Shown: positions 1-64,000 of the stretch, piece after piece
Position numbering within the stretch: the first letter of the stretch is position 1
Layout of the letters: each line of letters opens with the position of its first letter
Assembly: GCF_014131735.1 (NCBI RefSeq)
Contig: NZ_CP039121.1
Coordinates: 1 to 64,000, forward strand
DNA from: Lactiplantibacillus plantarum
GTDB taxonomy: Bacteria; Bacillota; Bacilli; Lactobacillales; Lactobacillaceae
Reading direction: 5' to 3'
DNA: 64,000 bases
Notes under the pieces: generated by a model
Databases searched by the model: none
What the model was told of the DNA's origin: nothing
The model's input: the letters and a program-made list of their open reading frames with translations, nothing else
Program-made: the position numbers and the translations under genes

Positions 1-108
1 GATCGATTGATCGTGAATTTCATAAGTTAATCCCCTCTTTATTCTAGCGACGGGCACTAGATATATATTAATAATAAAAGTTCGTAGTAATAGTAGAGCA
101 GTGGGTAC

Positions 109-200
109 TGTGGAAAACCGAGTAAAGACTCGGCGTTATCAAGTTTTCCACATGTGTATAAGTTGTGGAAAACTTTTTGAGTTATCCTTTTTTATCCACA
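109..200. promoter_or_regulatory. DnaA-box cluster downstream of dnaA
   Basis: The short gap between the dnaA stop and the next gene outside the window (by synteny probably dnaN) carries four DnaA-box-like 9-mers: TGTGGAAAA at 109-117, TTTTCCACA at 144-152, TGTGGAAAA at 164-172 and a perfect TTATCCACA at 192-200, touching the dnaA stop codon. The second and third form the arms of a 12-bp perfect inverted repeat (141-152 with 164-175). In Firmicutes the dnaA-dnaN gap is often part of a bipartite origin, so this is probably the second half of oriC. Confidence 0.75.
113..133 (-). terminator. Hairpin between dnaA and the next gene
   Basis: A perfect 6-bp stem (CCGAGT 118-123 with ACTCGG 128-133) and a 4-base loop is followed, reading leftwards from dnaA, by a short TTTT tract. 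It could be a weak terminator or attenuator between dnaA and the following gene; the T-tract is too short to be certain. Confidence 0.4.
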
Positions 201-1568
201 CTAAGATTTGAGCTGGCCTGTCAAATCACCCACGGCTTTTTGTAATTCAGCATCAGTTTTGAGTGCCTTAGTGATTTTATCATGCGCATGGATCACAGTC
301 GTATGGTCCTTACCACCAAACTCGTTACCGATGCGCGGAAGTGAACTTTCAGTCAGTTCGCGTGATAAATACATGGCAATTTGACGTGGAATCACGATTT
401 GTTTATTGCGTTTCTTTCCCTTAAGGTCAGCCATTGTTACATGGAAGTACTTGGCGACTTTTTCCTGAATGACGGGAATCGAAACCTCTGATAGTTTACT
501 GCTAAGGTGCAAACTCTTCAATGCATCCGCCACTAAACTGGTGGTAATCGGTGAATTATTCAGTCGTGAGTATGCCTGCACTCGTGCTAAGGCACCTTCG
601 AGTTCTCGCACGTTTGAGTCGATCTGACCGGCGATATAACTTAACGTATCGTCAGGGATTTCGATCCCTTCAAGATCGGCTTTATTGCGCAAAATAGCAA
701 TCCGCGTCTCGAGATCAGGTGGGGTAATATCAACGGATAATCCCCACTTAAACCTAGAAACTAGGCGATCTTGGAGTTGCGGAATTTCGTTCGGTAAGCG
801 ATCGGATGTAAGCACGATTTGCTTATCATCTTCATATAAAGCATTAAATGTATGGAAGAACTCTTCTTGGGTTGCTTCCTTATTGGCAAAAAATTGAATG
901 TCGTCGACTAATAACAGGTCAACGTTCCGATATTCTTCGCGGAACGCCTCCTGTTTTTTAGTTTGAATGGCATTAATTAATTCATTCGTAAAAGATTCGC
1001 TAGTCACATATTTAATGTTACTAGTCGGATCGGTTTCTAACAATTTGTTACCGATAGCGTGCATTAGGTGGGTTTTTCCCAGACCAACGCCCCCGTAGAA
1101 AAACAACGGATTATACATGGTGCCGGGTTCTTCCGACACAACTAACGCAGCGGCATGGGCCATTTGATTGCCTTTACCGATCACGAAAGTATCAAAAGTG
1201 TATTTCGGGTTGAGTTTCGTTTCCCGCATAAATGTGGGGGTAGTTGCGGTTGTTGGTTGTTGTCCCGCAACGTTACCGGTAGTCACTTGCGAGTCCTTGT
1301 CTCTCGTAAGTTGCTGACGTTCTTCTTCCGTTATCATGACCGGCCGAATCTGCTCGTTAGTCGCTTGCATCGCAATGTCCGTGAACTTTGCGGCCAAGTT
1401 TTTCTCCCAATAGTCACGATGAAGTTGTGTTGGGACTTCGATCGTCATTTGGGCTTTATCGAGTTGGAGTGGTTTTGCCGGTTCGACAAACGTTTGAAAC
1501 GTGATCTTGGACAGATCTTGTTCCATAGAGAACTTAATGAGATTCCATAAGTCATTACGTTCCAGCAC
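201..1568 (-). CDS. dnaA: Chromosomal replication initiator DnaA
   Basis: DnaA is the AAA+ ATPase that binds DnaA boxes and melts oriC. The 455-residue protein has full family length: an N-terminal interaction domain, a variable linker (about residues 80-115, Thr/Gln rich), the AAA+ core with Walker [10 protein letters not shown] and Walker [10 protein letters not shown], and the C-terminal DNA-binding domain with the signature [11 protein letters not shown]. The start is GTG at 1568, preceded on the minus strand by AAGGGG at suitable spacing. A DnaA box at 1624-1632 lies just upstream of a probable extended -10 (TGCTAAAAT), consistent with autorepression. It is transcribed away from rpmH, the standard Firmicute arrangement at the origin. 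Confidence 0.98.
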
Positions 1569-1960
1569 GTGGATACCCCTTTTCTTAAAAAACGTAATTC
1601 TATTTTAGCATGAACATATAGAGTTTTCCACAAGTGGACAAGTTAAAGTTAAGAGAATTCACAGGCTGGGATTTGAATATACACAGCTTGTCGAAAACTA
1701 GGAATGAATTTTATAAAACAGCACTTATCCACAAAAGCGAGTTTAAAACTAAAGCCGCAATAAAAGCGTTTATCGGAGTTATACACACAACAAATACGCC
1801 CTGTGGATAACTAAATAACAACCCGTTAATTTGTCGAAAAACTTGTGGGTAAATTGCGAATAACGGAAAGTCACTTTGCTATAATCCACAAATAAATTCG
1901 CAATTAAATAATTTTTTGACCTCGAATTACTACGGAGAAATTTAATTTACTGGTTTTCAA
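1569..1960. other. oriC: Chromosomal replication origin oriC
   Basis: The 505-bp gap between dnaA and rpmH contains several DnaA boxes: TTTTCCACA 1624-1632, TTATCCACA 1725-1733, TTATACACA 1779-1787, TGTGGATAA 1802-1810, TGTGGGTAA 1844-1852 and TAATCCACA 1882-1890. Next to the last box the sequence becomes very AT-rich (about 1890-1980), a plausible unwinding element. Boxes, AT tract and dnaA/rpmH flanks together make this the origin. Box identity is by eye; outer limits are approximate. Confidence 0.9.
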
Positions 1961-1983
1961 ACAAATAAAAATATGCTATAGTA
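1953..1983 (+). promoter_or_regulatory. Probable rpmH promoter
   Basis: An AT-rich stretch with a TTTTCA-like -35 and a TATGCTATAG extended -10 region lies about 90 bases upstream of rpmH, inside the right end of the origin AT-rich zone. Assignment is by position and rough consensus only. Confidence 0.4.
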
Positions 1984-2073
1984 GTCAGGAAATGCGTTTA
2001 GATGTAAACTGCGTTTTGAAAATAACGACTTAATCGAATTGATTCATGTCATTATGGAGAAGGAGGTGTCATG

Positions 2074-2208
2074 ATGAAGAGAACTTACCAACCAAAGAAG
2101 CGCCATCGTCAACGTGTACATGGTTTCCGCAAACGGATGAGCACCAGCAATGGCCGTAAAGTGTTAGCCCGTCGACGCCAACGAGGCAGAAAAGTATTGT
2201 CTGCATAG
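2074..2208 (+). CDS. rpmH: 50S ribosomal protein L34
   Basis: The gene encodes a 44-residue, very basic protein beginning [18 protein letters not shown] and ending in [12 protein letters not shown], the invariant L34 pattern. L34 is a component of the large ribosomal subunit. Two ATG codons stand in tandem (2071 and 2074); the second gives the normal MKRTYQ start, and AGGAGG at 2061-2066 serves either. It lies between oriC and rnpA as in nearly all Firmicutes, and is followed by its own terminator. Confidence 0.97.
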
Positions 2209-2235
2209 GCCACTGATAATCAGTGGCTTTTTCTT
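2209..2235 (+). terminator. rpmH terminator
   Basis: An 8-bp perfect stem (2209-2216 with 2220-2227), 3-base loop, followed by a T-rich tract. It separates the highly expressed rpmH from rnpA-yidC; some read-through to rnpA is likely. Confidence 0.85.
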
Positions 2236-2282
2236 TACAGTCCTAGACCAGGTGTTTAGGGCTGTAAAGTTGTGTAGCAATT

Positions 2283-2300
2283 CGCTCAAGAGCTTGAGCG
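2283..2300 (+). repeat. Short inverted repeat in the rnpA leader
   Basis: CGCTCAAG and CTTGAGCG, separated by two bases, form a compact hairpin about 20 bases before the rnpA start and just before its ribosome binding site. There is no T-tract, so it is more likely an mRNA stability or processing element than a terminator. Confidence 0.35.
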
Positions 2301-2318
2301 CACACATGGAGATGGATT

Positions 2319-2663
2319 ATGCGAAAATCATATCGGGTAAAAAAAGAAACTGAGTTCCAACAAGTTTTTGAGACCCGCAACTCGTATGCCAATCGTCAAT
2401 TTGTCATTTACGTTTTGGAAAAACCGGGGCAACCCCATTTCCGCGTCGGTATTTCGGTCGGTAAGAAGATCGGGAACGCCGTTGCGCGTAACTGGGTCAA
2501 ACGCCGGATTCGGCAATCAATCACCGAGCTAAAGCCGCAGCTTAAGCAAGATGCAGACTTTCTCGTCATTGCCCGACCAACCGTTGCTGGTAAGTCGCAA
2601 GCCGAAACCAAAGCTTATCTAAGCCATGCGCTAAAGCTAGCGCACCTGCTGGACAATGATTAA
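2319..2663 (+). CDS. rnpA: Ribonuclease P protein component
   Basis: RnpA binds the RNase P RNA and assists 5' maturation of tRNAs. The 114-residue basic protein has the family start MRKSYRVKKETEFQQVF and the RNR-type signature ARNWVKRRIRQ around residues 54-64. The ATG at 2319 follows GGAGATGG. It lies 110 bp after rpmH and 15 bp before yidC, the conserved order. Family length is normal (110-120). Confidence 0.97.
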   Translation: MRKSYRVKKETEFQQVFETRNSYANRQFVIYVLEKPGQPHFRVGISVGKKIGNAVARNWVKRRIRQSITELKPQLKQDADFLVIARPTVAGKSQAETKAYLSHALKLAHLLDND

Positions 2664-2678
2664 AGTGAGGACATTCGT

Positions 2679-3512
2679 TTGAAAAAGTACAGAAAAATAC
2701 TGGCAATGCTGGCCGTACTAGCGATCGTACTAGTTTTGAGTGGGTGTAGTAATACCCCAATCACGGATAAGAGCACCGGGTTTTGGGATGGCTTAATCAT
2801 CTTGAACTTCTCACGGGCGATTATTTGGTTATCAAACTTGTTTGGTCATAGTTATGGTCTCGGGATCATCGTCTTTACGTTGATCATCCGGATCATTATC
2901 TTGCCATTGATGATCTTCCAAACCCGCAACATGGTAGCCATGCAAGAAGTCCAACCGCAGATGAAGGCTTTGCAAAAGAAGTATTCGTCACGCGATATGG
3001 AAACTCAGCAAAAGCTCCAAGCGGAAATGAAGAAGTTGTATGCCAAGCATGGTGTGCATCCAATGGCCAGCATGTTGCCATTACTAGTTCAGTTGCCTAT
3101 TTTGATTGCGTTGTACCAAGCAATCTGGCGGACACAAGCCTTGAAGACCGGTTCGTTCTTATGGTTGCAATTAGGTAGCAAGGATCCGTACTACGTTTTG
3201 CCAATTCTAGCGGCGATCTTTACGTTTGCTAGTTCCTGGTTAGCGATGAAGTCGCAGCCAGAACAAAACGGGATGACAACGTCAATGACGTATTTGATGC
3301 CTGTGATTATTTTGATTACGGCCATTAACGTGCCATCAGCGTTGTCCTTGTACTGGGTGATTTCCAACGCGTTCCAAGTTGGTCAAACCTTGTTATTACA
3401 AAACCCATTCAAGATTAATCGCGAACGGGAAGCTAAGAAGCAAGCTGAACGTGATCGTAAACGAACGCTTGAAAAAGCTAGAAAGCGCGCGATTCGTAAT
3501 CATAAACGTTAA
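2679..3512 (+). CDS. yidC: Membrane protein insertase YidC/OxaA (lipoprotein form)
   Basis: YidC inserts proteins into the cytoplasmic membrane, alone or with SecYEG. The 277-residue product begins with a lipoprotein signal peptide (hydrophobic residues 7-20, lipobox LSGC with Cys23), followed by the five-segment 60KD_IMP core: LIIRIIILPLMIFQT around residue 65, SMLPLLVQLPILIALYQAI in mid-protein, and a Lys/Arg-rich C-terminal tail that probably contacts ribosomes. The start is TTG at 2679, after GAGG. It is co-transcribed with rnpA. In most relatives jag follows directly; here 4.2 kb intervene before jag. Confidence 0.95.
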   Translation: MKKYRKILAMLAVLAIVLVLSGCSNTPITDKSTGFWDGLIILNFSRAIIWLSNLFGHSYGLGIIVFTLIIRIIILPLMIFQTRNMVAMQEVQPQMKALQKKYSSRDMETQQKLQAEMKKLYAKHGVHPMASMLPLLVQLPILIALYQAIWRTQALKTGSFLWLQLGSKDPYYVLPILAAIFTFASSWLAMKSQPEQNGMTTSMTYLMPVIILITAINVPSALSLYWVISNAFQVGQTLLLQNPFKINREREAKKQAERDRKRTLEKARKRAIRNHKR

Positions 3513-3521
3513 ATACAAGTA

Positions 3522-3549
3522 GACCTGCCATGTGTGGTGGGTCTTTTTT
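3522..3549 (+). terminator. rnpA-yidC terminator
   Basis: Stem of about 9 bp (3522-3530 with 3535-3543), GACC at the base and GGTC closing, followed by six T. It ends the rnpA-yidC transcript. Confidence 0.85.
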
Positions 3550-3852
3550 GTTGGCTCTGTATCATTTTTACCGATCGGTCAATATGATTTGGGCTGTGAT
3601 GGCAGGATGCTAATGTGCGTTTATGTAAGGCCCCTGGACGGTCCGTGATGAGGAAATTGTAATGAACGATCAAATACTGGTAATAGTAATCATCCGGGGA
3701 TCAAGGTGCCTATAAAAATAATTGTCTGCACCATTTGATCACATGTTTTTAATAGCGTGCCGCGGTTTGAGAGAGCTACTTTGTCAGTCGTAATTAGAAC
3801 GGGCGATTAAAAACGTAATGACCCGGCGCATGAAAAAGTTCCAAAAAAAGAT
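3550..3852. other. Non-coding gap with no recognisable feature
   Basis: Between the yidC terminator and the T-box promoter I find no ORF with a ribosome binding site, no clear hairpin and no repeat. It is probably non-coding spacer at the junction where the T-box/oppA unit separates yidC from jag. Confidence 0.5.
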
Positions 3853-3881
3853 TTGACAAATTGAAAAATGACCGCTAAGAT
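3853..3881 (+). promoter_or_regulatory. Promoter of the T-box/oppA transcript
   Basis: A perfect -35 TTGACA (3853-3858), a 17-bp spacer and -10 TAAGAT (3876-3881). It stands just upstream of the T-box leader and is a strong sigma-A type promoter. Confidence 0.8.
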
Positions 3882-3889
3882 GTGAATCA

Positions 3890-4169
3890 CATTAAAAAAT
3901 AATTAGATTAAGCGAACGGCAGTCGAGGAGTCGGTTATCAGTCAGTTACAGCGAGTCGCGGATGATGAAAAGCGATCTGAACTGGTAGCTAAAAGTCGAT
4001 TACTAGTGAGAAGTTGCGTGAAGCAATTTCCGGGTGTACCCGATAACGTACCAACATATCGTCAATAAATTTGGCCGTATGTAAGTGGTGAGTCTGACTG
4101 GCTCGCAAATGAGGTGGTACCGCGTGAAGACGTCCTTTTAAGCATAACAGCTTAGTAGGGCGTCTTTTT
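3890..4169 (+). promoter_or_regulatory. T-box leader riboswitch controlling oppA-like gene
   Basis: The leader has the conserved T-box core AGGTGGTACCGCG (4112-4124), a Stem I distal region with an AGCGAG-type bulge (near 3950), and an intrinsic terminator (AGACGTCCT 4128-4136 with AGGGCGTCT 4157-4165, then T). T-boxes bind a cognate tRNA; uncharged tRNA stabilises the antiterminator and turns the gene on. The TGGT of the core implies a tRNA with discriminator A. I could not fix the specifier codon by hand: the loop between the two Stem I helices reads TAAAAGTC near 4000, so the amino acid stays open. Confidence 0.92.
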
Positions 4170-4226
4170 GTTTTGCGGGATGCCGGTTGATCTGATTAAA
4201 ATCAAAACATAATGGAGGGATTAGAG

Positions 4227-5864
4227 ATGCAAGCAAAGTATACATATAGCATTATAGGGGTGGTGAGCGCCTTATTATTAACCGGCTGCTTGGGGGCGGT
4301 CTCTAATTCTTCGAAAACGACCAGTACGGCTGATCAAAATAGGACGTTAGGCATCACGATTCCTGGCGAACCGATGACGACTGATCCAACGACTTCGATC
4401 GAAACCAACGGCGGTGCCGTAATTACACAGACTGGTGAAGGGATTTACCGCAAAAACGCGAATAATAAGATTGTTGCGGGGGTAGTCGAGAAGAAGGTCA
4501 AGCCTACTGAAAACAAGACCCGGTATACGTTTACGATTCGCAAAAATGCACGCTGGCAAAATGGAACCAAGATCACTTCACAAGATTTCGTGACGGCGTT
4601 GCGGCGGCAAGCTAATCCAACAACGAAGTCTCAAAACTTGGATGCCATTAGTTACATCAAGAACTTTGATGCCGTTAATAAAGGAAAAATGGCCGTTAAT
4701 AAATTAGGTGTGACGGCTATTAATAAGCGAACGTTTTCCATCAAGTTGAGCAAGCCGGTGCCTTATATGAATTATGAGTTTACGAGCTTTTACCCACTCA
4801 ATACGGAGGCAGTCCAGAAATACGGGTCTAAGTTAGGGAGTAACTCAGCGACGACGGTAGCGAACGGTGCCTACGTTATTAAGGGCTGGAAAGGCTCTAA
4901 TGATAGTTGGTATTACGTTAAGAATAAGTACTACTGGAATGCCAAGAACGTTAAGATCAAGCGCATCAAAGTCACGGTCACTAAGGATGATAATACGGCG
5001 CAGAACCTCTTCAACGCCGGAACGGTCCAAGTGACCAACATTTCGGGGCAGTACGTGAAGAATAATGCCAATAATAGTCAAATGACGGTCACTAAAACTG
5101 GCCGGAATAATTACATTTATTTCAATAGTAAGAAGTCCGTAACTGCCAATGAGAATTTCCGGCACGCGCTAAGCTTGGTCATTAATCAAAAAACACTAGC
5201 AAAAGATGTCTTGCAAGACGGCTCGCAAGCCGCGACGAACATTGTTCCGAAAAACTACGCGAGTGATCCGACTACTGGTGAGGATTTTGTTAAGGAAGTT
5301 GGGAACTTATCACCGACTAATATCAAGCAAGCTAAGCAGTATTGGCAGAAGGCCCAAAAGGAACTCGGCAAGCAAAATGTGAATTTGAATTTTCTATGCG
5401 ACGATACGGATACTGAGAAGAAACTCGCTGAATACGTCCAGGGCGTGGCCGAAAAGTATTTGAAAGGCGTGACGATCAAGATCGTTGCGGTTCCACACGC
5501 GACCCACGTATCACGTGATTTTACGGGGAACTTTGACCTCGTCACAGTCGGTTGGGGGCCGGATTATCCGGATGCCCAAAACTTTTTGGATGGGATGCAG
5601 AGCTCGAATAGCATCAACTTTACTCAGTGGAAAGATGCGAAGTACGATGCGTTGATGGCCAAGGTATCTAATACGGCGAAATACACGGCCGCGCAACGGT
5701 GGACTTATGAAAAGCAAGCTGATCGCCGGTTGATGAAACTCGATGCCGTGATTCCCACTTACCAAGCCTCTTCTGCATTTTTGGTCAGCAAGGATGTTGG
5801 TGGCTTGCAATGGGATGAATTTTCTGGAACGTCCAGTCAACTTCAATATGCTTATTGGAAATAA
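4227..5864 (+). CDS. Peptide ABC transporter substrate-binding lipoprotein (OppA-like)
   Basis: This is an SBP_bac_5 family extracellular solute-binding lipoprotein, presumably capturing oligopeptides for an Opp-type ABC importer encoded elsewhere; no permease or ATPase gene adjoins it. I chose the ATG at 4227, eight bases after GGAGGG; the longer ORF starts inside that ribosome binding site. From this start it has 545 residues with a lipobox LLTGC near residue 22. The family pattern is visible: the early YRKNANNKIVAGVVEK region, YTFTIRKNARWQNG, and the late WGPDYPDAQNFLDG motif. The T-box leader shows that expression rises on starvation for one amino acid, which fits peptide scavenging. Confidence 0.9.
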   Translation: MQAKYTYSIIGVVSALLLTGCLGAVSNSSKTTSTADQNRTLGITIPGEPMTTDPTTSIETNGGAVITQTGEGIYRKNANNKIVAGVVEKKVKPTENKTRYTFTIRKNARWQNGTKITSQDFVTALRRQANPTTKSQNLDAISYIKNFDAVNKGKMAVNKLGVTAINKRTFSIKLSKPVPYMNYEFTSFYPLNTEAVQKYGSKLGSNSATTVANGAYVIKGWKGSNDSWYYVKNKYYWNAKNVKIKRIKVTVTKDDNTAQNLFNAGTVQVTNISGQYVKNNANNSQMTVTKTGRNNYIYFNSKKSVTANENFRHALSLVINQKTLAKDVLQDGSQAATNIVPKNYASDPTTGEDFVKEVGNLSPTNIKQAKQYWQKAQKELGKQNVNLNFLCDDTDTEKKLAEYVQGVAEKYLKGVTIKIVAVPHATHVSRDFTGNFDLVTVGWGPDYPDAQNFLDGMQSSNSINFTQWKDAKYDALMAKVSNTAKYTAAQRWTYEKQADRRLMKLDAVIPTYQASSAFLVSKDVGGLQWDEFSGTSSQLQYAYWK

Positions 5865-5996
5865 AAACTTGTCATGAAAGGTGGTGAGGCGTGGTGAATA
5901 GTCAGTTAGAGAACCAACAATGCAGTGATGAAAATGATGGTCCGTTACCGTTAATGAACGGTGTGCGACCTGCCAAAATGAAAGGAAGTCATTATT

Positions 5997-7250
5997 ATGA
6001 CCAAAACCAACTATATCAATGCCTCAATCTACAGTTCAGAAAAGCAAACTTTTATCGATAATCAATTCATGACTGTTGACGACGCAACCGGAAAAATCAT
6101 CGCGGTCGGTACAGGAACCCCGGATACGATTGCTGAACAAACGACAGACATGCAAGGAAAGTATGTTATGCCGGGCATCATGAATGCCCATACACATATT
6201 ACCAGTATTCCAACTTACTGGTGGCATGACGGCCAGGAAGACCGCCATCCGGAGTCACGTGAGTATAATACCATGTATGCGATTCACAATATGCAAGATA
6301 TGGTAAACCATGGGGTAACCTATATTCGCAATGTTGGCGCCCAGTATGATATTGACGTTGCGATTTCAAAGATGCAACGAGAAGGAAAGATTGCGGGTCC
6401 TCGCGTGATGACATCTGGCCAGGCCTTTTCAATTACGGGTGGTCATGGTGCGGATGGCGGCCACGAAGTCGATGGTGTGGATGCGGTCGTTCAAGGTGTT
6501 CGCCAGGCCCTTAAAATGGGCGTCGATAATATCAAGATGATGGTTACCGGTGGGGTACTTCGAAACGGCGAGACCCCAGATGATATTCAGTTTAATTTTG
6601 AAGAAGTTCAAGCAGCCGTTGCTGAGGCCCATCATAAAGGCAAGACGGTGGCGGCTCACGCGCAGGGGAATGCCGGGGTAAAAGAGGCGGTTCAAGCCGG
6701 CGTCGATACTGTCGAACACGCCTTTGATATTGATGATGAAACAATTGAGATGATGCGGCAACATGGCACTGTGATCGTACCAACGATGAACGCGATGTAT
6801 GCTATTTATAAATATGGCGAGAAGACCGTTCCAGCATGGGCGCGTGAAAAGGTAATCGTCAACATCAAGAAGCATTTTGCAAGTATCACTAAAGCCGCGG
6901 CAGCTGGCATTCCCATCGCGATGGGGACGGATGCTGGAACGCCTTATAATGGCTTTGAGGATGAATCAGCATACGAAATGCAGCTCTATGTCGATAAGGC
7001 GGGCATGACTCCCGCACAAGCCATCGATACGGCCACAATCAACTGTGCCCGTGCGATGCATGTTGCGGATGAATACGGGACGATTTCTGCTGGTAAATTT
7101 GCAGATTTTATTGCAATGACCGCCAATCCAATCGAAGATATTCGGGTTATTCAGCAAGATAAGGATGTTTTCCAACATGGCATTCAAGTTCATCAAGCGG
7201 CTAAAACGGACGGTGTTGATGAGCAAGTTCCTGTACGGCAGGTCGGGTAG
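5997..7250 (+). CDS. Amidohydrolase-family metal-dependent hydrolase (prolidase/imidazolonepropionase-like)
   Basis: A 417-residue cytosolic member of the amidohydrolase superfamily. Metal-site signatures are in order: HTH (His65, His67), a lysine in VDNIKMMVTGG that is typically carboxylated in this branch, HAQ near 220, EHAFD near 240, and GTDAG near 320. The closest groups I recognise are the Xaa-Pro dipeptidase-like or ImuP/HutI-like amidohydrolases, so a peptide or N-acyl amide substrate is plausible but unproven. It follows the oppA-like gene after 132 bp without an obvious terminator, so the two may be co-transcribed; a peptide-processing role would suit that context. RBS AAAGGAAG precedes the ATG. 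Confidence 0.75.
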   Translation: MTKTNYINASIYSSEKQTFIDNQFMTVDDATGKIIAVGTGTPDTIAEQTTDMQGKYVMPGIMNAHTHITSIPTYWWHDGQEDRHPESREYNTMYAIHNMQDMVNHGVTYIRNVGAQYDIDVAISKMQREGKIAGPRVMTSGQAFSITGGHGADGGHEVDGVDAVVQGVRQALKMGVDNIKMMVTGGVLRNGETPDDIQFNFEEVQAAVAEAHHKGKTVAAHAQGNAGVKEAVQAGVDTVEHAFDIDDETIEMMRQHGTVIVPTMNAMYAIYKYGEKTVPAWAREKVIVNIKKHFASITKAAAAGIPIAMGTDAGTPYNGFEDESAYEMQLYVDKAGMTPAQAIDTATINCARAMHVADEYGTISAGKFADFIAMTANPIEDIRVIQQDKDVFQHGIQVHQAAKTDGVDEQVPVRQVG

Positions 7251-7421
7251 TCCGTCTTATTGAGAATCAGGGCTAAGTGTGGGTAGTCTTGATTCGTCAT
7301 ATGACCAGTTAGTGTACTGACAGGTGGGCTGGTTCTGGCTTGAATTTGATAGTGGTTTGATTTAGTGGCCAATCAGTAGGTCAGATGCCGTGAATTAGTC
7401 GGCTAAAAATACTAGCATTAT

Positions 7422-7462
7422 AAACCGATTTTCTAGTCATTACGGACGGGAAAATCGGTTTT
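7422..7462 (+). terminator. Terminator after the amidohydrolase gene
   Basis: A 12-bp stem (AAACCGATTTTC 7422-7433 with GAAAATCGGTTT 7450-7461) with a 16-base loop, ending in T. The arms are A-rich on one side and T-rich on the other, so it could act on both strands. Confidence 0.75.
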
Positions 7463-7674
7463 ATTGAGTTTAGAGCAGCTTTGATACGGCTCGCGAGTGG
7501 CAATTAGTAAATACGGCAAAGGGAGGCTGTGGGCCGCGTCTCTGAAACGCGCCATGAACAGGTTGGTTATTGACATAATAAGCACTAGATTTTGCTAGTC
7601 TGAGTTTTCAGGGGTAGTAGAACGGCCGAAGTCCTAATCGTTGTAAGGGTTCATTAAGTGTTCATACTCAGGTG

Positions 7675-7702
7675 TTCGCATGGCGAATGGTAATGCTATA
7701 AT
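7675..7702 (+). promoter_or_regulatory. Probable jag promoter
   Basis: An extended -10 (TG at 7694-7695, then TATAAT at 7697-7702) with a weak -35 TTCGCA at 7675-7680. It lies 33 bp upstream of the jag start and makes the jag-mnmE-mnmG segment independent of yidC. Confidence 0.6.
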
Positions 7703-7735
7703 GAAAGCAGGATTTTTAACGAGGAGGATTCAAGC

Positions 7736-8704
7736 ATGACAGTATTTGAAGGTAATACCGTCGCGGCCGCAATCGCGGCTGGTCTAAAACAACTGCACCG
7801 AACACGCGATCAAGTTGAAGTTGAAGTGATCGCTGAAGCAAAAAAAGGATTTCTGGGGCTAGGCAAACACTCCGCCCAAGTACGGCTAACGGTGGTGCCA
7901 GCCTCCGCAGCACCTGCAACGACGCCAACTTCCGCTACGGCGACAGCGCAACAGTCAGTAGCTACTGAATCAACGACAGCACCGACCATGCCGCGGCCTA
8001 CCGTGCGGACACCAAAGTCAACGCCGACCAGACAAGCTAAAACTAGTCAGGCCACGACCAGTGCCGCAAAACCAGCGACTAGCAAGGCGAAAGCAGTGGC
8101 TAAACCCGCTTCAATGGCGGTTACCACCGGCCCGGTTATCGCTGATACCGACCAATCTAAACCAGCGACCACTAGTAAGACCAAATCAGTGGCTGCTGAC
8201 CAGAGCCAGACGCCGCGGACACCCGCAGAAATAGCAGCGCGCCAAGCGGCTAACGAGACCGCGGTGCGGGCGTTGTGTGATTACTTGCTTGCGGTGGTCA
8301 AAGAACTAGGTGTCACGGCGGATCTTGACGTCGACTTCGGCAACCGCTATGCGACATTGAATTTCGATACAACTAAGCAGGGTTTGTTGATTGGCAAACA
8401 CGGTCGAACGATCAATGCACTGCAAGATTTGGCGCAAGTTTATATGAATCATCATGGCGCGTCACACGTTAACGTGGTGCTAGATGTGGATGATTATCGG
8501 GAGCGCCGGGCTGCGACACTTAAGCGGTTAGCCGAGAGTACGGCTCGAGAAGTGATTGCAACGGGCAAACAAGTTTTCTTGGACCCGATGCCATCGTTTG
8601 AACGGAAATTAATTCACGCTGAACTAGCGAATAATCACCATGTAACCACATTCTCAGAAGGCCGCGATCCGCACCGGGCCGTGGTTGTGGCGATTCGCAA
8701 ATAG
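7736..8704 (+). CDS. jag: RNA-binding protein Jag/KhpB
   Basis: Jag (KhpB, EloR) is a cytosolic RNA-binding protein linked in Firmicutes to cell elongation and division. The 322-residue protein has the Jag_N domain (VFEGNTVAAAIAAGLKQL, with the KKGFLGLGKHSAQV signature near residue 45), a long disordered Ala/Thr/Lys/Pro-rich linker from about 60 to 165, a KH domain with LLIGKHGRTINALQDLAQ near 225, and an R3H domain with RxxxH-type residues near the end (SFERKLIHAELA, EGRDPHRAVVVAI). The linker is long for the family. RBS GAGGAGG precedes the ATG. Confidence 0.93.
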   Translation: MTVFEGNTVAAAIAAGLKQLHRTRDQVEVEVIAEAKKGFLGLGKHSAQVRLTVVPASAAPATTPTSATATAQQSVATESTTAPTMPRPTVRTPKSTPTRQAKTSQATTSAAKPATSKAKAVAKPASMAVTTGPVIADTDQSKPATTSKTKSVAADQSQTPRTPAEIAARQAANETAVRALCDYLLAVVKELGVTADLDVDFGNRYATLNFDTTKQGLLIGKHGRTINALQDLAQVYMNHHGASHVNVVLDVDDYRERRAATLKRLAESTAREVIATGKQVFLDPMPSFERKLIHAELANNHHVTTFSEGRDPHRAVVVAIRK

Positions 8705-8731
8705 TTTATTCAAAGTAACGCAAACAGGCGT

Positions 8732-8760
8732 TTGACAAACTCCGGGTGAGCTATTATAGT
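8732..8760 (+). promoter_or_regulatory. Strong promoter ahead of the mnmE leader
   Basis: Consensus -35 TTGACA (8732-8737), a 17-bp spacer and -10 TATAGT (8755-8760). It is followed about 40 bp later by an intrinsic terminator and only then by mnmE. Confidence 0.8.
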
Positions 8761-8785
8761 AGGTGTTAATCATTCTTATCTTTTA

Positions 8786-8847
8786 GATAAAGTAGTCAAA
8801 GTGCTTTATCCACGCTTTAAGGTGGCGTGGACTAGGCGCTTTTTTTC
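8786..8847 (+). promoter_or_regulatory. Attenuator-like leader upstream of mnmE
   Basis: Two mutually exclusive hairpins are visible. The terminator pairs AAGTGC plus TCCACGC (8799-8815) with GCGTGGA plus GCGCTT (8825-8841), followed by a run of T to 8847. The alternative pairs GATAAAG (8786-8792) with CTTTATC (8804-8810), which would occupy part of the terminator's left arm. This is the architecture of a transcription attenuator. It could instead simply be a short terminated RNA of about 80 nt. No known riboswitch signature was recognised. Confidence 0.6.
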
Positions 8848-8935
8848 TGCATTTTAGGACATATTATTAACTAATTGTAAGTAAATTTGGTATGGTATTA
8901 GGCGATGAAACGCTGACAAGAAAGGACATGATGGT

Positions 8936-10327
8936 ATGCCAACGACCACAGAATTTGACACGATCGCGGCAATTTCAACGCCGCCTGGTGAGGGTGGTAT
9001 TTCAATTATTCGGATTAGTGGGGACCAAACGTTTAACGTGGTGACCCAGATTTTTAAGGGTAAAGATCTCAGTCGAGTGCAATCACACACAATCAACTAT
9101 GGACATATTGTTGATCCTGATACCCATCAGGAAGTCGACGAAGTCATGGCGACCGTAATGCGCGCGCCTAAAACTTATACGCGTGAAGACGTAGTTGAAA
9201 TCAACTGTCACGGGGGACTCGTGGCAACTAATGAAATTTTACAATTGATCTTGAGTCACGGTGCGCGAATGGCGGAACCCGGTGAATTTACCAAGCGGGC
9301 ATTCTTGAATGGTCGGCTGGACTTGTCACAGGCGGAAGCAGTTATGGATCTGATTCGTGCTAAGACGGATAAGTCCATGAAGGTCGCGTTAAACCAATTA
9401 GATGGTGATCTATCTAAGCTGATTCGACATTTACGGCAAGATATTTTGGACGTATTAGCCCAAGTAGAGGTCAATATTGATTATCCAGAGTATGACGCGG
9501 TTGAAACAATGACCACCAAGATGCTGAAGGAGAAGGCTACCGAGGTCGCCCAAAGCATTAATCAACTGTTAGCGACGGCTAAGCAAGGTAAGGTCTTACG
9601 CGAAGGTTTGGCAACGGCGATCATTGGGCGTCCCAATGTCGGTAAATCTAGTCTGCTTAACCACCTTTTGCATGAAGACAAAGCTATTGTGACGGATGTT
9701 GCCGGGACGACCCGCGATGTGATTGAAGAATACGTCAATGTTCGTGGAGTGCCATTGAAACTCGTCGATACGGCAGGAATTCGGGACACTGAAGATAAGG
9801 TCGAAAAGATTGGGGTCGAGCGAAGTCGCAAAGCAATCGGGGCCGCCGATTTAGTCTTATTAGTGTTGGATAATAGCCAACCGTTGACGGCTGAAGACCG
9901 AGAGTTGTTGCAAGAGACTGACCAGTCAAAACGAATCGTTATCTTGAACAAGACTGATCTACCAGCCCGTCTTGATCAAGCTGAATTGGCGCAATTAGTC
10001 GATTTGAGTGACGTTTTAAGCATGTCAGTCTTGGAACAAAGTGGCGTCACGCAACTTGAACAACGGATTGCCAAGATGTTCTTCAATGAAGGTATCGAAA
10101 GTAGTCAAAATAACGTGATGGTGACCAATGCGCGTCACATCGGTTTGTTGAATCAAGCCAAACAAGCGTTGCAAGATGTTCAAACGGGACTTGCGGCTGG
10201 TATGCCAGTTGATTTGGTTCAAATCGATATGACCCGTTGCTGGGAATTCCTCGGTCAAATTACCGGGGATAGCTATGAAGATGAATTATTAGACCAGCTA
10301 TTTAGTCAGTTCTGTCTGGGTAAGTAG
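8936..10327 (+). CDS. mnmE: tRNA modification GTPase MnmE
   Basis: With MnmG, MnmE makes the carboxymethylaminomethyl modification at the wobble uridine U34 of certain tRNAs. The 463-residue protein shows the N-terminal tetrahydrofolate-binding domain ([21 protein letters not shown]), a helical domain, and an inserted G domain with [12 protein letters not shown] (G1), DTAG (G3) and NKTD (G4). The C-terminus ends in FCLGK, carrying the conserved Cys. RBS AAAGGA precedes the ATG. It is 18 bp upstream of mnmG, its functional partner. Confidence 0.97.
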
Positions 10328-10345
10328 TGGTAGGAGGAAATTGGA

Positions 10346-12256
10346 ATGACAGAAGTAAAGCAGTACCCAGGCCGCGACTATGATGTTATCGTCGTTGGTG
10401 CTGGTCATGCCGGTTCTGAAGCAGCATTGGCCGCTGCCCGAATGGGTAACCGGACACTCTTAATGACGATCAACCTAGACATGGTGGCCTTTATGCCATG
10501 TAATCCATCGGTTGGTGGTCCGGCTAAAGGAATTGTCGTCCGTGAGATTGATGCTTTGGGCGGTGAAATGGGCCGTAACATTGATAAGACTTACGTTCAG
10601 ATGCGGATGCTTAATACGGGTAAAGGCCCAGCTGTTCGAGCTTTACGGGCCCAAGCTGATAAGCATGCTTACCATGCGGAAATGAAACACACGATTGAAC
10701 GGGAACCGAATCTGACGTTACGGCAAGGAATTGTCGATGGCTTAATTGTTGAAGATGGGGTCTGCAAGGGCGTTATCACGAATACGGGAGCGCGCTATAG
10801 TGCCAAGAGTGTCGTTTTGACGACTGGGACGGCGGCTCGTGGCAAGATTATCATTGGTGAACTAATGTATTCTTCGGGTCCAAATAATTCGCAACCAGCG
10901 ATGAAGTTATCTGGTGATCTGGAACGACTTGGATTTAACTTGGAACGGTTTAAGACCGGTACACCACCACGAGTCGATGGTAATACGATCGACTACAGTG
11001 TTACGGAAGAACAACCTGGTGATCCTGAACCACATCATTTTAGTTTTGAAACGAAGGATGCTGACTACATTGATCTAAAGCATCAATTATCTTGCTGGTT
11101 AACTTATACGAATGAGACGACTCATAAGATCATTCGTGAAAATCTTGATCGAGCACCAATGTTTACAGGCGTGATTGAAGGGGTCGGACCACGGTACTGC
11201 CCATCGATCGAAGATAAGATCGTGCGATTCGCTGATAAGAAGCGGCACCAATTATTCTTGGAACCAGAAGGCCGTAATACGGATGAATGGTATGTTCAGG
11301 GCCTTTCAACGTCGATGCCGGAAGAAGTTCAACAGCGGATTTTACATTCCATTAAGGGTCTTGAAGACGCTGAAATGATGCGCCCAGGTTATGCCATCGA
11401 ATACGACGTGGTGGCGCCTTACCAGTTAAAGGCAACCTTGGAAACAAAGTTGGTCAAGAATCTCTATACTGCTGGTCAAACGAATGGGACTTCTGGGTAT
11501 GAAGAAGCCGCTGGGCAAGGATTAATTGCCGGTATCAACGCTGGTTTGCGAGCCCTTGATCGTGGTCAATTCACTTTGAAGCGTAGTGATGCTTATATTG
11601 GAGTCATGATTGATGACTTAGTTACTAAGGGCACCAATGAACCCTATCGGTTACTAACGAGTCGGGCTGAATACCGGTTGATCTTACGGCATGATAATGC
11701 TGATTTGCGGTTAACGGATAAGGGCCGCGAGTTAGGATTGATTGATGATGAACGGTATGCGGCATTTGAGGCGAAACGCCAAGCAATCAAGAATGAACTT
11801 GACCGTTTAGGCAAAATCAGAATCAAGCCTAATGATGAGGTCAATGCTTTCTTACGTGCTCATAACTCTGGTGAGCTTAAGGATGGTGTGTTGGCGGCAG
11901 ATTTCTTAAAGCGGCCAGAAGTACAATATGCTGATTTAATGAAATTTATCCCGGCAGCACCCGAACCACTAGAACGGCATATTATTGAGCAAGTTGAAAT
12001 TCAGATCAAGTATGCCGGTTATATCCAAAAAGCAGAGGAACGTGTTGATCGATTGAAAAAGATGGAAGCTAAAAAGATTCCGGATCGGATCGATTATGAT
12101 GCGATCGACGGATTAGCGACTGAGGCTCATCAGAAGCTAAAGAAGATTCAGCCGACAACGATTGCACAAGCTTCACGGATCAGTGGGGTTAATCCCGCGG
12201 ATATTGCAATTCTGAGTGTTTATATTCAACAGGGGCGAATCGCTAAAGTTCAATAA
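10346..12256 (+). CDS. mnmG: tRNA uridine-5-carboxymethylaminomethyl(34) synthesis enzyme MnmG
   Basis: MnmG (GidA) is the FAD- and NADH-dependent partner of MnmE. The 636-residue length is typical. The N-terminus has the FAD-binding [21 protein letters not shown] motif, followed by [11 protein letters not shown] and the central [13 protein letters not shown] signature. The C-terminal helical domain is complete, with the [15 protein letters not shown] region that binds MnmE. RBS AGGAGG lies 9 bases upstream of the ATG. A strong terminator follows. Confidence 0.97.
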
Positions 12257-12338
12257 TCATCAGTAGTAGGTTATGACTGGTGTGTTCAGTTGATATTAAC
12301 GAATGATGAAAGAAAAAATTAATATTTTTAACGATAAA

Positions 12339-12369
12339 GCACAATTCCAACTTGGAATTGTGCTTTTTT
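12339..12369 (+). terminator. mnmE-mnmG terminator
   Basis: A 12-bp perfect stem (12339-12350 with 12352-12363) and six T. The near-zero loop means the top pairs open; it remains a strong intrinsic terminator. Confidence 0.9.
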
Positions 12370-12469
12370 AGTGAGCTTACTTTTTAATTAGTACACGTTT
12401 CATTAAAAAAACAACAACACTTTAATTAATGATGACTAAATTAAATTAAGGTATTATACTTCAGAACTA

Positions 12470-12493
12470 GTAAACATTGTTTACAGTGTTTAC
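12470..12493 (+). promoter_or_regulatory. Triple GTAAAC/GTTTAC element before the WxL operon
   Basis: GTAAAC (12470-12475), GTTTAC (12479-12484) and GTTTAC (12488-12493) are spaced nine bases apart, the first inverted relative to the others, immediately before the ribosome binding site of the WxL gene. A possible promoter element (TATTAT) lies at 12452. This looks like a regulator-binding site or leader-RNA element; no regulator is known to me. Confidence 0.4.
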
Positions 12494-12514
12494 AAAATAA
12501 AGGGGGAGTTATTG

Positions 12515-13249
12515 TTGGTAAGAGTTAGTAAGTTAGTCAGTGGTATTTTAGTGGCAAGTAGTTTATTAGTGAGTTCGGGTGTCATCGCTCAGGCAGATAC
12601 GCCCGCTGCTCCCAACGCAGATAGTACGGCCAATACGACTGGTACGACTGATATTCAGGCGATGTTTAAAGGTAATAGTAGTCCGGTATCACCAGTTAAT
12701 CCGGATAATCCCAATAAGCCTGATAATAGCGGTGATAGTGGTAACGGTGCTAAAGCCGGTGGCGGCTTATCGCTGATCTACGTTTCTAATAAATTAGATT
12801 TTGGAAGCCATGAGATCGATGTTTTAAATCCAGAAACGTACACTGCCGCAGAAACTGATTCGGATTTATCAGGTTTATGGAACAAAAAAGCAGTCACAGA
12901 AGTATCTGATGTCCGAGGAAGTAATGCTGGTTGGACACTGGCCGTTGCCGGGAGTAGTTTGACTGGTACAGACGGTTCTGTAATGAAAGGGGCAACGCTT
13001 CAGCTACCAAAAGGTACGGTAACTAATTCTGGTGCAACTAATAATGGCGTGCAGTCCACTGAGGCTCTTAACGTGTTAGATGGTAATTCGGCGACAGTAT
13101 TATCGGCAGCGAAAGATCATGGTGCTGGTGTAACTGTTGATCAAATTGATCCAAGTAATGTTAAGTTAACGGTGCCGGCAAACACGGCTAAAGCGCAGGG
13201 GTACCAAACAACTTTGAACTGGAGTTTGAGTGATACACCAGCAAGTTAG
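12515..13249 (+). CDS. Secreted WxL-domain cell-surface protein
   Basis: WxL proteins attach non-covalently to peptidoglycan. The product (244 residues from the second of two tandem TTG codons, placed about 7 bases after AGGGGGAG) has a signal peptide (VSGILVASSLLVSSGVIAQA), a Pro/Asn/Asp-rich spacer (PVNPDNPNKPDNSGDSG), and a C-terminal WxL domain with both motifs: NAGWTLAVAG around residue 145 and YQTTLNWSLSDTP at the end. It heads a four-gene locus with a DUF916 protein, an LPxT-anchored small protein and a second WxL protein. TTG at 12512 is the alternative start. Confidence 0.88.
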   Translation: MVRVSKLVSGILVASSLLVSSGVIAQADTPAAPNADSTANTTGTTDIQAMFKGNSSPVSPVNPDNPNKPDNSGDSGNGAKAGGGLSLIYVSNKLDFGSHEIDVLNPETYTAAETDSDLSGLWNKKAVTEVSDVRGSNAGWTLAVAGSSLTGTDGSVMKGATLQLPKGTVTNSGATNNGVQSTEALNVLDGNSATVLSAAKDHGAGVTVDQIDPSNVKLTVPANTAKAQGYQTTLNWSLSDTPAS

Positions 13250-13265
13250 TTAGAATATAACCAAG

Positions 13266-13356
13266 AGGGGAAGCTAAAGCAGATGGCGATGGCTAACGGT
13301 TATTATGGATAAAGTAATCGTTGATGTAATCGCGAGCAGTGGCTTCCCTTTTATTA
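13266..13356 (+). other. Long-range inverted repeat between WxL genes
   Basis: GGGAAGC near 13268 can pair with GCTTCCC near 13342 across about 65 bases, and the right arm is followed by TTTT. It may be a processing site or weak terminator that uncouples the first WxL gene from the rest of the operon. Confidence 0.35.
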
Positions 13357-13401
13357 AATGATAGCTTTAAAAGATGCGTCATAATATGGGGTGTGTTGAG
13401 A

Positions 13402-14457
13402 TTGAAAGTGGTTATCCAATTCATAAGACTAATGGGTGTGAGTCTTGGATTTAGTATTTTAATCGGACAGACAGGAGTGTCGGCTAATCGGCAACAATCG
13501 GTCCACAACAACAATGTCGGTTTTAGTGTTGCCGCTGAGATACCAAAAAATCAGATTCATAAACAAAATTCTTTTTTTGATTTGAAAATGGCAAGCGGTC
13601 AACAGCAGACGTTACGGACAGTCATTTACAATGTCACTAATAAGGATATTAAGGTTCGAACGGCTATTCATACCGCGTATACGAATACTAATGGGACGAT
13701 TGAATATATTAATCCGGCCAAATCGTACGATCAGTCGTTAAAATACCGAGTCAGTGATTTAGCCACAATTCAGGGTGAGCGGACAATAACGATTCCGGCT
13801 GAAGGCTCCAAAACGGTCGCAATCAAGGTGAAGTTACCTAAGCAGCCAGTAAATGGCGTCTTGTTGGGTGGATGGTATTTTAAACGGGTTGATGACAAGG
13901 TAACAGGAGTAACGGAGAAAAGTATCAACGTTAAGAATGAGTATTCGTATGTTATTGGGTTGAAATTATCTTCAGGAAAATTGCCAATTCCTAATTTGTG
14001 TCTAGGGCCGGTGAAAGCTGGCTTGAACAATTATCATCGAAGCATTATTGTTGCGCTACGTAATCCTGTCGCAAGAATCATTCCGAATTTAAAAATCCGA
14101 ACGGTGATTATTAATAAGCGGCATCAAAAGGTCATTATTAAGAATACGAAAACGGGTGTCATGATGGCGCCAAACACAGTTTTTAAAGCACCAATGCCAT
14201 TAGGATCACAACAATTACAACCGGGTGATTATCAGTTACAAATGACGGTTAATAATCAGCGTCATCATTGGCGATTTAAACGAGATTTTCATATTAGTAT
14301 GACAGCAGCTCAAAAATATAATCATGAGTCAATTGATAATAAGGGGGTTAGTATGTGGATGCTAATTGGAATTGGCGCAATTTCAATGCTAGTACTGGGG
14401 TTAGGGTTAGGCGTAATCGTCTGGCTATGGCGGCGACAACGGCGGTCGAAGGATTAG
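13402..14457 (+). CDS. DUF916/DUF3324 WxL-interacting membrane protein
   Basis: This matches the WxL-interacting protein family (CscA-like): a signal peptide (VVIQFIRLMGVSLGFSILIG), an extracellular DUF916 domain (NVGFSVAAEIPKNQ onward), a DUF3324 domain (GLKLSSGKLPIPNLCLGPVK), and one C-terminal membrane helix (MLIGIGAISMLVLGLGLGVIVWLWRR split here into its core) with a basic tail. In characterised systems such proteins bridge peptidoglycan and WxL partners. The start is uncertain: TTG at 13402 follows GGGGTG at good spacing and gives a normal signal peptide, while TTG 13396 or GTG 13393 are alternatives. An upstream GTG at 13339 has no ribosome binding site. Confidence 0.85.
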   Translation: MKVVIQFIRLMGVSLGFSILIGQTGVSANRQQSVHNNNVGFSVAAEIPKNQIHKQNSFFDLKMASGQQQTLRTVIYNVTNKDIKVRTAIHTAYTNTNGTIEYINPAKSYDQSLKYRVSDLATIQGERTITIPAEGSKTVAIKVKLPKQPVNGVLLGGWYFKRVDDKVTGVTEKSINVKNEYSYVIGLKLSSGKLPIPNLCLGPVKAGLNNYHRSIIVALRNPVARIIPNLKIRTVIINKRHQKVIIKNTKTGVMMAPNTVFKAPMPLGSQQLQPGDYQLQMTVNNQRHHWRFKRDFHISMTAAQKYNHESIDNKGVSMWMLIGIGAISMLVLGLGLGVIVWLWRRQRRSKD

Positions 14458-14476
14458 GTTAATTAATGGGGGTAGG

Positions 14477-14818
14477 ATGGTGCAACGGTTTAGCGTGTGT
14501 GTAGCAACCATTTTAATCAGTTTAATAATGTTAACAATAACGGGAGTTGCGGCCGTTGGGGGGCGGTCAACAGTCACCGTTAGCTTTTATGCTGGTCAGA
14601 GAACTCAGCAACAGATAGATAATCGCAACGTTAAGATTCCTAATGGGACCAGGCCATATCGTGTGGTGACAGAAAAGACGTTGACAAGACCAAAGGGGTA
14701 TTATCAATTGCCACAGACTGATGAGCAGCTCTTAACCTGGTTTTATGCGAGTTTCGGTAGCGTGCTACTGATATTATTGATGGTTATCCGTTGGTTTAAT
14801 AAAGAAAGCTATTGCTAG
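14477..14818 (+). CDS. Small LPQTxE sortase-anchored protein of the WxL locus (CscD-like)
   Basis: A 113-residue protein with an N-terminal signal sequence (VATILISLIMLTITGVAAV), a short extracellular part, then LPQTDEQ at about residues 78-84 followed by a membrane helix (FYASFGSVLLILLMVIRW) and a short tail. LPQTxE is the sortase motif favoured in L. plantarum, so this is probably covalently anchored to the wall. Small LPxTG proteins of this kind (CscD) accompany WxL clusters. The ATG at 14477 follows GGGGG; the stop lies 19 bp before the next gene. Confidence 0.8.
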   Translation: MVQRFSVCVATILISLIMLTITGVAAVGGRSTVTVSFYAGQRTQQQIDNRNVKIPNGTRPYRVVTEKTLTRPKGYYQLPQTDEQLLTWFYASFGSVLLILLMVIRWFNKESYC

Positions 14819-14837
14819 GTAAGGAGGGACCGTAGAA

Positions 14838-16376
14838 GTGAGAAGGTTACTTACTGGCACGTTGGTCGTGGGTGGGCTGTTATTGGTAGTTTGCCTCATG
14901 GCTGTTAATGGGCAGGCAAAGGTTGTCGATGAGCCGACCAGTGCGATGCAGGATATTACAACTAATTTCGAACAACGAACAATTGGTCGAGTGCCATGGC
15001 CCATTACACACATTGCGGCTAATTATGTGCGAGATGGTCACATGACGCACAAGACTAGTCGAGTGAAAATTACTTTAGGGAAAGGTGTAGTACATTCGCC
15101 GAATGGTAAGGGATTATATAATTTATGGGATCTGGTTTTGAATCGCCAAGGCAAAGAGTATGGTGCAACTTTCCTGGCTTATAATATCAATAATCGAGTT
15201 TGGCGACCGCATCGAACAGATACTATCAAGACGCATGGAATCAAAGCAGGTCAGCCGGTTTGGATTGGTAATAAGAGCAGTACTAATGCGAGCAGTAATC
15301 CCATTCGAACACTGCCTGCTTACATGGTAACGAAGCAGTACTGTCAAATGGTTAGTCAGATTAAATTATCACCACATATTACTGGATTTGAGGCTAATAA
15401 GCGCATCATTACCGGGACGGGCACACAAGGTGGTGATCTAATCACGGCTAAATTTGGTAATCAGATCAAAAAAACACGAGTCGATCATGAGGGGCGCTGG
15501 CAGATGAAATGCTTTAGCGGTAATGGTCACTTGATGGTAACGGAAACAAATGCGTATGATGATATTCCAGGGCACACTGAAACGGTGATTAATAACGGAA
15601 CTCCACGAACGGATGCGACGATTAAGCTCAACTTGTTTTTAACTAATGGTCATACCTTTTCAACCGCTAAGGGACGCAAGGTATTAGTGACCGGAATGAT
15701 CTTGGGGACTGATCAGAATGATTTTGATCGCGATGTTGTTTTAAAAAATAACGCACTAACCATCCACTTTGCCCATGCTGATGGAACGCCCATCGCTAAT
15801 TATAAGGCTAATGGTTCGGTGAATGAGCCAGATAAGGCGGGGTATTTTCATCTGAAATTACCCACTGAATCGCTTAAACAAGGGCCTAATGATGTGAAAG
15901 TGTGGGTGTCAGATCAACACGGCCAACGATCTAATATTGATACGTTAACAGTTAATGTAAATTCAGGACTCATGTTTGGTCAAATCAATGCTCAAATGCG
16001 TTTTCGGAGTAACACGATTCCACAAAGCGAGCGCTTATTATCGCCCACAAATCAGTGGCAAATTGAGGTTCATGATACGCGATCAGTTGCTTCAAAGTGG
16101 TATGTGTATGCCACCGCAACTAAAATGAAGTCTGCTCAACACTCATTAATTGGGGATTTGGTCTATATTGATGCTGCTGGTCAAAAACATGTGATGACCA
16201 ATCAGGAAACGTTGGTAGGCCATGGCACACATACAAATCCTAATCAACAAACTACAAATATTGCAGCAACCTGGCAAGCGCGACAAGGTATTTTTCTCGA
16301 TGTTCAGCCCGAATTGTATGCAGGATCCTATCATGGAAAGATCAATTGGAGTTTGCAAGATACACCACAATCTTGA
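14838..16376 (+). CDS. Large secreted WxL-domain protein
   Basis: A 512-residue secreted protein beginning GTG at 14838 after AAGGAGG. It has a signal peptide (LLTGTLVVGGLLLVVCLMAV), a long N-terminal region likely to be the ligand-binding part (Ig-like stretches such as ITGTGTQGGDLITAKFG and LTIHFAHADGTPIANYK), and a C-terminal WxL domain. The distal motif YHGKINWSLQDTP is clear; the proximal motif is atypical, reading SKWYVYATA. It is the last gene of the WxL operon and is followed by a terminator. Confidence 0.85.
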   Translation: MRRLLTGTLVVGGLLLVVCLMAVNGQAKVVDEPTSAMQDITTNFEQRTIGRVPWPITHIAANYVRDGHMTHKTSRVKITLGKGVVHSPNGKGLYNLWDLVLNRQGKEYGATFLAYNINNRVWRPHRTDTIKTHGIKAGQPVWIGNKSSTNASSNPIRTLPAYMVTKQYCQMVSQIKLSPHITGFEANKRIITGTGTQGGDLITAKFGNQIKKTRVDHEGRWQMKCFSGNGHLMVTETNAYDDIPGHTETVINNGTPRTDATIKLNLFLTNGHTFSTAKGRKVLVTGMILGTDQNDFDRDVVLKNNALTIHFAHADGTPIANYKANGSVNEPDKAGYFHLKLPTESLKQGPNDVKVWVSDQHGQRSNIDTLTVNVNSGLMFGQINAQMRFRSNTIPQSERLLSPTNQWQIEVHDTRSVASKWYVYATATKMKSAQHSLIGDLVYIDAAGQKHVMTNQETLVGHGTHTNPNQQTTNIAATWQARQGIFLDVQPELYAGSYHGKINWSLQDTPQS

Positions 16377-16431
16377 TGAGTGGAAGAAAGATGTCATCAA
16401 GATGTGTTAGTTAGTCATTAAGGAAATTATG

Positions 16432-16464
16432 AATGACCGTCAAGATTGTTTTGGCGGTCATTTT
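16432..16464 (+). terminator. WxL operon terminator
   Basis: AATGACCG (16432-16439) pairs with CGGTCATT (16455-16462), followed by T. Partial pairing extends the stem inward. Confidence 0.75.
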
Positions 16465-16584
16465 AGTGTGATATCGTTGCAAGGTTACTTATAAATTTGT
16501 AAAAACGATTCACCAATACCAGACAAGCTGAGTTGATTGGACTATAATGATTGGAAGTTATAGCGGGGTAAGGGAGAACGTTTG

Positions 16585-17172
16585 ATGAAAACTTTTAAGA
16601 GTATTATGAGCTGGGTACTACCAATTGTAGTGGGGTTACTCGTCGCCATGGTGATCAGGCACTTTATTTTTACGATGGTTCGGGTGGATGGACCGTCAAT
16701 GGAACCTAACTTAGATGACAATGAGCGCGTCGCCGTGGTCAAGACAGCTAAGATTCAGCACCTCAGTGTCATCGTTTTTAACGCCTATCAAGTTGATCCA
16801 GACGCACGCTCCAAGACGGTCAAATATGTCAAACGAGTGATCGGAATGCCCGGTGATACAGTTAAATCTGAAGACGGCCGACTCTATGTCAATGGCAAGC
16901 TTGTCCCGCAGAAGTTCATCAGTCAGTATGAGCGGACGCAGGGAACGACAAATTGGGATTTGAGTACGCTGGAGAACCGTTACAGTTGGAATCTGAAAAC
17001 AACTAAGGTCCCTAAGCATTCGTACTTTGTGTTAGGTGATCATCGGTCAGTGTCAAATGATAGTCGTTACTGGGGATTTGTCCCAGCCAATAAGGTATTG
17101 GGCGTGGTCAAAGTGCCATTTTGGGACTCGAATAAAACTAAGCGCCATAATATTAATTCAATTAGTTACTGA
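16585..17172 (+). CDS. lepB: Type I signal peptidase
   Basis: The enzyme removes signal peptides from secreted proteins at the outer face of the membrane. The 195-residue protein has an N-terminal membrane anchor (VLPIVVGLLVAMVIRHFIF), the catalytic serine in VDGPSMEP (Ser38), the catalytic lysine in KYVKRVIGMPGD (Lys83) and the box E pattern GDHRSVSNDSRYWG. The ATG at 16585 follows AAGGGAGA; an in-frame TTG directly before it is unlikely. Its position after four genes for secreted or anchored proteins may be functional or coincidental. Confidence 0.95.
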   Translation: MKTFKSIMSWVLPIVVGLLVAMVIRHFIFTMVRVDGPSMEPNLDDNERVAVVKTAKIQHLSVIVFNAYQVDPDARSKTVKYVKRVIGMPGDTVKSEDGRLYVNGKLVPQKFISQYERTQGTTNWDLSTLENRYSWNLKTTKVPKHSYFVLGDHRSVSNDSRYWGFVPANKVLGVVKVPFWDSNKTKRHNINSISY

Positions 17173-17181
17173 ATAGCAGCC

Positions 17182-17212
17182 AGCGCGACTCGTTAGTGAG
17201 CGCGCTTTTTTT
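17182..17212 (+). terminator. Signal peptidase gene terminator
   Basis: AGCGCG (17182-17187) pairs with CGCGCT (17201-17206), extended by CTC/GAG pairs, followed by seven T. Confidence 0.85.
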
Positions 17213-17248
17213 GTATGCTCACCAACTGAATGGTAGGGGGGAACTAAG

Positions 17249-17410
17249 TTGGTTAGTCATTCTTTACAGGGAGAACAACGTGGGATGGTTAAAGTGACTA
17301 ATGTTGTTCAGAAAAGCAAACAAAAGGTAGCATCTAAATTGAATTTAATGGTCAATAAGCCTAGAATAATGGCAAGTATCACGATGGAGGCTGGTAAATA
17401 TGGCAACTGA
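17249..17410 (+). CDS. Candidate small protein (53 aa) overlapping the pepC start
   Basis: A TTG at 17249 stands seven bases after the strong ribosome binding site AGGGGGG (17235-17241) and opens a 53-codon frame ending TGA at 17408-17410, eleven bases into pepC in another frame. The product is basic (MVSHSLQGEQRGMVKVTN onward, Lys/Gln-rich middle, no membrane segment), and I recognise no family. The overlap suggests translational coupling to pepC. It may be a genuine leader ORF or chance; the good RBS and the stop/start overlap are the only evidence. Confidence 0.4.
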   Translation: MVSHSLQGEQRGMVKVTNVVQKSKQKVASKLNLMVNKPRIMASITMEAGKYGN

Positions 17411-18716
17411 ACTAACACCGGATGCACTTGCCGCTTTACGGACAACGCATGCGCAGGATCGAATGGCACCAGTATTGACGCGAGCGATTACGAAGAATGG
17501 GATTGAGGCTGCAAGTTTTGATAATCAAGCTGCGAGTCGCTTAGCACGGACTTTTTCTGTTGAAGTACCAACGGGTAAGGTCAGTAATCAGAAGCACAGC
17601 GGTCGTTGCTGGGAGTTTTCATTATTAAACACGCTCCGGCATAAGTTTGCGACCCGGTATCACGTCAAAGACTTTGAGTTATCACAAAACTATTTGTTTT
17701 TCTGGGATAAGATTGAAAGGGCTAATATTTTTTATCGGAATGTTGAACAAACGGCGCGTCAGCCGATTGATGACCGGCTTGTTCAGTTCTTATTTGCTAA
17801 TCCGGGCGAAGATGGTGGTCAGTGGGCGATGGCGGCCAGCTTGGTTCAAAAGTATGGCGTCGTTCCAGCTAGTGTGATGCCAGAGTCCTTCAACACTGAT
17901 AATACGACGGCATTTCAAGCCAGTTTATCACGGCAGCTTCGTAAAGATGGGTTAAAACTTCGGCAACTCGTGATGGATGGTGCAAGCGAGGCCGAGCTAC
18001 AATCACTGGAGAAATCAATGTTGCAAACGGTCTATCGGATGACGGCGTACTCATTTGGTGAACCACCAACTAGCTTTGATTTAGAATATCGTGATGATGA
18101 GCAACAGTACCATCGTACGGCTAATTTAACGCCTCAGCAATTCTATCAGGACTACTTTGAAACTGATCTGGATGATTACGTGGTCGTTACTAATTCACCA
18201 GATAAGCCGTTTAATCGACTTTATAGCTTGCCAGACGAGGATAACGTGATTGGTGGTAAGCCTATCGAATTTTTGAACCTTGATATGGGTGTGCTGACGG
18301 ACGTTGCTGTGCAACAGTTACAGGCTGGCGAAACGGTTTGGTTTGGCAACGATGTGTTGCGACAGATGGACCGGAAGACGGGATACTTGGATGCTCATTT
18401 ATTTGAAACTGGCAAGTTATTTGGAACCAACGATCATCTGACTAAGGCGCAACGGCTGTTAACAGGTGAAGGTGAAGTTAGCCATGCCATGACGTTAACC
18501 GGCGTTGACTTAGTGGCTGATACGCCAACTAAGTGGAAGGTCGAAAATAGTTGGGGTGAGCAAGTAGGTGATCAAGGCTACTTCGTAATGAGCCAAGATT
18601 GGTTTAATGAGTACGTCTATGAAGTAGTTGTTCACAAGCATTTCTTGGCACCGGAATTTCAGGCGCTGCTTAACGAACGTGCACAGCGGCTACCCGCATG
18701 GGATCCGTTGCACTAG
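17400..18716 (+). CDS. pepC: Aminopeptidase C (bleomycin hydrolase family)
   Basis: PepC is a cytosolic cysteine aminopeptidase (C1B) that degrades imported peptides, usually as a hexamer. The 438-residue length is normal. The catalytic Cys70 lies in SGRCWEFS, the catalytic His in SHAMTLTGVD near residue 363, and the Asn in VENSWGE near 384. The usual C-terminal extension is present (ALLNERAQRLPAWDPLH). The ATG at 17400 has GGAGG 9 bases upstream. An XRE-type regulator follows so closely that its ribosome binding site overlaps the pepC stop. Confidence 0.96.
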   Translation: MATELTPDALAALRTTHAQDRMAPVLTRAITKNGIEAASFDNQAASRLARTFSVEVPTGKVSNQKHSGRCWEFSLLNTLRHKFATRYHVKDFELSQNYLFFWDKIERANIFYRNVEQTARQPIDDRLVQFLFANPGEDGGQWAMAASLVQKYGVVPASVMPESFNTDNTTAFQASLSRQLRKDGLKLRQLVMDGASEAELQSLEKSMLQTVYRMTAYSFGEPPTSFDLEYRDDEQQYHRTANLTPQQFYQDYFETDLDDYVVVTNSPDKPFNRLYSLPDEDNVIGGKPIEFLNLDMGVLTDVAVQQLQAGETVWFGNDVLRQMDRKTGYLDAHLFETGKLFGTNDHLTKAQRLLTGEGEVSHAMTLTGVDLVADTPTKWKVENSWGEQVGDQGYFVMSQDWFNEYVYEVVVHKHFLAPEFQALLNERAQRLPAWDPLH

Positions 18717-18728
18717 GAGGGTAATGTG

Positions 18729-19151
18729 ATGGGAATATTTTCAGAACGATTAAAAGAAGCGATGCAACAAGCGAACATAACCTCTGCTCAGTTATCTAAA
18801 CAAACGGGAATTGGTCGTTCATCAATCAGCCAGTGGTTAAGTAATAAATACGTGGCTAAACATGATAAGGTTACGGCGTTAGCGACGGTACTGAATGTGT
18901 CGCCAGATTGGCTGCTAGGTACGACTGATGTTGCAACAGCGGTGGCCCCGGAAGCGGTACCGATTCCAGTATCGGTCACGCCAACCCCTGCCGTTGACCC
19001 CGAATTAATAACATTGTGGGAACAGCTGGATACCAAACAACGATCTAAGTTGATCAAAAAGGCACGGAAGTTGTTGACTAAGTCGGCCGAACAGCCCAAC
19101 ACAAAGCGGAAAAAGAACAAGAAAAAGAAAAAAGGCAAGAAACGGAAATAA
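18729..19151 (+). CDS. XRE-family transcriptional regulator with Lys-rich tail
   Basis: A 140-residue protein: an N-terminal Cro/C1 helix-turn-helix (LSKQTGIGRSSISQWLSNK), the post-HTH motif ALNVSPDWLLGTTD, a Val/Pro/Ala linker, a short helical segment, and a strikingly basic tail (KRKKNKKKKKGKKRK). The AGGAGG for its ATG (18729) overlaps the pepC stop codon, indicating co-transcription and coupling. The lysine tail could add non-specific nucleic-acid affinity. Its target is unknown; autoregulation with pepC is possible. Confidence 0.85.
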   Translation: MGIFSERLKEAMQQANITSAQLSKQTGIGRSSISQWLSNKYVAKHDKVTALATVLNVSPDWLLGTTDVATAVAPEAVPIPVSVTPTPAVDPELITLWEQLDTKQRSKLIKKARKLLTKSAEQPNTKRKKNKKKKKGKKRK

Positions 19152-19160
19152 GGCAATGCA

Positions 19161-19210
19161 AAAAACAACTTTTGCTCCTCAGCTCGTCGTGAGGAACAAA
19201 AGTTGTTTTT
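19161..19210. terminator. Bidirectional terminator between pepC-xre and degV
   Basis: A long stem pairs 19161-19174 (A-rich) with 19197-19210 (T-rich), continued by CTCCTC/GAGGAA. It sits between two convergent genes and has an A-tract and T-tract on opposite sides, so it should work in both directions. Confidence 0.9.
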
Positions 19211-19249
19211 GACTGTCATGATGAATGATTAGGGGTTGATAATGGTGAA

Positions 19250-20116
19250 CTAAATGGTCCATTTTTCCCAGTCACGCGCCCAAATCAGTCCCATGACGCC
19301 TTCTCCAACGTGAACCCCAACGACGGGACCGATCTCGCCTTCATCGATGGTGAGATCAGGAAAGCTAGCCTTCAAGTCAGCTGTCCATTCGGCTTGGAGT
19401 TTCGGATTGTTGCCGTTTTCGATTGTGACGCGAAGTGGATAGTCAACGGCAGCAATCTCAGCAGCTAGCTTGGCTTTGATGGCTGCGTATGCCCGCCGCA
19501 TCGTTCGTTCTTTTTGAATAGCGACGATCTTGCCATCTTGAAAGGTCAGAACGGGTTTAATGCGTAAGAGGTTGCCAACGAGTCCAGAAGCGTTTGAGAG
19601 CCGACCAGTCCGAACCAAGTGACTGAGATTATCGACAACAAAATATACGCCGGTTGTTTCACGGATTTTTTTGAGCTGAGCAATAACTTGTTCGGGTGAG
19701 TATCCTTCAGCGACTAATTTAGCAGCTAACAAGACCATGTAAGCTTCTCCACCAGCCGTAATTAGTGAATCAAACGGATAAACCTTGATGTTGGTTACGT
19801 TTGGCAGGTAACTTTCGAGATTAGTAATAAAGCTGGTGATACCAGAAGAAAGATGGATACTAATGACAGCATCATAGCCCGCCTTTGCCAGCTGATCATA
19901 AGTCGTTTGCATCTGACCAAGGGTAATCTGAGTGGTCGTTGGTAACTCAGGCGCGGTACGCATTCGTTCATAAAATTCTTTGGACGTTATTTCGACGTTT
20001 TCTAAGTAGGTTTGGTGACCAAAAATAACAGTAATTGGGACGACGTGAATATGATACTTTTCAACATCGGCCGCTGAGAGGTAGCTTGCGCTATCCGTTA
20101 CAATTGCGGTTTTCAT
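19250..20116 (-). CDS. DegV family fatty-acid-binding protein
   Basis: DegV/FakB proteins bind a fatty acid and present it to the kinase FakA for phosphorylation before phospholipid synthesis. The 288-residue protein has the family N-terminus KTAIVTDSASYLS, the TTTQITLGQMQTTYDQL region near residue 60, ISIHLSSGIT near 85, and VHVGEGVMGLIW near the C-terminus. RBS GGGGGA precedes the ATG. Whether it is FakB-like with FakA elsewhere cannot be told from here. Confidence 0.9.
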   Translation of the reverse strand: MKTAIVTDSASYLSAADVEKYHIHVVPITVIFGHQTYLENVEITSKEFYERMRTAPELPTTTQITLGQMQTTYDQLAKAGYDAVISIHLSSGITSFITNLESYLPNVTNIKVYPFDSLITAGGEAYMVLLAAKLVAEGYSPEQVIAQLKKIRETTGVYFVVDNLSHLVRTGRLSNASGLVGNLLRIKPVLTFQDGKIVAIQKERTMRRAYAAIKAKLAAEIAAVDYPLRVTIENGNNPKLQAEWTADLKASFPDLTIDEGEIGPVVGVHVGEGVMGLIWARDWEKWTI

Positions 20117-20273
20117 TTTTCCCCCGCTTTCATTTGGTGAAAGTATTGCCTAACATTATAACGCTTGTCAGTAGTTGAAAGCTAGCTTTGATGAATAGAT
20201 TAAGGCGATTAATGTTTGAAATTCTCAACAACTAACGTCATAATGAGAATCATTAAATGGGGGAGGGCACAGG

Positions 20274-20756
20274 ATGACCAAACGAATTGAGATAAAACCG
20301 GCAACAGCTGCGGATCAAGCAGCGCTGGCTGAAATATATTTAGTGGACCGTCAGCAAGATTTTCCATGGGTCACTGATCCACAACTGCAAGATTTTAACG
20401 AAGACAGCCGTGGTGAATTCGTGCTGGTCGCGTGGATTGATGGTCAGCGGGCTGGCTTTTGTTCGTTGTACCGGCTGGCCAACTTCATTCATCTGCTTTT
20501 TGTGGCCCCAGATTTCCGCCACTTGAAAGTTGGTGAGCGGCTACTGACAGAAATGCGCCAGTATGCAACCGAACCACTCACGTTGAAGTGTGTGATGGCC
20601 AACGAAAATGCCCTGCGATTTTATGCGCAAGTAGGGTTTCGAATTGTCAAAGCAGATGCGGACGCGCTCCCACCAAATTATACGTTGCGTGATACGCATA
20701 CTGAGCAGTACGTGGCATTAGTGGATGTTATGGCCAATGAACGCAAGCTTAATTAA
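20274..20756 (+). CDS. GNAT family N-acetyltransferase
   Basis: A 160-residue acetyl-CoA-dependent transferase. The GNAT core is visible: N-terminal IEIKPATAADQAALAEIY, the acetyl-CoA-binding FVAPDFRHLKVGERLLTEM (R/Q-x-x-G-x-G/A variant), and MANENALRFYAQVGFR. Substrate unknown. RBS GGGAGG lies 9 bases before the ATG. It stands alone between degV and a T-box leader. Confidence 0.85.
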   Translation: MTKRIEIKPATAADQAALAEIYLVDRQQDFPWVTDPQLQDFNEDSRGEFVLVAWIDGQRAGFCSLYRLANFIHLLFVAPDFRHLKVGERLLTEMRQYATEPLTLKCVMANENALRFYAQVGFRIVKADADALPPNYTLRDTHTEQYVALVDVMANERKLN

Positions 20757-20780
20757 TCTAATTTATTTTTAATTTTAAGG

Positions 20781-20809
20781 TTGACATTGTGATAATCTGG
20801 CGCTAGAAT
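20781..20809 (+). promoter_or_regulatory. Promoter of the second T-box leader
   Basis: Consensus -35 TTGACA (20781-20786), a 17-bp spacer and -10 TAGAAT (20804-20809); a strong sigma-A type promoter. Confidence 0.8.
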
Positions 20810-20819
20810 CTAATCATTA

Positions 20820-21103
20820 ATTAAATTTAGATTAAAAACCGTGATAAGGAACGGTGCTAAGCTGGTTAGTTAGCGAGCTGCGGATTGGTGTAAGGCAGTC
20901 AATACCACTTAACATAGATCACCTTGGAGTTGCGCCTCGAAATTCGTGGAGATGGTGCTGGATGGTACCCATTAATGTACCGGCGTATCGCAATTGCTGT
21001 ACGTACTAAGGTGACTATTGTGAAGTAGTCGCGAATAAAGGTGGTAACCCGTTCTGGACGTCCTTTAATTAACTCATAGGAGTTAGTTAAAGGACGTTTT
21101 TTT
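20820..21103 (+). promoter_or_regulatory. T-box leader without a recognisable target gene
   Basis: Stem I distal elements (AGCGAG near 20872, CTGC/GCAG closing), a T-box core AGGTGGTAACCCG (21039-21051, slightly off the ACCGCG consensus), and an 18-bp terminator stem (21058-21075 with 21080-21097) followed by T. Such leaders control amino-acid-related genes by tRNA charging. Here only a 29-codon ORF follows, then a non-coding tract, then a hydratase-type gene 450 bp away. The specifier could not be fixed; the loop reads ACATAG. Confidence 0.88.
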
Positions 21104-21126
21104 ATGATTTAAAGGTGGTGAGGAGT

Positions 21127-21216
21127 ATGGAATCGGACATTCAGGTGGCTAGTTACCAACAAATGTGGGCAATGGTAACTAGTCGCACGAGGACTTGCTC
21201 CTCGAGTAACACATAG
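21127..21216 (+). pseudogene. 29-codon ORF after the T-box (possible gene remnant)
   Basis: An ATG after GGTGAGGAG opens 29 codons (MESDIQVASYQQMWAMVT onward), ending in AAC ACA TAG. It is the first start codon behind the T-box terminator. The reading frame contains two hairpins (CTAGTTACC 21149-21157 with GGTAACTAG 21174-21182; CGAGGA 21188-21193 with TCCTCG 21199-21204), unusual for coding sequence. It may be the 5' end of a lost T-box target, or a leader peptide. No family recognised. Confidence 0.3.
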
Positions 21217-21540
21217 GTCAACAAGGAATCAAAAACACATAGTATAACTGAGTACTCCGGGTAGATCACATACGATACCACGTGTATCGATTAACACATA
21301 GTTTTAGCAACGTGCAATTTATACGTTTAGACACACATAGTTTTAACATGAACGATATTTATGACCCGTAGTCTTAATAATTCGTATTTAAGACGCCCGT
21401 ACAATTAGCTGGCGCACTGAATACATCCAAATAATGAAGTGACAACTAGATTAATTGTAATGAGTTAACGTATTAGCAATGATTAGACGGCCTCATTACG
21501 AACACATATTGGGATAACAGTAACCACAAACACATAATGG
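21205..21540. repeat. Non-coding tract with dispersed ACACATA motifs and hairpins
   Basis: Exact ACACATA occurs at 21209, 21235, 21294, 21333, 21502 and 21530, with a variant TCACATA at 21266; four copies extend to (A/C)ACACATAG. Inverted repeats lie between them: CGATAC 21273/GTATCG 21284, GTCTTAA 21371/TTAAGAC 21388, GTAATGAG/CTCATTAC (right arm 21492). Two copies continue identically into CACATAGTTTTA (21296 and 21335). The spacing is irregular (about 26-39, then a gap), unlike CRISPR or a tandem satellite. No ORF with a ribosome binding site is present. Confidence 0.6.
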
Positions 21541-21550
21541 AGGTTTTATA

Positions 21551-22351
21551 ATGACAACTACCACCACAGAAACAGAAACTCAAGTTGCACAACAGCTATT
21601 TACGGCCTATCAGACACAGCATGCGTTAACAATGGCTGATCTTACAAGTAGTGTCGCTGACGAAGACGCTGCGTATCGAGTTCAAGCCGCATTAACGGCC
21701 TTAAAACAGCAGCCGGTTGGTGGATACAAGGTCTCGTTGACGAGTGCAGAAACTCAAAAGATGTTTGATGCTCATACGCCGCTGTACGGTGCCCAGGTTG
21801 CAGATCACTTTTTGGCGGCACCAACCACGGTTCGACGCGGGCAACTAATGGACCCACTCGTCGAAGTTGAGTTGGTCTTTAAGGCTAAAGAAGCCCTGTC
21901 AACCACCGATTCATTGACCGATTTATGGCAAAAAACGACTGTCGCGCCGGGACTTGAATTGCCAGATTCACGTTTTGCTGACTGGTTTCCCGATTTGCCT
22001 AAAAATTTGGTGGTCGCGGATGCCGCAGTCGGTGGGCTAGTGGTATATGGAACTGAACGGGAGACTGCCGAGTTATTCGCTTCAGCTGATGCAGTGGCAA
22101 CGCCAAAGTGTACGCTAGTCCATGATGGGGAGACGGTTAAAACTGGTCAAGCGAGTGAAGTGTTGGGTAACCCGCTTGAGTCATTGAAGTGGTTAGTCGG
22201 CAAGCTTGCAGAGCAAGGTAAGACATTAACGGCTGGTCAACGAGTTTCGTCGGGGACGTTTGTCCTACCACCACATTTGACCGCGGGGCACTGGCAAGCC
22301 GACTTCGATGCCGGGCTGGGACAGGTCGCACTGGATGTAACGGAAGCCTAA
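21551..22351 (+). CDS. 2-keto-4-pentenoate hydratase/fumarylacetoacetase-fold enzyme
   Basis: A 266-residue cytosolic protein of the MhpD-like hydratase/decarboxylase group. Family traits visible: PVGGYKVSLTS (KxxLTS signature, residues about 55-65), MDPLVEVELVF with metal-binding Glu residues (about 100-110), LPDSRFADW, ADAAVGGLVVYG, and GNPLESLKWLVGKLAEQGKTL plus the SSGTF motif near the C-terminus. In degradation pathways these enzymes add water to 2-hydroxy-alkenoates; no other gene of such a pathway is nearby, so the substrate is open. The last ACACATA copy overlaps the region just before its GGAGG ribosome binding site. Confidence 0.78.
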   Translation: MTTTTTETETQVAQQLFTAYQTQHALTMADLTSSVADEDAAYRVQAALTALKQQPVGGYKVSLTSAETQKMFDAHTPLYGAQVADHFLAAPTTVRRGQLMDPLVEVELVFKAKEALSTTDSLTDLWQKTTVAPGLELPDSRFADWFPDLPKNLVVADAAVGGLVVYGTERETAELFASADAVATPKCTLVHDGETVKTGQASEVLGNPLESLKWLVGKLAEQGKTLTAGQRVSSGTFVLPPHLTAGHWQADFDAGLGQVALDVTEA

Positions 22352-22365
22352 GTAAAATAATTACG

Positions 22366-22409
22366 AAAAAGGCCTTCATAAATGTCATGACATTTATGAA
22401 GGCCTTTTT
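22366..22409. terminator. 44-bp perfect palindromic bidirectional terminator
   Basis: The whole segment is a perfect palindrome (22-bp arms, no loop), with five A at one end and five T at the other. It lies between the hydratase gene and the convergent padA gene and should terminate both. Confidence 0.9.
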
Positions 22410-22512
22410 GAAGTGTTGCTAAATGAATGTTTTTCAGATGATTAGTAATTTTCAAAGATTGGACAGACTGATAATTATCCAATTTGTAGACCAGAATGTT
22501 TCACGTGAAACA

Positions 22513-23082
<570 letters not shown>

Positions 23083-23087
23083 TTAAT

Positions 23088-23105
23088 CATGTAATTTATT
23101 ACATG
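23088..23105. promoter_or_regulatory. PadR operator
   Basis: CATGTAATTTATTACATG is a perfect dyad with the ATGT-N8-ACAT pattern known for PadR operators (half-sites 23089-23092 and 23101-23104). It lies in the 115-bp padA-padR divergent region; further ATGT copies occur at 23066 and 23075. Known biology: PadR represses padA until phenolic acids are present. Confidence 0.85.
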
Positions 23106-23164
23106 TTTTAAACAACAAGGTTAGTGTATACTGTTATCAAGGAATCGTCAAGGAGGAATTTCCA

Positions 23165-23710
23165 ATGGCGCAAAAAAACAAGTTACAATTTATTATTCTA
23201 GGGTTATTAAACCAGCAACCATTAACGGGCTATGATCTAACTAAAGCCTTTGATGACGAGATCGGTGAATTCTGGCAAGCTCAACATAGTCAAATTTATC
23301 CGCAATTGAAGCGACTAGAAGAACAAGGTTACGTCACGCATGAAATTACGGTCAGTGGCGAAAAACTTGAAAAGAAACTCTACCACATCACCGCAACTGG
23401 TCGGCAGCTGTTACATGAGTGGATCAGTGTCGGTACACCAGACTTAACCGCTACGAAAGATGAATTTATTTTAAAACTATACTTTATTCAAACGGATCGT
23501 GATCCACGCCTACTAGCGATGTTACAGGAACAGCTCACCCTGCACACAGCTAAGTTAGCACACTTACAACAGCGATTGGCGACCGTTTTCCCGCAAGCTA
23601 AAGCTGCTAAGCAACATTATGGTCACTATTTGATCTTACAACATGCGATCGGACGAGAAGACTACTATGTGAATTGGTTGAAGCAGACGTTGAAAGCCTT
23701 ACCGGAGTAA
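23165..23710 (+). CDS. padR: PadR transcriptional repressor
   Basis: The 181-residue regulator has the PadR winged helix (LQFIILGLLNQQPLTGYDL onward, with FWQAQHSQIYPQLKRLEEQGYV) and the C-terminal helical dimerisation domain (about residues 95-175) of the longer PadR subfamily. It represses padA in the absence of phenolic acids. Divergently transcribed from padA across the operator. The ATG follows AGGAGG. Confidence 0.95.
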   Translation: MAQKNKLQFIILGLLNQQPLTGYDLTKAFDDEIGEFWQAQHSQIYPQLKRLEEQGYVTHEITVSGEKLEKKLYHITATGRQLLHEWISVGTPDLTATKDEFILKLYFIQTDRDPRLLAMLQEQLTLHTAKLAHLQQRLATVFPQAKAAKQHYGHYLILQHAIGREDYYVNWLKQTLKALPE

Positions 23711-23722
23711 TGGGGAGAGTGC

Positions 23723-23785
23723 TGCCGCTCTAACTGGTGGCTGGAATCATAGCGTTAAAAGCTACCCTTAATTATTTAGAGCGGC
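23723..23785 (+). repeat. 10-bp inverted repeat after padR
   Basis: GCCGCTCTAA (23723-23732) and TTAGAGCGGC (23776-23785) are perfect complements separated by 43 bases. The T-tract after it is poor, so it may be a weak padR terminator or a structured RNA end. Confidence 0.45.
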
Positions 23786-23900
23786 GTTTGAAGGAAATCA
23801 GCTTATGATTATATGCGTGTGAGAAATGGTGCCGTTTGAATTCTGAAACTGGTATAATGGCAGTGGTCAATATCAATTCACTTCAATGAGGAGATTAACT

Positions 23901-24362
23901 ATGGAAAATCAAAAAATGCAAGAGCCACTTGTCTATCGGCGAATTTTACTGACCGTTGATGAGGACGATAATACCTCTTCAGAACGTGCGTTTCGATACG
24001 CAACGACTTTGGCCCACGACTATGATGTTCCGTTAGGAATTTGTTCGGTGCTGGAAAGCGAAGATATCAATATCTTTGATTCATTAACACCGTCGAAGAT
24101 CCAAGCTAAACGGAAACACGTTGAAGATGTTGTTGCTGAGTATGTTCAGCTTGCAGAACAACGAGGCGTTAATCAAGTAGAGCCGCTTGTCTATGAAGGC
24201 GGTGATGTGGATGACGTCATTTTAGAGCAAGTTATTCCAGAATTTAAACCAGATCTATTAGTGACCGGTGCCGATACTGAATTTCCACATTCTAAGATTG
24301 CTGGGGCAATTGGTCCGCGTTTGGCCCGAAAAGCACCTATTTCAGTTATCGTTGTTCGGTAA
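23901..24362 (+). CDS. Universal stress protein (UspA family)
   Basis: A 153-residue single-domain Usp. Features: YRRILLTVDEDDNTSSERAFRYA (beta1 and nucleotide-binding Asp), a central variable part, and LLVTGADTEFPHSKIAGAIGPRLARKAPISVIVV, a variant of the G-2x-G-9x-G ATP-binding motif. I placed the start at ATG 23901, six bases after GAGGAG; the earlier ATG lies inside that RBS. Monocistronic, with its own terminator. Confidence 0.9.
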   Translation: MENQKMQEPLVYRRILLTVDEDDNTSSERAFRYATTLAHDYDVPLGICSVLESEDINIFDSLTPSKIQAKRKHVEDVVAEYVQLAEQRGVNQVEPLVYEGGDVDDVILEQVIPEFKPDLLVTGADTEFPHSKIAGAIGPRLARKAPISVIVVR

Positions 24363-24407
24363 TCAAGACTCGGGACAGGGATTAAGATCCAAGCTGATGA
24401 AATTTTA

Positions 24408-24455
24408 ACAACCGCAAGCTCATCATGGCTAATGAGGAGCTTGCGGTTGTTTTTG
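24408..24455 (+). terminator. usp terminator
   Basis: A stem of at least 12 bp built on AACCGCAAGCTC and GAGCTTGCGGTT around a 15-base loop, followed by five T. Confidence 0.9.
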
Positions 24456-24574
24456 ACTGCTATTGTTCATTAATGAACTTAACAATTGAATTTTTTTATT
24501 GGCTATAAATACTGCTAAACATGAGTTTATAAGTGTACTGTTTGGATGATATTAAATAATTTTTCAAATTCTTG

Positions 24575-24602
24575 TTGCATTATGAGCAAGGATGGCTATA
24601 AT
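24575..24602 (+). promoter_or_regulatory. Probable adhE promoter
   Basis: TTGCAT (24575-24580), a 16-bp spacer and TATAAT (24597-24602), about 50 bp upstream of the adhE start. Confidence 0.65.
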
Positions 24603-24650
24603 AAAGTTTGTAAATTAATTCACAAAGGAATTGAACGGAGGAAGCACTTC

Positions 24651-27254
24651 ATGATTAAGACAGAAAAAAATCAAACAAGCAAAGTTACTGACGAAGTTGA
24701 TCAATTAGTTCAACGTTCTAAGAAAGCATTAGCTATTTTGAAGTCATATACCCAAGCACAAATCGATGATTTATGTGAAAAGGTTGCGGTTGCCGCACTG
24801 GACAATCATATGAAGTTAGCCAAGTTGGCGGTTGAGGAAACCGGTCGGGGTGTTGTTGAAGATAAGGCGATTAAGAACATCTACGCCAGCGAATATATCT
24901 GGAACAGCATGCGCCATGATAAGACAGTCGGCGTCATTAAAGAAGACGATGAAGAGCAACTAATGGAAATTGCTGAACCAGTTGGTATCGTAGCCGGGGT
25001 TACACCCGTAACGAATCCAACTTCAACAACGGTTTTCAAGACGTTGATCTCATTAAAGGGGCGTAACACGATCGTCTTTGGTTTCCATCCTCAAGCTCAG
25101 AAATGTAGTTCTGCGGCTGCTGATGTGATGCGGGAAGCGATTAAAGCTGCTGGTGGTCCAGCTGATGCTGTTTTATACATCGAACACCCAAGCATTGAAG
25201 CAACCGACGCCTTGATGCACCATACGGATGTTGCGACGATCTTGGCTACCGGTGGTCCAAGTATGGTGACAGCCGCTTACTCATCAGGTAAACCAGCACT
25301 GGGTGTTGGTCCTGGTAACGGCCCAACTTATGTTGAAAAAACAGCTGACATTAAGCAGGCGGTTAACGACATTGTTTTATCGAAGACGTTTGATAATGGG
25401 ATGATTTGTGCTTCTGAAAATAGTGCCATTATCGACAAGGAAATTTATGCTGAAGTTAAAGCTGAATTTATTCGTTTGGGTTGCTACTACGTTAAACCTA
25501 AAGATGTGCAAGCCTTGAGTGATGCTGTCATTGATCCTAACCGGCACACAGTTCGTGGTCCAGTTGCTGGTAAAACAGCTTATCAAATCGCACAAATGGC
25601 TGGCTTGAAAGATGTCGCTAAGGACTGCCGGGTCTTGATTGCGGAGATTAATGGTGTCGGTATCAAGTACCCATTATCCGGCGAAAAATTATCACCAGTT
25701 CTGACCGTTTACAAAGCGGATTCGCATGAAGCGGCGTTCAAACGGGCTAATGAATTACTTCACTATGGTGGCTTAGGCCATACTGCTGGGATTCATACGA
25801 CCGATGATGCATTGGTCAAAGAATTTGGCTTACAAATGCCAGCTTGCCGGATCTTAGTTAACACGCCATCTTCAGTTGGTGGGTTAGGTAACATCTACAA
25901 TAACATGGCGCCTTCATTAACTCTGGGCACGGGATCGTATGGTGGCAACTCGATTTCTCATAACGTTACAGATATGGATCTGATTAATATCAAAACTGTG
26001 GCAAAACGGCGTAATAACATGCAATGGGTCAAAATGCCTCCCAAAGTCTACTTCGAACGCAATTCCGTTCGCTACTTGGAACACATGGCCGGGATTAAGA
26101 AGGTTTTCCTAGTTTGTGATCCTGGGATGGTTGAATTTGGCTATGCTGATCGAGTAACGGCGGTCTTGAACAAGCGGACTGATCCGGTTGATATCGACAT
26201 CTTCTCAGAAGTTGAACCGAACCCGTCGACTGACACAGTCTACAAAGGGGTTGCCCGGATGAAGGCCTTTAAGCCAGATACAATCATTGCACTCGGTGGT
26301 GGTTCTGCAATGGACGCCGCTAAGGGGATGTGGCTCTTCTATGAACACCCAGAAGCTTCCTTCTTAGGTGCTAAACAGAAGTTCCTGGATATCCGGAAGC
26401 GGACGTACAAAGTACCAGTATCCGAAAAAGTAACTTATATTGGGATTCCAACGACTTCTGGGACTGGTTCTGAAGTAACGCCATACGCGGTTATTACGGA
26501 CTCCAAGACGCACGTCAAATACCCGATTACGGACTACGCAATGCAACCAGATATTGCGATCGTTGACCCACAATTTGTTGAAACGGTGCCAAAGCGGACG
26601 ACGGCTTGGACTGGTCTCGACGTAATTACCCACGCAACCGAAGCATATGTTTCAACGATGGCTTCTGACTTCACACGCGGCTGGTCAATTCAAGCCTTGC
26701 AATTAGCCTTCAAGTACTTGAAAGCTTCTTATGATGGTGACAAGATGGCTCGTGAGAAGATGCACAATGCCTCAACGTTAGCTGGGATGGCCTTTGCCAA
26801 TGCCTTCTTGGGTATCAACCACTCGATCGCCCATAAATTAGGCGGGGAATTCAACTTACCACACGGATTGGCAATTGCGATCACTTATCCGCAAGTCGTT
26901 CGTTACAATGCTGAAATCCCAACGAAGTTAGCAATGTGGCCGAAGTACAACCATAATACTGCCTTAGCCGACTATGCCAACATTGCCCGGGCCTTAGGGT
27001 TACCAGGCAAGACCGACGAAGAACTCAAAGAAAGCTTAGTTAAAGCTTACATTGACTTGGCTCACTCAATGGATGTGACCTTATCCTTGAAAGCTAACCG
27101 GGTCGAAAAGAAGCACTTTGACGCCACCGTCGACGAATTAGCCGAACTGGCCTATGAAGACCAATGCACGACCGCTAACCCACGCGAACCTTTAATCAGT
27201 GAATTAAAGGCGATTATTGAACGTGAATGGGACGGCCAAGGTACTGAAAAATAG
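24651..27254 (+). CDS. adhE: Bifunctional acetaldehyde-CoA/alcohol dehydrogenase AdhE
   Basis: AdhE reduces acetyl-CoA to ethanol in two NADH-dependent steps and assembles into spirosomes. The 867 residues contain an N-terminal aldehyde dehydrogenase (catalytic Cys in FDNGMICASENS near 252) and a C-terminal iron alcohol dehydrogenase (GGGSAMDAAKGMW, TTSGTGSEVTPYAVI, and iron-binding HSIAHKLGGEFNLPHG). Start chosen at ATG 24651, after GGAGGA; the longer frame begins in the promoter region. Monocistronic. Confidence 0.97.
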   Translation: MIKTEKNQTSKVTDEVDQLVQRSKKALAILKSYTQAQIDDLCEKVAVAALDNHMKLAKLAVEETGRGVVEDKAIKNIYASEYIWNSMRHDKTVGVIKEDDEEQLMEIAEPVGIVAGVTPVTNPTSTTVFKTLISLKGRNTIVFGFHPQAQKCSSAAADVMREAIKAAGGPADAVLYIEHPSIEATDALMHHTDVATILATGGPSMVTAAYSSGKPALGVGPGNGPTYVEKTADIKQAVNDIVLSKTFDNGMICASENSAIIDKEIYAEVKAEFIRLGCYYVKPKDVQALSDAVIDPNRHTVRGPVAGKTAYQIAQMAGLKDVAKDCRVLIAEINGVGIKYPLSGEKLSPVLTVYKADSHEAAFKRANELLHYGGLGHTAGIHTTDDALVKEFGLQMPACRILVNTPSSVGGLGNIYNNMAPSLTLGTGSYGGNSISHNVTDMDLINIKTVAKRRNNMQWVKMPPKVYFERNSVRYLEHMAGIKKVFLVCDPGMVEFGYADRVTAVLNKRTDPVDIDIFSEVEPNPSTDTVYKGVARMKAFKPDTIIALGGGSAMDAAKGMWLFYEHPEASFLGAKQKFLDIRKRTYKVPVSEKVTYIGIPTTSGTGSEVTPYAVITDSKTHVKYPITDYAMQPDIAIVDPQFVETVPKRTTAWTGLDVITHATEAYVSTMASDFTRGWSIQALQLAFKYLKASYDGDKMAREKMHNASTLAGMAFANAFLGINHSIAHKLGGEFNLPHGLAIAITYPQVVRYNAEIPTKLAMWPKYNHNTALADYANIARALGLPGKTDEELKESLVKAYIDLAHSMDVTLSLKANRVEKKHFDATVDELAELAYEDQCTTANPREPLISELKAIIEREWDGQGTEK

Positions 27255-27272
27255 CCCTTTGTGAATTAAGGG

Positions 27273-27304
27273 AGCCCGCGCTCATGATGAGCGCGGGCTT
27301 TTTT
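27273..27304 (+). terminator. adhE terminator
   Basis: A GC-rich stem (AGCCCGCGCTC with GAGCGCGGGCT) followed by six T. Confidence 0.92.
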
Positions 27305-27513
27305 GTCATGTGGTTTTAGAATAACTACCTGGAAAGTTTTTACTGTTTGTTTTCAGAGGAGGAGAAAATGAAGACTTGATATGGATAAATTATCGGCTTG
27401 CACACTATATAGATATACTTATAGGTGTACTAAATATTTTTGAGATTCGGTTAGGAAAATTCGGCGTTCTAGGCTACAATAATGCAAGAGTTAATTTTAC
27501 GGAGGAGAAGCCC

Positions 27514-28512
27514 ATGAAAAATAAGGCAGTCACAATCAAAGATGTTGCGCGCCTTGCAGAACGCTCAATTGCGACCGTGTCACAAATTTTAAACGGGCAT
27601 GGTGATAAGTTTAGTGCGGCGACGGTTGCTAAGGTGGAAGCGGCCCGGGATGAATTAAATTATGAGCCCGATTACTTTGCTCAGCGGATGATTAAGAAGA
27701 CCAGCAAAACAATTGGGGTCCTTGTGCCTGATATCCGGAATCCCTTTTTTGGTGAGCTACTTCGAGGCATTGAAAATGTCTTGTATCAGCAAAATTTCAT
27801 CACGATGTTGTGTAATGCTGATCTGGATGAAGACAAAGAACGCGTCTATTTGGATGAACTCAGCCGCCGGGGTGTGGATGGCTTTATTATCGCAAGTTCG
27901 GCCGTTTCCAATAATGCGATTAATGATATTCTACGGCAAAAGGGTCACCCATTTATCGTCTTAGACCAAAAGCGCGCCGAAGGGTTCAGTGATTCTGTGT
28001 TGACTGATGACTATGATGGGGGGCGGCAAGCTGCTCAACACTTAAAAGATTTGGGACACCGGCAAGTCGCCGTTCTTATTCCAGCAAAACCGTCAGCCAA
28101 TGTCCAAAAGCGGCTTAGTGGTTTTTATAGTGTGTATCCGCGGACAGCGGTACATGTCATCGCGACGCCGCTTTCTAAAGTGGGTGGTCGCCAAGTTGTT
28201 CCGGAAATTTTGGCGACTGGGGTTACGGGGATCTTTGCAGTCAATGACGAAATCGCATTCGGTGTATACTTAGGCATGGCTGAACATGATAAGCGGATAC
28301 CGGATGATTACAGTGTCATTGGCTATGACGATGTCGAAATGTGCCAATATGTCGCGCCACAGCTTACAACCATCGCACAACCGATTTTTGAGTTGGGGCA
28401 AACGACAGCCAACCAGTTACTCGACCGTATTGCTAATCCGCAGCAGCCATGGGAAGAACACCACTTACCAGTTAAATTAATTGAAAGAAATTCGACGGCA
28501 CATTTGAATTAA
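27514..28512 (+). CDS. rbsR: LacI-family regulator of the ribose operon
   Basis: A 332-residue LacI/GalR regulator: N-terminal HTH (VTIKDVARLAERSIATVSQIL) with hinge helix (VEAARDELNYEPDYFAQRM), then a periplasmic-binding-like effector domain (IGVLVPDIRNPFFGELLRGI; late VIGYDDVEMCQYVAPQLTTI). Its position directly before rbsKDU supports RbsR. ATG 27514 follows GGAGGAG. Two operator-like sites lie between it and rbsK rather than before rbsR itself. Confidence 0.9.
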   Translation: MKNKAVTIKDVARLAERSIATVSQILNGHGDKFSAATVAKVEAARDELNYEPDYFAQRMIKKTSKTIGVLVPDIRNPFFGELLRGIENVLYQQNFITMLCNADLDEDKERVYLDELSRRGVDGFIIASSAVSNNAINDILRQKGHPFIVLDQKRAEGFSDSVLTDDYDGGRQAAQHLKDLGHRQVAVLIPAKPSANVQKRLSGFYSVYPRTAVHVIATPLSKVGGRQVVPEILATGVTGIFAVNDEIAFGVYLGMAEHDKRIPDDYSVIGYDDVEMCQYVAPQLTTIAQPIFELGQTTANQLLDRIANPQQPWEEHHLPVKLIERNSTAHLN

Positions 28513-28544
28513 TTATTCAGATGTGTTATATTTTTTACGAGTTA

Positions 28545-28570
28545 TTAAAACGTTGTCATAAAACGTTTTA
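28545..28570. promoter_or_regulatory. Tandem RbsR-type operators
   Basis: A perfect palindrome TAAAACGTTTTA (28559-28570) and a half-matching TTAAAACGTT (28545-28554) have their central CG steps 13 bp apart. The pattern is typical of LacI-family operators. They lie upstream of rbsK, downstream of a possible TATATT -10 near 28527. Confidence 0.7.
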
Positions 28571-28615
28571 ATAAAAACTAAATTCAGATTAATTTAACTA
28601 TTTGGAGGGACCATT

Positions 28616-29536
28616 ATGAATACGGTAACCGTTATTGGGAGTATCAACTTAGACCGGACGATTCGGGTTGAAAACATGCCAAAGCCTGGCGAAACGATTC
28701 ACACTAAGGAAATCTTTTCAGCCGGTGGTGGTAAGGGCGCGAACCAGGCCGTCGCAGCGCAACGTTCTGGTGCTAATACCCACTTTATTGGTGCGGTTGG
28801 TGACGATGCTGCTGGTAAAACCATGCTTGATTTATTGACGCAGGAAAAGATCAACTTGGCAGGGATCACAAAGATGACTAATCAATCGACAGGTCAAGCT
28901 TACGTCACGGTTGATGATGCCGGTGAAAACCAAATTATGATTCATGGTGGTGCCAACATGGCCTTTACGCCAGCAGACGTTGAAGCCCACCGTGATATCA
29001 TTGAAACTAGTGATTTTGTGGTTGCACAATTTGAAAGCGCTGTCGATAGTACGGTCGAAGCCTTTAAAATTGCACAGGCCGCTGGCGTAAGAACAATCTT
29101 GAATCCCGCTCCAGCCATGGAAAAAGTCCCCGCTGAACTTTTAGCAGTTACTGACATGATTGTACCAAATGAGACGGAAACGGAAACTTTGACTGGGATT
29201 GCAATCACCGATGAAGTCAGCATGTTAAAGGCGTCCGCTGCATTACACGCCCTCGGTATTTCAGCTGTTATCATTACGATTGGTAGTAAGGGTGCGTTTT
29301 ATGATATCGATGGGCGACATGGTATCGTACCAGCTTTTAAAGTCGAAGCCGTGGATACGACTTCAGCCGGAGATACGTTTATTGGCGCGATGAGTAGTGT
29401 GTTAAATAAAGATTTTAGTAATCTTGAAGATGCGATTCGCTATGGTAACCGGGCGTCATCGATTGCCGTACAACGTTTCGGTGCGCAACCATCAATTCCT
29501 TATAAAAATGAAATTACAGCCGCGGAGGGTAAATAA
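28616..29536 (+). CDS. rbsK: Ribokinase
   Basis: RbsK phosphorylates ribose to ribose-5-phosphate. The 306-residue PfkB-family protein has [20 protein letters not shown], the [17 protein letters not shown] signature near residue 40, and the [12 protein letters not shown] catalytic motif (Asp base) near 250. The order rbsK-rbsD-rbsU with 2-bp and 29-bp gaps (taking the chosen rbsU start) shows one operon. RBS GGAGGG. Confidence 0.96.
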
Positions 29537-29538
29537 TT

Positions 29539-29934
29539 ATGAAAAAAACAAAAGTTATTAATTCAGATTTGTCACGAGTTATTGCAACGATGGGCCATTT
29601 CGATAAGTTGAGTATTGGTGATGCTGGCATGCCAGTACCAAGTTCAACCGAAAAAATCGATTTAGCCGTTGATAATGGTATTCCTAGTTTTATGCAAGTC
29701 TTGAATAACGTCTTGGAAGAGCTTGAAGTACAACGAATCTATTTGGCAGAAGAAATTAAAGTTCAAAATCCTAAGATGTTGACGGCCATCAAGAAGCGCT
29801 TACCAGACACCCCAATTACCTTCATTCCACATGAAGAAATGAAGAAGGACTTGGCTGACTGCAAGGCCTTTGTTCGGACTGGTGAAATGACACCTTATTC
29901 AAATATTCTATTGGAAAGTGGCGTTACTTTTTAA
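29539..29934 (+). CDS. rbsD: D-ribose pyranase
   Basis: RbsD interconverts the pyranose and furanose forms of ribose, feeding ribokinase. The 131-residue length and [20 protein letters not shown] start, with catalytic His20 in TMGHFD, are typical, as is the C-terminal [19 protein letters not shown]. It starts 2 bp after the rbsK stop. Confidence 0.96.
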
Positions 29935-29963
29935 AGTAGTTGGTGATTAATGGAGGGATTGGA

Positions 29964-30848
29964 ATGAATACTACCGCTTTACTAATTGGCTTAGGGCCGT
30001 TACTTGGTTGGGGACTTTACCCCACGATTGCGTCGAAAATTGGTGGTCGGCCTGTTAATCAGATCTTGGGTTCAACTATTGGAACGTTAATCTTTGCGCT
30101 GATTTATGCATGGGTGCAAGGGATTGCTTTTCCAAGCGGCATGAATCTCTGGTTTTCAATTCTATCAGGGATCGGTTGGGCAAGTGCCCAAATCGTGACA
30201 TTTAAAGTGTTTACGATGGTTGGTTCTTCACGAGCAATGCCAATTACGACGGCCTTCCAGCTGTTGGGCGCATCACTGTGGGGCGTCTTCGCCTTAGGTG
30301 ACTGGCCTGGGGCAATGGACAAGGTCTTGGGTGGCCTAGCCTTAGTTGGAATTATCATTGGTGCCTGGCTAACAGTGTGGTCTGAACATAAGGATGCAGG
30401 TAACGCCCGGACCTTACGCCAAGCTGTTATCTGGTTAGCAGTTGGTGAAATCGGGTACTGGGCTTATTCGGCTGCGCCCCAAGCAACCAATATTGGTGGG
30501 GAGGAAGCCTTCGTTCCCCAAGCAATTGGGATGGTTATTGTTTCGATCGTATATGCCCTGTTCTTAGCATCACGAGGTGAAAAGTTAGCCCTCGTTGAAG
30601 GGGTGTCATACACGCACATCATCTCAGGTTTCTTCTTCGCGTTTGCGGCGTTGACTTACTTAATCTCTGCGCAACCAAATATGAACGGATTAGCAACCGG
30701 CTTTATTCTTTCACAAACCTCCGTTGTATTGGCAACGTTAACCGGTATTTGGTTCTTAGGCCAAAAGAAGACTACCAAAGAAATGTGGGTCACGATTGGT
30801 GGACTGATACTAATTATTGCGGCAGCAGCTGTTACGGTGACGATTTAA
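29964..30848 (+). CDS. rbsU: Ribose uptake protein RbsU (GRP family permease)
   Basis: A 294-residue membrane protein with about ten hydrophobic helices, of the glucose/ribose porter family used by lactobacilli instead of an Rbs ABC importer. Motifs: LLIGLGPLLGWGLYPTIASK at the N-terminus and FILSQTSVVLATLTGIWFL near the end. ATG 29964 follows GGAGGG; the longer frame starts before that RBS. Last gene of the ribose operon. Confidence 0.92.
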   Translation: MNTTALLIGLGPLLGWGLYPTIASKIGGRPVNQILGSTIGTLIFALIYAWVQGIAFPSGMNLWFSILSGIGWASAQIVTFKVFTMVGSSRAMPITTAFQLLGASLWGVFALGDWPGAMDKVLGGLALVGIIIGAWLTVWSEHKDAGNARTLRQAVIWLAVGEIGYWAYSAAPQATNIGGEEAFVPQAIGMVIVSIVYALFLASRGEKLALVEGVSYTHIISGFFFAFAALTYLISAQPNMNGLATGFILSQTSVVLATLTGIWFLGQKKTTKEMWVTIGGLILIIAAAAVTVTI

Positions 30849-30877
30849 AACAAATTAATATGGCTATAAGACTATTT

Positions 30878-30929
30878 AATAGAGTCGCTTTGAAGGAGTT
30901 ATACGCTTCTTTAAAGCGACTCTATTTTT
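30878..30929 (+). terminator. rbsKDU terminator
   Basis: A 14-bp stem (30878-30891 with 30913-30926) with further pairing inside, followed by T. Confidence 0.92.
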
Positions 30930-31152
30930 ACGGTTATTGATTACAATGGTCGATTACAAAATTTGCTTTATGATATGGCGATAATGAAAATAATTCGGCA
31001 TAATATTTATAGTTTATATCAGACATCTAAATGTTTGATGAATCATTAGTCCATTAATTTAAAAAGCCAATGAAAAAAGAGTGCATTAATAATGTATGCG
31101 CTTTCGTATATATTTATCTGTGAAGAAAAGAAATGATTAAGGAGCGATTTTG
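30930..31152. other. Regulatory region before the sorbitol operon
   Basis: AT-rich non-coding DNA. It includes the candidate cre at 31093-31106 and several TATAAT-like sequences (for example near 31000), none with a convincing -35. RBS GGAGCG precedes srlD. Confidence 0.5.
31093..31106 (-). promoter_or_regulatory. Candidate cre (CcpA site) of the sorbitol operon
   Basis: The minus strand reads CGAAAGCGCATACA, matching 12 of the 14 positions of the cre consensus TGWAANCGNTNWCA. Located 47 bp before srlD. Confidence 0.55.
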
Positions 31153-31956
31153 ATGAATAATTCATGGATTAATATTTCGGGTAAGGTATACGTTGTTACT
31201 GGGGGCTCATCCGGTATTGGTAAAGCAATTGTAACTGAATTATTGAATAACGGGGCGATTGTTTATAATGCTGACCTCAATCAAGGTGATCAGCAAAATG
31301 ATAATTTACACTTTGTTGAAACCAATGTCACAGATGCGGAAGCGGTTAATCGGCTGGTCTTAAAGGTTGTTGATGAACAAGGAAAAATTGACGGGCTTGT
31401 AAATAATGCTGGTATCAATTTGCCACGTTTATTGGCTGACGCCAAGGATCCTCACGGTAAGTATGAATTTGCAGAATCGGATTTTGCGAAAATGTTTGCC
31501 GTGAACGTGAAAAGCGTCTTCCTTGTATCGCAGGCAGTTACCCATCAATTCGAGAAGCAACAGTACGGTGTTATTGTTAATATGTCCTCAGAAGCTGGAC
31601 TTGAAGGTTCACAAGGACAGAGTGTTTATTCAGCAACTAAGGGAGCGATTAATGGGTTCACTCGTTCGTGGGCTAAAGAATTAGGTGAACATAATATTCG
31701 GGTCGTTGGTGTCGCGCCAGGTATTATGGAAGCTACTGGGCTAAGAACACGCTCTTATGAAGAGGCGTTAGCTTATACCCGGCATAAAACTGTTGATGAC
31801 ATTCGGGCAGGCTATAAGAGTACGTCAACCACACCTCTTGGTCGGAGTGGCAAACTATCAGAAGTTGCGGATGCAGTTAACTATTTACTATCAGAACGTG
31901 CCAGTTACATTACCGGGGTTACGATTAACGTTGCGGGAGGCAAGAGTCGTGGTTAA
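31153..31956 (+). CDS. srlD: Sorbitol-6-phosphate 2-dehydrogenase
   Basis: A 267-residue short-chain dehydrogenase that oxidises sorbitol-6-phosphate to fructose-6-phosphate with NAD. SDR motifs: VVTGGSSGIGKA, NNAG in LVNNAGIN, catalytic SSEAG Ser and YSATKG (Tyr, Lys). The context (sorbitol PTS) fixes the substrate. ATG 31153 follows GGAGCG; an in-frame TTG precedes it. First gene of the srl operon. Confidence 0.93.
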   Translation: MNNSWINISGKVYVVTGGSSGIGKAIVTELLNNGAIVYNADLNQGDQQNDNLHFVETNVTDAEAVNRLVLKVVDEQGKIDGLVNNAGINLPRLLADAKDPHGKYEFAESDFAKMFAVNVKSVFLVSQAVTHQFEKQQYGVIVNMSSEAGLEGSQGQSVYSATKGAINGFTRSWAKELGEHNIRVVGVAPGIMEATGLRTRSYEEALAYTRHKTVDDIRAGYKSTSTTPLGRSGKLSEVADAVNYLLSERASYITGVTINVAGGKSRG

Positions 31957-31989
31957 CCTTTAAATTTTAGTTGGGGGCATGGTGAGGCA

Positions 31990-33855
31990 ATGGATAGGCA
32001 AAGTTTTGAAATATTAAACTTTTTTATTAATAATGATGCATTGACACTAAGAGAATTACAATCCCATTTTTCTGTTTCGAGAGTCACAATTACCAAGAAT
32101 ATTCGTGCAATCAATGATTATTTGGTGGGTATTGCAAAAATCAACGTTAATCAAGCCAAGTTTTACCTAGTTATCAATAATTATTCTGCCATGGCTAAGC
32201 TACAAACTAATTTTTTGAAAAAGGATTTAGATTTCAATGATCCCTCAAAGCGACAAGCAACGATTTTAAAAGAATTGTTACAGCAAATCACGGATTACGT
32301 TATTCTGGATGATTTGGCAGAATCATTGGCTGTGAGTCGTGGCACTATCAATAAGGATTTAAAAGCGCTCAAACAACAGCTTGATTATTACCAAGTCAGA
32401 ATTGAGACAAAAACTAATCGTGGGATTCATTTAGCGGTTGAACATGATTATATGTATGCAGTAATTACACGAACTTTAGTCGGGAAATACTACGAACTGG
32501 AAGCAACCTGGGATAAAGCGACAGATGTCAAATTGCTTAATCTTGTTAAAAAACTTGATCATAATAATGATACTGTGACCATGGTTAAAAGAAATATTGC
32601 AGTTATTAATTGGTTACGTAAATATAACATTCAAATCAATGATCGTATTAATAACTATCATCCACTTCTTAGTGATGTAACGATGGCGTGCTTGCGGAAT
32701 CTAGTTACTGAGATAATTGGTAGCTCGTTAAGCACTAGCGAATGGGAGTTTATTTCATACCCATTAAACATTAGAAAGCTACCGAAGGATGATAATCAGT
32801 TAGTTCAAGTGGGATTGGTCGAAGTTGAGGATTTAATGCAGTCGGTTTTTCCAATCCTTAAGCAAAAATTAGATGTGAATTTGGACTTTAAACGGCTGTT
32901 GATGGAGTTGCGATATCATTTATTATTTCTCATTAATCGGGCTATTTTTGATGTCAAGTCAGAAGGATTTATCTCGGTAGACATGTTAAGTAAGTATCCA
33001 GTTTCAACGGAGTTAGCGCAATTAACATTATCAACCATTGCCACTAAATTGAATATTCGGATTCGTTCCCAGGAGGTTGGTTATTTAACAGTCTATTTTC
33101 AGATGGAGCTTGAAGAATACATGGCAGCGCCAATTATTCATCGGGTTGCACTAGTTGAGCCCATTAATACTAGTATGAAAAAGTTTATTTCCGAGAAATT
33201 GAAAGAAATGTTAGATGATGATTTGCAGATTGATGTTTTTAACTCAATTAGTGAATGGGAGCAGAGTCCAGAAAAATATTTACTGATTTTTTCTAACAGT
33301 TTTTTAACAGATAATGAATTAATTAACCACGCGCCTATTATTCGGTTGAATTCTATTTTTAATCAAGGAACGTTACGTGAACGTCTTCAAATTTCGTTGG
33401 TTGATGAAGCTGTTAATCAGGGGCAGTGTCGATTTGATGTCACGCAGTTTGATGAACAGGAGACCTACGTCACTGGAGTGAAAAAATTAATTAATCAAGA
33501 GATACAACATGGTCAACTGACACCAGATTTTATGCAAGCTTGGCTTAATCGAGAGCAACAATCGAGTAGTATTTTTGGTGATGGGGTTGCATTGCCACAC
33601 GTTATTGATAAATCTGGACTAAATCGAATCCTTGTAACAGTAGGAGTGTTTGAAAAACCGGTAGTATTCGATAATCAAAAGGTAAACGTGGTTTTTTTGG
33701 TCGCAATTCCGTATAAACTAGATGCAACATTAAGCAAAATATTAGCACAAGTATACGATCTAATTCGCAGTATCACAGCTAACAGCAATATTTATAATAA
33801 CTTGAAAAATTATGATGAAAATCAAGGATTAAATCAGTTGATGGAGGCGATTTAA
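31990..33855 (+). CDS. srlR: PRD-containing transcriptional regulator of sorbitol operon
   Basis: A 621-residue BglG/MtlR-type activator: two N-terminal helix-turn-helix units (LRELQSHFSVSRVTITKNI and DDLAESLAVSRGTINKDL), PRD domains with conserved His in the middle (ELRYHLLFLINRAI; VGYLTVYFQMELEEY), an EIIB-like segment, and a C-terminal EIIA(Mtl/Fru)-like domain with IFGDGVALPHV. Phosphorylation by the PTS presumably sets its activity. No Cys is evident in the EIIB-like part. RBS GGGGG. Confidence 0.9.
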   Translation: MDRQSFEILNFFINNDALTLRELQSHFSVSRVTITKNIRAINDYLVGIAKINVNQAKFYLVINNYSAMAKLQTNFLKKDLDFNDPSKRQATILKELLQQITDYVILDDLAESLAVSRGTINKDLKALKQQLDYYQVRIETKTNRGIHLAVEHDYMYAVITRTLVGKYYELEATWDKATDVKLLNLVKKLDHNNDTVTMVKRNIAVINWLRKYNIQINDRINNYHPLLSDVTMACLRNLVTEIIGSSLSTSEWEFISYPLNIRKLPKDDNQLVQVGLVEVEDLMQSVFPILKQKLDVNLDFKRLLMELRYHLLFLINRAIFDVKSEGFISVDMLSKYPVSTELAQLTLSTIATKLNIRIRSQEVGYLTVYFQMELEEYMAAPIIHRVALVEPINTSMKKFISEKLKEMLDDDLQIDVFNSISEWEQSPEKYLLIFSNSFLTDNELINHAPIIRLNSIFNQGTLRERLQISLVDEAVNQGQCRFDVTQFDEQETYVTGVKKLINQEIQHGQLTPDFMQAWLNREQQSSSIFGDGVALPHVIDKSGLNRILVTVGVFEKPVVFDNQKVNVVFLVAIPYKLDATLSKILAQVYDLIRSITANSNIYNNLKNYDENQGLNQLMEAI

Positions 33856-34361
33856 TGTTAATTTATTTTGGCGTGATCCTAGTCAGTGCGTTTCTATTAC
33901 AAGGTTTCCTTGGACTAAGACAAATTAAGAATTTTTCTAAAACCTTTCATCAATTACGAGTGTTAGCGCCAGTAGCAATTGGCAAAAATCCTAAAAAATT
34001 ACGGTCGGGGACACTAATTCTATTAGCGATAAAGGATGACGGCACGATCTTAGAGGCTCAAATGATGAAGGGGGTTACGATTTTTGCAAAGTTTAGGGAA
34101 TTGCATCAACTGCGGCAGAAAAATATTGCGGAAATTGCTGCTTCATACCAGCAATTAAAACAATTCGATAAGCTAACGCGAGTTTGTCTATTGGATGCCT
34201 ATAAGAACTATTTAAATTACAAAGCAAATCAGCTAACGCCACAAGATTTCGATGGTAGTGTCAAAATTTGGAGCCTACCAATGATTGAAAAGCTGAAATC
34301 TATTTATTATAAAGGCTTAGCAAGTTTGCGAAAAAAACAAGTGAACGTAAAGGAGCATTAA
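33855..34361 (+). CDS. srlM: Sorbitol operon activator GutM-like
   Basis: A 168-residue GutM/SrlM family protein. The start ATG overlaps the srlR stop (TAATG), so translation is coupled. An N-terminal hydrophobic segment (LIYFGVILVSAFLLQGFLGL) anchors it, followed by a soluble part (LRSGTLILLAIKDDGTILEAQMM). In other species it enhances sorbitol operon expression; mechanism unclear. Confidence 0.88.
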   Translation: MLIYFGVILVSAFLLQGFLGLRQIKNFSKTFHQLRVLAPVAIGKNPKKLRSGTLILLAIKDDGTILEAQMMKGVTIFAKFRELHQLRQKNIAEIAASYQQLKQFDKLTRVCLLDAYKNYLNYKANQLTPQDFDGSVKIWSLPMIEKLKSIYYKGLASLRKKQVNVKEH

Positions 34362-34365
34362 TACT

Positions 34366-34917
34366 ATGAAAGTAGTCACAGATTTGGCCTCGGGCTTTAT
34401 GGGGCTGTTTCAGAGTGGTGGTAAAACATTAATTGGATGGATGACATCAATTATTCCTGTTGTGCTATTGCTGTTAGTCTTGATGAACGCGATTATTGCC
34501 TTTGTTGGTGACAAGAAGATGGCCAAGTTGGCCAGAGCTTCGTCAAAGAATCCTGTAACCCGTTATTTAATTTTACCGTTTGTTTCGGCATTTATGCTCG
34601 GTAATCCTATGGCGCACTCAATGGGACGGTTCTTGCCAGAATACTATAAACCTAGTTGGTATGCATCGATTGCTCAATTTTGCCACACTAGTAATGGGGT
34701 ATTCCCACATATCAATCCTTCCGAGTATTTCATTTGGTTAGGGATTGCGCAAGGGGTTCAGAAGTTGGGATTGAATACAATGGATTTGGCGATTCGATAT
34801 CTATTAGTCGGCCTAGTAATGAACTTTATCGGTGGTTGGATTACTGACTTTACAACAGCCTATGTTTGCAAACAACAAGGGATTACCTTGTCCAAGAAAG
34901 TTGAATTTAACGGCTAA
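34366..34917 (+). CDS. srlA: PTS sorbitol transporter subunit EIIC (C2)
   Basis: A 183-residue membrane component of the glucitol/sorbitol PTS permease. Family signatures: [45 protein letters not shown] and [18 protein letters not shown]. Starts 4 bp after srlM. Together with SrlE it forms the membrane channel. Confidence 0.93.
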
Positions 34918-34940
34918 TTGAGAGAGTGAGGAACGAGATC

Positions 34941-35960
34941 ATGGCAAAGGAATATCATAGTATCAAAGTTGTTAAAGGCTCTGGTGGCTGGGGCGGCCCG
35001 CTAATTATTACACCAACTATCACGAAGCATAAATTTGTTTATGTCACTGGAGGTAATAAACCAGCAATTGTTGATAAGATTGCTAAGTTGACAGGAATGG
35101 AAGCTGTTGATGGCTTTAAGACGTCAATTCCTGATGAAGAAACAGCATTAGCGGTTGTAGACTGTGGTGGGACATTAAGGTGTGGAATTTATCCCAAGAA
35201 GGGTATCAAAACAATTAACGTATTACCGACTGGTAAGAGCGGTCCCTTAGCGCAATTTATGAATGAAGCTAATTATGTTTCCAATGTAGATGTTGATCAG
35301 ATTATGTTGGTAACATCTGAGGAGGAGCAATTTTCTGACAGTCAAAATGAAAGCGCTAACCAATTTGAGAATGTAGATGACGATACGAAATTCGATAATA
35401 CAAAGACACTAACAGCACAAACAAAAAATCCTGGGATCTTAACTAAGATTGGGATTGGTGCTGGGCGAGTCGTTTCGACGTTTAATCAGGCCGCAAAAGA
35501 TGCTGTTCAAACAGTTATTAATACTATTATTCCATTTATGGCATTTGTGGCATTAATTATTGGGATTATTAATGGCTCTGGAATTGGTAAGGTTTTTGCC
35601 AGTATCATGGAGCCGTTAGCAGGCAATGTCTGGGGCTTGATGGTTTTAGGATTTATTTGCTCATTACCATTCTTATCTCCATTGCTTGGGCCAGGCGCAG
35701 TTATCGGTCAAGTTATCGGGACCTTGATTGGCGTTGAAATCGGGAAAGGTAATATTCCACCACAGTATGCATTACCAGCATTATTCGCGATTAACACGCA
35801 AAATGGTTGTGACTTTATTCCAGTTGGCTTAGGACTAGCTGAGGCTGATTCTAAGACGGTTGAAGTTGGGGTGCCATCAGTGTTATATAGTCGGTTTATC
35901 AACGGCGTTCCGCGGGTCTTTATTGCTTGGATTGCAAGTTTTGGATTATATTCAAAATAA
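34941..35960 (+). CDS. srlE: PTS sorbitol transporter subunit EIIBC
   Basis: A 339-residue protein with an N-terminal EIIB domain ([17 protein letters not shown]; phosphorylated Cys in [14 protein letters not shown]) and a C-terminal EIIC domain ([40 protein letters not shown]). A charged linker with Asp/Glu/Asn joins them (about residues 125-165). The chosen ATG 34941 is ten bases after a GAGTGAGG ribosome binding site. Confidence 0.93.
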
Positions 35961-35987
35961 ATTTTTAGAAGGTTTGAGGTGTATTGT

Positions 35988-36365
35988 ATGATGACAAAAG
36001 AGAGAATTATCTTTTCAACAAAGGTCTTAGAAATAGGTGCGGAATCTGCTGATTTTAAATCGATTGGCATGGCAGTATTATTTGGTGATGAAGCTCCAGA
36101 CGCATTACGGCCTTCTTGCTTTATTATCGAAGTTGTCCCAATAAGTGAGCAAATCACAGCAGGAATGAAACTTGAAGTCGACAATCAAGTCTATCAAATT
36201 ACAGCAGTTGGTGGCGAAGTCCAGACTAACCTTGGAAGATTAGGCCATACGGCTATTAGTTTTACGGGTGCAAAGGAGGCTAAATTGCCTGGGACGTTAT
36301 ATGTTGAGCAGGGCGATTATCCTGATTTTAAAGTCGGTAGCGTGGTACGGATTATAGCTGAATAA
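35988..36365 (+). CDS. srlB: PTS sorbitol transporter subunit EIIA
   Basis: A 125-residue glucitol-specific EIIA. Family motifs: MAVLFGDEAPDALRPSCFIIE and LGRLGHTAISFTGA, where the His is the probable phosphorylation site. ATG at 35988 (or 35991) follows GAGGTG. Last gene of the srl operon. Confidence 0.92.
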   Translation: MMTKERIIFSTKVLEIGAESADFKSIGMAVLFGDEAPDALRPSCFIIEVVPISEQITAGMKLEVDNQVYQITAVGGEVQTNLGRLGHTAISFTGAKEAKLPGTLYVEQGDYPDFKVGSVVRIIAE

Positions 36366-36552
36366 AGTTCTGATCTTAAAATACTATGTTCTTTGTGAAA
36401 GAGAAATATGAAAGCCTTAACCTAGCTATGCTAGTCCAAGATTACATAAAGTACGCTATGTTATTGTACTTTTATACTGATAAGGTGTTCACTAATATTA
36501 TTTAATGTCGTATTTTTAATCGAATCATATGGGCTAATGGCAGCTACTCTAT
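36366..36552. terminator. Weak hairpin at the end of the srl operon
   Basis: AAAGTAC (36448-36454) pairs with GTACTTT (36466-36472), then TATAC. It is the only terminator-like structure in this convergent gap between srlB and the CdaR-like gene, and it is weak. Confidence 0.35.
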
Positions 36553-37419
36553 TCATTTCTCCACTTGATTAATAACTTGCCCCAATGTCAGCAAATAGCA
36601 ATACACAAGATCATCCATATTCTTAAGATTTAAACCGTTACAACGTTCAAACTTCTCGATTCGATAGAGTAGAGTATTACGATGTAGGAATAACTTGCTA
36701 GCTGCTTGGCGGACGTTGCCCTGGGTATGATAAAGCGCGCGGATTAGCTGCTTATTGTCGGAATCCAGGGAGAGACTATTGCGCAAGGCTTGCAGTTCAG
36801 GTTGGTGCTGATTGACTAAAAAGGGTAAAAGACTGCTACTAAGGGTGACAATCGTGTCTTGCTGATTCTGTGAGAATAATTGTTGTTCTAAAGCGAAGGT
36901 GGTTGGTAGGTCTTGGCTCGACCTATGTGTGCTACCAATGAATAAATGGGTATTAGTATAAAAATCATTGTCAATAAGGGCTAAAAGACTGGCTAAGTCA
37001 GCACTGGTATCGGTTAATGACTCTGTTAGCAAAAGATATCCAGAGTCAGCGGTGATAAAAGCGCGGTGTAAGACGTGTTCGAAGGTGTCAGCGATAGCGC
37101 TCAACCATTGCGAACGGTCGGCATGTCGTTCGGTGAAGCGTACTCTAAATTGTAGTAGTTGTAACTTTTTTGCGGTCGTCTGCGGGGCGGTCGTGTGGCG
37201 GCCTGTCAAAAATTCTGACCATGCATCGCCAGTTGTCGCGTTTGATTTAGTATGGGTTAATAATTCTAGTAGTGACAACTCGCGATTACTCAGGTTTGTA
37301 GTATCAATACAAATGTATTTGCCGGCATCAATAGCCACACAGACCATATTTTTAGCCACAGAGGGTCGAGGAGAAATCGTGGCTTGCGGATAAATTGATA
37401 ATAGTTGTTGCGTTTCCAT
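36553..37419 (-). CDS. CdaR/PucR-type transcriptional regulator
   Basis: A 288-residue regulator whose C-terminus has the PucR-type helix-turn-helix (VRQAASKLFLHRNTLLYRIEKFE). The central part (ITADSGYLLLTESL onward) resembles the diverged GGDEF-like domain of this family; the N-terminus has no recognisable sugar-diacid domain. ATG 37419 is eight bases after GGAGG. It is isolated, so its target is unknown; the sorbitol operon or the following locus are the neighbours. Confidence 0.75.
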   Translation of the reverse strand: METQQLLSIYPQATISPRPSVAKNMVCVAIDAGKYICIDTTNLSNRELSLLELLTHTKSNATTGDAWSEFLTGRHTTAPQTTAKKLQLLQFRVRFTERHADRSQWLSAIADTFEHVLHRAFITADSGYLLLTESLTDTSADLASLLALIDNDFYTNTHLFIGSTHRSSQDLPTTFALEQQLFSQNQQDTIVTLSSSLLPFLVNQHQPELQALRNSLSLDSDNKQLIRALYHTQGNVRQAASKLFLHRNTLLYRIEKFERCNGLNLKNMDDLVYCYLLTLGQVINQVEK

Positions 37420-37450
37420 CAACATGACCTCCCTAGAAAAATAAATATGA

Positions 37451-38500
37451 CTAATATTGATTAGTGGATGACCGGACCATCAGCTTGACGCCAACAACGA
37501 TTTGATCATCAAAAAGATGTTCAGGATTATTAATTTGATCGAGTAGTGCTTCGACGGCTTTAGCGCCAATTGCAGCAAAGTCTTGGACAACCGTAGTTAG
37601 TGCGGGATTATTTCGGGCAGCTGCGGGTAAATTGTCGAATCCAACCAGTGCAATTGAGGTATCGCTATTGGAAGTAAGTTCTTGAAGTCGCTGTAACGCG
37701 CGTAGGGCCACAACATCGTTTTCTGCAATAATTGCGGTGATTCTCTGTGCTTGGATATAGGCTTTTAATTGAACAGCCGTCGTACAAGCCTGCAAGGCTT
37801 GCGCCCAACGTAAAGGCAATGCGGCATCGCTAGTAGCTAGCTTTAGATGGTTGAAGTAGCCTAAAAAACGATCACTGACAGTACCAGTAAATGTTTGCCA
37901 AAATGGCGTCTCTGGTAAGAAGGCAATTCGGTGGTGGCCACGACTTTGTAAGTGTTCGCAGGCAATTTTACCGCCAGCGACGTTATCACTTGTAACGCTG
38001 GGAACGGCAAGTGCAGCCGGTTGTTTATCAAGGACGACTAGTGGCATTTTTTGCGCGTATAGCCGCATTAAGATTGGCAGCTCGGTAGCTAAGTTTTGTG
38101 GATAATAGATAATACCTGCGTATTGAGAAGCTAGTTCGTCTAAGTTAAGCTGGATAAAACGCTCGTTAGCCATCAATTTTAACTGCCAAGTCGTACCGGC
38201 TAGCGTCCCTTGAATGCCACTTGGATAGTCCCCAAAGGACGTTGTTTCTGGGAATGGCAGTACCAGTAAGATTTGCCGTTGAGTAGTACTCTTGTGAGGC
38301 TTAACAAAGGTTCCCCCACCACGAACGCGATAAACGAGGTCGGCAGCGGCCAATTCGTTCAATGCCCGCTTAGACGTGATACGACTAACACCATGCTTGA
38401 TGGCAATTGCATTTTCGCTTGGTAATCGATCGTTAGGCGCATACTCGCCACGTAAGATTGCTAGTCGCAATTGTTTAAATAAGATCTCGTATTTAGCCAT
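37451..38500 (-). CDS. GntR-LacI hybrid regulator (AraR-like), paralog 1
   Basis: A 349-residue regulator with an N-terminal GntR winged helix (LPSENAIAIKHGVSRITSKRAL) and a LacI-type effector domain (QILLVLPFPETTSFGDYPSG; VVLDKQPAALAVPSVTSDN; ALVGFDNLPAA). The arrangement is that of AraR. It is clearly paralogous to the regulator at 59364-60428. ATG 38500 follows GGAGGTGG. Its upstream region holds three AAACTATA-type half-sites and a cre. Confidence 0.88.
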   Translation of the reverse strand: MAKYEILFKQLRLAILRGEYAPNDRLPSENAIAIKHGVSRITSKRALNELAAADLVYRVRGGGTFVKPHKSTTQRQILLVLPFPETTSFGDYPSGIQGTLAGTTWQLKLMANERFIQLNLDELASQYAGIIYYPQNLATELPILMRLYAQKMPLVVLDKQPAALAVPSVTSDNVAGGKIACEHLQSRGHHRIAFLPETPFWQTFTGTVSDRFLGYFNHLKLATSDAALPLRWAQALQACTTAVQLKAYIQAQRITAIIAENDVVALRALQRLQELTSNSDTSIALVGFDNLPAAARNNPALTTVVQDFAAIGAKAVEALLDQINNPEHLFDDQIVVGVKLMVRSSTNQY

Positions 38501-38557
38501 CTGCCCACCTCCACTTGGTATAGTCAAACCGACCATTTTTGTGGCTAATTACTTCAT

Positions 38558-38629
38558 GATAGTTTGATTTTAACCGCTTACATGGTCTATTCCTAGGGAG
38601 AAACTATATCAAGATGTGCACAAACTATA
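38558..38629. promoter_or_regulatory. AAACTATA half-sites before GntR-LacI regulator 1
   Basis: AAACTATA occurs at 38601-38608 and 38622-38629 (21 bp apart, two helical turns), with an inverted near-copy GATAGTTTG at 38558-38566. The sites flank the cre. They are probable operators for autoregulation or for an adjacent promoter. Confidence 0.5.
38569..38582 (-). promoter_or_regulatory. Candidate cre before GntR-LacI regulator 1
   Basis: The minus strand reads TGTAAGCGGTTAAA, matching 13 of 14 cre positions, the best match in the window. Confidence 0.65.
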
Positions 38630-38683
38630 CTTTTTTACAGAAAGTGACCGAATGGTAACTGGGCAAGGATAATGGGTTACCAC

Positions 38684-38717
38684 GTAAAAAAGGACTGCTA
38701 GTAAAACAGTCCTTAAA
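38684..38717 (-). terminator. Terminator of the ABC exporter operon
   Basis: AAGGACTG (38690-38697) pairs with CAGTCCTT (38706-38713); read on the minus strand it is followed by six T. Confidence 0.85.
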
Positions 38718-38729
38718 TTACACTCATTG

Positions 38730-40520
38730 TCAATTTTGATCTTGGAGCATTTGGTACTGAGAGTCATAGAGACGATAGTATTCGCCGTGCATTGCCATTA
38801 GTTGATCATGACGACCGGCCTCGACGATGCGGCCATGATTGATCACAAGTATCTGATCCGCTCGTTGGATGGTGGATAAGCGGTGTGCGACGATAAAACT
38901 AGTTCGTCCTTTTAATAATTCATTAAGTCCTTCTTGTAACAAGGTTTCAGTTTTTGTGTCAATTGCGGCAGTGGCTTCATCTAAAATAAGAATTCGCGGA
39001 TCGGCTAGCAAAACCCGGGCAAAGGCGAGTAATTGTCGTTGCCCCGCTGATAAGCTGCTACCATGCTCCTGAACCGTTGTATTATAGCCAGCGGGCAATG
39101 TTTGAATGAAAGCATCTGCGCGAGCAATTTTGGCGGCCGAACGAACTTCGTCATCCGTTGCGTCAAGTCGACCGTAACGAATATTATCCATTATGGTGCC
39201 CGAAAAGATGAATGTTTCTTGTTGCATGACACCCATCTGTTGCCGCAGTGAATCGAGTGTAACTTGCTGCAAATTGATATTATCGATGGTAATATTGCCA
39301 GTTGTGACGTTGTAAAAGCGCGACAATAGATTAATTATCGTCGTTTTGCCAGCGCCGGTTGGTCCAACTAAAGCGATTGTTTGTCCGGCTTGGGCGTGAA
39401 ACGAGATGTCGTGTAATGTCAACGGGCCGGCTTCTTCATAGCGAAATGAGACATTGTTGAAGCGGACGTCTCCCTTAATGGGCGGCAAGTTAAAGACGTC
39501 TGGGGTATCGAGAATCTGTGGTTTTTCATCCATAGTTTCGAAGATACGTTCCAAGTATGCGGTGGCAGTAATTAAGGAATTATAGAAGTTACCGATGTTA
39601 ATCACTGGGTTCCAAAAATTATTGATGTACCCTAAAAAGGCAATTAGCGTCCCAGTACTGACAACGACCCCCAGTTGCTGAATACCGATAAAGTAAATTA
39701 GTGCAGTTGTAATTGTTGAGATGTTTTGCACCCCTGGACCGAGCGCGTATTGAATTTTGACAGCTTGCATATAGGCACGCCGATTGTCATCAGCAACCGC
39801 ATCAAAGGTCTGGATCGCGTTGGCCTCCTGGGCGAAACCTTGCGTCACTTTGATTCCAGCAATGCTTTCATGGATATAAGCATTGAGATTGGACTGTTTA
39901 TCGCTTAGTTTGCGAAAGGCTTGACGCTGCTTTTTTTGAATCAGGTAAGCCCATAAAACTAGTACTGGAATCAATGCGAGACTATCAAGGGTCAATTGCC
40001 AGTTAATTGCAAACATGAATATTAACGTGACGAGGACTGAGATAATATCAGATATGAGGTTAACTAAGCCATTTGCCAGTAGATCACTTAGTGTATTGAT
40101 ATAGTTAACCACCCGGATCAGAATCTTACCATGCGGTCGAGAATCAAAATAAGCAAATGGTAACTCTTGTAAATGGGTGAATAGATCAGTCCGCATATCA
40201 ATTAGTAAACTTTGACCAATCTCGGTGATTGCCCAGATACGATATCGAAAACACAGGAATGCGATGACTAAGCTGATTAGAAATGTGCCACTTAATGCCC
40301 AGATCAATGGAAGATTACGGTTAGGAATCGCAGTGTCGATCGCGATTTTCATCAAATAGGGACCCAAGATGATGGCGATGTTGCCAATTAAAATAGTGAT
40401 TAACACAAAGCACAATCGCCACGAGTAAGGTCGTAGATAGTGGCCAAGTCGTGCGTAGTCGTGCCAATTAAAGCGGCTGGTAAGTTCTTCGTCTTCGTTG
40501 TAGGTGTTTCGCTTGGTCAC
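38730..40520 (-). CDS. ABC exporter half-transporter, catalytic-glutamate subunit
   Basis: A 596-residue ABC half-transporter: six membrane helices (residues ~30-310), then an ATPase domain with Walker A GPTGAGKTT, a degenerate signature LSAGQRQ, Walker B plus catalytic Glu (ILILDEATAAID) and the switch His in VAHRLS. Paired with the next-listed subunit, it forms a heterodimeric exporter of the multidrug/peptide class. The GTG at 40520 stands about 7 bases after AGGAG and just behind the partner's stop; ATG at 40541 or 40529 is possible. Confidence 0.9.
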   Translation of the reverse strand: MTKRNTYNEDEELTSRFNWHDYARLGHYLRPYSWRLCFVLITILIGNIAIILGPYLMKIAIDTAIPNRNLPLIWALSGTFLISLVIAFLCFRYRIWAITEIGQSLLIDMRTDLFTHLQELPFAYFDSRPHGKILIRVVNYINTLSDLLANGLVNLISDIISVLVTLIFMFAINWQLTLDSLALIPVLVLWAYLIQKKQRQAFRKLSDKQSNLNAYIHESIAGIKVTQGFAQEANAIQTFDAVADDNRRAYMQAVKIQYALGPGVQNISTITTALIYFIGIQQLGVVVSTGTLIAFLGYINNFWNPVINIGNFYNSLITATAYLERIFETMDEKPQILDTPDVFNLPPIKGDVRFNNVSFRYEEAGPLTLHDISFHAQAGQTIALVGPTGAGKTTIINLLSRFYNVTTGNITIDNINLQQVTLDSLRQQMGVMQQETFIFSGTIMDNIRYGRLDATDDEVRSAAKIARADAFIQTLPAGYNTTVQEHGSSLSAGQRQLLAFARVLLADPRILILDEATAAIDTKTETLLQEGLNELLKGRTSFIVAHRLSTIQRADQILVINHGRIVEAGRHDQLMAMHGEYYRLYDSQYQMLQDQN

Positions 40521-40521
40521 A

Positions 40522-42270
40522 CTACTCATCTCCTTTCGCATCTTTAATTAGTCCGAGTTGCCGACGATAAGTCTCTGCATAGTAGCCGTTCTGAGCAAGT
40601 AAAGATTCATGATTGCCTTGTTCGATAATCTCACCATGACGTAGAACAATGATGTGATCAGCATGGCGGAGTGAGGAAATCCGAGAGGCAATGATGAAGA
40701 CTGTCTTATTTTTTGTAATCGCTTTCAATCGTTGTTGAATGGTTGCTTCAGTCTCCATATCGAGAGCGCTAGTCGTATCATCTAGAATCAAAATACGAGG
40801 ATCTTTAACAAGTGCTCGGGTTAGAGAGATCCGTTGTTTTTGACCACCTGAGAGACCAACGCCTCGTTCACCGACAACGGTATCATAACCGTCAGGCATC
40901 TGATCGATGAAGTTATTGGCATCAGCGATAGCCGCCATCTCGCGGATAAATGGTATTGACGCATCGTGATTGCCGTAATTAATATTGTCGGTAATGGTGT
41001 CCGAGAACAAGAAAAGATCTTGCGTTACAATCGTAATTTGGTTTCGTAAGTCTTGGGCCGACCACTGCTGAATATCGCGTCCGTCAATTAAGATACGGCC
41101 GTTCGTGGGATCATAAAAACGAGCAATGAGATTCATTAACGTTGTTTTTCCAGAGCCAGTTTCACCAAGGATTCCGAGCGTTTGTCCTGGTTCGACAGTA
41201 AAATTAATATCCAAAAGTGCGTTGACTTGAGGTGTATCTGGGAAAGCAAAGTCGACGTGCTGAAACTGGACAGCGCCTCGAATAGGAACCACTTGTTGTG
41301 ATTTAGTGGTTATGATTGTTGGTTGCGTGTTCAGCATTGAACGGATTTTAATAGTTGCGGCTGAAAAGCGCTGAATATCGTTAATTAACCAGCCACTCAT
41401 ACGCATCGGTTGGTTGAGCATCCATAAAAAGCCGTTAAACGAAACCAGTTGTCCTAGGCTCATCTGGTGATTAATCACGAGAATACTTCCGAGCAGTAAA
41501 ACAATGACTGATAACAAGGATGCAAGAAAATCTAAAGTCGGTAGGTACCGCCTAGAAACGGCAGCGGAGGCCATGTTCTTTTCCTTGTAATCATGATTGA
41601 GTTGCTGGAACTTCTCGATTTCATAATCTTCACGGGCAAAGGCCCGCACGATCCGATTACCTGAAATGTTTTCTTCAACCATGGCATTCAAGTGGGCGAA
41701 GCTCTGACGGATGTCAAAGAAGACAGTGTGTGCTTCGGTACTCATGCGTGTCGTTAACCAGGCGATAATGGGTGTTAGGATAATTAGTGCGAGCATTAAT
41801 TGCCAGTTGAGCCAACCCATGACAATCACGGCAGTTAAGAACCATAGGACACATTCGGCGGTGTTATAGGTAACCCAGCATAGAAAGTGTCGGATTGCAT
41901 CAGTATCACCAGTTAACCGAGCCATAATATCGCCGTTAGTGACAGAGTTGAAGAAGGGGTAATCTAAGGATTGCAATTTCGTGAATAAATCATGGCGAAT
42001 GTCATACAATGAATTTTGACCGACGCGTTCCCAGAGGATAATGTAGCAGTAACGCATCACGGTTCGAATTAACGTGATACCGACCATCCCTGCTAATAAA
42101 GGCAGAAGCAAGTTGAGATGTCGTTGATTGATGACCACGTCAACAATGATGCCACCCAATAATGGTACTGCTACTACACCAAGTGCATTGACGGTAATTA
42201 AGAGACTAGCTAGTATGATTTGCCAGCGGCTGTGCCGGGCGTATTGCCAGACCCACTGATAAGGATTCAT
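40522..42270 (-). CDS. ABC exporter half-transporter, degenerate-site subunit
   Basis: A 582-residue partner half-transporter with six membrane helices and an ATPase domain: Walker A GETGSGKTT, canonical LSGGQKQ, but Walker B is followed by Asp (ILILDDTTSALD) and the switch His is replaced by Ser (IIASRISS). So only one of the two ATP sites is canonical, the pattern of heterodimeric exporters such as BmrCD or LmrCD. Its stop is nearly adjacent to the second gene's start, implying coupled expression. Substrate unknown. Confidence 0.9.
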   Translation of the reverse strand: MNPYQWVWQYARHSRWQIILASLLITVNALGVVAVPLLGGIIVDVVINQRHLNLLLPLLAGMVGITLIRTVMRYCYIILWERVGQNSLYDIRHDLFTKLQSLDYPFFNSVTNGDIMARLTGDTDAIRHFLCWVTYNTAECVLWFLTAVIVMGWLNWQLMLALIILTPIIAWLTTRMSTEAHTVFFDIRQSFAHLNAMVEENISGNRIVRAFAREDYEIEKFQQLNHDYKEKNMASAAVSRRYLPTLDFLASLLSVIVLLLGSILVINHQMSLGQLVSFNGFLWMLNQPMRMSGWLINDIQRFSAATIKIRSMLNTQPTIITTKSQQVVPIRGAVQFQHVDFAFPDTPQVNALLDINFTVEPGQTLGILGETGSGKTTLMNLIARFYDPTNGRILIDGRDIQQWSAQDLRNQITIVTQDLFLFSDTITDNINYGNHDASIPFIREMAAIADANNFIDQMPDGYDTVVGERGVGLSGGQKQRISLTRALVKDPRILILDDTTSALDMETEATIQQRLKAITKNKTVFIIASRISSLRHADHIIVLRHGEIIEQGNHESLLAQNGYYAETYRRQLGLIKDAKGDE

Positions 42271-42398
42271 GATTAACCTCCCGTAGTAACCAGCTAAAGC
42301 TGGCTAACTTGACAAGGCTAAGTATGATGATATTGGAGGGATCATTGAATAGATTATTTTGACTAGTTTAATGTCTTTTTTTGTAAGGAGGGATCACA

Positions 42399-43226
42399 AT
42401 GTTGCAATTAAGTGAATTTGAACCGGAAGTCCTTTACGCCTTTCCGTTTCGAAATGAACATCCAGGAACCTACGTCTATCATCAACATGATTTTCTAGAG
42501 CTCTCAATAATGTTGGAAGGGTATTCAGACTACAATGTGGAAGGACAATGGCGTCGAGTTGTTGCCGGTCAGGCACTACTGTTTAACCCTGGCATTCATC
42601 ATCAGGAGACTCAGCCCCCGCATACCCAAAGCCTTCAACTGCACATAGGCTTTCGGCATATCGCGCTACCTGGTCAGGTGCCTAACCACTTGCCCTTTAA
42701 AGATGCGTTAATTAGTCTTGATGATTATCGGGCAGAATTCATGGCAAATGCCCAACGAATTGTAGCGGAAAGTCAGCGCCCCACCGTATTTGGGCACGCC
42801 TTGTTAATTCAAGCGATGGTGATTGAACAGCTTTGCTGGTTATTGCGATCCTTACCAGAGAATAGTGTTAGTAACGATTATACCGAACTGCATCAAGGTA
42901 ATGTTAGTCGAGATCAGCAGGCGTTGGTCAATGCTGCCACGTATTACTTGGATGTGCATTACAATGAAGATCTGACATTAGGAACGGTGGCTGCCTCCCT
43001 TCATGTTAGTGCGGCGTACTTGTCACGAACGTTTAAGGCAATTCAAGGCGAAACGCCGATTAGTTATTTGACAAGGCTAAGAATGCAACGTGCTAAGCAA
43101 CTGCTCATGCAAGAAGCAATCACAGTACGCCAAGTTGCTCATGCGGTCGGTTATCAAGATCCGTATTATTTTAGCAAGGTATTCAAGCGGTACTTTGGCG
43201 CTGCCCCAACGTTAATCGAGAGATAA
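42399..43226 (+). CDS. AraC-family transcriptional regulator
   Basis: A 275-residue regulator with an N-terminal cupin-like sensing domain (YVYHQHDFLELSIMLEGYS; AGQALLFNPGIHHQE) and a C-terminal AraC double HTH (TLGTVAASLHVSAAYLSRTF; VAHAVGYQDPYYFSKVFKR). It is divergent from the ABC exporter (128-bp gap) and upstream of the GH20 gene, so it could regulate either. RBS AAGGAGGG. Confidence 0.88.
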   Translation: MLQLSEFEPEVLYAFPFRNEHPGTYVYHQHDFLELSIMLEGYSDYNVEGQWRRVVAGQALLFNPGIHHQETQPPHTQSLQLHIGFRHIALPGQVPNHLPFKDALISLDDYRAEFMANAQRIVAESQRPTVFGHALLIQAMVIEQLCWLLRSLPENSVSNDYTELHQGNVSRDQQALVNAATYYLDVHYNEDLTLGTVAASLHVSAAYLSRTFKAIQGETPISYLTRLRMQRAKQLLMQEAITVRQVAHAVGYQDPYYFSKVFKRYFGAAPTLIER

Positions 43227-43289
43227 AGGTGATCAAATACCAATAATACGGGAAGTTGGTATAGTTAGCGGAACAACTTTATTCAAAAA

Positions 43290-43303
43290 TGTAAGCGCTG
43301 CCC
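43290..43303 (+). promoter_or_regulatory. Candidate cre before the GH20 gene
   Basis: TGTAAGCGCTGCCC matches 12 of 14 cre positions, including the TGTAAGCGCT core. It lies about 95 bp before the GH20 start. Confidence 0.55.
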
Positions 43304-43397
43304 TGTTTACTGTACTCCCATTATGGTATATTTCAGTCGCAAAAATAGATCTTGTCAGACCCCAAAAAATAATGAACTTGTAGGAGGAATTTTCTAA

Positions 43398-45248
43398 ATG
43401 ATAACGTGGCAAGGGTTGACTACTGAGCAAGTACAGTCAGTACAGGCGGTTTGTGCCGCAATCATGCCGACAAGCGATCTTAGTGTTGAATGCCAGCATG
43501 CGACAACTGGTATTCACATTCAACGCAATGGTGATCAGGTGCGTCTCACATATGGCAGTACGGCAGAGTTGATGCATGGTGCGGCATTGTTATGTGGTCG
43601 AGCCCGGAAAGCAACGCAATTTGATATTCGACAGCAACCAAGATTTGAAGTGCTGGCTGCCATGCTCGATGTTGCTCGTAATGGCGTACCAACAGTTGCA
43701 ATGATAAAGCAAATCATCCGGCGACTAGCAAGCATGGGTTACAATGAGTTATGGCTATATTTAGAGGATCTGTTTGAAATCCCAGAGGCACCATATTTTG
43801 GTCGTGGTCGTGGTCGTTATCAGCAGACCGAACTACATGAGATTGCTTTGTATGGTGATCGTTTTGGTGTGACGATCGTTCCAGCTGTTCAGACTTTAGC
43901 ACATCTGCATAATGCGTTAAAGTGGGATGCGCATGCGGCAGTCAAAGACACGGACGATACGTTACTGGTGGGAGCACCTGCAACAAAGGATTTCCTCACT
44001 AATCTTTTGCGTGCGGCGAGTGCCCCGTTCACAACTAATAAGATTCACGTTGGGATGGATGAAGCCTATCAGCTTGGCCGTGGACGCTATTTAGATCAAA
44101 ATGGGTTTACAGATCAAGAAACACTTATCTTACAACAGTTACAATTAGTCGTATCGTTAACTCAGAAATTAGGTTTAAAAGCTTATATGTGGAGTGACTT
44201 ATGGTTTACATTCGCTTCATCAAAGCATGAAATGTATGATCCGGATGTGCATTTTGACCCTGCCTTTAAAGCGAGTTTACCGCCAGTCGGTCAAGTTTAT
44301 TGGGACTATTACCATGAAGATGAACAGACTTATCGTGAGCGCTTTACCCAACACTTCGAACTTAGTGATGATGTGGCGTTTGCGGGCGGAATCTGGACGT
44401 GGAGTGCTTTGGCACCTAATCAAAGTAAGATGCTGGCAACGATTGACGCGGGCTTGAAAGCTGCCAAAGCGAGTGGCGTGCAGCAAGTAGTTGCGACAAT
44501 GTGGTTTGACGACGGCGCAGAAGTACCTTTTAGTGCAGCGTGGTATGGCCTACAAGCTTTTGCAACTTATCAGTATTACGAGGATGTCACACCGGCGATG
44601 ATCGATACAGAATATGCCATGATACAGGGCGAAAACGCGACTTTTTATCGACTCTTAGATCAATTTGATAACTTTACGAGTAAAGTTAACGTCGATGCTG
44701 ATAATGTGAGCAAGTTGATTCTTTATGAGGATCTAATGTTGCAGCGATACCGGTCTAACTTAGCAGTTATTGATGTTGAAGCTCATTATCTGGACTTAAT
44801 GACGAAGCTTGATCAGGTACACGTCCATCAAGAAAATCAATTGATGGTGACCTTTTACAAGCAATTGGCACGGACGGTTTTAGTAAAACAACGAGCTCTA
44901 AAGGTAGTGGTAGCCCTTGTTGATTCTGATGTAACTAAATTACGGGCTGACTCGGCTCGAGCGGCGGTGACAAGTTGCCAGCATGCACTGGAACAATTAT
45001 TACGCGATTTTCGAGCGCTTTGGCAGCAACAACGGCGTGGAAATGGCTTTGAGGTTATCGATGTTCGATTAGGTGGTCAAATCGCGCGCTGTGAGACGGT
45101 TACTTGGCGTATTGATGAATGGCTAGCAGGACGTGATGACTTAGCTGAATTGCGAGAACCGTTATTACCAATGGATAAGCGCAATAACGGATTGGTCGGG
45201 CACGGGCTGTATAAAGAAATTGTGAGCGCCTGTGAATTGTCATTTTAG
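43398..45248 (+). CDS. Cytosolic GH20 beta-N-acetylhexosaminidase
   Basis: A 616-residue glycoside hydrolase family 20 enzyme without signal peptide or anchor. The N-terminal domain 1 (about 1-75) is followed by the TIM barrel; catalytic Asp-Glu lie in HVGMDEAY near residue 224, and MWSDLWF fits the GH20 substrate pocket Trp. It resembles the intracellular GH20C type of streptococci that removes beta-linked GlcNAc (or GalNAc) from imported oligosaccharides. It opens the putative N-glycan/mannoside locus. RBS TAGGAGG. Confidence 0.85.
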   Translation: MITWQGLTTEQVQSVQAVCAAIMPTSDLSVECQHATTGIHIQRNGDQVRLTYGSTAELMHGAALLCGRARKATQFDIRQQPRFEVLAAMLDVARNGVPTVAMIKQIIRRLASMGYNELWLYLEDLFEIPEAPYFGRGRGRYQQTELHEIALYGDRFGVTIVPAVQTLAHLHNALKWDAHAAVKDTDDTLLVGAPATKDFLTNLLRAASAPFTTNKIHVGMDEAYQLGRGRYLDQNGFTDQETLILQQLQLVVSLTQKLGLKAYMWSDLWFTFASSKHEMYDPDVHFDPAFKASLPPVGQVYWDYYHEDEQTYRERFTQHFELSDDVAFAGGIWTWSALAPNQSKMLATIDAGLKAAKASGVQQVVATMWFDDGAEVPFSAAWYGLQAFATYQYYEDVTPAMIDTEYAMIQGENATFYRLLDQFDNFTSKVNVDADNVSKLILYEDLMLQRYRSNLAVIDVEAHYLDLMTKLDQVHVHQENQLMVTFYKQLARTVLVKQRALKVVVALVDSDVTKLRADSARAAVTSCQHALEQLLRDFRALWQQQRRGNGFEVIDVRLGGQIARCETVTWRIDEWLAGRDDLAELREPLLPMDKRNNGLVGHGLYKEIVSACELSF

Positions 45249-45258
45249 ATAGAACCGT

Positions 45259-45287
45259 AACGACGCCGAAAAAATGGTGTCGTTTTT
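45259..45287 (+). terminator. GH20 gene terminator
   Basis: AACGACGCC (45259-45267) with GGTGTCGTT (45276-45284), then T. Confidence 0.75.
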
Positions 45288-45316
45288 ATTTTGGTTGATA
45301 ACGATAATGGGATGGA

Positions 45317-45369
45317 TGCTAACACAATGCTCGACACTAGCTTGATATGCTGATGTTGGTATGCTAACA
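45317..45369. repeat. Direct repeats before the ABC importer operon
   Basis: ATGCTAACA occurs at 45317-45325 and again at 45361-45369, 44 bp apart. They may be binding sites for the YesN/AraC-type regulator. In between and after them the sequence is non-coding; a LacI-like AAACGTTTTA occurs near 45401-45410. Confidence 0.35.
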
Positions 45370-45522
45370 ACGTGTTAATTCGATTGTTAGGTTGTTTAAT
45401 AAACGTTTTAATCAGAGTGGCCCGTTGATTCTAACAGGATTAGATTGTTGATTTTTGTGTCGAAATTATACCTAATTTTGATGAAATCTTGAGTTTGTCA
45501 ATATATCCCTTAAGTTAGTTGA

Positions 45523-45551
45523 TTGTTGCCGTTTGAGAAAGCGGTTACTAT
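45523..45551 (+). promoter_or_regulatory. ABC importer promoter with overlapping cre
   Basis: -35 TTGTTG (45523-45528), a 17-bp spacer and -10 TACTAT (45546-45551). AGAAAGCGGTTACT (45536-45549) inside it matches 12 of 14 cre positions and would block RNA polymerase if CcpA bound. Confidence 0.65.
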
Positions 45552-45583
45552 AACAGGTGTAATAATGAAAGGAGGGAGAACCG

Positions 45584-46546
45584 ATGGCACAAAATGCCGC
45601 AGTTCCAATCGTCAAGAAGCGCAATTTCTTCCAGCGTTTATGGGACAACCGCGTATTCTTGCTCATGGTTGCTCCAGGTGCGATATTATTAATTATCTTC
45701 TTCTACATTCCCGTGTTGGCTAACGTTGTTGCCTTTCAAAACTTTCAATACTCGGATCAAGGCTTCATCTATAGTGTGCTGCATAGTCCGTGGGTTGGCT
45801 TTCAGAACTTTGCCTTTTTCTTCAAATCGGCAGATTTTTGGATCGTGTTACGTAACACGGTTGGGTACAATTTAACCTTCTTACTGTTGAACTTTTTCTT
45901 TGCCATCTTCTTTGGCATTGTCATGAGTCAAATGCGCAACCAACGACTTTTGAAAGCTTATCAGACTTCAATGCTATTTCCATATTTCTTATCATGGGCA
46001 ATCTTGGCCTACTTCGTATACGCCTTCTTGAGTTCGGATAAGGGTATTTTGAACCATATTATTCAGTCATTTGGCGGGACGCCGATTGACTTCTACAATA
46101 CGCCGTGGGTCTGGCCATTTATCATTATCTTCCTAGGGGTTTGGAAAGGAATTGGATACAACAGTATTCTGTACTTTGCCACGGCCATGGGAATTGATCC
46201 ATCGTACTATGATGCGGCGATGATGGATGGTGCAAATAAATGGCAACAGATTAAAAACGTGACGTTACCACACATCCTACCAGTTGCAACGTTAATGTTG
46301 ATCTTGAATATTGGGGGGATCTTCCGTAGCGATTTCGGGCTATTCTACCTAATTCCGCGTTCATCAGGGACGTTGATTAATGTGACACAGACCTTTGATA
46401 CGTATATTTACCGCGCGCTGACGACGACTAATGATATTGGGATGTCAACGGCTGCTGGGCTAATGCAATCAGTTGTCGGTGCACTGTTAATCATTGTTTG
46501 TAATTGGGTGGTTCGGCGTAAACAACCAGAATCAGCATTATTTTAG
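45584..46546 (+). CDS. Oligosaccharide ABC importer permease (LplB/NgtP1-like)
   Basis: A 320-residue permease with six membrane helices and the EAA-loop motif DAAMMDGANKWQQIKNVTLP near residue 213. It is of the LplB/YteP family that typically partners an extracellular lipoprotein and a shared MsmK ATPase. Start ATG follows GGAGGGAG. First of three genes of an importer. Confidence 0.88.
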   Translation: MAQNAAVPIVKKRNFFQRLWDNRVFLLMVAPGAILLIIFFYIPVLANVVAFQNFQYSDQGFIYSVLHSPWVGFQNFAFFFKSADFWIVLRNTVGYNLTFLLLNFFFAIFFGIVMSQMRNQRLLKAYQTSMLFPYFLSWAILAYFVYAFLSSDKGILNHIIQSFGGTPIDFYNTPWVWPFIIIFLGVWKGIGYNSILYFATAMGIDPSYYDAAMMDGANKWQQIKNVTLPHILPVATLMLILNIGGIFRSDFGLFYLIPRSSGTLINVTQTFDTYIYRALTTTNDIGMSTAAGLMQSVVGALLIIVCNWVVRRKQPESALF

Positions 46547-46558
46547 GGGGTGCCGTCA

Positions 46559-47476
46559 TTGCGTAAGAAAAAACATATTTCAGCTGTTGAGATTCGCAAG
46601 TTCGGACCTGGCGCCAACCTGTTTTTCAACATCTTCCTAGCAATCTTTGCACTATCGTGTATCTTACCGTTCTTCTTCATCATTATCTTATCGTTGACAC
46701 AAGAATCAGATATTACGACGTATGGGTATCAATTCTGGCCTAAACATTGGACCTTTGCGAGCTATCAGTATCTCGCTAAAATGGGTCATCAAGTGTTAGT
46801 CTCATTAGGTGTTACGATCTTTGTAACAGTTGTTGGGACCATAATGAACAGTTTGTTTAGTTCGACGTACGCGTATGCAATTTCTCGTAAGGATTTTGCC
46901 TATGCTAGATTTTTCACCATTTTCGCTTTGATTTCTATGCTGTTTGTTCCAGGTATGGTGCCAACTTACTTGGTTGTGACTCAAATGCTAGGTCTACAGG
47001 ATAATATCTGGGCGTTAATCTTACCGATGAGCTTTGGGGTGTATACCGTTTTGATCATGCGGACTTTCTTCAAGACATCCATTCCGGAAGCAATCATTGA
47101 ATCGGCACGGATCGATGGTGGTAGTGAGTTGCGGATTTTCCGGAGTATCGTGGTACCTCTGGCAATTCCAGGGATTGCAACAATTAGTTTATTCACGTCA
47201 CTAGGTTATTGGAATGATTGGATGAATGCCTTGCTATACATTAACAAGGATAGCGTCACACCATTGCAATATTTACTCATCAAGATTCAAAACAATATTC
47301 AGTTTATGACACAAAATATGCAAGCCAATGGCGCAATTGCGGGTGCCGCCAATGTTCCAAGTGAAGGTATGCGGTTCGCAATCGTTGTTGTTGCAACTTT
47401 ACCAATTGCATTAACCTACCCATTCTTCCAGAAGTACTTCGTCAAAGGAATGACGATTGGTGGCGTCAAAGGTTAG
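46559..47476 (+). CDS. Oligosaccharide ABC importer permease (LplC/NgtP2-like)
   Basis: A 305-residue permease with six helices and EAA-loop ESARIDGGSELRIFRSIVVP. It pairs with the preceding permease. TTG 46559 lies eight bases after AGGGGG, which itself overlaps the preceding stop; GTG 46550 is inside that RBS. C-terminus FVKGMTIGGVKG is typical of the family. Confidence 0.88.
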   Translation: MRKKKHISAVEIRKFGPGANLFFNIFLAIFALSCILPFFFIIILSLTQESDITTYGYQFWPKHWTFASYQYLAKMGHQVLVSLGVTIFVTVVGTIMNSLFSSTYAYAISRKDFAYARFFTIFALISMLFVPGMVPTYLVVTQMLGLQDNIWALILPMSFGVYTVLIMRTFFKTSIPEAIIESARIDGGSELRIFRSIVVPLAIPGIATISLFTSLGYWNDWMNALLYINKDSVTPLQYLLIKIQNNIQFMTQNMQANGAIAGAANVPSEGMRFAIVVVATLPIALTYPFFQKYFVKGMTIGGVKG

Positions 47477-47565
47477 TTTGGTAGTGTTGCGTATTTAATT
47501 CGTTTTAACTGTTCGGGGTATTAATAAGTCATTTCAAAAAACTTTTCCGAGGGGGAAGAACAGCT

Positions 47566-49038
47566 ATGAATAAATTTGTAAAGGGTGCGGCCCTAGTTAG
47601 TGCCGTAGCATTTGGAACAGTGGCACTAGCTGGTTGTGGTAAGTCCAATAGCGATTCAGCATCCAGTAAGGCAACAACCGTTAATATGTATATGCCTGGT
47701 GATAAGCCGAAGAACTATGACGCAATGATTAAACGGGCGAATAAAGAAATTCATAAGACTTACAAGAATATCAATTTAAAGATGAACTTTATCGGCTGGG
47801 GCGATTATGAACAGAAGTACAATGTTATGGTTACTTCTGGTAGCGGTTACGATTTGGCCTTTGCGCAAAACTATACGTCAAATGCACTTAAGGGTGCATA
47901 CGCCGATATGAATAGCGAATTAAAGAGTGGTGGTGTGGCCAACAAAGCGTACAAACAAGTTGATTCAGCCTACTGGAAAGGGCTAAAGGTTAACGGTAAA
48001 ACATATGGCTTCCCAGTCAATGCCAACATTTACGCGCAGAATATGCTGACATTCAACGATGAATTCTTGAAGAAGTACAATATTAGTATTAATGATGTTG
48101 ATTCATACGCAAGCATGGAGTCAGCTTTAGCGAAATTCCATAAAGAAAAACCAGGAGTGGCAGCCTTTGCAATCGGTCAAGGGTTCAAGGCATCACCAAA
48201 ACACATGGACTTCCCATTGGGTAATGGGCTACCATTTGCCATTGACTCTAGTGGTTCAAGTAAGAAGATTGTGAATGTCTACGATACTAGTGAAATGCAA
48301 GGAATCCTGAAGACTTTGCACAGCTATTACCAAAAGGGTTATATTCCTAAGGATGCTGCAACGTCTAGCACACAATATAACTTACAAGATAACACTTGGT
48401 TCGTACGTCAAGAAACCCAAGGACCATTCGATTACGGCGATTCCGCTTTGATTACGAATGCGGGCGGTAAGAAGATGAAGTCTAAGGCCATTACAGATCC
48501 TTATAAGTCATCTGCTCAATCCCAAGTGGCTGTATGGACAATTTCCAAGACTTCCAAGCATAAGAAAGAAGCGATGCAAGTCTTGAACCTGTTGAACACG
48601 GATAAGACCTTGCTTAACAACATTACTTGGGGTCTTGAAGGAACTCAATGGAACTTTACGGACAAGGCTAAGGGTAAGATCAAGATAACCAATAAGTACA
48701 AGCCTAACACATTCATTGGTGCTTGGATGATGGGTAATAACAAGAACCTTTATACTCAAGACTCAACGACTGAAGCGATGATTAAGAAGCGTGATCAATC
48801 TATTAAGGATGCGAAGACTTCTGCAGCACTTGGTTTCAATCCTGATACGAGTTCATTGAAGACCGAGATTACGAACTTATCGAACGTAATGAGTAAGTAT
48901 CTTGATATCTTAAATACTGGTACTGCCGACCCAGTCCCAACAATTAAGAAGATGGACAAAGAGCTCAAAGCCGCTGGTTACGATAAAGTTCAAAAAGAAT
49001 TACAGAAACAATACGACGCCTTCTTAGCTAAACAGTAA
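47566..49038 (+). CDS. Oligosaccharide-binding lipoprotein (LplA/NgtS-like)
   Basis: A 490-residue lipoprotein: signal peptide with lipobox LAGC (Cys24), then an extracellular solute-binding fold (VNMYMPGDKPKNYDAMIKRA; MVTSGSGYDLAFAQNY; AVWTISKTSKHKKEAMQVLNLL) and a C-terminal DUF3502-like region. Family members bind complex oligosaccharides. It determines what the importer takes up. RBS GAGGGGG. Follows the permeases after 89 bp. Confidence 0.88.
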   Translation: MNKFVKGAALVSAVAFGTVALAGCGKSNSDSASSKATTVNMYMPGDKPKNYDAMIKRANKEIHKTYKNINLKMNFIGWGDYEQKYNVMVTSGSGYDLAFAQNYTSNALKGAYADMNSELKSGGVANKAYKQVDSAYWKGLKVNGKTYGFPVNANIYAQNMLTFNDEFLKKYNISINDVDSYASMESALAKFHKEKPGVAAFAIGQGFKASPKHMDFPLGNGLPFAIDSSGSSKKIVNVYDTSEMQGILKTLHSYYQKGYIPKDAATSSTQYNLQDNTWFVRQETQGPFDYGDSALITNAGGKKMKSKAITDPYKSSAQSQVAVWTISKTSKHKKEAMQVLNLLNTDKTLLNNITWGLEGTQWNFTDKAKGKIKITNKYKPNTFIGAWMMGNNKNLYTQDSTTEAMIKKRDQSIKDAKTSAALGFNPDTSSLKTEITNLSNVMSKYLDILNTGTADPVPTIKKMDKELKAAGYDKVQKELQKQYDAFLAKQ

Positions 49039-49056
49039 CACTTAAATCATTTACCA

Positions 49057-49092
49057 CAAAGAGGTCGGGTGCTGGGCACTACGACCTCTTTG
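49057..49092 (+). terminator. Hairpin after the binding protein gene
   Basis: An 11-bp stem (49057-49067 with 49082-49092), loop about 14 bases, but no T-run beyond CTTTG. Probably partial termination, with read-through to the GH13 gene. Confidence 0.6.
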
Positions 49093-49140
49093 TCTACATA
49101 CAAATTGGGCCATAATTAAGAATAGTAGGGGGTCAGTAGC

Positions 49141-50766
49141 ATGCAAGCACATTGGTGGCAACGCGCAACGGTTTATCAGATTTACCCACGTAGCTTTCAA
49201 GATAGTAACGGGGATGGAATTGGTGACATCCCTGGGATTATCAGTCGGCTCGATTACTTGGCAACCCTTGGTGTGGATGCGCTGTGGTTAAGCCCGGTAT
49301 ACAAAAGTCCGAATGCTGATAACGGCTATGACATTGCGGATTATCAGGCGATTGACCCAGCATATGGCACGATGGCCGATATGGATCAGTTGATCGCTCA
49401 AGCGGCTCAGCGTGGCATAAAAATCGTGATGGATTTGGTCGTGAATCATACCAGTGATGAGCATCCGTGGTTTGTGGATGCTTGTCAGAATCCAGATAGT
49501 CCGACGCGCGATTATTATGTATGGGCGGATGCTGTTGATGGGCATGCACCTAATAATCTGACATCTGGTTTCAGCGGCGGTTCAGCTTGGGAGCTAGATG
49601 AACTAACGGGCCAATACTTTTTGCACTTGTTTTCAAAAAAGCAGATTGATTTGAATTGGCAGAATCCAGACTTACGACGCGCAATTTATCGTATGATGAA
49701 TTTCTGGATCGATAAGGGAATCGAAGGGTTTCGGATGGATGTCATAGATATGATTGCCAAGGAGCCACGTGCAAAAATTTTAGTGAACGGGCCGCATCTG
49801 CATGAATATTTACATGAAATGAATCGTCAGACTTGGCGGAACCGTGATTTTTTAACAGTCGGTGAAGCCTGGAGTGCAAGTCCAGAAGATGCGCGACAGT
49901 ACAGTGATGAGCAGCGCGAAGAATTAAGTATGGTCTTCCAATTCGGCCACTTATGGGCTGATCGCCAGGTTGGCGGCGAAAAGTGGGAACAGCGACCACT
50001 TGATGTTGCACAACTGAAACAAGCGCTCTATGCTTGCCAAACGACGATGGCGACTCACGGGTGGAATAGTTTATTCTGGAGTAACCATGACCTGCCCCGC
50101 GCCGTTTCACGCTTTGGGGCTACGGGTCAGTACCGAGAGCTGAGTGCGAAGATGTTAGCCATTGCTTTACACGGACTAAAAGGCACACCTTTTGTCTATC
50201 AAGGGGAAGAGATTGGTATGACTGATTGCCCAGTTGCAACTATCGATCAAGTTAACGATGTTGAAGCCCGGACAATTTATCGACAATTACGAGCACAGGG
50301 TGATGATGCTGGTACCGCCATGCAGAAAATCAATATCTTTAATCGTGATAATGCGCGGACGCCCATGCAATGGACGGCTAAGCAACACGCGGGATTTACA
50401 ACGGGCAAACCATGGTTGGCAATCAATGCCAATTATCCGAGGATCAATGTTGCGGCCGCCCAAGCGGACCACCAATCGATATGGTGGACGTATCAGCGGC
50501 TAATTAGATTACGCAAACAGTCGGCGGTGTTGCAACAGGGTGAGTTTACCGAGTTATCAGCGGTACCGGCACCAATCGTTGCCTACACTCGGAATTGGCA
50601 ACAAACCCAATGGCTAATTTGCGCTAATTTTGCTGATACACTTATTACGGTAGATCTACCAAAGCGAGCATCTGAGTTGATTATCAGTAACTATCAAGAT
50701 TATCCTGAGCAACTGGGGCGGGTGGTATTACGACCGTATGAAGCGTTTATCCTTGCATTAAGCTAG
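49141..50766 (+). CDS. GH13 alpha-glucosidase (oligo-1,6-glucosidase type)
   Basis: A 541-residue cytosolic GH13 enzyme. The conserved regions are present: DLVVNHTSDEHPWF (region I), GFRMDVIDMIAKE (catalytic Asp, near 199), VGEAW (catalytic Glu) and WSNHDLPR (stabilising Asp). It resembles oligo-1,6-glucosidase/DexB enzymes. In a mannosidase locus it could trim glucose caps, or the importer may also serve alpha-glucosides. RBS AGGGGG. Confidence 0.85.
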   Translation: MQAHWWQRATVYQIYPRSFQDSNGDGIGDIPGIISRLDYLATLGVDALWLSPVYKSPNADNGYDIADYQAIDPAYGTMADMDQLIAQAAQRGIKIVMDLVVNHTSDEHPWFVDACQNPDSPTRDYYVWADAVDGHAPNNLTSGFSGGSAWELDELTGQYFLHLFSKKQIDLNWQNPDLRRAIYRMMNFWIDKGIEGFRMDVIDMIAKEPRAKILVNGPHLHEYLHEMNRQTWRNRDFLTVGEAWSASPEDARQYSDEQREELSMVFQFGHLWADRQVGGEKWEQRPLDVAQLKQALYACQTTMATHGWNSLFWSNHDLPRAVSRFGATGQYRELSAKMLAIALHGLKGTPFVYQGEEIGMTDCPVATIDQVNDVEARTIYRQLRAQGDDAGTAMQKINIFNRDNARTPMQWTAKQHAGFTTGKPWLAINANYPRINVAAAQADHQSIWWTYQRLIRLRKQSAVLQQGEFTELSAVPAPIVAYTRNWQQTQWLICANFADTLITVDLPKRASELIISNYQDYPEQLGRVVLRPYEAFILALS

Positions 50767-50769
50767 AAG

Positions 50770-50783
50770 TGGAAACGCTATTA
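50770..50783 (+). promoter_or_regulatory. Candidate cre before yesL-like gene
   Basis: TGGAAACGCTATTA matches 12 of 14 cre positions. Confidence 0.4.
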
Positions 50784-50838
50784 TCAATGAATGGATTTTG
50801 ATACTATACAGATAGATTATGAAAAGGAGGAGACAGTA

Positions 50839-51450
50839 ATGATTGGACGCGCAGCGGATAAGATTTTTACACGGGTATTTATTTTCTTAATAATGACCGT
50901 CTATTTTTGGATTTATACAGTCGCTGGGTTGGTTGTACTAGGAATTGGACCGGCGTTTCGAACTGTAACTGAGATGCATATGGATAAGCAGTGGGATTAT
51001 CGGTTATATCACTTTAAGGAAGGATGGCAGCGCTTTAAACGCCATTTTTGGCAAATGAACTTGCATACTTGGTTGTTCTTAGGGGTAGGGGCCGTCTTGG
51101 CTTATAATTTATATTTAAGCCTTTCGATTCATACACTATGGATAATTTTCATTCAATTTATTATCGTATTTGCTTTGATTCTTGATTTTAGCTTAGCAAT
51201 TTTTACCGTGATGTTGCGGTCGCGCTACGATGTTGCCTTCAAAGATGCCATTAAATTAGCAATTGTTCAGTTCTTTAGTAATTTTACGCAGTTATTGACC
51301 TTTATTATTGGCACGATCGTATTGATCGTCATCTCTTTGAAGTGGCCAGGGATGATCCTTTTCCTAAGTCCTGGAATCTATATGGTTGGGGCAGATCGAT
51401 TGTCACGACGGTGGTATGACAAGATTGATAAGATGCTAGGGGCAGTTTAG
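50839..51450 (+). CDS. YesL-like DUF624 membrane protein
   Basis: A 203-residue protein with about five hydrophobic segments (FIFLIMTVYFWIYTVAGLVV and others) and the family motif GPAFRTVTEMH. YesL proteins regularly accompany YesM/YesN systems and LplABC-type importers; function unknown, perhaps a transporter accessory. ATG 50839 follows AGGAGGAG. Its stop is directly adjacent to the kinase start, indicating an operon. Confidence 0.85.
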   Translation: MIGRAADKIFTRVFIFLIMTVYFWIYTVAGLVVLGIGPAFRTVTEMHMDKQWDYRLYHFKEGWQRFKRHFWQMNLHTWLFLGVGAVLAYNLYLSLSIHTLWIIFIQFIIVFALILDFSLAIFTVMLRSRYDVAFKDAIKLAIVQFFSNFTQLLTFIIGTIVLIVISLKWPGMILFLSPGIYMVGADRLSRRWYDKIDKMLGAV

Positions 51451-53163
51451 ATGTTGCTGAAAAGTCATGCTATGCAGGCGAGCTTTGCCCACCTGATTAA
51501 GTTATATACAACCATCATTTCGGTGATGGTTGTTTTGGCAACAACCGTCTTTATCACCGTTAGTATTCGAACTTATGATGCGGATTTGGAGCAGGCCGAG
51601 AATACGGCCATCGTGCAGGTTGGTCAAATGCTTAATCAGAATCAACAAATTGCCGCGCAATTCGCGACTCAAATGACAAGTTCATCGAGTAATTTACCGA
51701 GTATCGAAAAATATTTTGATTCGTCTATCACTGATTACAGCAATTATGCGATTGATAAAAGTATTAGTGGCAGTCCATACTTTTTCTGGCCAACTGAGTC
51801 ACGGCAATTCTTTACTCAGCATGATCAAGTAACTCAACTGACACTACGATTATTGAGTCAAAATAAGGTGTTTGTTGCGACACAAGCTAATCCTGGTGGC
51901 GCCTTATATCCGGCCAAAGACGTTAAACAACGTTTTGCAATTAATGCTCCGTTAATCAATCAGACATCCTTAGAAACGGATGGGGTTCTCAGTATCAGCT
52001 TTGATCAGAGCGAGATCAAGCGGCAGTTGTCACAAGTGAATGCGACCCAGCCCTTGCAAGTTGTGGTACGTTCAGAGGCTGATGATGAAGTCTTTTACTT
52101 TGCTGGTAAACGGGTCACGCGACAACAGCAACGTGATCTGAACCAGGCACTAACGGCGGGCAACATGAAAATGTTGCGTGATTATCATGTTACCACGAAA
52201 CAATTATCATCCGGTTATACGGTGATGACAGTCTTGAATAGGCATCTATTAAGTCGTCTGATTATCGGACATGTTCTACCGTTAATTTTATTAGGGTTGA
52301 TTTTGTTACTAGGGCTAAGTACGGGCTTGTGGCTGACTTTTCGTCGGTACCAGCACCAACTGAATACAATTGTTGATACTGTTCAAACGGTTTCTGATGG
52401 TAATCTAGATGCACGAGTTCCAATGAATCTGCGACCGACAGACTTGCATACACTTGCCGGCGGAATTAACGCTATGTTGACGGAAATTCATCAGCATATT
52501 TATACGATCTATCAATTACAGATCGCCCAACAAGAGGCGAACCGGCGAGCATTACAGGCACAAATCAACCCGCATTTTATGTCTAATACATTAGAGTATA
52601 TTCGAATGGCTGCGTTAGAAGCACATCAGCCAGAACTCGCCAATGTAGTGTATAGCTTTGCTGCATTATTGCGAAATAACACGGATCTATCATCACGGAC
52701 GACACTGAAGCAGGAAGTTAGTTTTATTGAAAAGTATGTCTTTTTATATCAAGTTCGGTTTCCTGATCGGCTAGCTTACCAATTTACGGTCGCTGACGAT
52801 GTCGCTGCGGTTGAGATTCCCAAATTTAGTTTGCAACCACTTGTCGAGAATTACTTCGTGCACGGTGTCAACTTCTCACGGGTGGATAATGCCCTAAGTT
52901 TAAAGGCTTGGCGTGAAGCTGGTATCGTTCACGTTAAGATCGTGGATAATGGCCGCGGCCTGTCACCGGAAGCTGTTAAAGCTGTGAATCAAAAGTTGAA
53001 GCAACCATTAGCAGCTGAACAACAGCATTCAATTGGACTACAGAATGTCTACTCACGGATGCACGATAGTTTTGGGGACGGTTTTAAAATGACAATTAAT
53101 AGTAATGACCAACAGGGCGTTACGGTATTGCTGCAGTTTGATGATCGTGAGGGGGTTAAGTGA
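51451..53163 (+). CDS. YesM-type sensor histidine kinase
   Basis: A 570-residue membrane kinase: helix ~17-39, extracellular sensing domain (~40-265), helix ~270-295, HAMP, and a His_kinase domain with the phospho-acceptor in QINPHFMSNTLEYI near residue 375, then HATPase N and G boxes (LQPLVENYFVHG; DNGRGLS). The LytS/YesM kinases sense extracellular carbohydrate or its binding protein. Overlaps the response regulator gene (TGATG). Confidence 0.9.
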   Translation: MLLKSHAMQASFAHLIKLYTTIISVMVVLATTVFITVSIRTYDADLEQAENTAIVQVGQMLNQNQQIAAQFATQMTSSSSNLPSIEKYFDSSITDYSNYAIDKSISGSPYFFWPTESRQFFTQHDQVTQLTLRLLSQNKVFVATQANPGGALYPAKDVKQRFAINAPLINQTSLETDGVLSISFDQSEIKRQLSQVNATQPLQVVVRSEADDEVFYFAGKRVTRQQQRDLNQALTAGNMKMLRDYHVTTKQLSSGYTVMTVLNRHLLSRLIIGHVLPLILLGLILLLGLSTGLWLTFRRYQHQLNTIVDTVQTVSDGNLDARVPMNLRPTDLHTLAGGINAMLTEIHQHIYTIYQLQIAQQEANRRALQAQINPHFMSNTLEYIRMAALEAHQPELANVVYSFAALLRNNTDLSSRTTLKQEVSFIEKYVFLYQVRFPDRLAYQFTVADDVAAVEIPKFSLQPLVENYFVHGVNFSRVDNALSLKAWREAGIVHVKIVDNGRGLSPEAVKAVNQKLKQPLAAEQQHSIGLQNVYSRMHDSFGDGFKMTINSNDQQGVTVLLQFDDREGVK

Positions 53164-54623
53164 TGCGGAAAGTGATGTTAGTTGATGATGAATACATGCT
53201 ATTACGTGGGCTTAAATTACTAATTGATTGGGAATCATTGGGGTTGGAGATTGTGAATACGGAGCAAAATCCCAGCTTAGCGTTAAAGTATTTACAAGAT
53301 AATGACATTGATATTTTAATTTCAGATATGAACATGCCGGAGATGCCGGGCCCAGAATTTGTAGCGGCTGCCAAGAAGATTCAACCAGCAATGGAATTGA
53401 TCGTAATCTCAGGATATTCAGATTTTGACTATGTACGTGCTGGCTTGCAGCAAAATGCTGTAAATTATTTACGTAAGCCAATTGATACTGATGAATTGTT
53501 GGCAACACTGCGAGGTGCCTTGGACCGGTTACAAGCACAACAACAGCAACATCAGATTGCATCGCTGGCAATTCAGACACAGACACGGACATTACTGACG
53601 ACTGATCGCGAGCCAGAGCAACTGCAAATTATCCAGGCGCTAGGAATTGAGTTTGCCACACCAACAACCGTTCGCCTTATTGGGGTACTAAACCCCTTAC
53701 CGCCTAAAGATTTAGTGAATTACCTACGTGTGATAAAAGCGGTCAAGGGCTTTTATACTGAGCGGGAAGATTTTATTATTGTCTTTCAAGGGACGACTGA
53801 CCAATTAAACATATTTATCAATGAAGCACCTCATCAGATCGGGGTAGCACATCGGCCATTTCTAATTGGAGCTCCAATTAAGAATGTCGGACAATTGCGA
53901 ACGCGTTATATTCAATTGCGTCGTGAGATTGCAAGACAATACTTTTTTGAAACTGCTTCAGGGCTGCGAATGATGCTGCCAGATACGCAAGAGAGCGTTT
54001 CATCGACGTTGCCAAGTTATTCTGAGGTCAAAAAAGCACTGGATGGCATCGATTTGACTGGATTTTCAATATGGTTAACCCACCAATTTGACGCAATGAA
54101 GCAGGCAAATGCGTCGGACTTGTTAGCACGACAGTTCGCACTAGTTGTATTGCTGGTTCTAAGTGACCGACTGACGAAATTTGATGATAAAGCAGCCATC
54201 ATTGCCGCAATCAATCACGCCAAAGACGTTAGTGATCTTAAAGGTCAGTTACAGTGGGTTGCTGAACTTGCTACTGAACAGGGTACTCAACAGTTTTCAA
54301 GAAATGTGCTGGCAATGCGCCAGATTATTAAAAAGCGATATCCAGAACAACTTTCGTTAGCGGCAGTAGCGAGTGAATTGCATCTCAATGCGGTGTATCT
54401 GGGTCAATTGTTCAAGCAGGAAGTTGGACGTAGTTTTGCCCAATTTCTCAATGATTATCGTGTTGATGTCGCGGTGGATTTATTACGAGATTCAGATCTG
54501 GATATTGGTCAAATTGCTGAGGCGGTTGGTTATCAAAATTCTAGTTATTTTTATAAATTATTCAAAAAACAAACGGGGATGTCGCCTGGTGATTACCGAA
54601 AGGCGGGTGTCCTGAGTAGTTAA
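53163..54623 (+). CDS. YesN-type AraC response regulator
   Basis: A 486-residue regulator: receiver domain with VDDE, phospho-acceptor Asp55 in ILISDMNMP and RKPID, a long middle region, and a C-terminal AraC double HTH (LSLAAVASELHLNAVYLGQLF; IAEAVGYQNSSYFYKLFKK). ATG 53163 overlaps the kinase stop. Expected to activate the importer and glycosidase units. Confidence 0.92.
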   Translation: MRKVMLVDDEYMLLRGLKLLIDWESLGLEIVNTEQNPSLALKYLQDNDIDILISDMNMPEMPGPEFVAAAKKIQPAMELIVISGYSDFDYVRAGLQQNAVNYLRKPIDTDELLATLRGALDRLQAQQQQHQIASLAIQTQTRTLLTTDREPEQLQIIQALGIEFATPTTVRLIGVLNPLPPKDLVNYLRVIKAVKGFYTEREDFIIVFQGTTDQLNIFINEAPHQIGVAHRPFLIGAPIKNVGQLRTRYIQLRREIARQYFFETASGLRMMLPDTQESVSSTLPSYSEVKKALDGIDLTGFSIWLTHQFDAMKQANASDLLARQFALVVLLVLSDRLTKFDDKAAIIAAINHAKDVSDLKGQLQWVAELATEQGTQQFSRNVLAMRQIIKKRYPEQLSLAAVASELHLNAVYLGQLFKQEVGRSFAQFLNDYRVDVAVDLLRDSDLDIGQIAEAVGYQNSSYFYKLFKKQTGMSPGDYRKAGVLSS

Positions 54624-54718
54624 TCAACTTTAACAAGTTGGTTTTGATAAGTGTACGCGTAACCAATTGTAGCGATTGAGTACATTAATCTTAATAAGAA
54701 ATAGTGAAGGTGAAAAGA

Positions 54719-55582
54719 ATGAGTAGAAGATTAGGGAGCATTGAAGCGGGCGGTACTAAGTTTATCTTAGCAGTAGCGGATGAGACTTATCAAATGGGCG
54801 CAAAGAAGCGAATTCCAACTTTAACCCCTGAAGAGACATTGGCGGCTTGTATTGACTTTTTTAAGGCTAATCCAGTTGATGCCATTGGATTAGGGTCATT
54901 TGGGCCAATTGGAATTAAGCACGGCACTGCCGATTATGGTCATATTCTAGCAACGCCAAAACCAGGCTGGGCGGGGACTAATATTGTAGGGATTCTAACG
55001 GCAGCGCTACACGTGCCGATTTACTTTACGACGGATGTTAATGCGTCAATCTATGGTGAATACATTGCTGGTGAGGCTCAAGCCGTTGATGCAGCGGTTT
55101 ATTTCACGATTGGCACTGGTATTGGCGGTGGTGCGATTCAGGACGGCAACTTTATTGGGGGTTACTCGCATCTGGAAATGGGGCATGCGCCGGTAATGTT
55201 GCATCCAGATGATGATTTTGTTGGGAGTTGCCCATTCCACGGTAATCAGTGTTTTGAAGGGGTAGCAGCTGGACCGACCATTGAGGCACGGACCGGTGAG
55301 CGCGGGGAGAACCTTCAGCGGGACAATCCTGTATTTGATTACATTGACTATTACGCTGCTCAAATGGCCTTTAATGCATATGTTAACTTGACGCCAGAAA
55401 AAATCATCTTTGGTGGTTCAGTGATTAACGACGCCGATATGGTCAAGGTTCGCCAGTACTTTGATCAGCTAAACAATGGTTACGTGCAAGTCCCAACCGA
55501 CTTAATCGTACACAGTCACTTTGCAGATAATGCGTCCGCAACCGTGGGCGACTTTGCGTTAGCCGCTTCCTTATTAGATTAA
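54719..55582 (+). CDS. ROK-family sugar kinase (fructokinase/mannokinase)
   Basis: A 287-residue ATP-dependent hexokinase of the ROK family: IEAGGTKFILAVADE, GLGSFGPIG, TIGTGIGGGAI, and the zinc motif HPDDDFVGSCPFHGNQCFEG. Such Bacillus-type enzymes phosphorylate fructose and often mannose (GmuE-like), so phosphorylation of mannose released by the cluster is an attractive inference. ATG 54719 follows GAAGGTG. Terminator follows. Confidence 0.85.
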   Translation: MSRRLGSIEAGGTKFILAVADETYQMGAKKRIPTLTPEETLAACIDFFKANPVDAIGLGSFGPIGIKHGTADYGHILATPKPGWAGTNIVGILTAALHVPIYFTTDVNASIYGEYIAGEAQAVDAAVYFTIGTGIGGGAIQDGNFIGGYSHLEMGHAPVMLHPDDDFVGSCPFHGNQCFEGVAAGPTIEARTGERGENLQRDNPVFDYIDYYAAQMAFNAYVNLTPEKIIFGGSVINDADMVKVRQYFDQLNNGYVQVPTDLIVHSHFADNASATVGDFALAASLLD

Positions 55583-55637
55583 TATGGTAATACCAGGTGA
55601 GAAAAACCGGTAAGGCGTGTGGGTTCATATAAGTCGG

Positions 55638-55671
55638 CACCAAGTTGATATATCAACTTGGTGTTTTTTTT
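55638..55671 (+). terminator. ROK kinase gene terminator
   Basis: A 26-bp perfect palindrome (13-bp arms, 55638-55663) followed by eight T. The centre contains TTGATATATCAA, which resembles the operator-like dyad at 60550. Confidence 0.92.
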
Positions 55672-55776
55672 GAATTCGACAATTAAGTGTTGTTCCACTT
55701 GAAATGGTGCTCATAGGAACTTTTGGTAAAATTGCCGAATAAAAGCGAACTTTTTGAATAACCTGCCCATTCATAA

Positions 55777-55790
55777 TGAAGACGCTTTCC
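55777..55790 (+). promoter_or_regulatory. Candidate cre before msmK
   Basis: TGAAGACGCTTTCC matches 12 of 14 cre positions, about 40 bp before the msmK start. Confidence 0.45.
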
Positions 55791-55827
55791 AATACAATTA
55801 ATAGTGTCAGAAAGGTTGGGATTTATC

Positions 55828-56964
55828 ATGGTTGAAATTAATTTAGATCATATTTATAAACGTTATCCAAATGCAGAAACTAACTCAGTGAATGACTTCG
55901 ATCTTCATATTAAGGACAAGGAATTTATTGTCTTTGTTGGACCTTCCGGCTGTGGTAAGTCGACAACATTACGGATGATTGCCGGATTGGAAGATATTAC
56001 GCAAGGAACGTTAGAAATTGGCGGTAAGGTGATGAATGATATCTCGCCGAAAGACCGTGACATTGCGATGGTTTTCCAAAACTATGCGTTATACCCACAC
56101 ATGACCGTTGCGGGTAATATGGCGTTTGGGTTGAAGCTACGTAAGTATAAAAAAGATGATATTGCCAAGCGAGTTGACCAAGCTGCTGAAATTTTAGGAC
56201 TAACTGAATTTTTGGACCGTAAGCCAGCTGATTTATCTGGTGGGCAACGACAACGGGTTGCCCTAGGCCGGGCGATTGTACGGGATGCACCGATCTTTTT
56301 AATGGATGAGCCATTATCTAACTTGGATGCCAAGTTACGGGTATCGATGCGGGCCGAAATTGCCAAGTTACATCAGCGGCTTAGCACGACGACAATCTAT
56401 GTGACCCATGATCAAACTGAAGCAATGACCATGGCTGATCGGGTGGTTGTCATGTCAGTTGGTGAGATTCAACAGATTGGAACACCTTCAGAAATTTATG
56501 ATCGTCCACGGAATATGTTTGTTGCTGGCTTTATTGGCTCACCTGCTATGAACTTCTTCAATGTTCATTATCAAGATCAGGTTATTGATGACCATAAGGG
56601 CGTACAACTAACAATTCCTGAAGGGATGGCTAAAGTTTTAGATAAACGTGGTTATAATGGCAAGGATATCGTCTTCGGAATTCGACCGGAAGATATTCAT
56701 ACTGAAGAGATCTTCATTGATACGTGGCCAAATTCGACAGTTGAAGCCACAATTAACGTGTCTGAATTATTAGGTGCTACTAGCCAGCTCTATAGTCAAG
56801 TTGGTAATACTGAGTTTGTGGCTAATGTTGATTCTCGTGATTTTCATCAACCCGGTGCAAAAGTGCAGATGGGCTTTGATATTAACAAAGCGCACTTCTT
56901 CGATAAAGAAACACAGAACTCCATTATGTTGGATGAAGAGGAAGAAACAGGTAAGTCGCACTAA
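55828..56964 (+). CDS. msmK: Multiple-sugar ABC transporter ATP-binding protein MsmK
   Basis: A 378-residue ATPase: Walker [29 protein letters not shown], Walker [12 protein letters not shown]-loop VTHDQTEAM, and a C-terminal TOBE-type regulatory domain ([13 protein letters not shown]). MsmK/UgpC ATPases energise several CUT1 sugar importers. It is the only importer ATPase in the window, so it probably serves the three-gene importer. ATG 55828; longer ORF starts lack RBS. Confidence 0.93.
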
Positions 56965-57039
56965 AGAAGCAGTGCTCGGTATTGCGATGCTAAGATATCC
57001 CATAGATTTCAACGCTATAGCAGGCAAGTAATATTTTTG

Positions 57040-57073
57040 AAGCGTGATCAAGACAACTTGATCACGCTTTTTT
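57040..57073 (+). terminator. msmK terminator
   Basis: A 13-bp perfect stem (57040-57052 with 57057-57069) followed by T. Confidence 0.92.
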
Positions 57074-57120
57074 GCTGTTATTAGGTTAATTTAACAATAG
57101 CTGTATTAATGAAACATAGA

Positions 57121-57189
57121 AAAAATCACCTCGATAGGTTGTGCTAGGTCTTAAAGTGGCACTAGCAATTTATAACCAACGGAGGTGAT
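57121..57189 (-). terminator. Nested long hairpin ending the GH92 transcript
   Basis: Read on the minus strand, ATCACCTC/GAGGTGAT (57182-57189 with 57125-57132), GGTT/AACC (57074 side arm at 57174-57177 with 57137-57140) and GCTAG/CTAGC (57062 side arm at 57162-57166 with 57143-57147) nest into a 65-nt hairpin followed by T. Likely a terminator for the GH92/regulator operon, unusually large. Confidence 0.6.
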
Positions 57190-57210
57190 CTTTAATAGCG
57201 GATTATTGTT

Positions 57211-59358
57211 TTATTTGTTCGTAACACTAGCAGGAACAAGCCCTAAGCGGACGTCAATATTGGTTGCATTTAGTAGCTGTTGATGGCTAATCGTGGCTTG
57301 GTCGTAGTGGTGGCCGTTGAGCGTCATAGTTTGCACAAAATTATTGTGATCGTGATTGTTAGTGGTAGTTAATTGGATATCATGATCGGCCGTGTGCAGT
57401 GTAACGTGGTCAAAAGCCGGAATTCCGAGCACGTATTCCGCATCAGCTGGACAAACTGGGTAGAATCCTAAACATGCGAAGATGAACCAGCCGGCCATGG
57501 AGCCGTTATCTTCATCTCCTGGGAACCCGGTAGTGGAAGCATTGAATAACTTCCGGAGCTGCTTTACGAGTACTTGAGTTTTTTCACGGTGCCCCGTGTA
57601 ACTAAAGAGATATGGTAAATGAAAGCTAGGCTGGTTCGAGATAGCGACCTGACCATAATCGACGGCAGCCATTTCACTCATTTCGTGAATGACCATCTGA
57701 TAGCCACCAACGTGATAACTAGGGCGCGTATTACAGAGCGCTGTCAACTGATCATCGAACCGCTTGGGACCTCCCATGGCAGTCATTAAGCCGTTAATAT
57801 CGTGAAAGGCACTGTAACTATTTTGCCAGGCGCTGCCTTCCGTGTAGTCACTCCCCCAGCTGTCAGGGACAAAGGGTTCTTTGAATCGGCCATCGCTATT
57901 CTTGGGACGCAAAAAGCCAGTCTGCGGATCAAGTAAGTTGAGATAACGCTTGGATAGTTGCCAGTACTTGTTGGCAATATCTGTCTGATCCAATACGTCA
58001 GCGACTTGTCCAATGCAATAATCACTATAGGCATAGTCTTGGGTCCAATTGACACTTTCAGGATACTTGTCTGCGGGGATGTAGCCTAAACGATCGTAAT
58101 CAGCACTGCCTTGCCGACCATAACGGGAATTTTTAGCTGGTTTTGAATCGCTATCACGCATTGCAGCCAGTAAACGAGGCATGAGCTCTAATGCGATACC
58201 TTTCTTAGCACTTTCAGCAATAATTGAGTCAACTAGATTACCGGGCATCATTCCCCGCTCATCTGGCGCCAACCAACGTGGTAAGAAACCAGTCTCATTG
58301 TAGCTTGTTAAGAAGCCTGCCAAAAACTTAGGTAAGAGTTCTGGCGCTAAGATAGAGAATAGGGCGTAAACGGTTTTTGAAGTATCCCAGAAGCCGTTAT
58401 TCGTATAGAGTAGACCTGATTTAATGGTTTTAGACTTTGTATCGTAGTGGATCGGCTTGTTCTTGGCGTCCAATTCATAAAAACGTTGTGGGAATAAGAA
58501 CAGTCGGTACATGCAAGTATAGAACGTTTGAATAAGCTCAGGGTGATGATCGCGAATAGTTACTCGGCTTAAATAATCGTTCCATTGTGCAGCGCTTACA
58601 TTTTCAAGAGCCGTCAAATCGGCGTCTTGGAGTCGTTTTAAGTTAAGCTGGGCTTGCGTGCGATCAACGTAGGATGTGGCAAGGTGACAGTTGATTAGGG
58701 ACTGGTCACTAGCTAAAAGTAGTGTTAGGGCATGACCATGACCTTCAGTTGTTACAAACCAATGATTTTGGTCGTCGTAATAGCCAGAATTAGCACGGTC
58801 AAAGCCTGAAATCGTTAATTCAACGTACATAGTTAGGTTAGGATCTTCGCCACCATGGTAGTCGCTGACAGATAATTTGACGCCCGTTGGGGTAAATTCA
58901 AAGGTTACGTGATCGGAAAATTGCAACATGAGGCCGTGATGAGCTAGCTCTAACTGCTGGAAGTCATAGCGAGCAATGGCCCCATACGTTGATGGTGCCA
59001 AGTCAGTTTGAACGTTAAAGTGATCGTCGTAAATCGCTAGATGGTGCGCATTGAAGGTTGCTTCGTTTGGCCGGTAGTTTCCGACAAAGTCTGGCCGCTT
59101 AGTTGCATCCTGCCATTGGACGCCCATGAGTAATAAGTGGCAATAGTCGCCAATCCAGGGACTGGGTTGGTGAGTTAGGCGAATTCCTTCAAATCGCGGT
59201 GTATCTGGTTGGAAGAACCAGGCGCCGTTAGCGCCGTTAGTCTGAACGGCAAAGTAATTCATCCCAAAGGGCACGCCGCTGTATGGTAAACAGTTGCCAT
59301 GAGAGTGTTGGGGACTGTTGGCGGTGCCTTGACGAATATCAATTTGGTCAATTTTCAT
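57211..59358 (-). CDS. GH92 alpha-mannosidase
   Basis: A 715-residue GH92 enzyme (calcium-dependent inverting exo-alpha-mannosidase, often alpha-1,2). Features: an N-terminal beta-domain (GNCLPYSGVPFGMNYFAVQT), and the barrel motifs FWDTSKTVYALFSI, WLAPDERGMMPGNLVDSII, and GDEDNGSMAGWFIFACLGFYP. No signal peptide, so cytosolic, unlike Bacteroides enzymes. Five bases downstream of the GntR-LacI regulator on the minus strand, hence co-transcribed. Confidence 0.92.
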   Translation of the reverse strand: MKIDQIDIRQGTANSPQHSHGNCLPYSGVPFGMNYFAVQTNGANGAWFFQPDTPRFEGIRLTHQPSPWIGDYCHLLLMGVQWQDATKRPDFVGNYRPNEATFNAHHLAIYDDHFNVQTDLAPSTYGAIARYDFQQLELAHHGLMLQFSDHVTFEFTPTGVKLSVSDYHGGEDPNLTMYVELTISGFDRANSGYYDDQNHWFVTTEGHGHALTLLLASDQSLINCHLATSYVDRTQAQLNLKRLQDADLTALENVSAAQWNDYLSRVTIRDHHPELIQTFYTCMYRLFLFPQRFYELDAKNKPIHYDTKSKTIKSGLLYTNNGFWDTSKTVYALFSILAPELLPKFLAGFLTSYNETGFLPRWLAPDERGMMPGNLVDSIIAESAKKGIALELMPRLLAAMRDSDSKPAKNSRYGRQGSADYDRLGYIPADKYPESVNWTQDYAYSDYCIGQVADVLDQTDIANKYWQLSKRYLNLLDPQTGFLRPKNSDGRFKEPFVPDSWGSDYTEGSAWQNSYSAFHDINGLMTAMGGPKRFDDQLTALCNTRPSYHVGGYQMVIHEMSEMAAVDYGQVAISNQPSFHLPYLFSYTGHREKTQVLVKQLRKLFNASTTGFPGDEDNGSMAGWFIFACLGFYPVCPADAEYVLGIPAFDHVTLHTADHDIQLTTTNNHDHNNFVQTMTLNGHHYDQATISHQQLLNATNIDVRLGLVPASVTNK

Positions 59359-59363
59359 GATCG

Positions 59364-60428
59364 TTATTTCTCCTTAGAAATTGGTTGGAATGGTTGAGTA
59401 GAGTCACGTTGAATTAATTGAACTGGCAAGCGGACAGTAGTTGGCTGAACCGGAGTCTTCAACAGCAAGGACACTGCTTTAGTCCCCATCCCTTTAAAAT
59501 CTTGTGCAACGGTCGTCAATGAAGGGTACGTCAGGCTAGCGGCTTGAATATTATCGAAGCCAACAATTGAAAGCCGCTGCCAGATTTTAGGATCAACTTT
59601 ACGTAAAGTGTTCATCAGCTTGATTGCAGTCAGATCGTTTTCAACAACGATTGCGGTGATCTGATGGTCTGCAAGATAAGTCAACCAGTCATTAGTGCTG
59701 AATTGGTTTAGAGTGGGTAAATCTGCAAGCGCAGTGACCGGCGTAACGTGTTGCTGATTGAGGGCTGTCAAATAACCAAAGTAGCGTTCATAGACGGAAC
59801 TTGGCAGGACTGTGTTATTACGTTGTGCATAGAACAAGATCTGTTGATGTCCAAGTTGGAGTAGATGATCAGTTGCAATTTGGCCGCCACTGAAGTTATC
59901 AGCGGTAACGACTGGCAACTCAAGCGCAGGTAATGTCTTATCCAAGATAACGACTGGAACCTGTGCCAATTTGAGTTGATAAATGCGCTCAGCTTCTTGA
60001 TACAAATCCTGTGGTAAATAAATGACTCCGGCGTAATTTTCGTGGATCTCCTTGGCTGAGAGATTAAAGAAACTCGCGGAATCCATAGTAACAGCTTGAT
60101 AGTGATGTTCACTAGCGGCTAAACTCACGCCGGAAGCATAGTCGCCTAGACCAGCATCGGTTGGAAACGGCAGGACAAGTAGTAGCTGCTTGTTAGTCTT
60201 TGGCTGTTCGGTCGGTTGCACGAAACTACCGCTACCTTGTTTACGGTAAATTAGCCCCTGACTTTCTAGTTCAGTGAGGGCTCGCTTAGAGGTGATTCGA
60301 CTGACGTTGTAAGCTTTAGCTAACTGAAGTTCGGTTGGTAATTGTTCATTATCGGTTAAAGTTCCAGAGGTAATTTGGCTTTTTAATTGATTATAAATGG
60401 TTAAATAGCGCGGTTCTGATTTCGGCAT
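59364..60428 (-). CDS. GntR-LacI hybrid regulator, paralog 2
   Basis: A 354-residue regulator with GntR winged helix (LPTELQLAKAYNVSRITSKRAL) and LacI effector domain (LLLVLPFPTDAGLGDYASG; LSIVGFDNIQAASLTYPSLTTV). Same architecture and shared residues as the protein at 37451-38500. ATG 60428 follows AAAGGATC. Divergent from GH125; it very probably represses the mannosidase genes until a cytosolic sugar binds. Confidence 0.9.
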   Translation of the reverse strand: MPKSEPRYLTIYNQLKSQITSGTLTDNEQLPTELQLAKAYNVSRITSKRALTELESQGLIYRKQGSGSFVQPTEQPKTNKQLLLVLPFPTDAGLGDYASGVSLAASEHHYQAVTMDSASFFNLSAKEIHENYAGVIYLPQDLYQEAERIYQLKLAQVPVVILDKTLPALELPVVTADNFSGGQIATDHLLQLGHQQILFYAQRNNTVLPSSVYERYFGYLTALNQQHVTPVTALADLPTLNQFSTNDWLTYLADHQITAIVVENDLTAIKLMNTLRKVDPKIWQRLSIVGFDNIQAASLTYPSLTTVAQDFKGMGTKAVSLLLKTPVQPTTVRLPVQLIQRDSTQPFQPISKEK

Positions 60429-60462
60429 CGAAAGATCCTTTCCGGTCAATTGAGTTTAGTGT

Positions 60463-60559
60463 AAATATATCATTTTTGAACGAAAAAGGGAAGAATTAGT
60501 TGTAATTTGATATAGACAAACCGGTATTGAATGTTATAATTGGTGAAAATGATATATCA
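60463..60559. promoter_or_regulatory. Divergent promoter/operator region of the mannosidase units
   Basis: For the rightward genes: -35 TAGACA (60513-60518), 16 bp, -10 TATAAT (60535-60540). Operator-like dyads flank it: TGATATATCA (60550-60559, perfect palindrome), TTTGATATA (60507-60515), and ATATATCA (60465-60472). Binding of the GntR-LacI protein here could repress both directions. Confidence 0.6.
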
Positions 60560-60575
60560 AATAAGGAGTGCAATA

Positions 60576-61865
60576 ATGACGACTAACTATGTAGATCAGC
60601 ATGTCCAACAGTTTGTTGCTAAGGTTAATCAGTTGAGCCAACCACTTGATCCCAAATTAGGTACAGTATTTCAAAAAACATTCCTAAATACGCTTGAAAC
60701 TACCATTTCTGACGATGAGCAAGGTTACGCCTTTATCTTGACTGGTGACATTCCAGCCATGTGGCAACGTGATTCAACAGCACAGGTGCGGCCATACTTG
60801 GCATTAGCACATGAGCAACCAGCCATTGCTGACCTGATCACTAGAGTTGTTCAGCGGCAATTCTTTAATATGGCGATTGATCCCTATGCTAATGCCTTCA
60901 ATGAAACGGCGAATGGTCACGGTCATCAAAGTGATCAAACTAATATGGGGCCGTGGATTTGGGAACGTAAATTCGAAATCGATTCGTTATGTTATCCGGT
61001 GCAGTTGGCATACTTGCTCTATAAGAATACCGGCGTCACCGCGCAATTTGATAATAATTTTGTAACCGGTGTCAAAAAGCTATTAACAACATTTGAAGTT
61101 GAACAACACCATGCAACATCGCCGTATCGGTTTATTCGAACGATTGATCGCCCTGAGGACACACTGGTTCGCGATGGGCGGGGCACGCCGGTTGCAGATA
61201 CGGGAATGATTTGGTCCGGCTTTCGTCCTAGCGATGATGCTTGTGAGTATGGGTATCTGGTGCCTGCCAATATGTTTGCGGTCGTAATCCTTGGTTATTT
61301 ACAGACGATATTCAGTAGCATTCTGGATGATCCAGAAATTGTGGCGCGAGCTCAACGACTCCAGACGACTGTGCGTAATGGTATTGAGACGTATGGTTAT
61401 ACGACTAATGCTAATGGTGAGAAAGTCTACGCATACGAAGTTGACGGCTTGGGACATGCAAAGTTAATGGATGATGGCAATGTTCCTAGCCTATTGAGTG
61501 CTCCTTACCTGGGGTATTGTGACTTATTGGACTTAAATTATCAACGAACCCGACAGACGTTATTGAGCCCGGAAAACCCGTATTACTACAGCGGTAAACT
61601 AGCAGCTGGACAAGGTAGCCCCCACACTCCAGCTCGGTATATTTGGCCGATTGCAATTGCGATGGAAGGATTAACCGCCAATAGTCACGAACAACAATTG
61701 GCCGCGTTACAAACGTTGATTAAAACGACAGGAAACACTGATTTAATGCATGAATCGTTCGATGTCGATGACGACACACAGTTTACCCGTGAATGGTTCT
61801 CTTGGGCCAATATGATGTATTGCGAATTATTGTTAACGACACTGGGATTTAAGATTGAGAGGTAG
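60576..61865 (+). CDS. GH125 exo-alpha-1,6-mannosidase
   Basis: A 429-residue GH125 (formerly DUF1237) enzyme. Motifs: YAFILTGDIPAMWQRDSTAQVRPYL split as LTGDIPAMWQRDSTAQ, NETANGHGHQSD, WSGFRPSDDACEYGYLVPANMF (part) and HESFDVDDDTQFTREWFSW (part). Known members cleave alpha-1,6-linked mannose. Start ATG 60576 follows AAGGAG. GH38 follows 6 bp later. Confidence 0.93.
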   Translation: MTTNYVDQHVQQFVAKVNQLSQPLDPKLGTVFQKTFLNTLETTISDDEQGYAFILTGDIPAMWQRDSTAQVRPYLALAHEQPAIADLITRVVQRQFFNMAIDPYANAFNETANGHGHQSDQTNMGPWIWERKFEIDSLCYPVQLAYLLYKNTGVTAQFDNNFVTGVKKLLTTFEVEQHHATSPYRFIRTIDRPEDTLVRDGRGTPVADTGMIWSGFRPSDDACEYGYLVPANMFAVVILGYLQTIFSSILDDPEIVARAQRLQTTVRNGIETYGYTTNANGEKVYAYEVDGLGHAKLMDDGNVPSLLSAPYLGYCDLLDLNYQRTRQTLLSPENPYYYSGKLAAGQGSPHTPARYIWPIAIAMEGLTANSHEQQLAALQTLIKTTGNTDLMHESFDVDDDTQFTREWFSWANMMYCELLLTTLGFKIER

Positions 61866-61871
61866 GTAAAC

Positions 61872-64000
61872 ATGACGAAGAAGAAGGTCTTTGTTATTTC
61901 ACACAGCCACTGGGATCGTGAATGGTATATGCCGTTTGAACAACACCATATGCGCTTAGTGACGCTGATTGATAATTTGCTGGATGTTTTTAAAAATGAC
62001 TCAGATTTCGACAGTTTTCATTTGGACGGTCAGATGATTGCGCTGGATGATTATTTAGCGGTACGACCAGAACGTAAACCTGAATTAGCAGCGGCAATCA
62101 AGGCTGGAAAATTACGAATCGGACCATTTTATATTCTGCAAGATGATTTTCTGATTAGTCCTGAATCCAATGTTCGAAACATGATTATTGGCCGCGATCA
62201 AGCGCGTGAATATGGTCAAGAAGTTCCTTTGGGGTATTTTCCTGATACGTTTGGTAACATGGGACAAACGCCACAAATGATGACGCTAGCCAATTTGAAG
62301 ACAGCTGCCTTTGGTCGTGGCGTGACGCCGACTGGTTTTAATAATCAGGTTGGAGATGCAGACTATGCATCTCAATATTCTGAAATGTGGTGGCAAGGTC
62401 CGGATGGCACTCGCATTCTAGGGCTGCTATTTGCTAATTGGTATAGCAACGGCAATGAGATTCCGGTTGAGCGAACGGCTGCTAAGAAGTTTTGGGATCA
62501 AAAGCTCGCGGATGCTGAAAAATTTGCATCAACGGATAATTTATTAATGATGAATGGTGTCGATCACCAACCTGTTCAATTGGACGTGACGGCGGCAATT
62601 AAGGTCGCAAATGAACTATACCCTGATTATGAATTTATTCATTCTAACTTTACTGATTACCTAGCGACTCTGAGCGCAGATTTGCCTAAAGATTTAAGTA
62701 CAATTCATGGCGAATTAACGAGTCAAGAAACGGATGGTTGGTACACCTTAGCAAATACGGCCTCCAGTCGGGTGTACTTGAAGCAGGAAAATACGAAGAA
62801 CGAACGGTTACTAGAAAATCAAGCGGAGCCACTGGCAGCGATGGCTTATCCGGCCGCGGACTATCCGCACGATCGGTTACGCTATGCGTGGAAATTGTTA
62901 TTGCAAAATCATCCCCATGATAGTATTTGTGGTTGCTCTGTCGATGAAGTTCACCGCGAGATGTTAACCCGGTTTGCAAAATCACAAGAAGTCGCACGAT
63001 TTGTTGCCCACGATGCACTGACAACGCTGACTGCTAAAATCAATACGACAGATTTTAATGAACAAGCGAAACCGTTTGTCGTTGTTAATACGACTGGCTT
63101 TACCAAGACTGGTCTGACAAGAATTGTTGTAGAGTGGGACCGGATTGCTTTTAGCGCAACGGGTACCATTCAGGAGCAACGCCACCAACTTGAACAGCGA
63201 TTAGCTGAATTACCAGAATTAATGGTAGTTGATGCCCATGGTCAAAGTGTGCCCTTTCGACTAATCGATCAACAAGTGGCCTTCCATTATGATTTACCAA
63301 AAGATCGGTTCCGGGACCCATTCCAAGCAATTGAACTCACAATCGAGTTGAACGTGGTCAATATGCCAGCATTTGCTTGGCGGACGTTAGCTTTACAACC
63401 AGCCACACAAACGCTAGTGCCAAATGCAACGGTCAAGGCCCAACCACGATTAATCAGTAATGAATGGTTGAAAATTGGTGTGGAAGATGATGGTAGTTTA
63501 ACGATTACAAATCGGGAGACCAATAAGACCTACCATCAGATGCTTGTGTTTGAAGATACGGGTGATATGGGTAACGAATATATCTATCGTCAAACAGCTG
63601 ATAAGCGCGCCTATTACTCAACTGATTTTCCAATGGAGGTGCGGGTTGTGCATGCAGACGAGTTGGGCAGCGAGTTGGAATTAATCAATTATTTGGAGGT
63701 TCCAACATCCGCGGATGAACAACTTGCTAAGGAGACCCATGCCATTGTGGATATCACGCAGCGAACAGCACAGCGATCAACTCAAAAAGTGCCACTGACG
63801 ATAACGACGAAGATTCGTCTGAATCCTAATAGTCGGCAAATACAATTTGAATCACATGTCAATAACCAAGCAAAAGATCACCGATTACGGGTGCTATTCA
63901 AGACGGCACTGACTGCCGAAACCCACGTTGCTGATTCGATCTACGAGACCGTAACCCGTGCGAACCGACCAGCTAAGAACTGGCAAAACCCAACTAACCC
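61872..64000 (+). CDS. GH38 alpha-mannosidase (partial, cut by window end)
   Basis: An open frame from ATG 61872 to the window end with no stop (about 709 codons). It has the GH38 N-terminal motif VISHSHWDREWYMPFE, the nucleophile region GYFPDTFGNMGQTPQ, LLMMNGVDHQP, and NHPHDSICGCSVDEVHREM near 340. GH38 enzymes remove alpha-1,3/1,6 (and other) mannose. RBS AGGTAGG. Co-transcribed with GH125. Confidence 0.92.
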   Translation, partial: MTKKKVFVISHSHWDREWYMPFEQHHMRLVTLIDNLLDVFKNDSDFDSFHLDGQMIALDDYLAVRPERKPELAAAIKAGKLRIGPFYILQDDFLISPESNVRNMIIGRDQAREYGQEVPLGYFPDTFGNMGQTPQMMTLANLKTAAFGRGVTPTGFNNQVGDADYASQYSEMWWQGPDGTRILGLLFANWYSNGNEIPVERTAAKKFWDQKLADAEKFASTDNLLMMNGVDHQPVQLDVTAAIKVANELYPDYEFIHSNFTDYLATLSADLPKDLSTIHGELTSQETDGWYTLANTASSRVYLKQENTKNERLLENQAEPLAAMAYPAADYPHDRLRYAWKLLLQNHPHDSICGCSVDEVHREMLTRFAKSQEVARFVAHDALTTLTAKINTTDFNEQAKPFVVVNTTGFTKTGLTRIVVEWDRIAFSATGTIQEQRHQLEQRLAELPELMVVDAHGQSVPFRLIDQQVAFHYDLPKDRFRDPFQAIELTIELNVVNMPAFAWRTLALQPATQTLVPNATVKAQPRLISNEWLKIGVEDDGSLTITNRETNKTYHQMLVFEDTGDMGNEYIYRQTADKRAYYSTDFPMEVRVVHADELGSELELINYLEVPTSADEQLAKETHAIVDITQRTAQRSTQKVPLTITTKIRLNPNSRQIQFESHVNNQAKDHRLRVLFKTALTAETHVADSIYETVTRANRPAKNWQNPTN

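Follow-up and report, generated by a model that had tools for sequence, protein, structure and literature searches.

A chromosomal Lactiplantibacillus plantarum locus of the NgtS/CPL/TCS07 kind, probably for N-glycan-core utilisation, with a candidate kinase-GH1 route for Man-β-1,4-GlcNAc

The window analysed here, a stretch of 64,000 nucleotides from Lactiplantibacillus plantarum (contig NZ_CP039121.1), ends within a cluster of glycosidase, importer and regulator genes. Pfam searches showed that all the families listed in the initial annotation are encoded between 43398 and the window end at 64000, and the reading frames of the locus have zero internal stops. The content described there thus stood, but the extent of 20 kb did not, as the locus continues to genome base 66846 and its ROK2-GH1 end had been missed. 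Only one of the two GntR-LacI regulators that had been assigned to the locus lies in this range; the other, at 37451-38536, is separated from it by an ABC exporter pair and an AraC gene. Neither a tRNA nor an Rfam family was matched anywhere in the window.

The locus encodes a GH20C-type exo-β-N-acetylhexosaminidase (43398..45248, +; PF18088, the GH20C C-terminal domain, and PF00728), a GH92 α-1,2-mannosidase-like protein (57211..59358, −; PF07971/PF17678; PDB 7fe1, 6dwo, 5swi), a GH125 exo-α-1,6-mannosidase-like protein (60540..61865, +, likely start ATG 60576; PF06824; PDB 3qpf) and, by homology, a GH38 α-mannosidase (61872..64000, +), which is cut by the window and has its true end at genome base 64571. 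In the PDB comparison, the first of these matched GH20C (best matches 5a6b/5a69), and the other three matched solved α-mannosidases of their respective families. The GH13 protein (49141..50766, +; PF00128; best PDB matches 4aie and 2zic) is dextran-glucosidase/oligo-1,6-glucosidase-like; it does not fit an N-glycan reading and is counted against it. In agreement with the initial annotation, no signal peptide was visible by eye in any of these five glycosidases. Outside the window, a second ROK kinase (ROK2; 64571-65449) starts −1 bp from GH38, and a GH1 gene (65455-66846) follows 5 bp after ROK2.

The importer genes encode NgtP1-like and NgtP2-like permeases (45584..46546 and 46550..47476, both + and PF00528) and an NgtS-like binding lipoprotein (47566..49038, +; DUF3502 and SBP_bac_1) with the lipobox LAGC, as judged by eye. 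The only PDB sequences matched by the binding protein were 5swa/5swb, 5suo and 5mlt (E about 1e-115), and its residues 23-488 aligned to 6-465 of 5swa (E 2e-115), indicating homology over the full length to NgtS, of which 5SUO, 5SWA and 5SWB are structures (PMC5215778). The NgtS pocket closes on reducing-end GlcNAc, Trp386 stacks on Man-GlcNAc, and Trp81 belongs to the α-1,6 arm (PMC5215778, section 10 for the pocket). We found that W387 and W78 of the binding protein align with Trp386 and Trp81, respectively, the chain residues that correspond to these two being assigned by position. The former is Trp in 85/85 sequences, that of the window included, and the latter is Trp in 80, Phe in 4 and Tyr in 1. 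An MsmK/UgpC-type ATPase (55804..56964, +, likely start ATG 55828; PF00005, OB_MalK, TOBE_2) scored 482.7 bits against NF008653, above the cut-off of 432.

The importer operon also includes a YesM-type sensor histidine kinase (51451..53163, +; PF06580, HAMP, HATPase_c) and a YesN-type AraC response regulator (53160..54623, +; PF00072 and PF12833), as in TCS07-type sensing, together with a YesL-like DUF624 membrane protein (50791..51450, +; PF04854). The first ROK kinase (ROK1; 54704..55582, +; PF00480) is a ScrK-like fructo/mannokinase in which the ExGH histidine is present; it scored 349 bits against NF045550, below the cut-off of 400. The GH92 gene and a GntR-LacI regulator gene (GLR1; 59364..60449, −, likely start 60428; GntR and Peripla_BP_3) form a pair running divergent to the rest of the locus. 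The longest three terminator-like hairpins follow GH20 (45259), ROK1 (55636) and MsmK (57039), in a scan that overall was near chance (19 versus 15.1 in shuffles). Because of these hairpins and the divergent GH92-regulator pair, the locus is probably transcribed as more than one transcript, with GH20 probably a separate transcription unit.

The same gene set recurs in other genera, and is therefore no chance gathering. Among 79 loci anchored on the binding protein, the histidine kinase was found in 76, the response regulator in 67, GH125 in 51 and GH92 in 43; both permeases, binding protein, kinase and response regulator occurred together in 64, of which 41 also had GH125. A strong MsmK relative (at least 60% identity) was found in 15 of the 79, S. 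cristatus included. As in the Streptococcus pneumoniae CPL and ABC-NG (NgtS-P1-P2) system (PMC5215778), the locus has GH20C, ROK, GH38, GH125, GH92 and an NgtS-type importer, in support of the likeness to the pneumococcal N-glycan cluster that had been proposed. Unlike there, it forms one chromosomal cluster and adds MsmK, GH13, a GntR-LacI regulator and GH1, whereas none of the locus proteins scanned matched GH29 (Alpha_L_fucos), which S. intermedius, S. suis and S. iniae lack as well (PMC7075642). The locus further resembles the streptococcal TCS07 regulon (PMC7075642, 2020) in its two-component pair, the hypothetical protein in the operon of that pair, the importer and the CPL. In S. gordonii, S. 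cristatus, S. intermedius, S. parasanguinis, S. suis and S. iniae the genes for importer, CPL and two-component system lie together, and the first two of these species as well as S. iniae have bglA3 just downstream (PMC7075642). In our S. cristatus locus (L081) the order is GH92-GH125-GH38-ROK2-GH20-P1-P2-SBP-YesL-HK-AraC-MsmK-GH1; the histidine kinase studied here is, however, only 31% identical to its counterpart in L081, and the GntR-LacI regulator and operator are additions relative to TCS07. Enterococcal clusters such as L024, L025, L027, L028, L031 and L032 run P1-P2-SBP-YesL-HK-RR, then GH92-GLR1 on the minus strand, then GH125-GH38, and share the palindrome described below, but unlike here show no GH20 or GH13 match within 10 kb. 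The integration of importer, sensor, ATPase and regulator had been presented as new to a lactobacillus. This does not hold, since such clusters occur in many Lactobacillales, MsmK relatives among them, the streptococcal cases are published (PMC7075642), and the S2 Fig legend of PMC5215778 (2017) already names a Lactobacillus plantarum CPL with extra regulators and sensors.

The GLR1-GH125 divergent arrangement is also found in other genera. Before GH125, a promoter-like site (60513..60540, +; TAGACA-16-TATAAT, 11/12) was the best scorer of the region, in a scan whose sites overall were not above shuffles (36 versus 40.4), and directly downstream of its −10-like box lies the predicted GLR1 operator ATGATATATCAA (60549..60560). 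Of 61 non-redundant GntR-LacI/GH125 intergenics, 44 carry the conserved TGATATATCA palindrome, against a mean of 0.05 and a maximum of 1 in shuffles. This conserved element appears to be a new point; no published description of the operator was found among the papers listed, few of them subscription papers. The genome itself (G000) has two WTGATATATCAW sites, both inside the locus, and likewise 2 of the reversed control pattern; the 12-base pattern is not enriched genome-wide, and it is the position of the sites that tells. Operator sites in 16 genomes numbered 50 (control total 18), of which at least 19, though not the majority, fall within the locus or precede the GH1 pair. Within the window, matches to TTGATATATCAA at 2 mismatches were no more frequent than chance (7 versus 5.2). 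An exact TTGATATATCAA at 55645 is a doubtful candidate for a second functional operator; it lies within the terminator-like hairpin after ROK1 (55636..55665, +) and is not conserved in L004-L006, although in L034 an exact operator site lies 40 bp upstream of MsmK. Helical phasing of two operator copies was not significant (p about 0.06; 37 loci with at least 2 sites, outer spacing mostly 86-137).

ROK2 is a relative of the pneumococcal CPL ROK, and its class is often paired with one GH1 clade. The ExGH histidine lies near the anomeric end, often binds zinc, and is kept in free-hexose kinases. We found it in 0/46 proteins of the ROK2 class and 27/27 of the ROK1 class, the window's own ROK1 included; it is also missing from a β-glucoside kinase, and in the kinase alignments 2gup and 4htl have Tyr at this position and three others have His. 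The GH1 protein belongs to the BglA3/SPy1599/Lp_3629 clade and is near-identical to PDB 5naq, which we take to be Lp_3629 of L. plantarum. The clade has the WSW..NRYG active-site segment in common with 4b3k/5foo, presumably SPy1599, which are labelled β-glucosidase and 6-phospho-β-D-glycosidase, and its S. pyogenes member is a 6-phospho-β-glucosidase. The canonical phosphate-binding loop of GH1 6-phospho-β-glycosidases holds Ser, Lys and Tyr; here Ser and Tyr are kept and Lys is changed to Asn or shifted by one, the same loop as in 4b3k/5foo. The texts searched assign no N-glycan role to the GH1 enzymes of 5naq and 4b3k/5foo. PMC5215778 calls the fate of Man-β-1,4-GlcNAc unknown, and its section 14 and PMC6160142 both state that the pneumococcal model has no candidate for the cleavage; a published enzyme for this step was not found among the papers listed, few of them subscription papers. 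We tentatively propose, at a little under an even chance, that ROK2 phosphorylates Man-β-1,4-GlcNAc on mannose and that GH1 acts as a 6-phospho-β-mannosidase giving Man-6-P and GlcNAc. In the same proposal, and held no more firmly, a GntR-LacI repressor reading TGATATATCA would partly hold the genes together. The kinase-GH1 route for this core appears to be a new point.

One possible explanation, which we regard as slightly less likely than the proposed route, is that ROK2 and GH1 form a general β-glucoside module (phosphorylate, then cut) hitch-hiking beside the mannosidases. Consistent with this, the second PDB match of ROK2 is a β-glucoside kinase, all 11 GH1 enzymes encoded by L. plantarum WCFS1, among them Lp_3629, are reported to cut 6-phospho-β-glucosides (PMC10360150), the pair is also found apart from mannosidases and near a fucosidase and PTS EIIC, and the GH1 clade is present in 11 of 25 GH125-negative genomes; this last count and the absence of the clade from 7 of 55 sampled GH125 genomes also speak against the proposed last step. 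However, 11 of 36 genomes have GH1 no more than 12 kb from GH125, as compared with about 0.65 expected; GH1 also stands between GH125 and GH38 in two of the SBP-anchored loci, and in pneumococcus (BglA3) it was induced by RR07 overexpression (log2 7.6; PMC7075642). In addition, the unlinked ROK2-GH1 pair of one genus carries the mannosidase operator, although only 2 of 47 GH1 frames, both of that genus, have an operator-like site upstream. Strong GH130 was found in 6 of 55 GH125-positive and 0 of 25 negative genomes. Mutual exclusion of GH1 and GH130 was rejected as support, as 5 of 6 strong-GH130 genomes also have the GH1 clade and several Lactobacillaceae lack both.

Taken as a whole, gene content, order, homology, operator conservation and kinase-GH1 pairing indicate that this is very probably a chromosomal N-glycan-core utilisation locus of the NgtS/CPL/TCS07 kind; the substrates, directions of regulation, operator-binding protein and last step we infer from these and from experiments on the pneumococcal system (PMC5215778, PMC7075642). 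With MsmK supplying the energy, the lipoprotein and its pair of permeases would import Man-rich oligosaccharides with reducing-end GlcNAc (Man3-5GlcNAc), in response to outside sugar sensed by the YesM/YesN pair, which would switch the importer on. In the cytosol, mannose would be removed by GH92 (α-1,2), GH38 (α-1,3) and GH125 (α-1,6) and β-linked GlcNAc by GH20C, the freed hexose being phosphorylated by ROK1. The GntR-LacI regulator may sit on TGATATATCA at the GH125 promoter until released by internal sugar, and ROK2 and GH1 would convert the leftover Man-β-1,4-GlcNAc. Import and cytosolic trimming of mannosylated oligosaccharides, as first suggested, is thus the reading best supported by the sequence, with its NgtS-like binding protein and mannosidase homologies. 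Counted against an N-glycan reading are three GH20-importer clusters (L008, L010 and L015) with no mannosidase match in 10-kb flanks (right flank of L008, 6.3 kb), and therefore this clade of binding proteins may carry other GlcNAc-ended sugars. Release of the glycans would fall to a secreted GH85 or GH18; a GH85 gene elsewhere in the genome has a lipoprotein-like signal and is truncated by one in-frame TAA, and GH18 was looked for and not found, which makes the supply of substrate uncertain.

The truncated GH85 and the habitats of Lactiplantibacillus (plants, food and guts) would also suit a locus chiefly for fungal or plant mannose oligosaccharides, such as yeast mannan fragments or free plant N-glycans, with glycoproteins of the host in a lesser role. 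We consider this unlikely, since yeast outer-chain mannan pieces are not known to carry a reducing-end GlcNAc, on which the pocket of NgtS-type proteins closes, GH20C is present, and GH76 and GH99 are absent among the locus proteins scanned (the locus only, not the whole genome). Fungal mannan is nevertheless also a substrate of GH38, GH92 and GH125 enzymes (PMC10154615), and free plant N-glycans with one GlcNAc are compatible with both readings. Direct cleavage of unphosphorylated Man-β-1,4-GlcNAc by GH1, with ROK2 phosphorylating the released monosaccharide, is less probable still: some β-mannosidases are GH1 (8/31 in a list in PMC6160142), the ROK beside GH1 is of a fructokinase-like class in five SBP-anchored loci, and Lp_3629 is reported to cut unphosphorylated β-galactosides, lactose included (PMC10360150), which counts against our proposed last step, but the ROK2 class lacks the ExGH histidine throughout, GH1 clade members also lie close to PTS EIIC genes, a setting in which the substrate would already be phosphorylated on entry, and the eleven GH1 proteins were reported inactive on β-glucoside and other unphosphorylated pNP sugars except β-galactoside, on a panel of 24 sugars for which the text searched does not state whether β-mannoside was among them (PMC10360150).

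The locus adds a lactobacillus example to an N-glycan system that is already well described, and its presence is of modest interest; its main value lies in the candidate enzymes it suggests for the one step to which none had been assigned. The operator offers a sequence handle for locating remaining regulon members in other genera. If the proposed kinase-GH1 route is true, the fate of the Man-β-1,4-GlcNAc disaccharide would be assigned across many Lactobacillales, and the CPL kinase, the co-induced BglA3 and the weak β-galactosidase Lp_3629 would be given one job.

All the genes that the initial annotation had described, i.e., those for GH20, the CUT1 importer, GH13, YesL/M/N, a ROK kinase, MsmK, GH92, GntR-LacI, GH125 and GH38, were found in the same order and with open frames. 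In this genome (G000; 3.25 Mb, two contigs, the window being C1:1-64000), GH38 ends at 64571 and overlaps by 1 base with a second ROK gene, ROK2 (to 65449), on the same contig (L003); 5 bp separate ROK2 from the next gene, GH1 (65455-66846). GH125-GH38-ROK2-GH1, spaced by 6, -1 and 5 bp, thus form a single tightly packed set, beginning at a divergent promoter; GH92 and the GntR-LacI gene are oppositely oriented. The genes for the NgtP1-/NgtP2-like permeases (P1, P2), the NgtS-like binding protein (SBP), GH13, the DUF624 protein YesL, the YesM-type kinase (HK), the YesN-type regulator (RR) and the ScrK-like kinase ROK1 (54704-55582) share one direction and are spaced -4 to 102 bp apart. The longest three terminator-like hairpins follow GH20 (45259), ROK1 (55636) and MsmK (57039), in a scan that was overall close to chance (19 vs 15.1). 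The top-scoring promoter-like site in this region (60513-60540, TAGACA-16-TATAAT) lies immediately 5' of GH125, in a scan giving 36 sites, no more than shuffles (40.4).

Upstream of GH20 (36553-43226), the minus strand carries a pair of ABC exporters, another GntR-LacI gene and a PucR-like gene, and an AraC gene is divergent from these; in sister species, exporters with GntR-LacI (L004, L006) and AraC (L005, L006) likewise lie 5' of GH20. A cre-like sequence (..CGCTTTC.. or similar) 5' of MsmK (55770-55828) appeared by eye to be conserved in the sister species (L004-L006), which suggests that the MsmK ATPase may be under catabolite control. Four more genes scanned 3' of GH1 seemed unrelated; L003:8310-16607, downstream of the locus, holds a short gene resembling those for Y-family polymerases, along with genes for a GH25 protein and a surface protein with LPXTG/MucBP features, both of which have KxYKxGKxW signal peptides.

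The only PDB matches of the binding protein were 5swa/5swb, 5suo and 5mlt, and passages of PMC5215778 identify 5SUO, 5SWA and 5SWB as NgtS, the pneumococcal N-glycan binding protein. Its W387 and W78 align where we place Trp386 and Trp81 of NgtS, and the equivalent residues are Trp in 85/85 and 80/85 sequences, respectively, the window's own included. Among PDB entries, GH20 was nearest to GH20C, GH92 to 7fe1/6dwo and next 5swi, GH125 to 3qpf, and GH38 to 3lvt and 2wyh. ROK1 scored 349 bits as ScrK-like, under the model cut-off of 400. The GH125 of the locus is the sole match in the genome; a second, divergent GH38 gene lies near a PTS EIIA gene (G000:C1:405638-406429, L136). GH13 (49141-50766) was nearest to glucan 1,6-alpha-glucosidases, and its region II, GFRMDVID, is typical of alpha-1,6-glucosidases; we propose no good role for it in the locus. 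GH13 also occurs, with no obvious substrate, in N-glycan loci of other genera (e.g., L009, L011, L073, L096, L121).

A profile from 21 aligned sequences, the window's included, was scanned against genomes of 84,980 species, one each, and 79 SBP loci were obtained from the best 80 of 215 matches. Within 10 kb of the SBP gene we found P1 in 78, P2 in 77, HK in 76, YesL and RR in 67 each, GH125 in 51, GH92 in 43, the GntR-LacI regulator GLR1 in 40, GH38 in 39, GH20 in 17 and GH13 in 8 loci, these counts being lower bounds because loci can run off contig ends and frames that overlapped were left out. P1, P2, SBP, HK and RR occurred jointly in 64/79 loci, and together with GH125 in 41/79; strong MsmK (at least 60% identity) was present in 15/79. 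The genera include Enterococcus, Vagococcus, Listeria, Companilactobacillus, Erysipelothrix and Streptococcus. In 39 GH125-centred loci, GH38 was found in 37, GH92 in 29, GLR1 in 26 and SBP in 16, and GH125 was present in 188 of 395 sampled genomes of the order. It is thus common for importer, sensor and mannosidases to be clustered. Passages of PMC7075642 report that RR07 overexpression induces NgtS-P1-P2, the N-glycan cluster CPL, ScrK, ManA and BglA3, and that CPL, transporter and the TCS07 two-component operon are co-localised in six other streptococci. PMC5215778 covers NgtS, SpGH92 and CPL, and in the legend of its S2 Fig it mentions Lactobacillus plantarum as having additional regulators and sensors. 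The integration of importer, sensor and regulators, initially regarded as new, therefore loses its claim to novelty.

Passages of PMC5215778 give the fate of Man1GlcNAc as unknown, with no beta-1,4-mannosidase candidate identified in S. pneumoniae, and PMC6160142 likewise describes the pneumococcal model as missing such a candidate. No GH130 was found in the present genome. We propose, tentatively and with some doubt, that ROK2 and GH1 at the operon end handle Man-beta-1,4-GlcNAc, ROK2 phosphorylating it and GH1 then splitting it to Man-6-P and GlcNAc. The best PDB matches of ROK2 were 2gup (a ROK family protein, presumably pneumococcal SP_2142) and 4htl (a beta-glucoside kinase); both have Tyr at the ExGH His position, which is His in three other aligned kinases. 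In the retrieved loci, our own included, this His was present in 27/27 ROK1-class vs 0/46 ROK2-class proteins, the latter having Leu (18), Tyr (16), Phe (7), Cys (3) or Met (2). In the light of ROK structures, we read its loss as fitting a glycoside substrate for ROK2.

The GH1 protein, which we take to be Lp_3629, is near-identical to 5naq/5nav (labelled beta-galactosidase), and matched 4b3k/5foo (labelled beta-glucosidase and 6-phospho-beta-D-glycosidase; presumably SPy1599) at about 620 bits. Of the usual phosphate loop, Ser and Tyr are kept and Lys is changed to Asn. According to passages of PMC10360150, which cites SPy1599 as a 6-phospho-beta-glucosidase, all eleven L. plantarum WCFS1 GH1 proteins, Lp_3629 included, cut 6-P-beta-glucosides, and none was active on the beta-glucoside and other pNP sugars tried; Lp_3629 acted weakly on pNP-beta-Gal (0.09), its 6P-beta-Gal activity was not detected, and the immobilised enzyme hydrolysed lactose and lactulose. 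This last activity speaks against a strict phosphate requirement.

This GH1 belongs to a clade marked by the segment WSW..NRYG (47 frames in retrieved loci); the remaining nine GH1 genes in the genome fall outside it. In 80 chosen genomes (clade called at E up to 1e-90), the clade was present in 48 of the 55 with GH125 vs 11 of the 25 without (Fisher p 2e-4, kinship uncorrected); the figures were 8/15 vs 0/7 in Lactobacillaceae and 40/40 vs 11/18 in the remaining groups. Coordinates of both GH1 and GH125 were listed for 36 genomes, and in 11 of these the two lay within 12 kb of each other (expected about 0.65). A ROK2-class gene lay within 1.5 kb of GH1 on the same strand, in both gene orders, in 19 of 59 GH1-bearing genomes (expected about 0.27). 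The 47 frames, which were chosen by hand and are in part redundant, had a CPL/importer gene within 6 kb in 32 cases, a ROK within 1.5 kb in 27, a PTS EIIC within 6 kb in 12, and none of these neighbours in 2, suggesting that GH1 tends to adjoin a kinase or PTS, as a phosphoglycosidase would. Against the kinase-GH1 pairing, a ROK1-class gene adjoins GH1 in five SBP-anchored loci, and the clade is missing from 7 of the 55 GH125 genomes. In three genomes of family f3 (L141-L143), the neighbours of the GH1-ROK2 pair at up to 5 kb include a GH29 fucosidase and a PTS EIIC gene, and GH1 adjoins GH92 in S. castoreus (L054).

Of 61 non-redundant intergenic regions that separate a GntR-LacI gene from a divergent GH125 gene, taken with 60-bp margins, 44 contain an exact copy of the palindrome TGATATATCA (100 shuffles: mean 0.05, maximum 1), and 52 contain it with at most one mismatch (shuffle mean 2.4, maximum 8). 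Across 2.74 Mb of retrieved loci, themselves chosen around these genes and partly overlapping, 105 of 106 exact sites lay from 400 bp before to 60 bp after a locus-gene start. In the window, this predicted operator follows the -10-like box and precedes the GH125 ribosome-binding site, a position as for a repressor site, and from its position we infer that GLR1 (59364-60449, minus strand) is the protein binding it. Throughout the 3.25-Mb genome, WTGATATATCAW occurs only at 55645 and 60549, both inside the locus; its reversed control likewise occurs twice. Scanning 16 genomes gave 50 operator vs 18 control sites. Ten of these genomes together have at least 19 operator sites that fall inside the mannosidase cluster or upstream of the GH1 pair (the GH125 position of G200 not being listed); G149, G011, G313 and G026 had no site at these places. 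Of five sites in G039, three are in the mannosidase cluster, one is 89 bp 5' of an unlinked GH1-ROK2 pair and the fifth lies elsewhere. In G031, which belongs to the same genus, a site with one mismatch precedes that GH1. Among the 47 GH1 frames, no others had an operator-like site within 300 bp upstream.

Taken together, these results point to a genuine and coherent locus for N-glycan cores, belonging to a type already known, to which the operator and the kinase-GH1 proposal bring a modest gain in novelty. As for substrate supply, the sole GH85 (endo-beta-N-acetylglucosaminidase) match of the genome, G000:C1:3082462-3083871 (L135:3463-4872), has a lipoprotein-like signal and one in-frame TAA, its first frame ending at profile position 280/302. 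A PTS-like gene, a fructokinase-like ROK (both by eye) and GH65 are its neighbours. GH85 occurs in 4 of 21 genus members searched, our own counted, and the copies of the three others have no stops. GH18 gave no match in this genome. The strain may rely on others to release its sugars.
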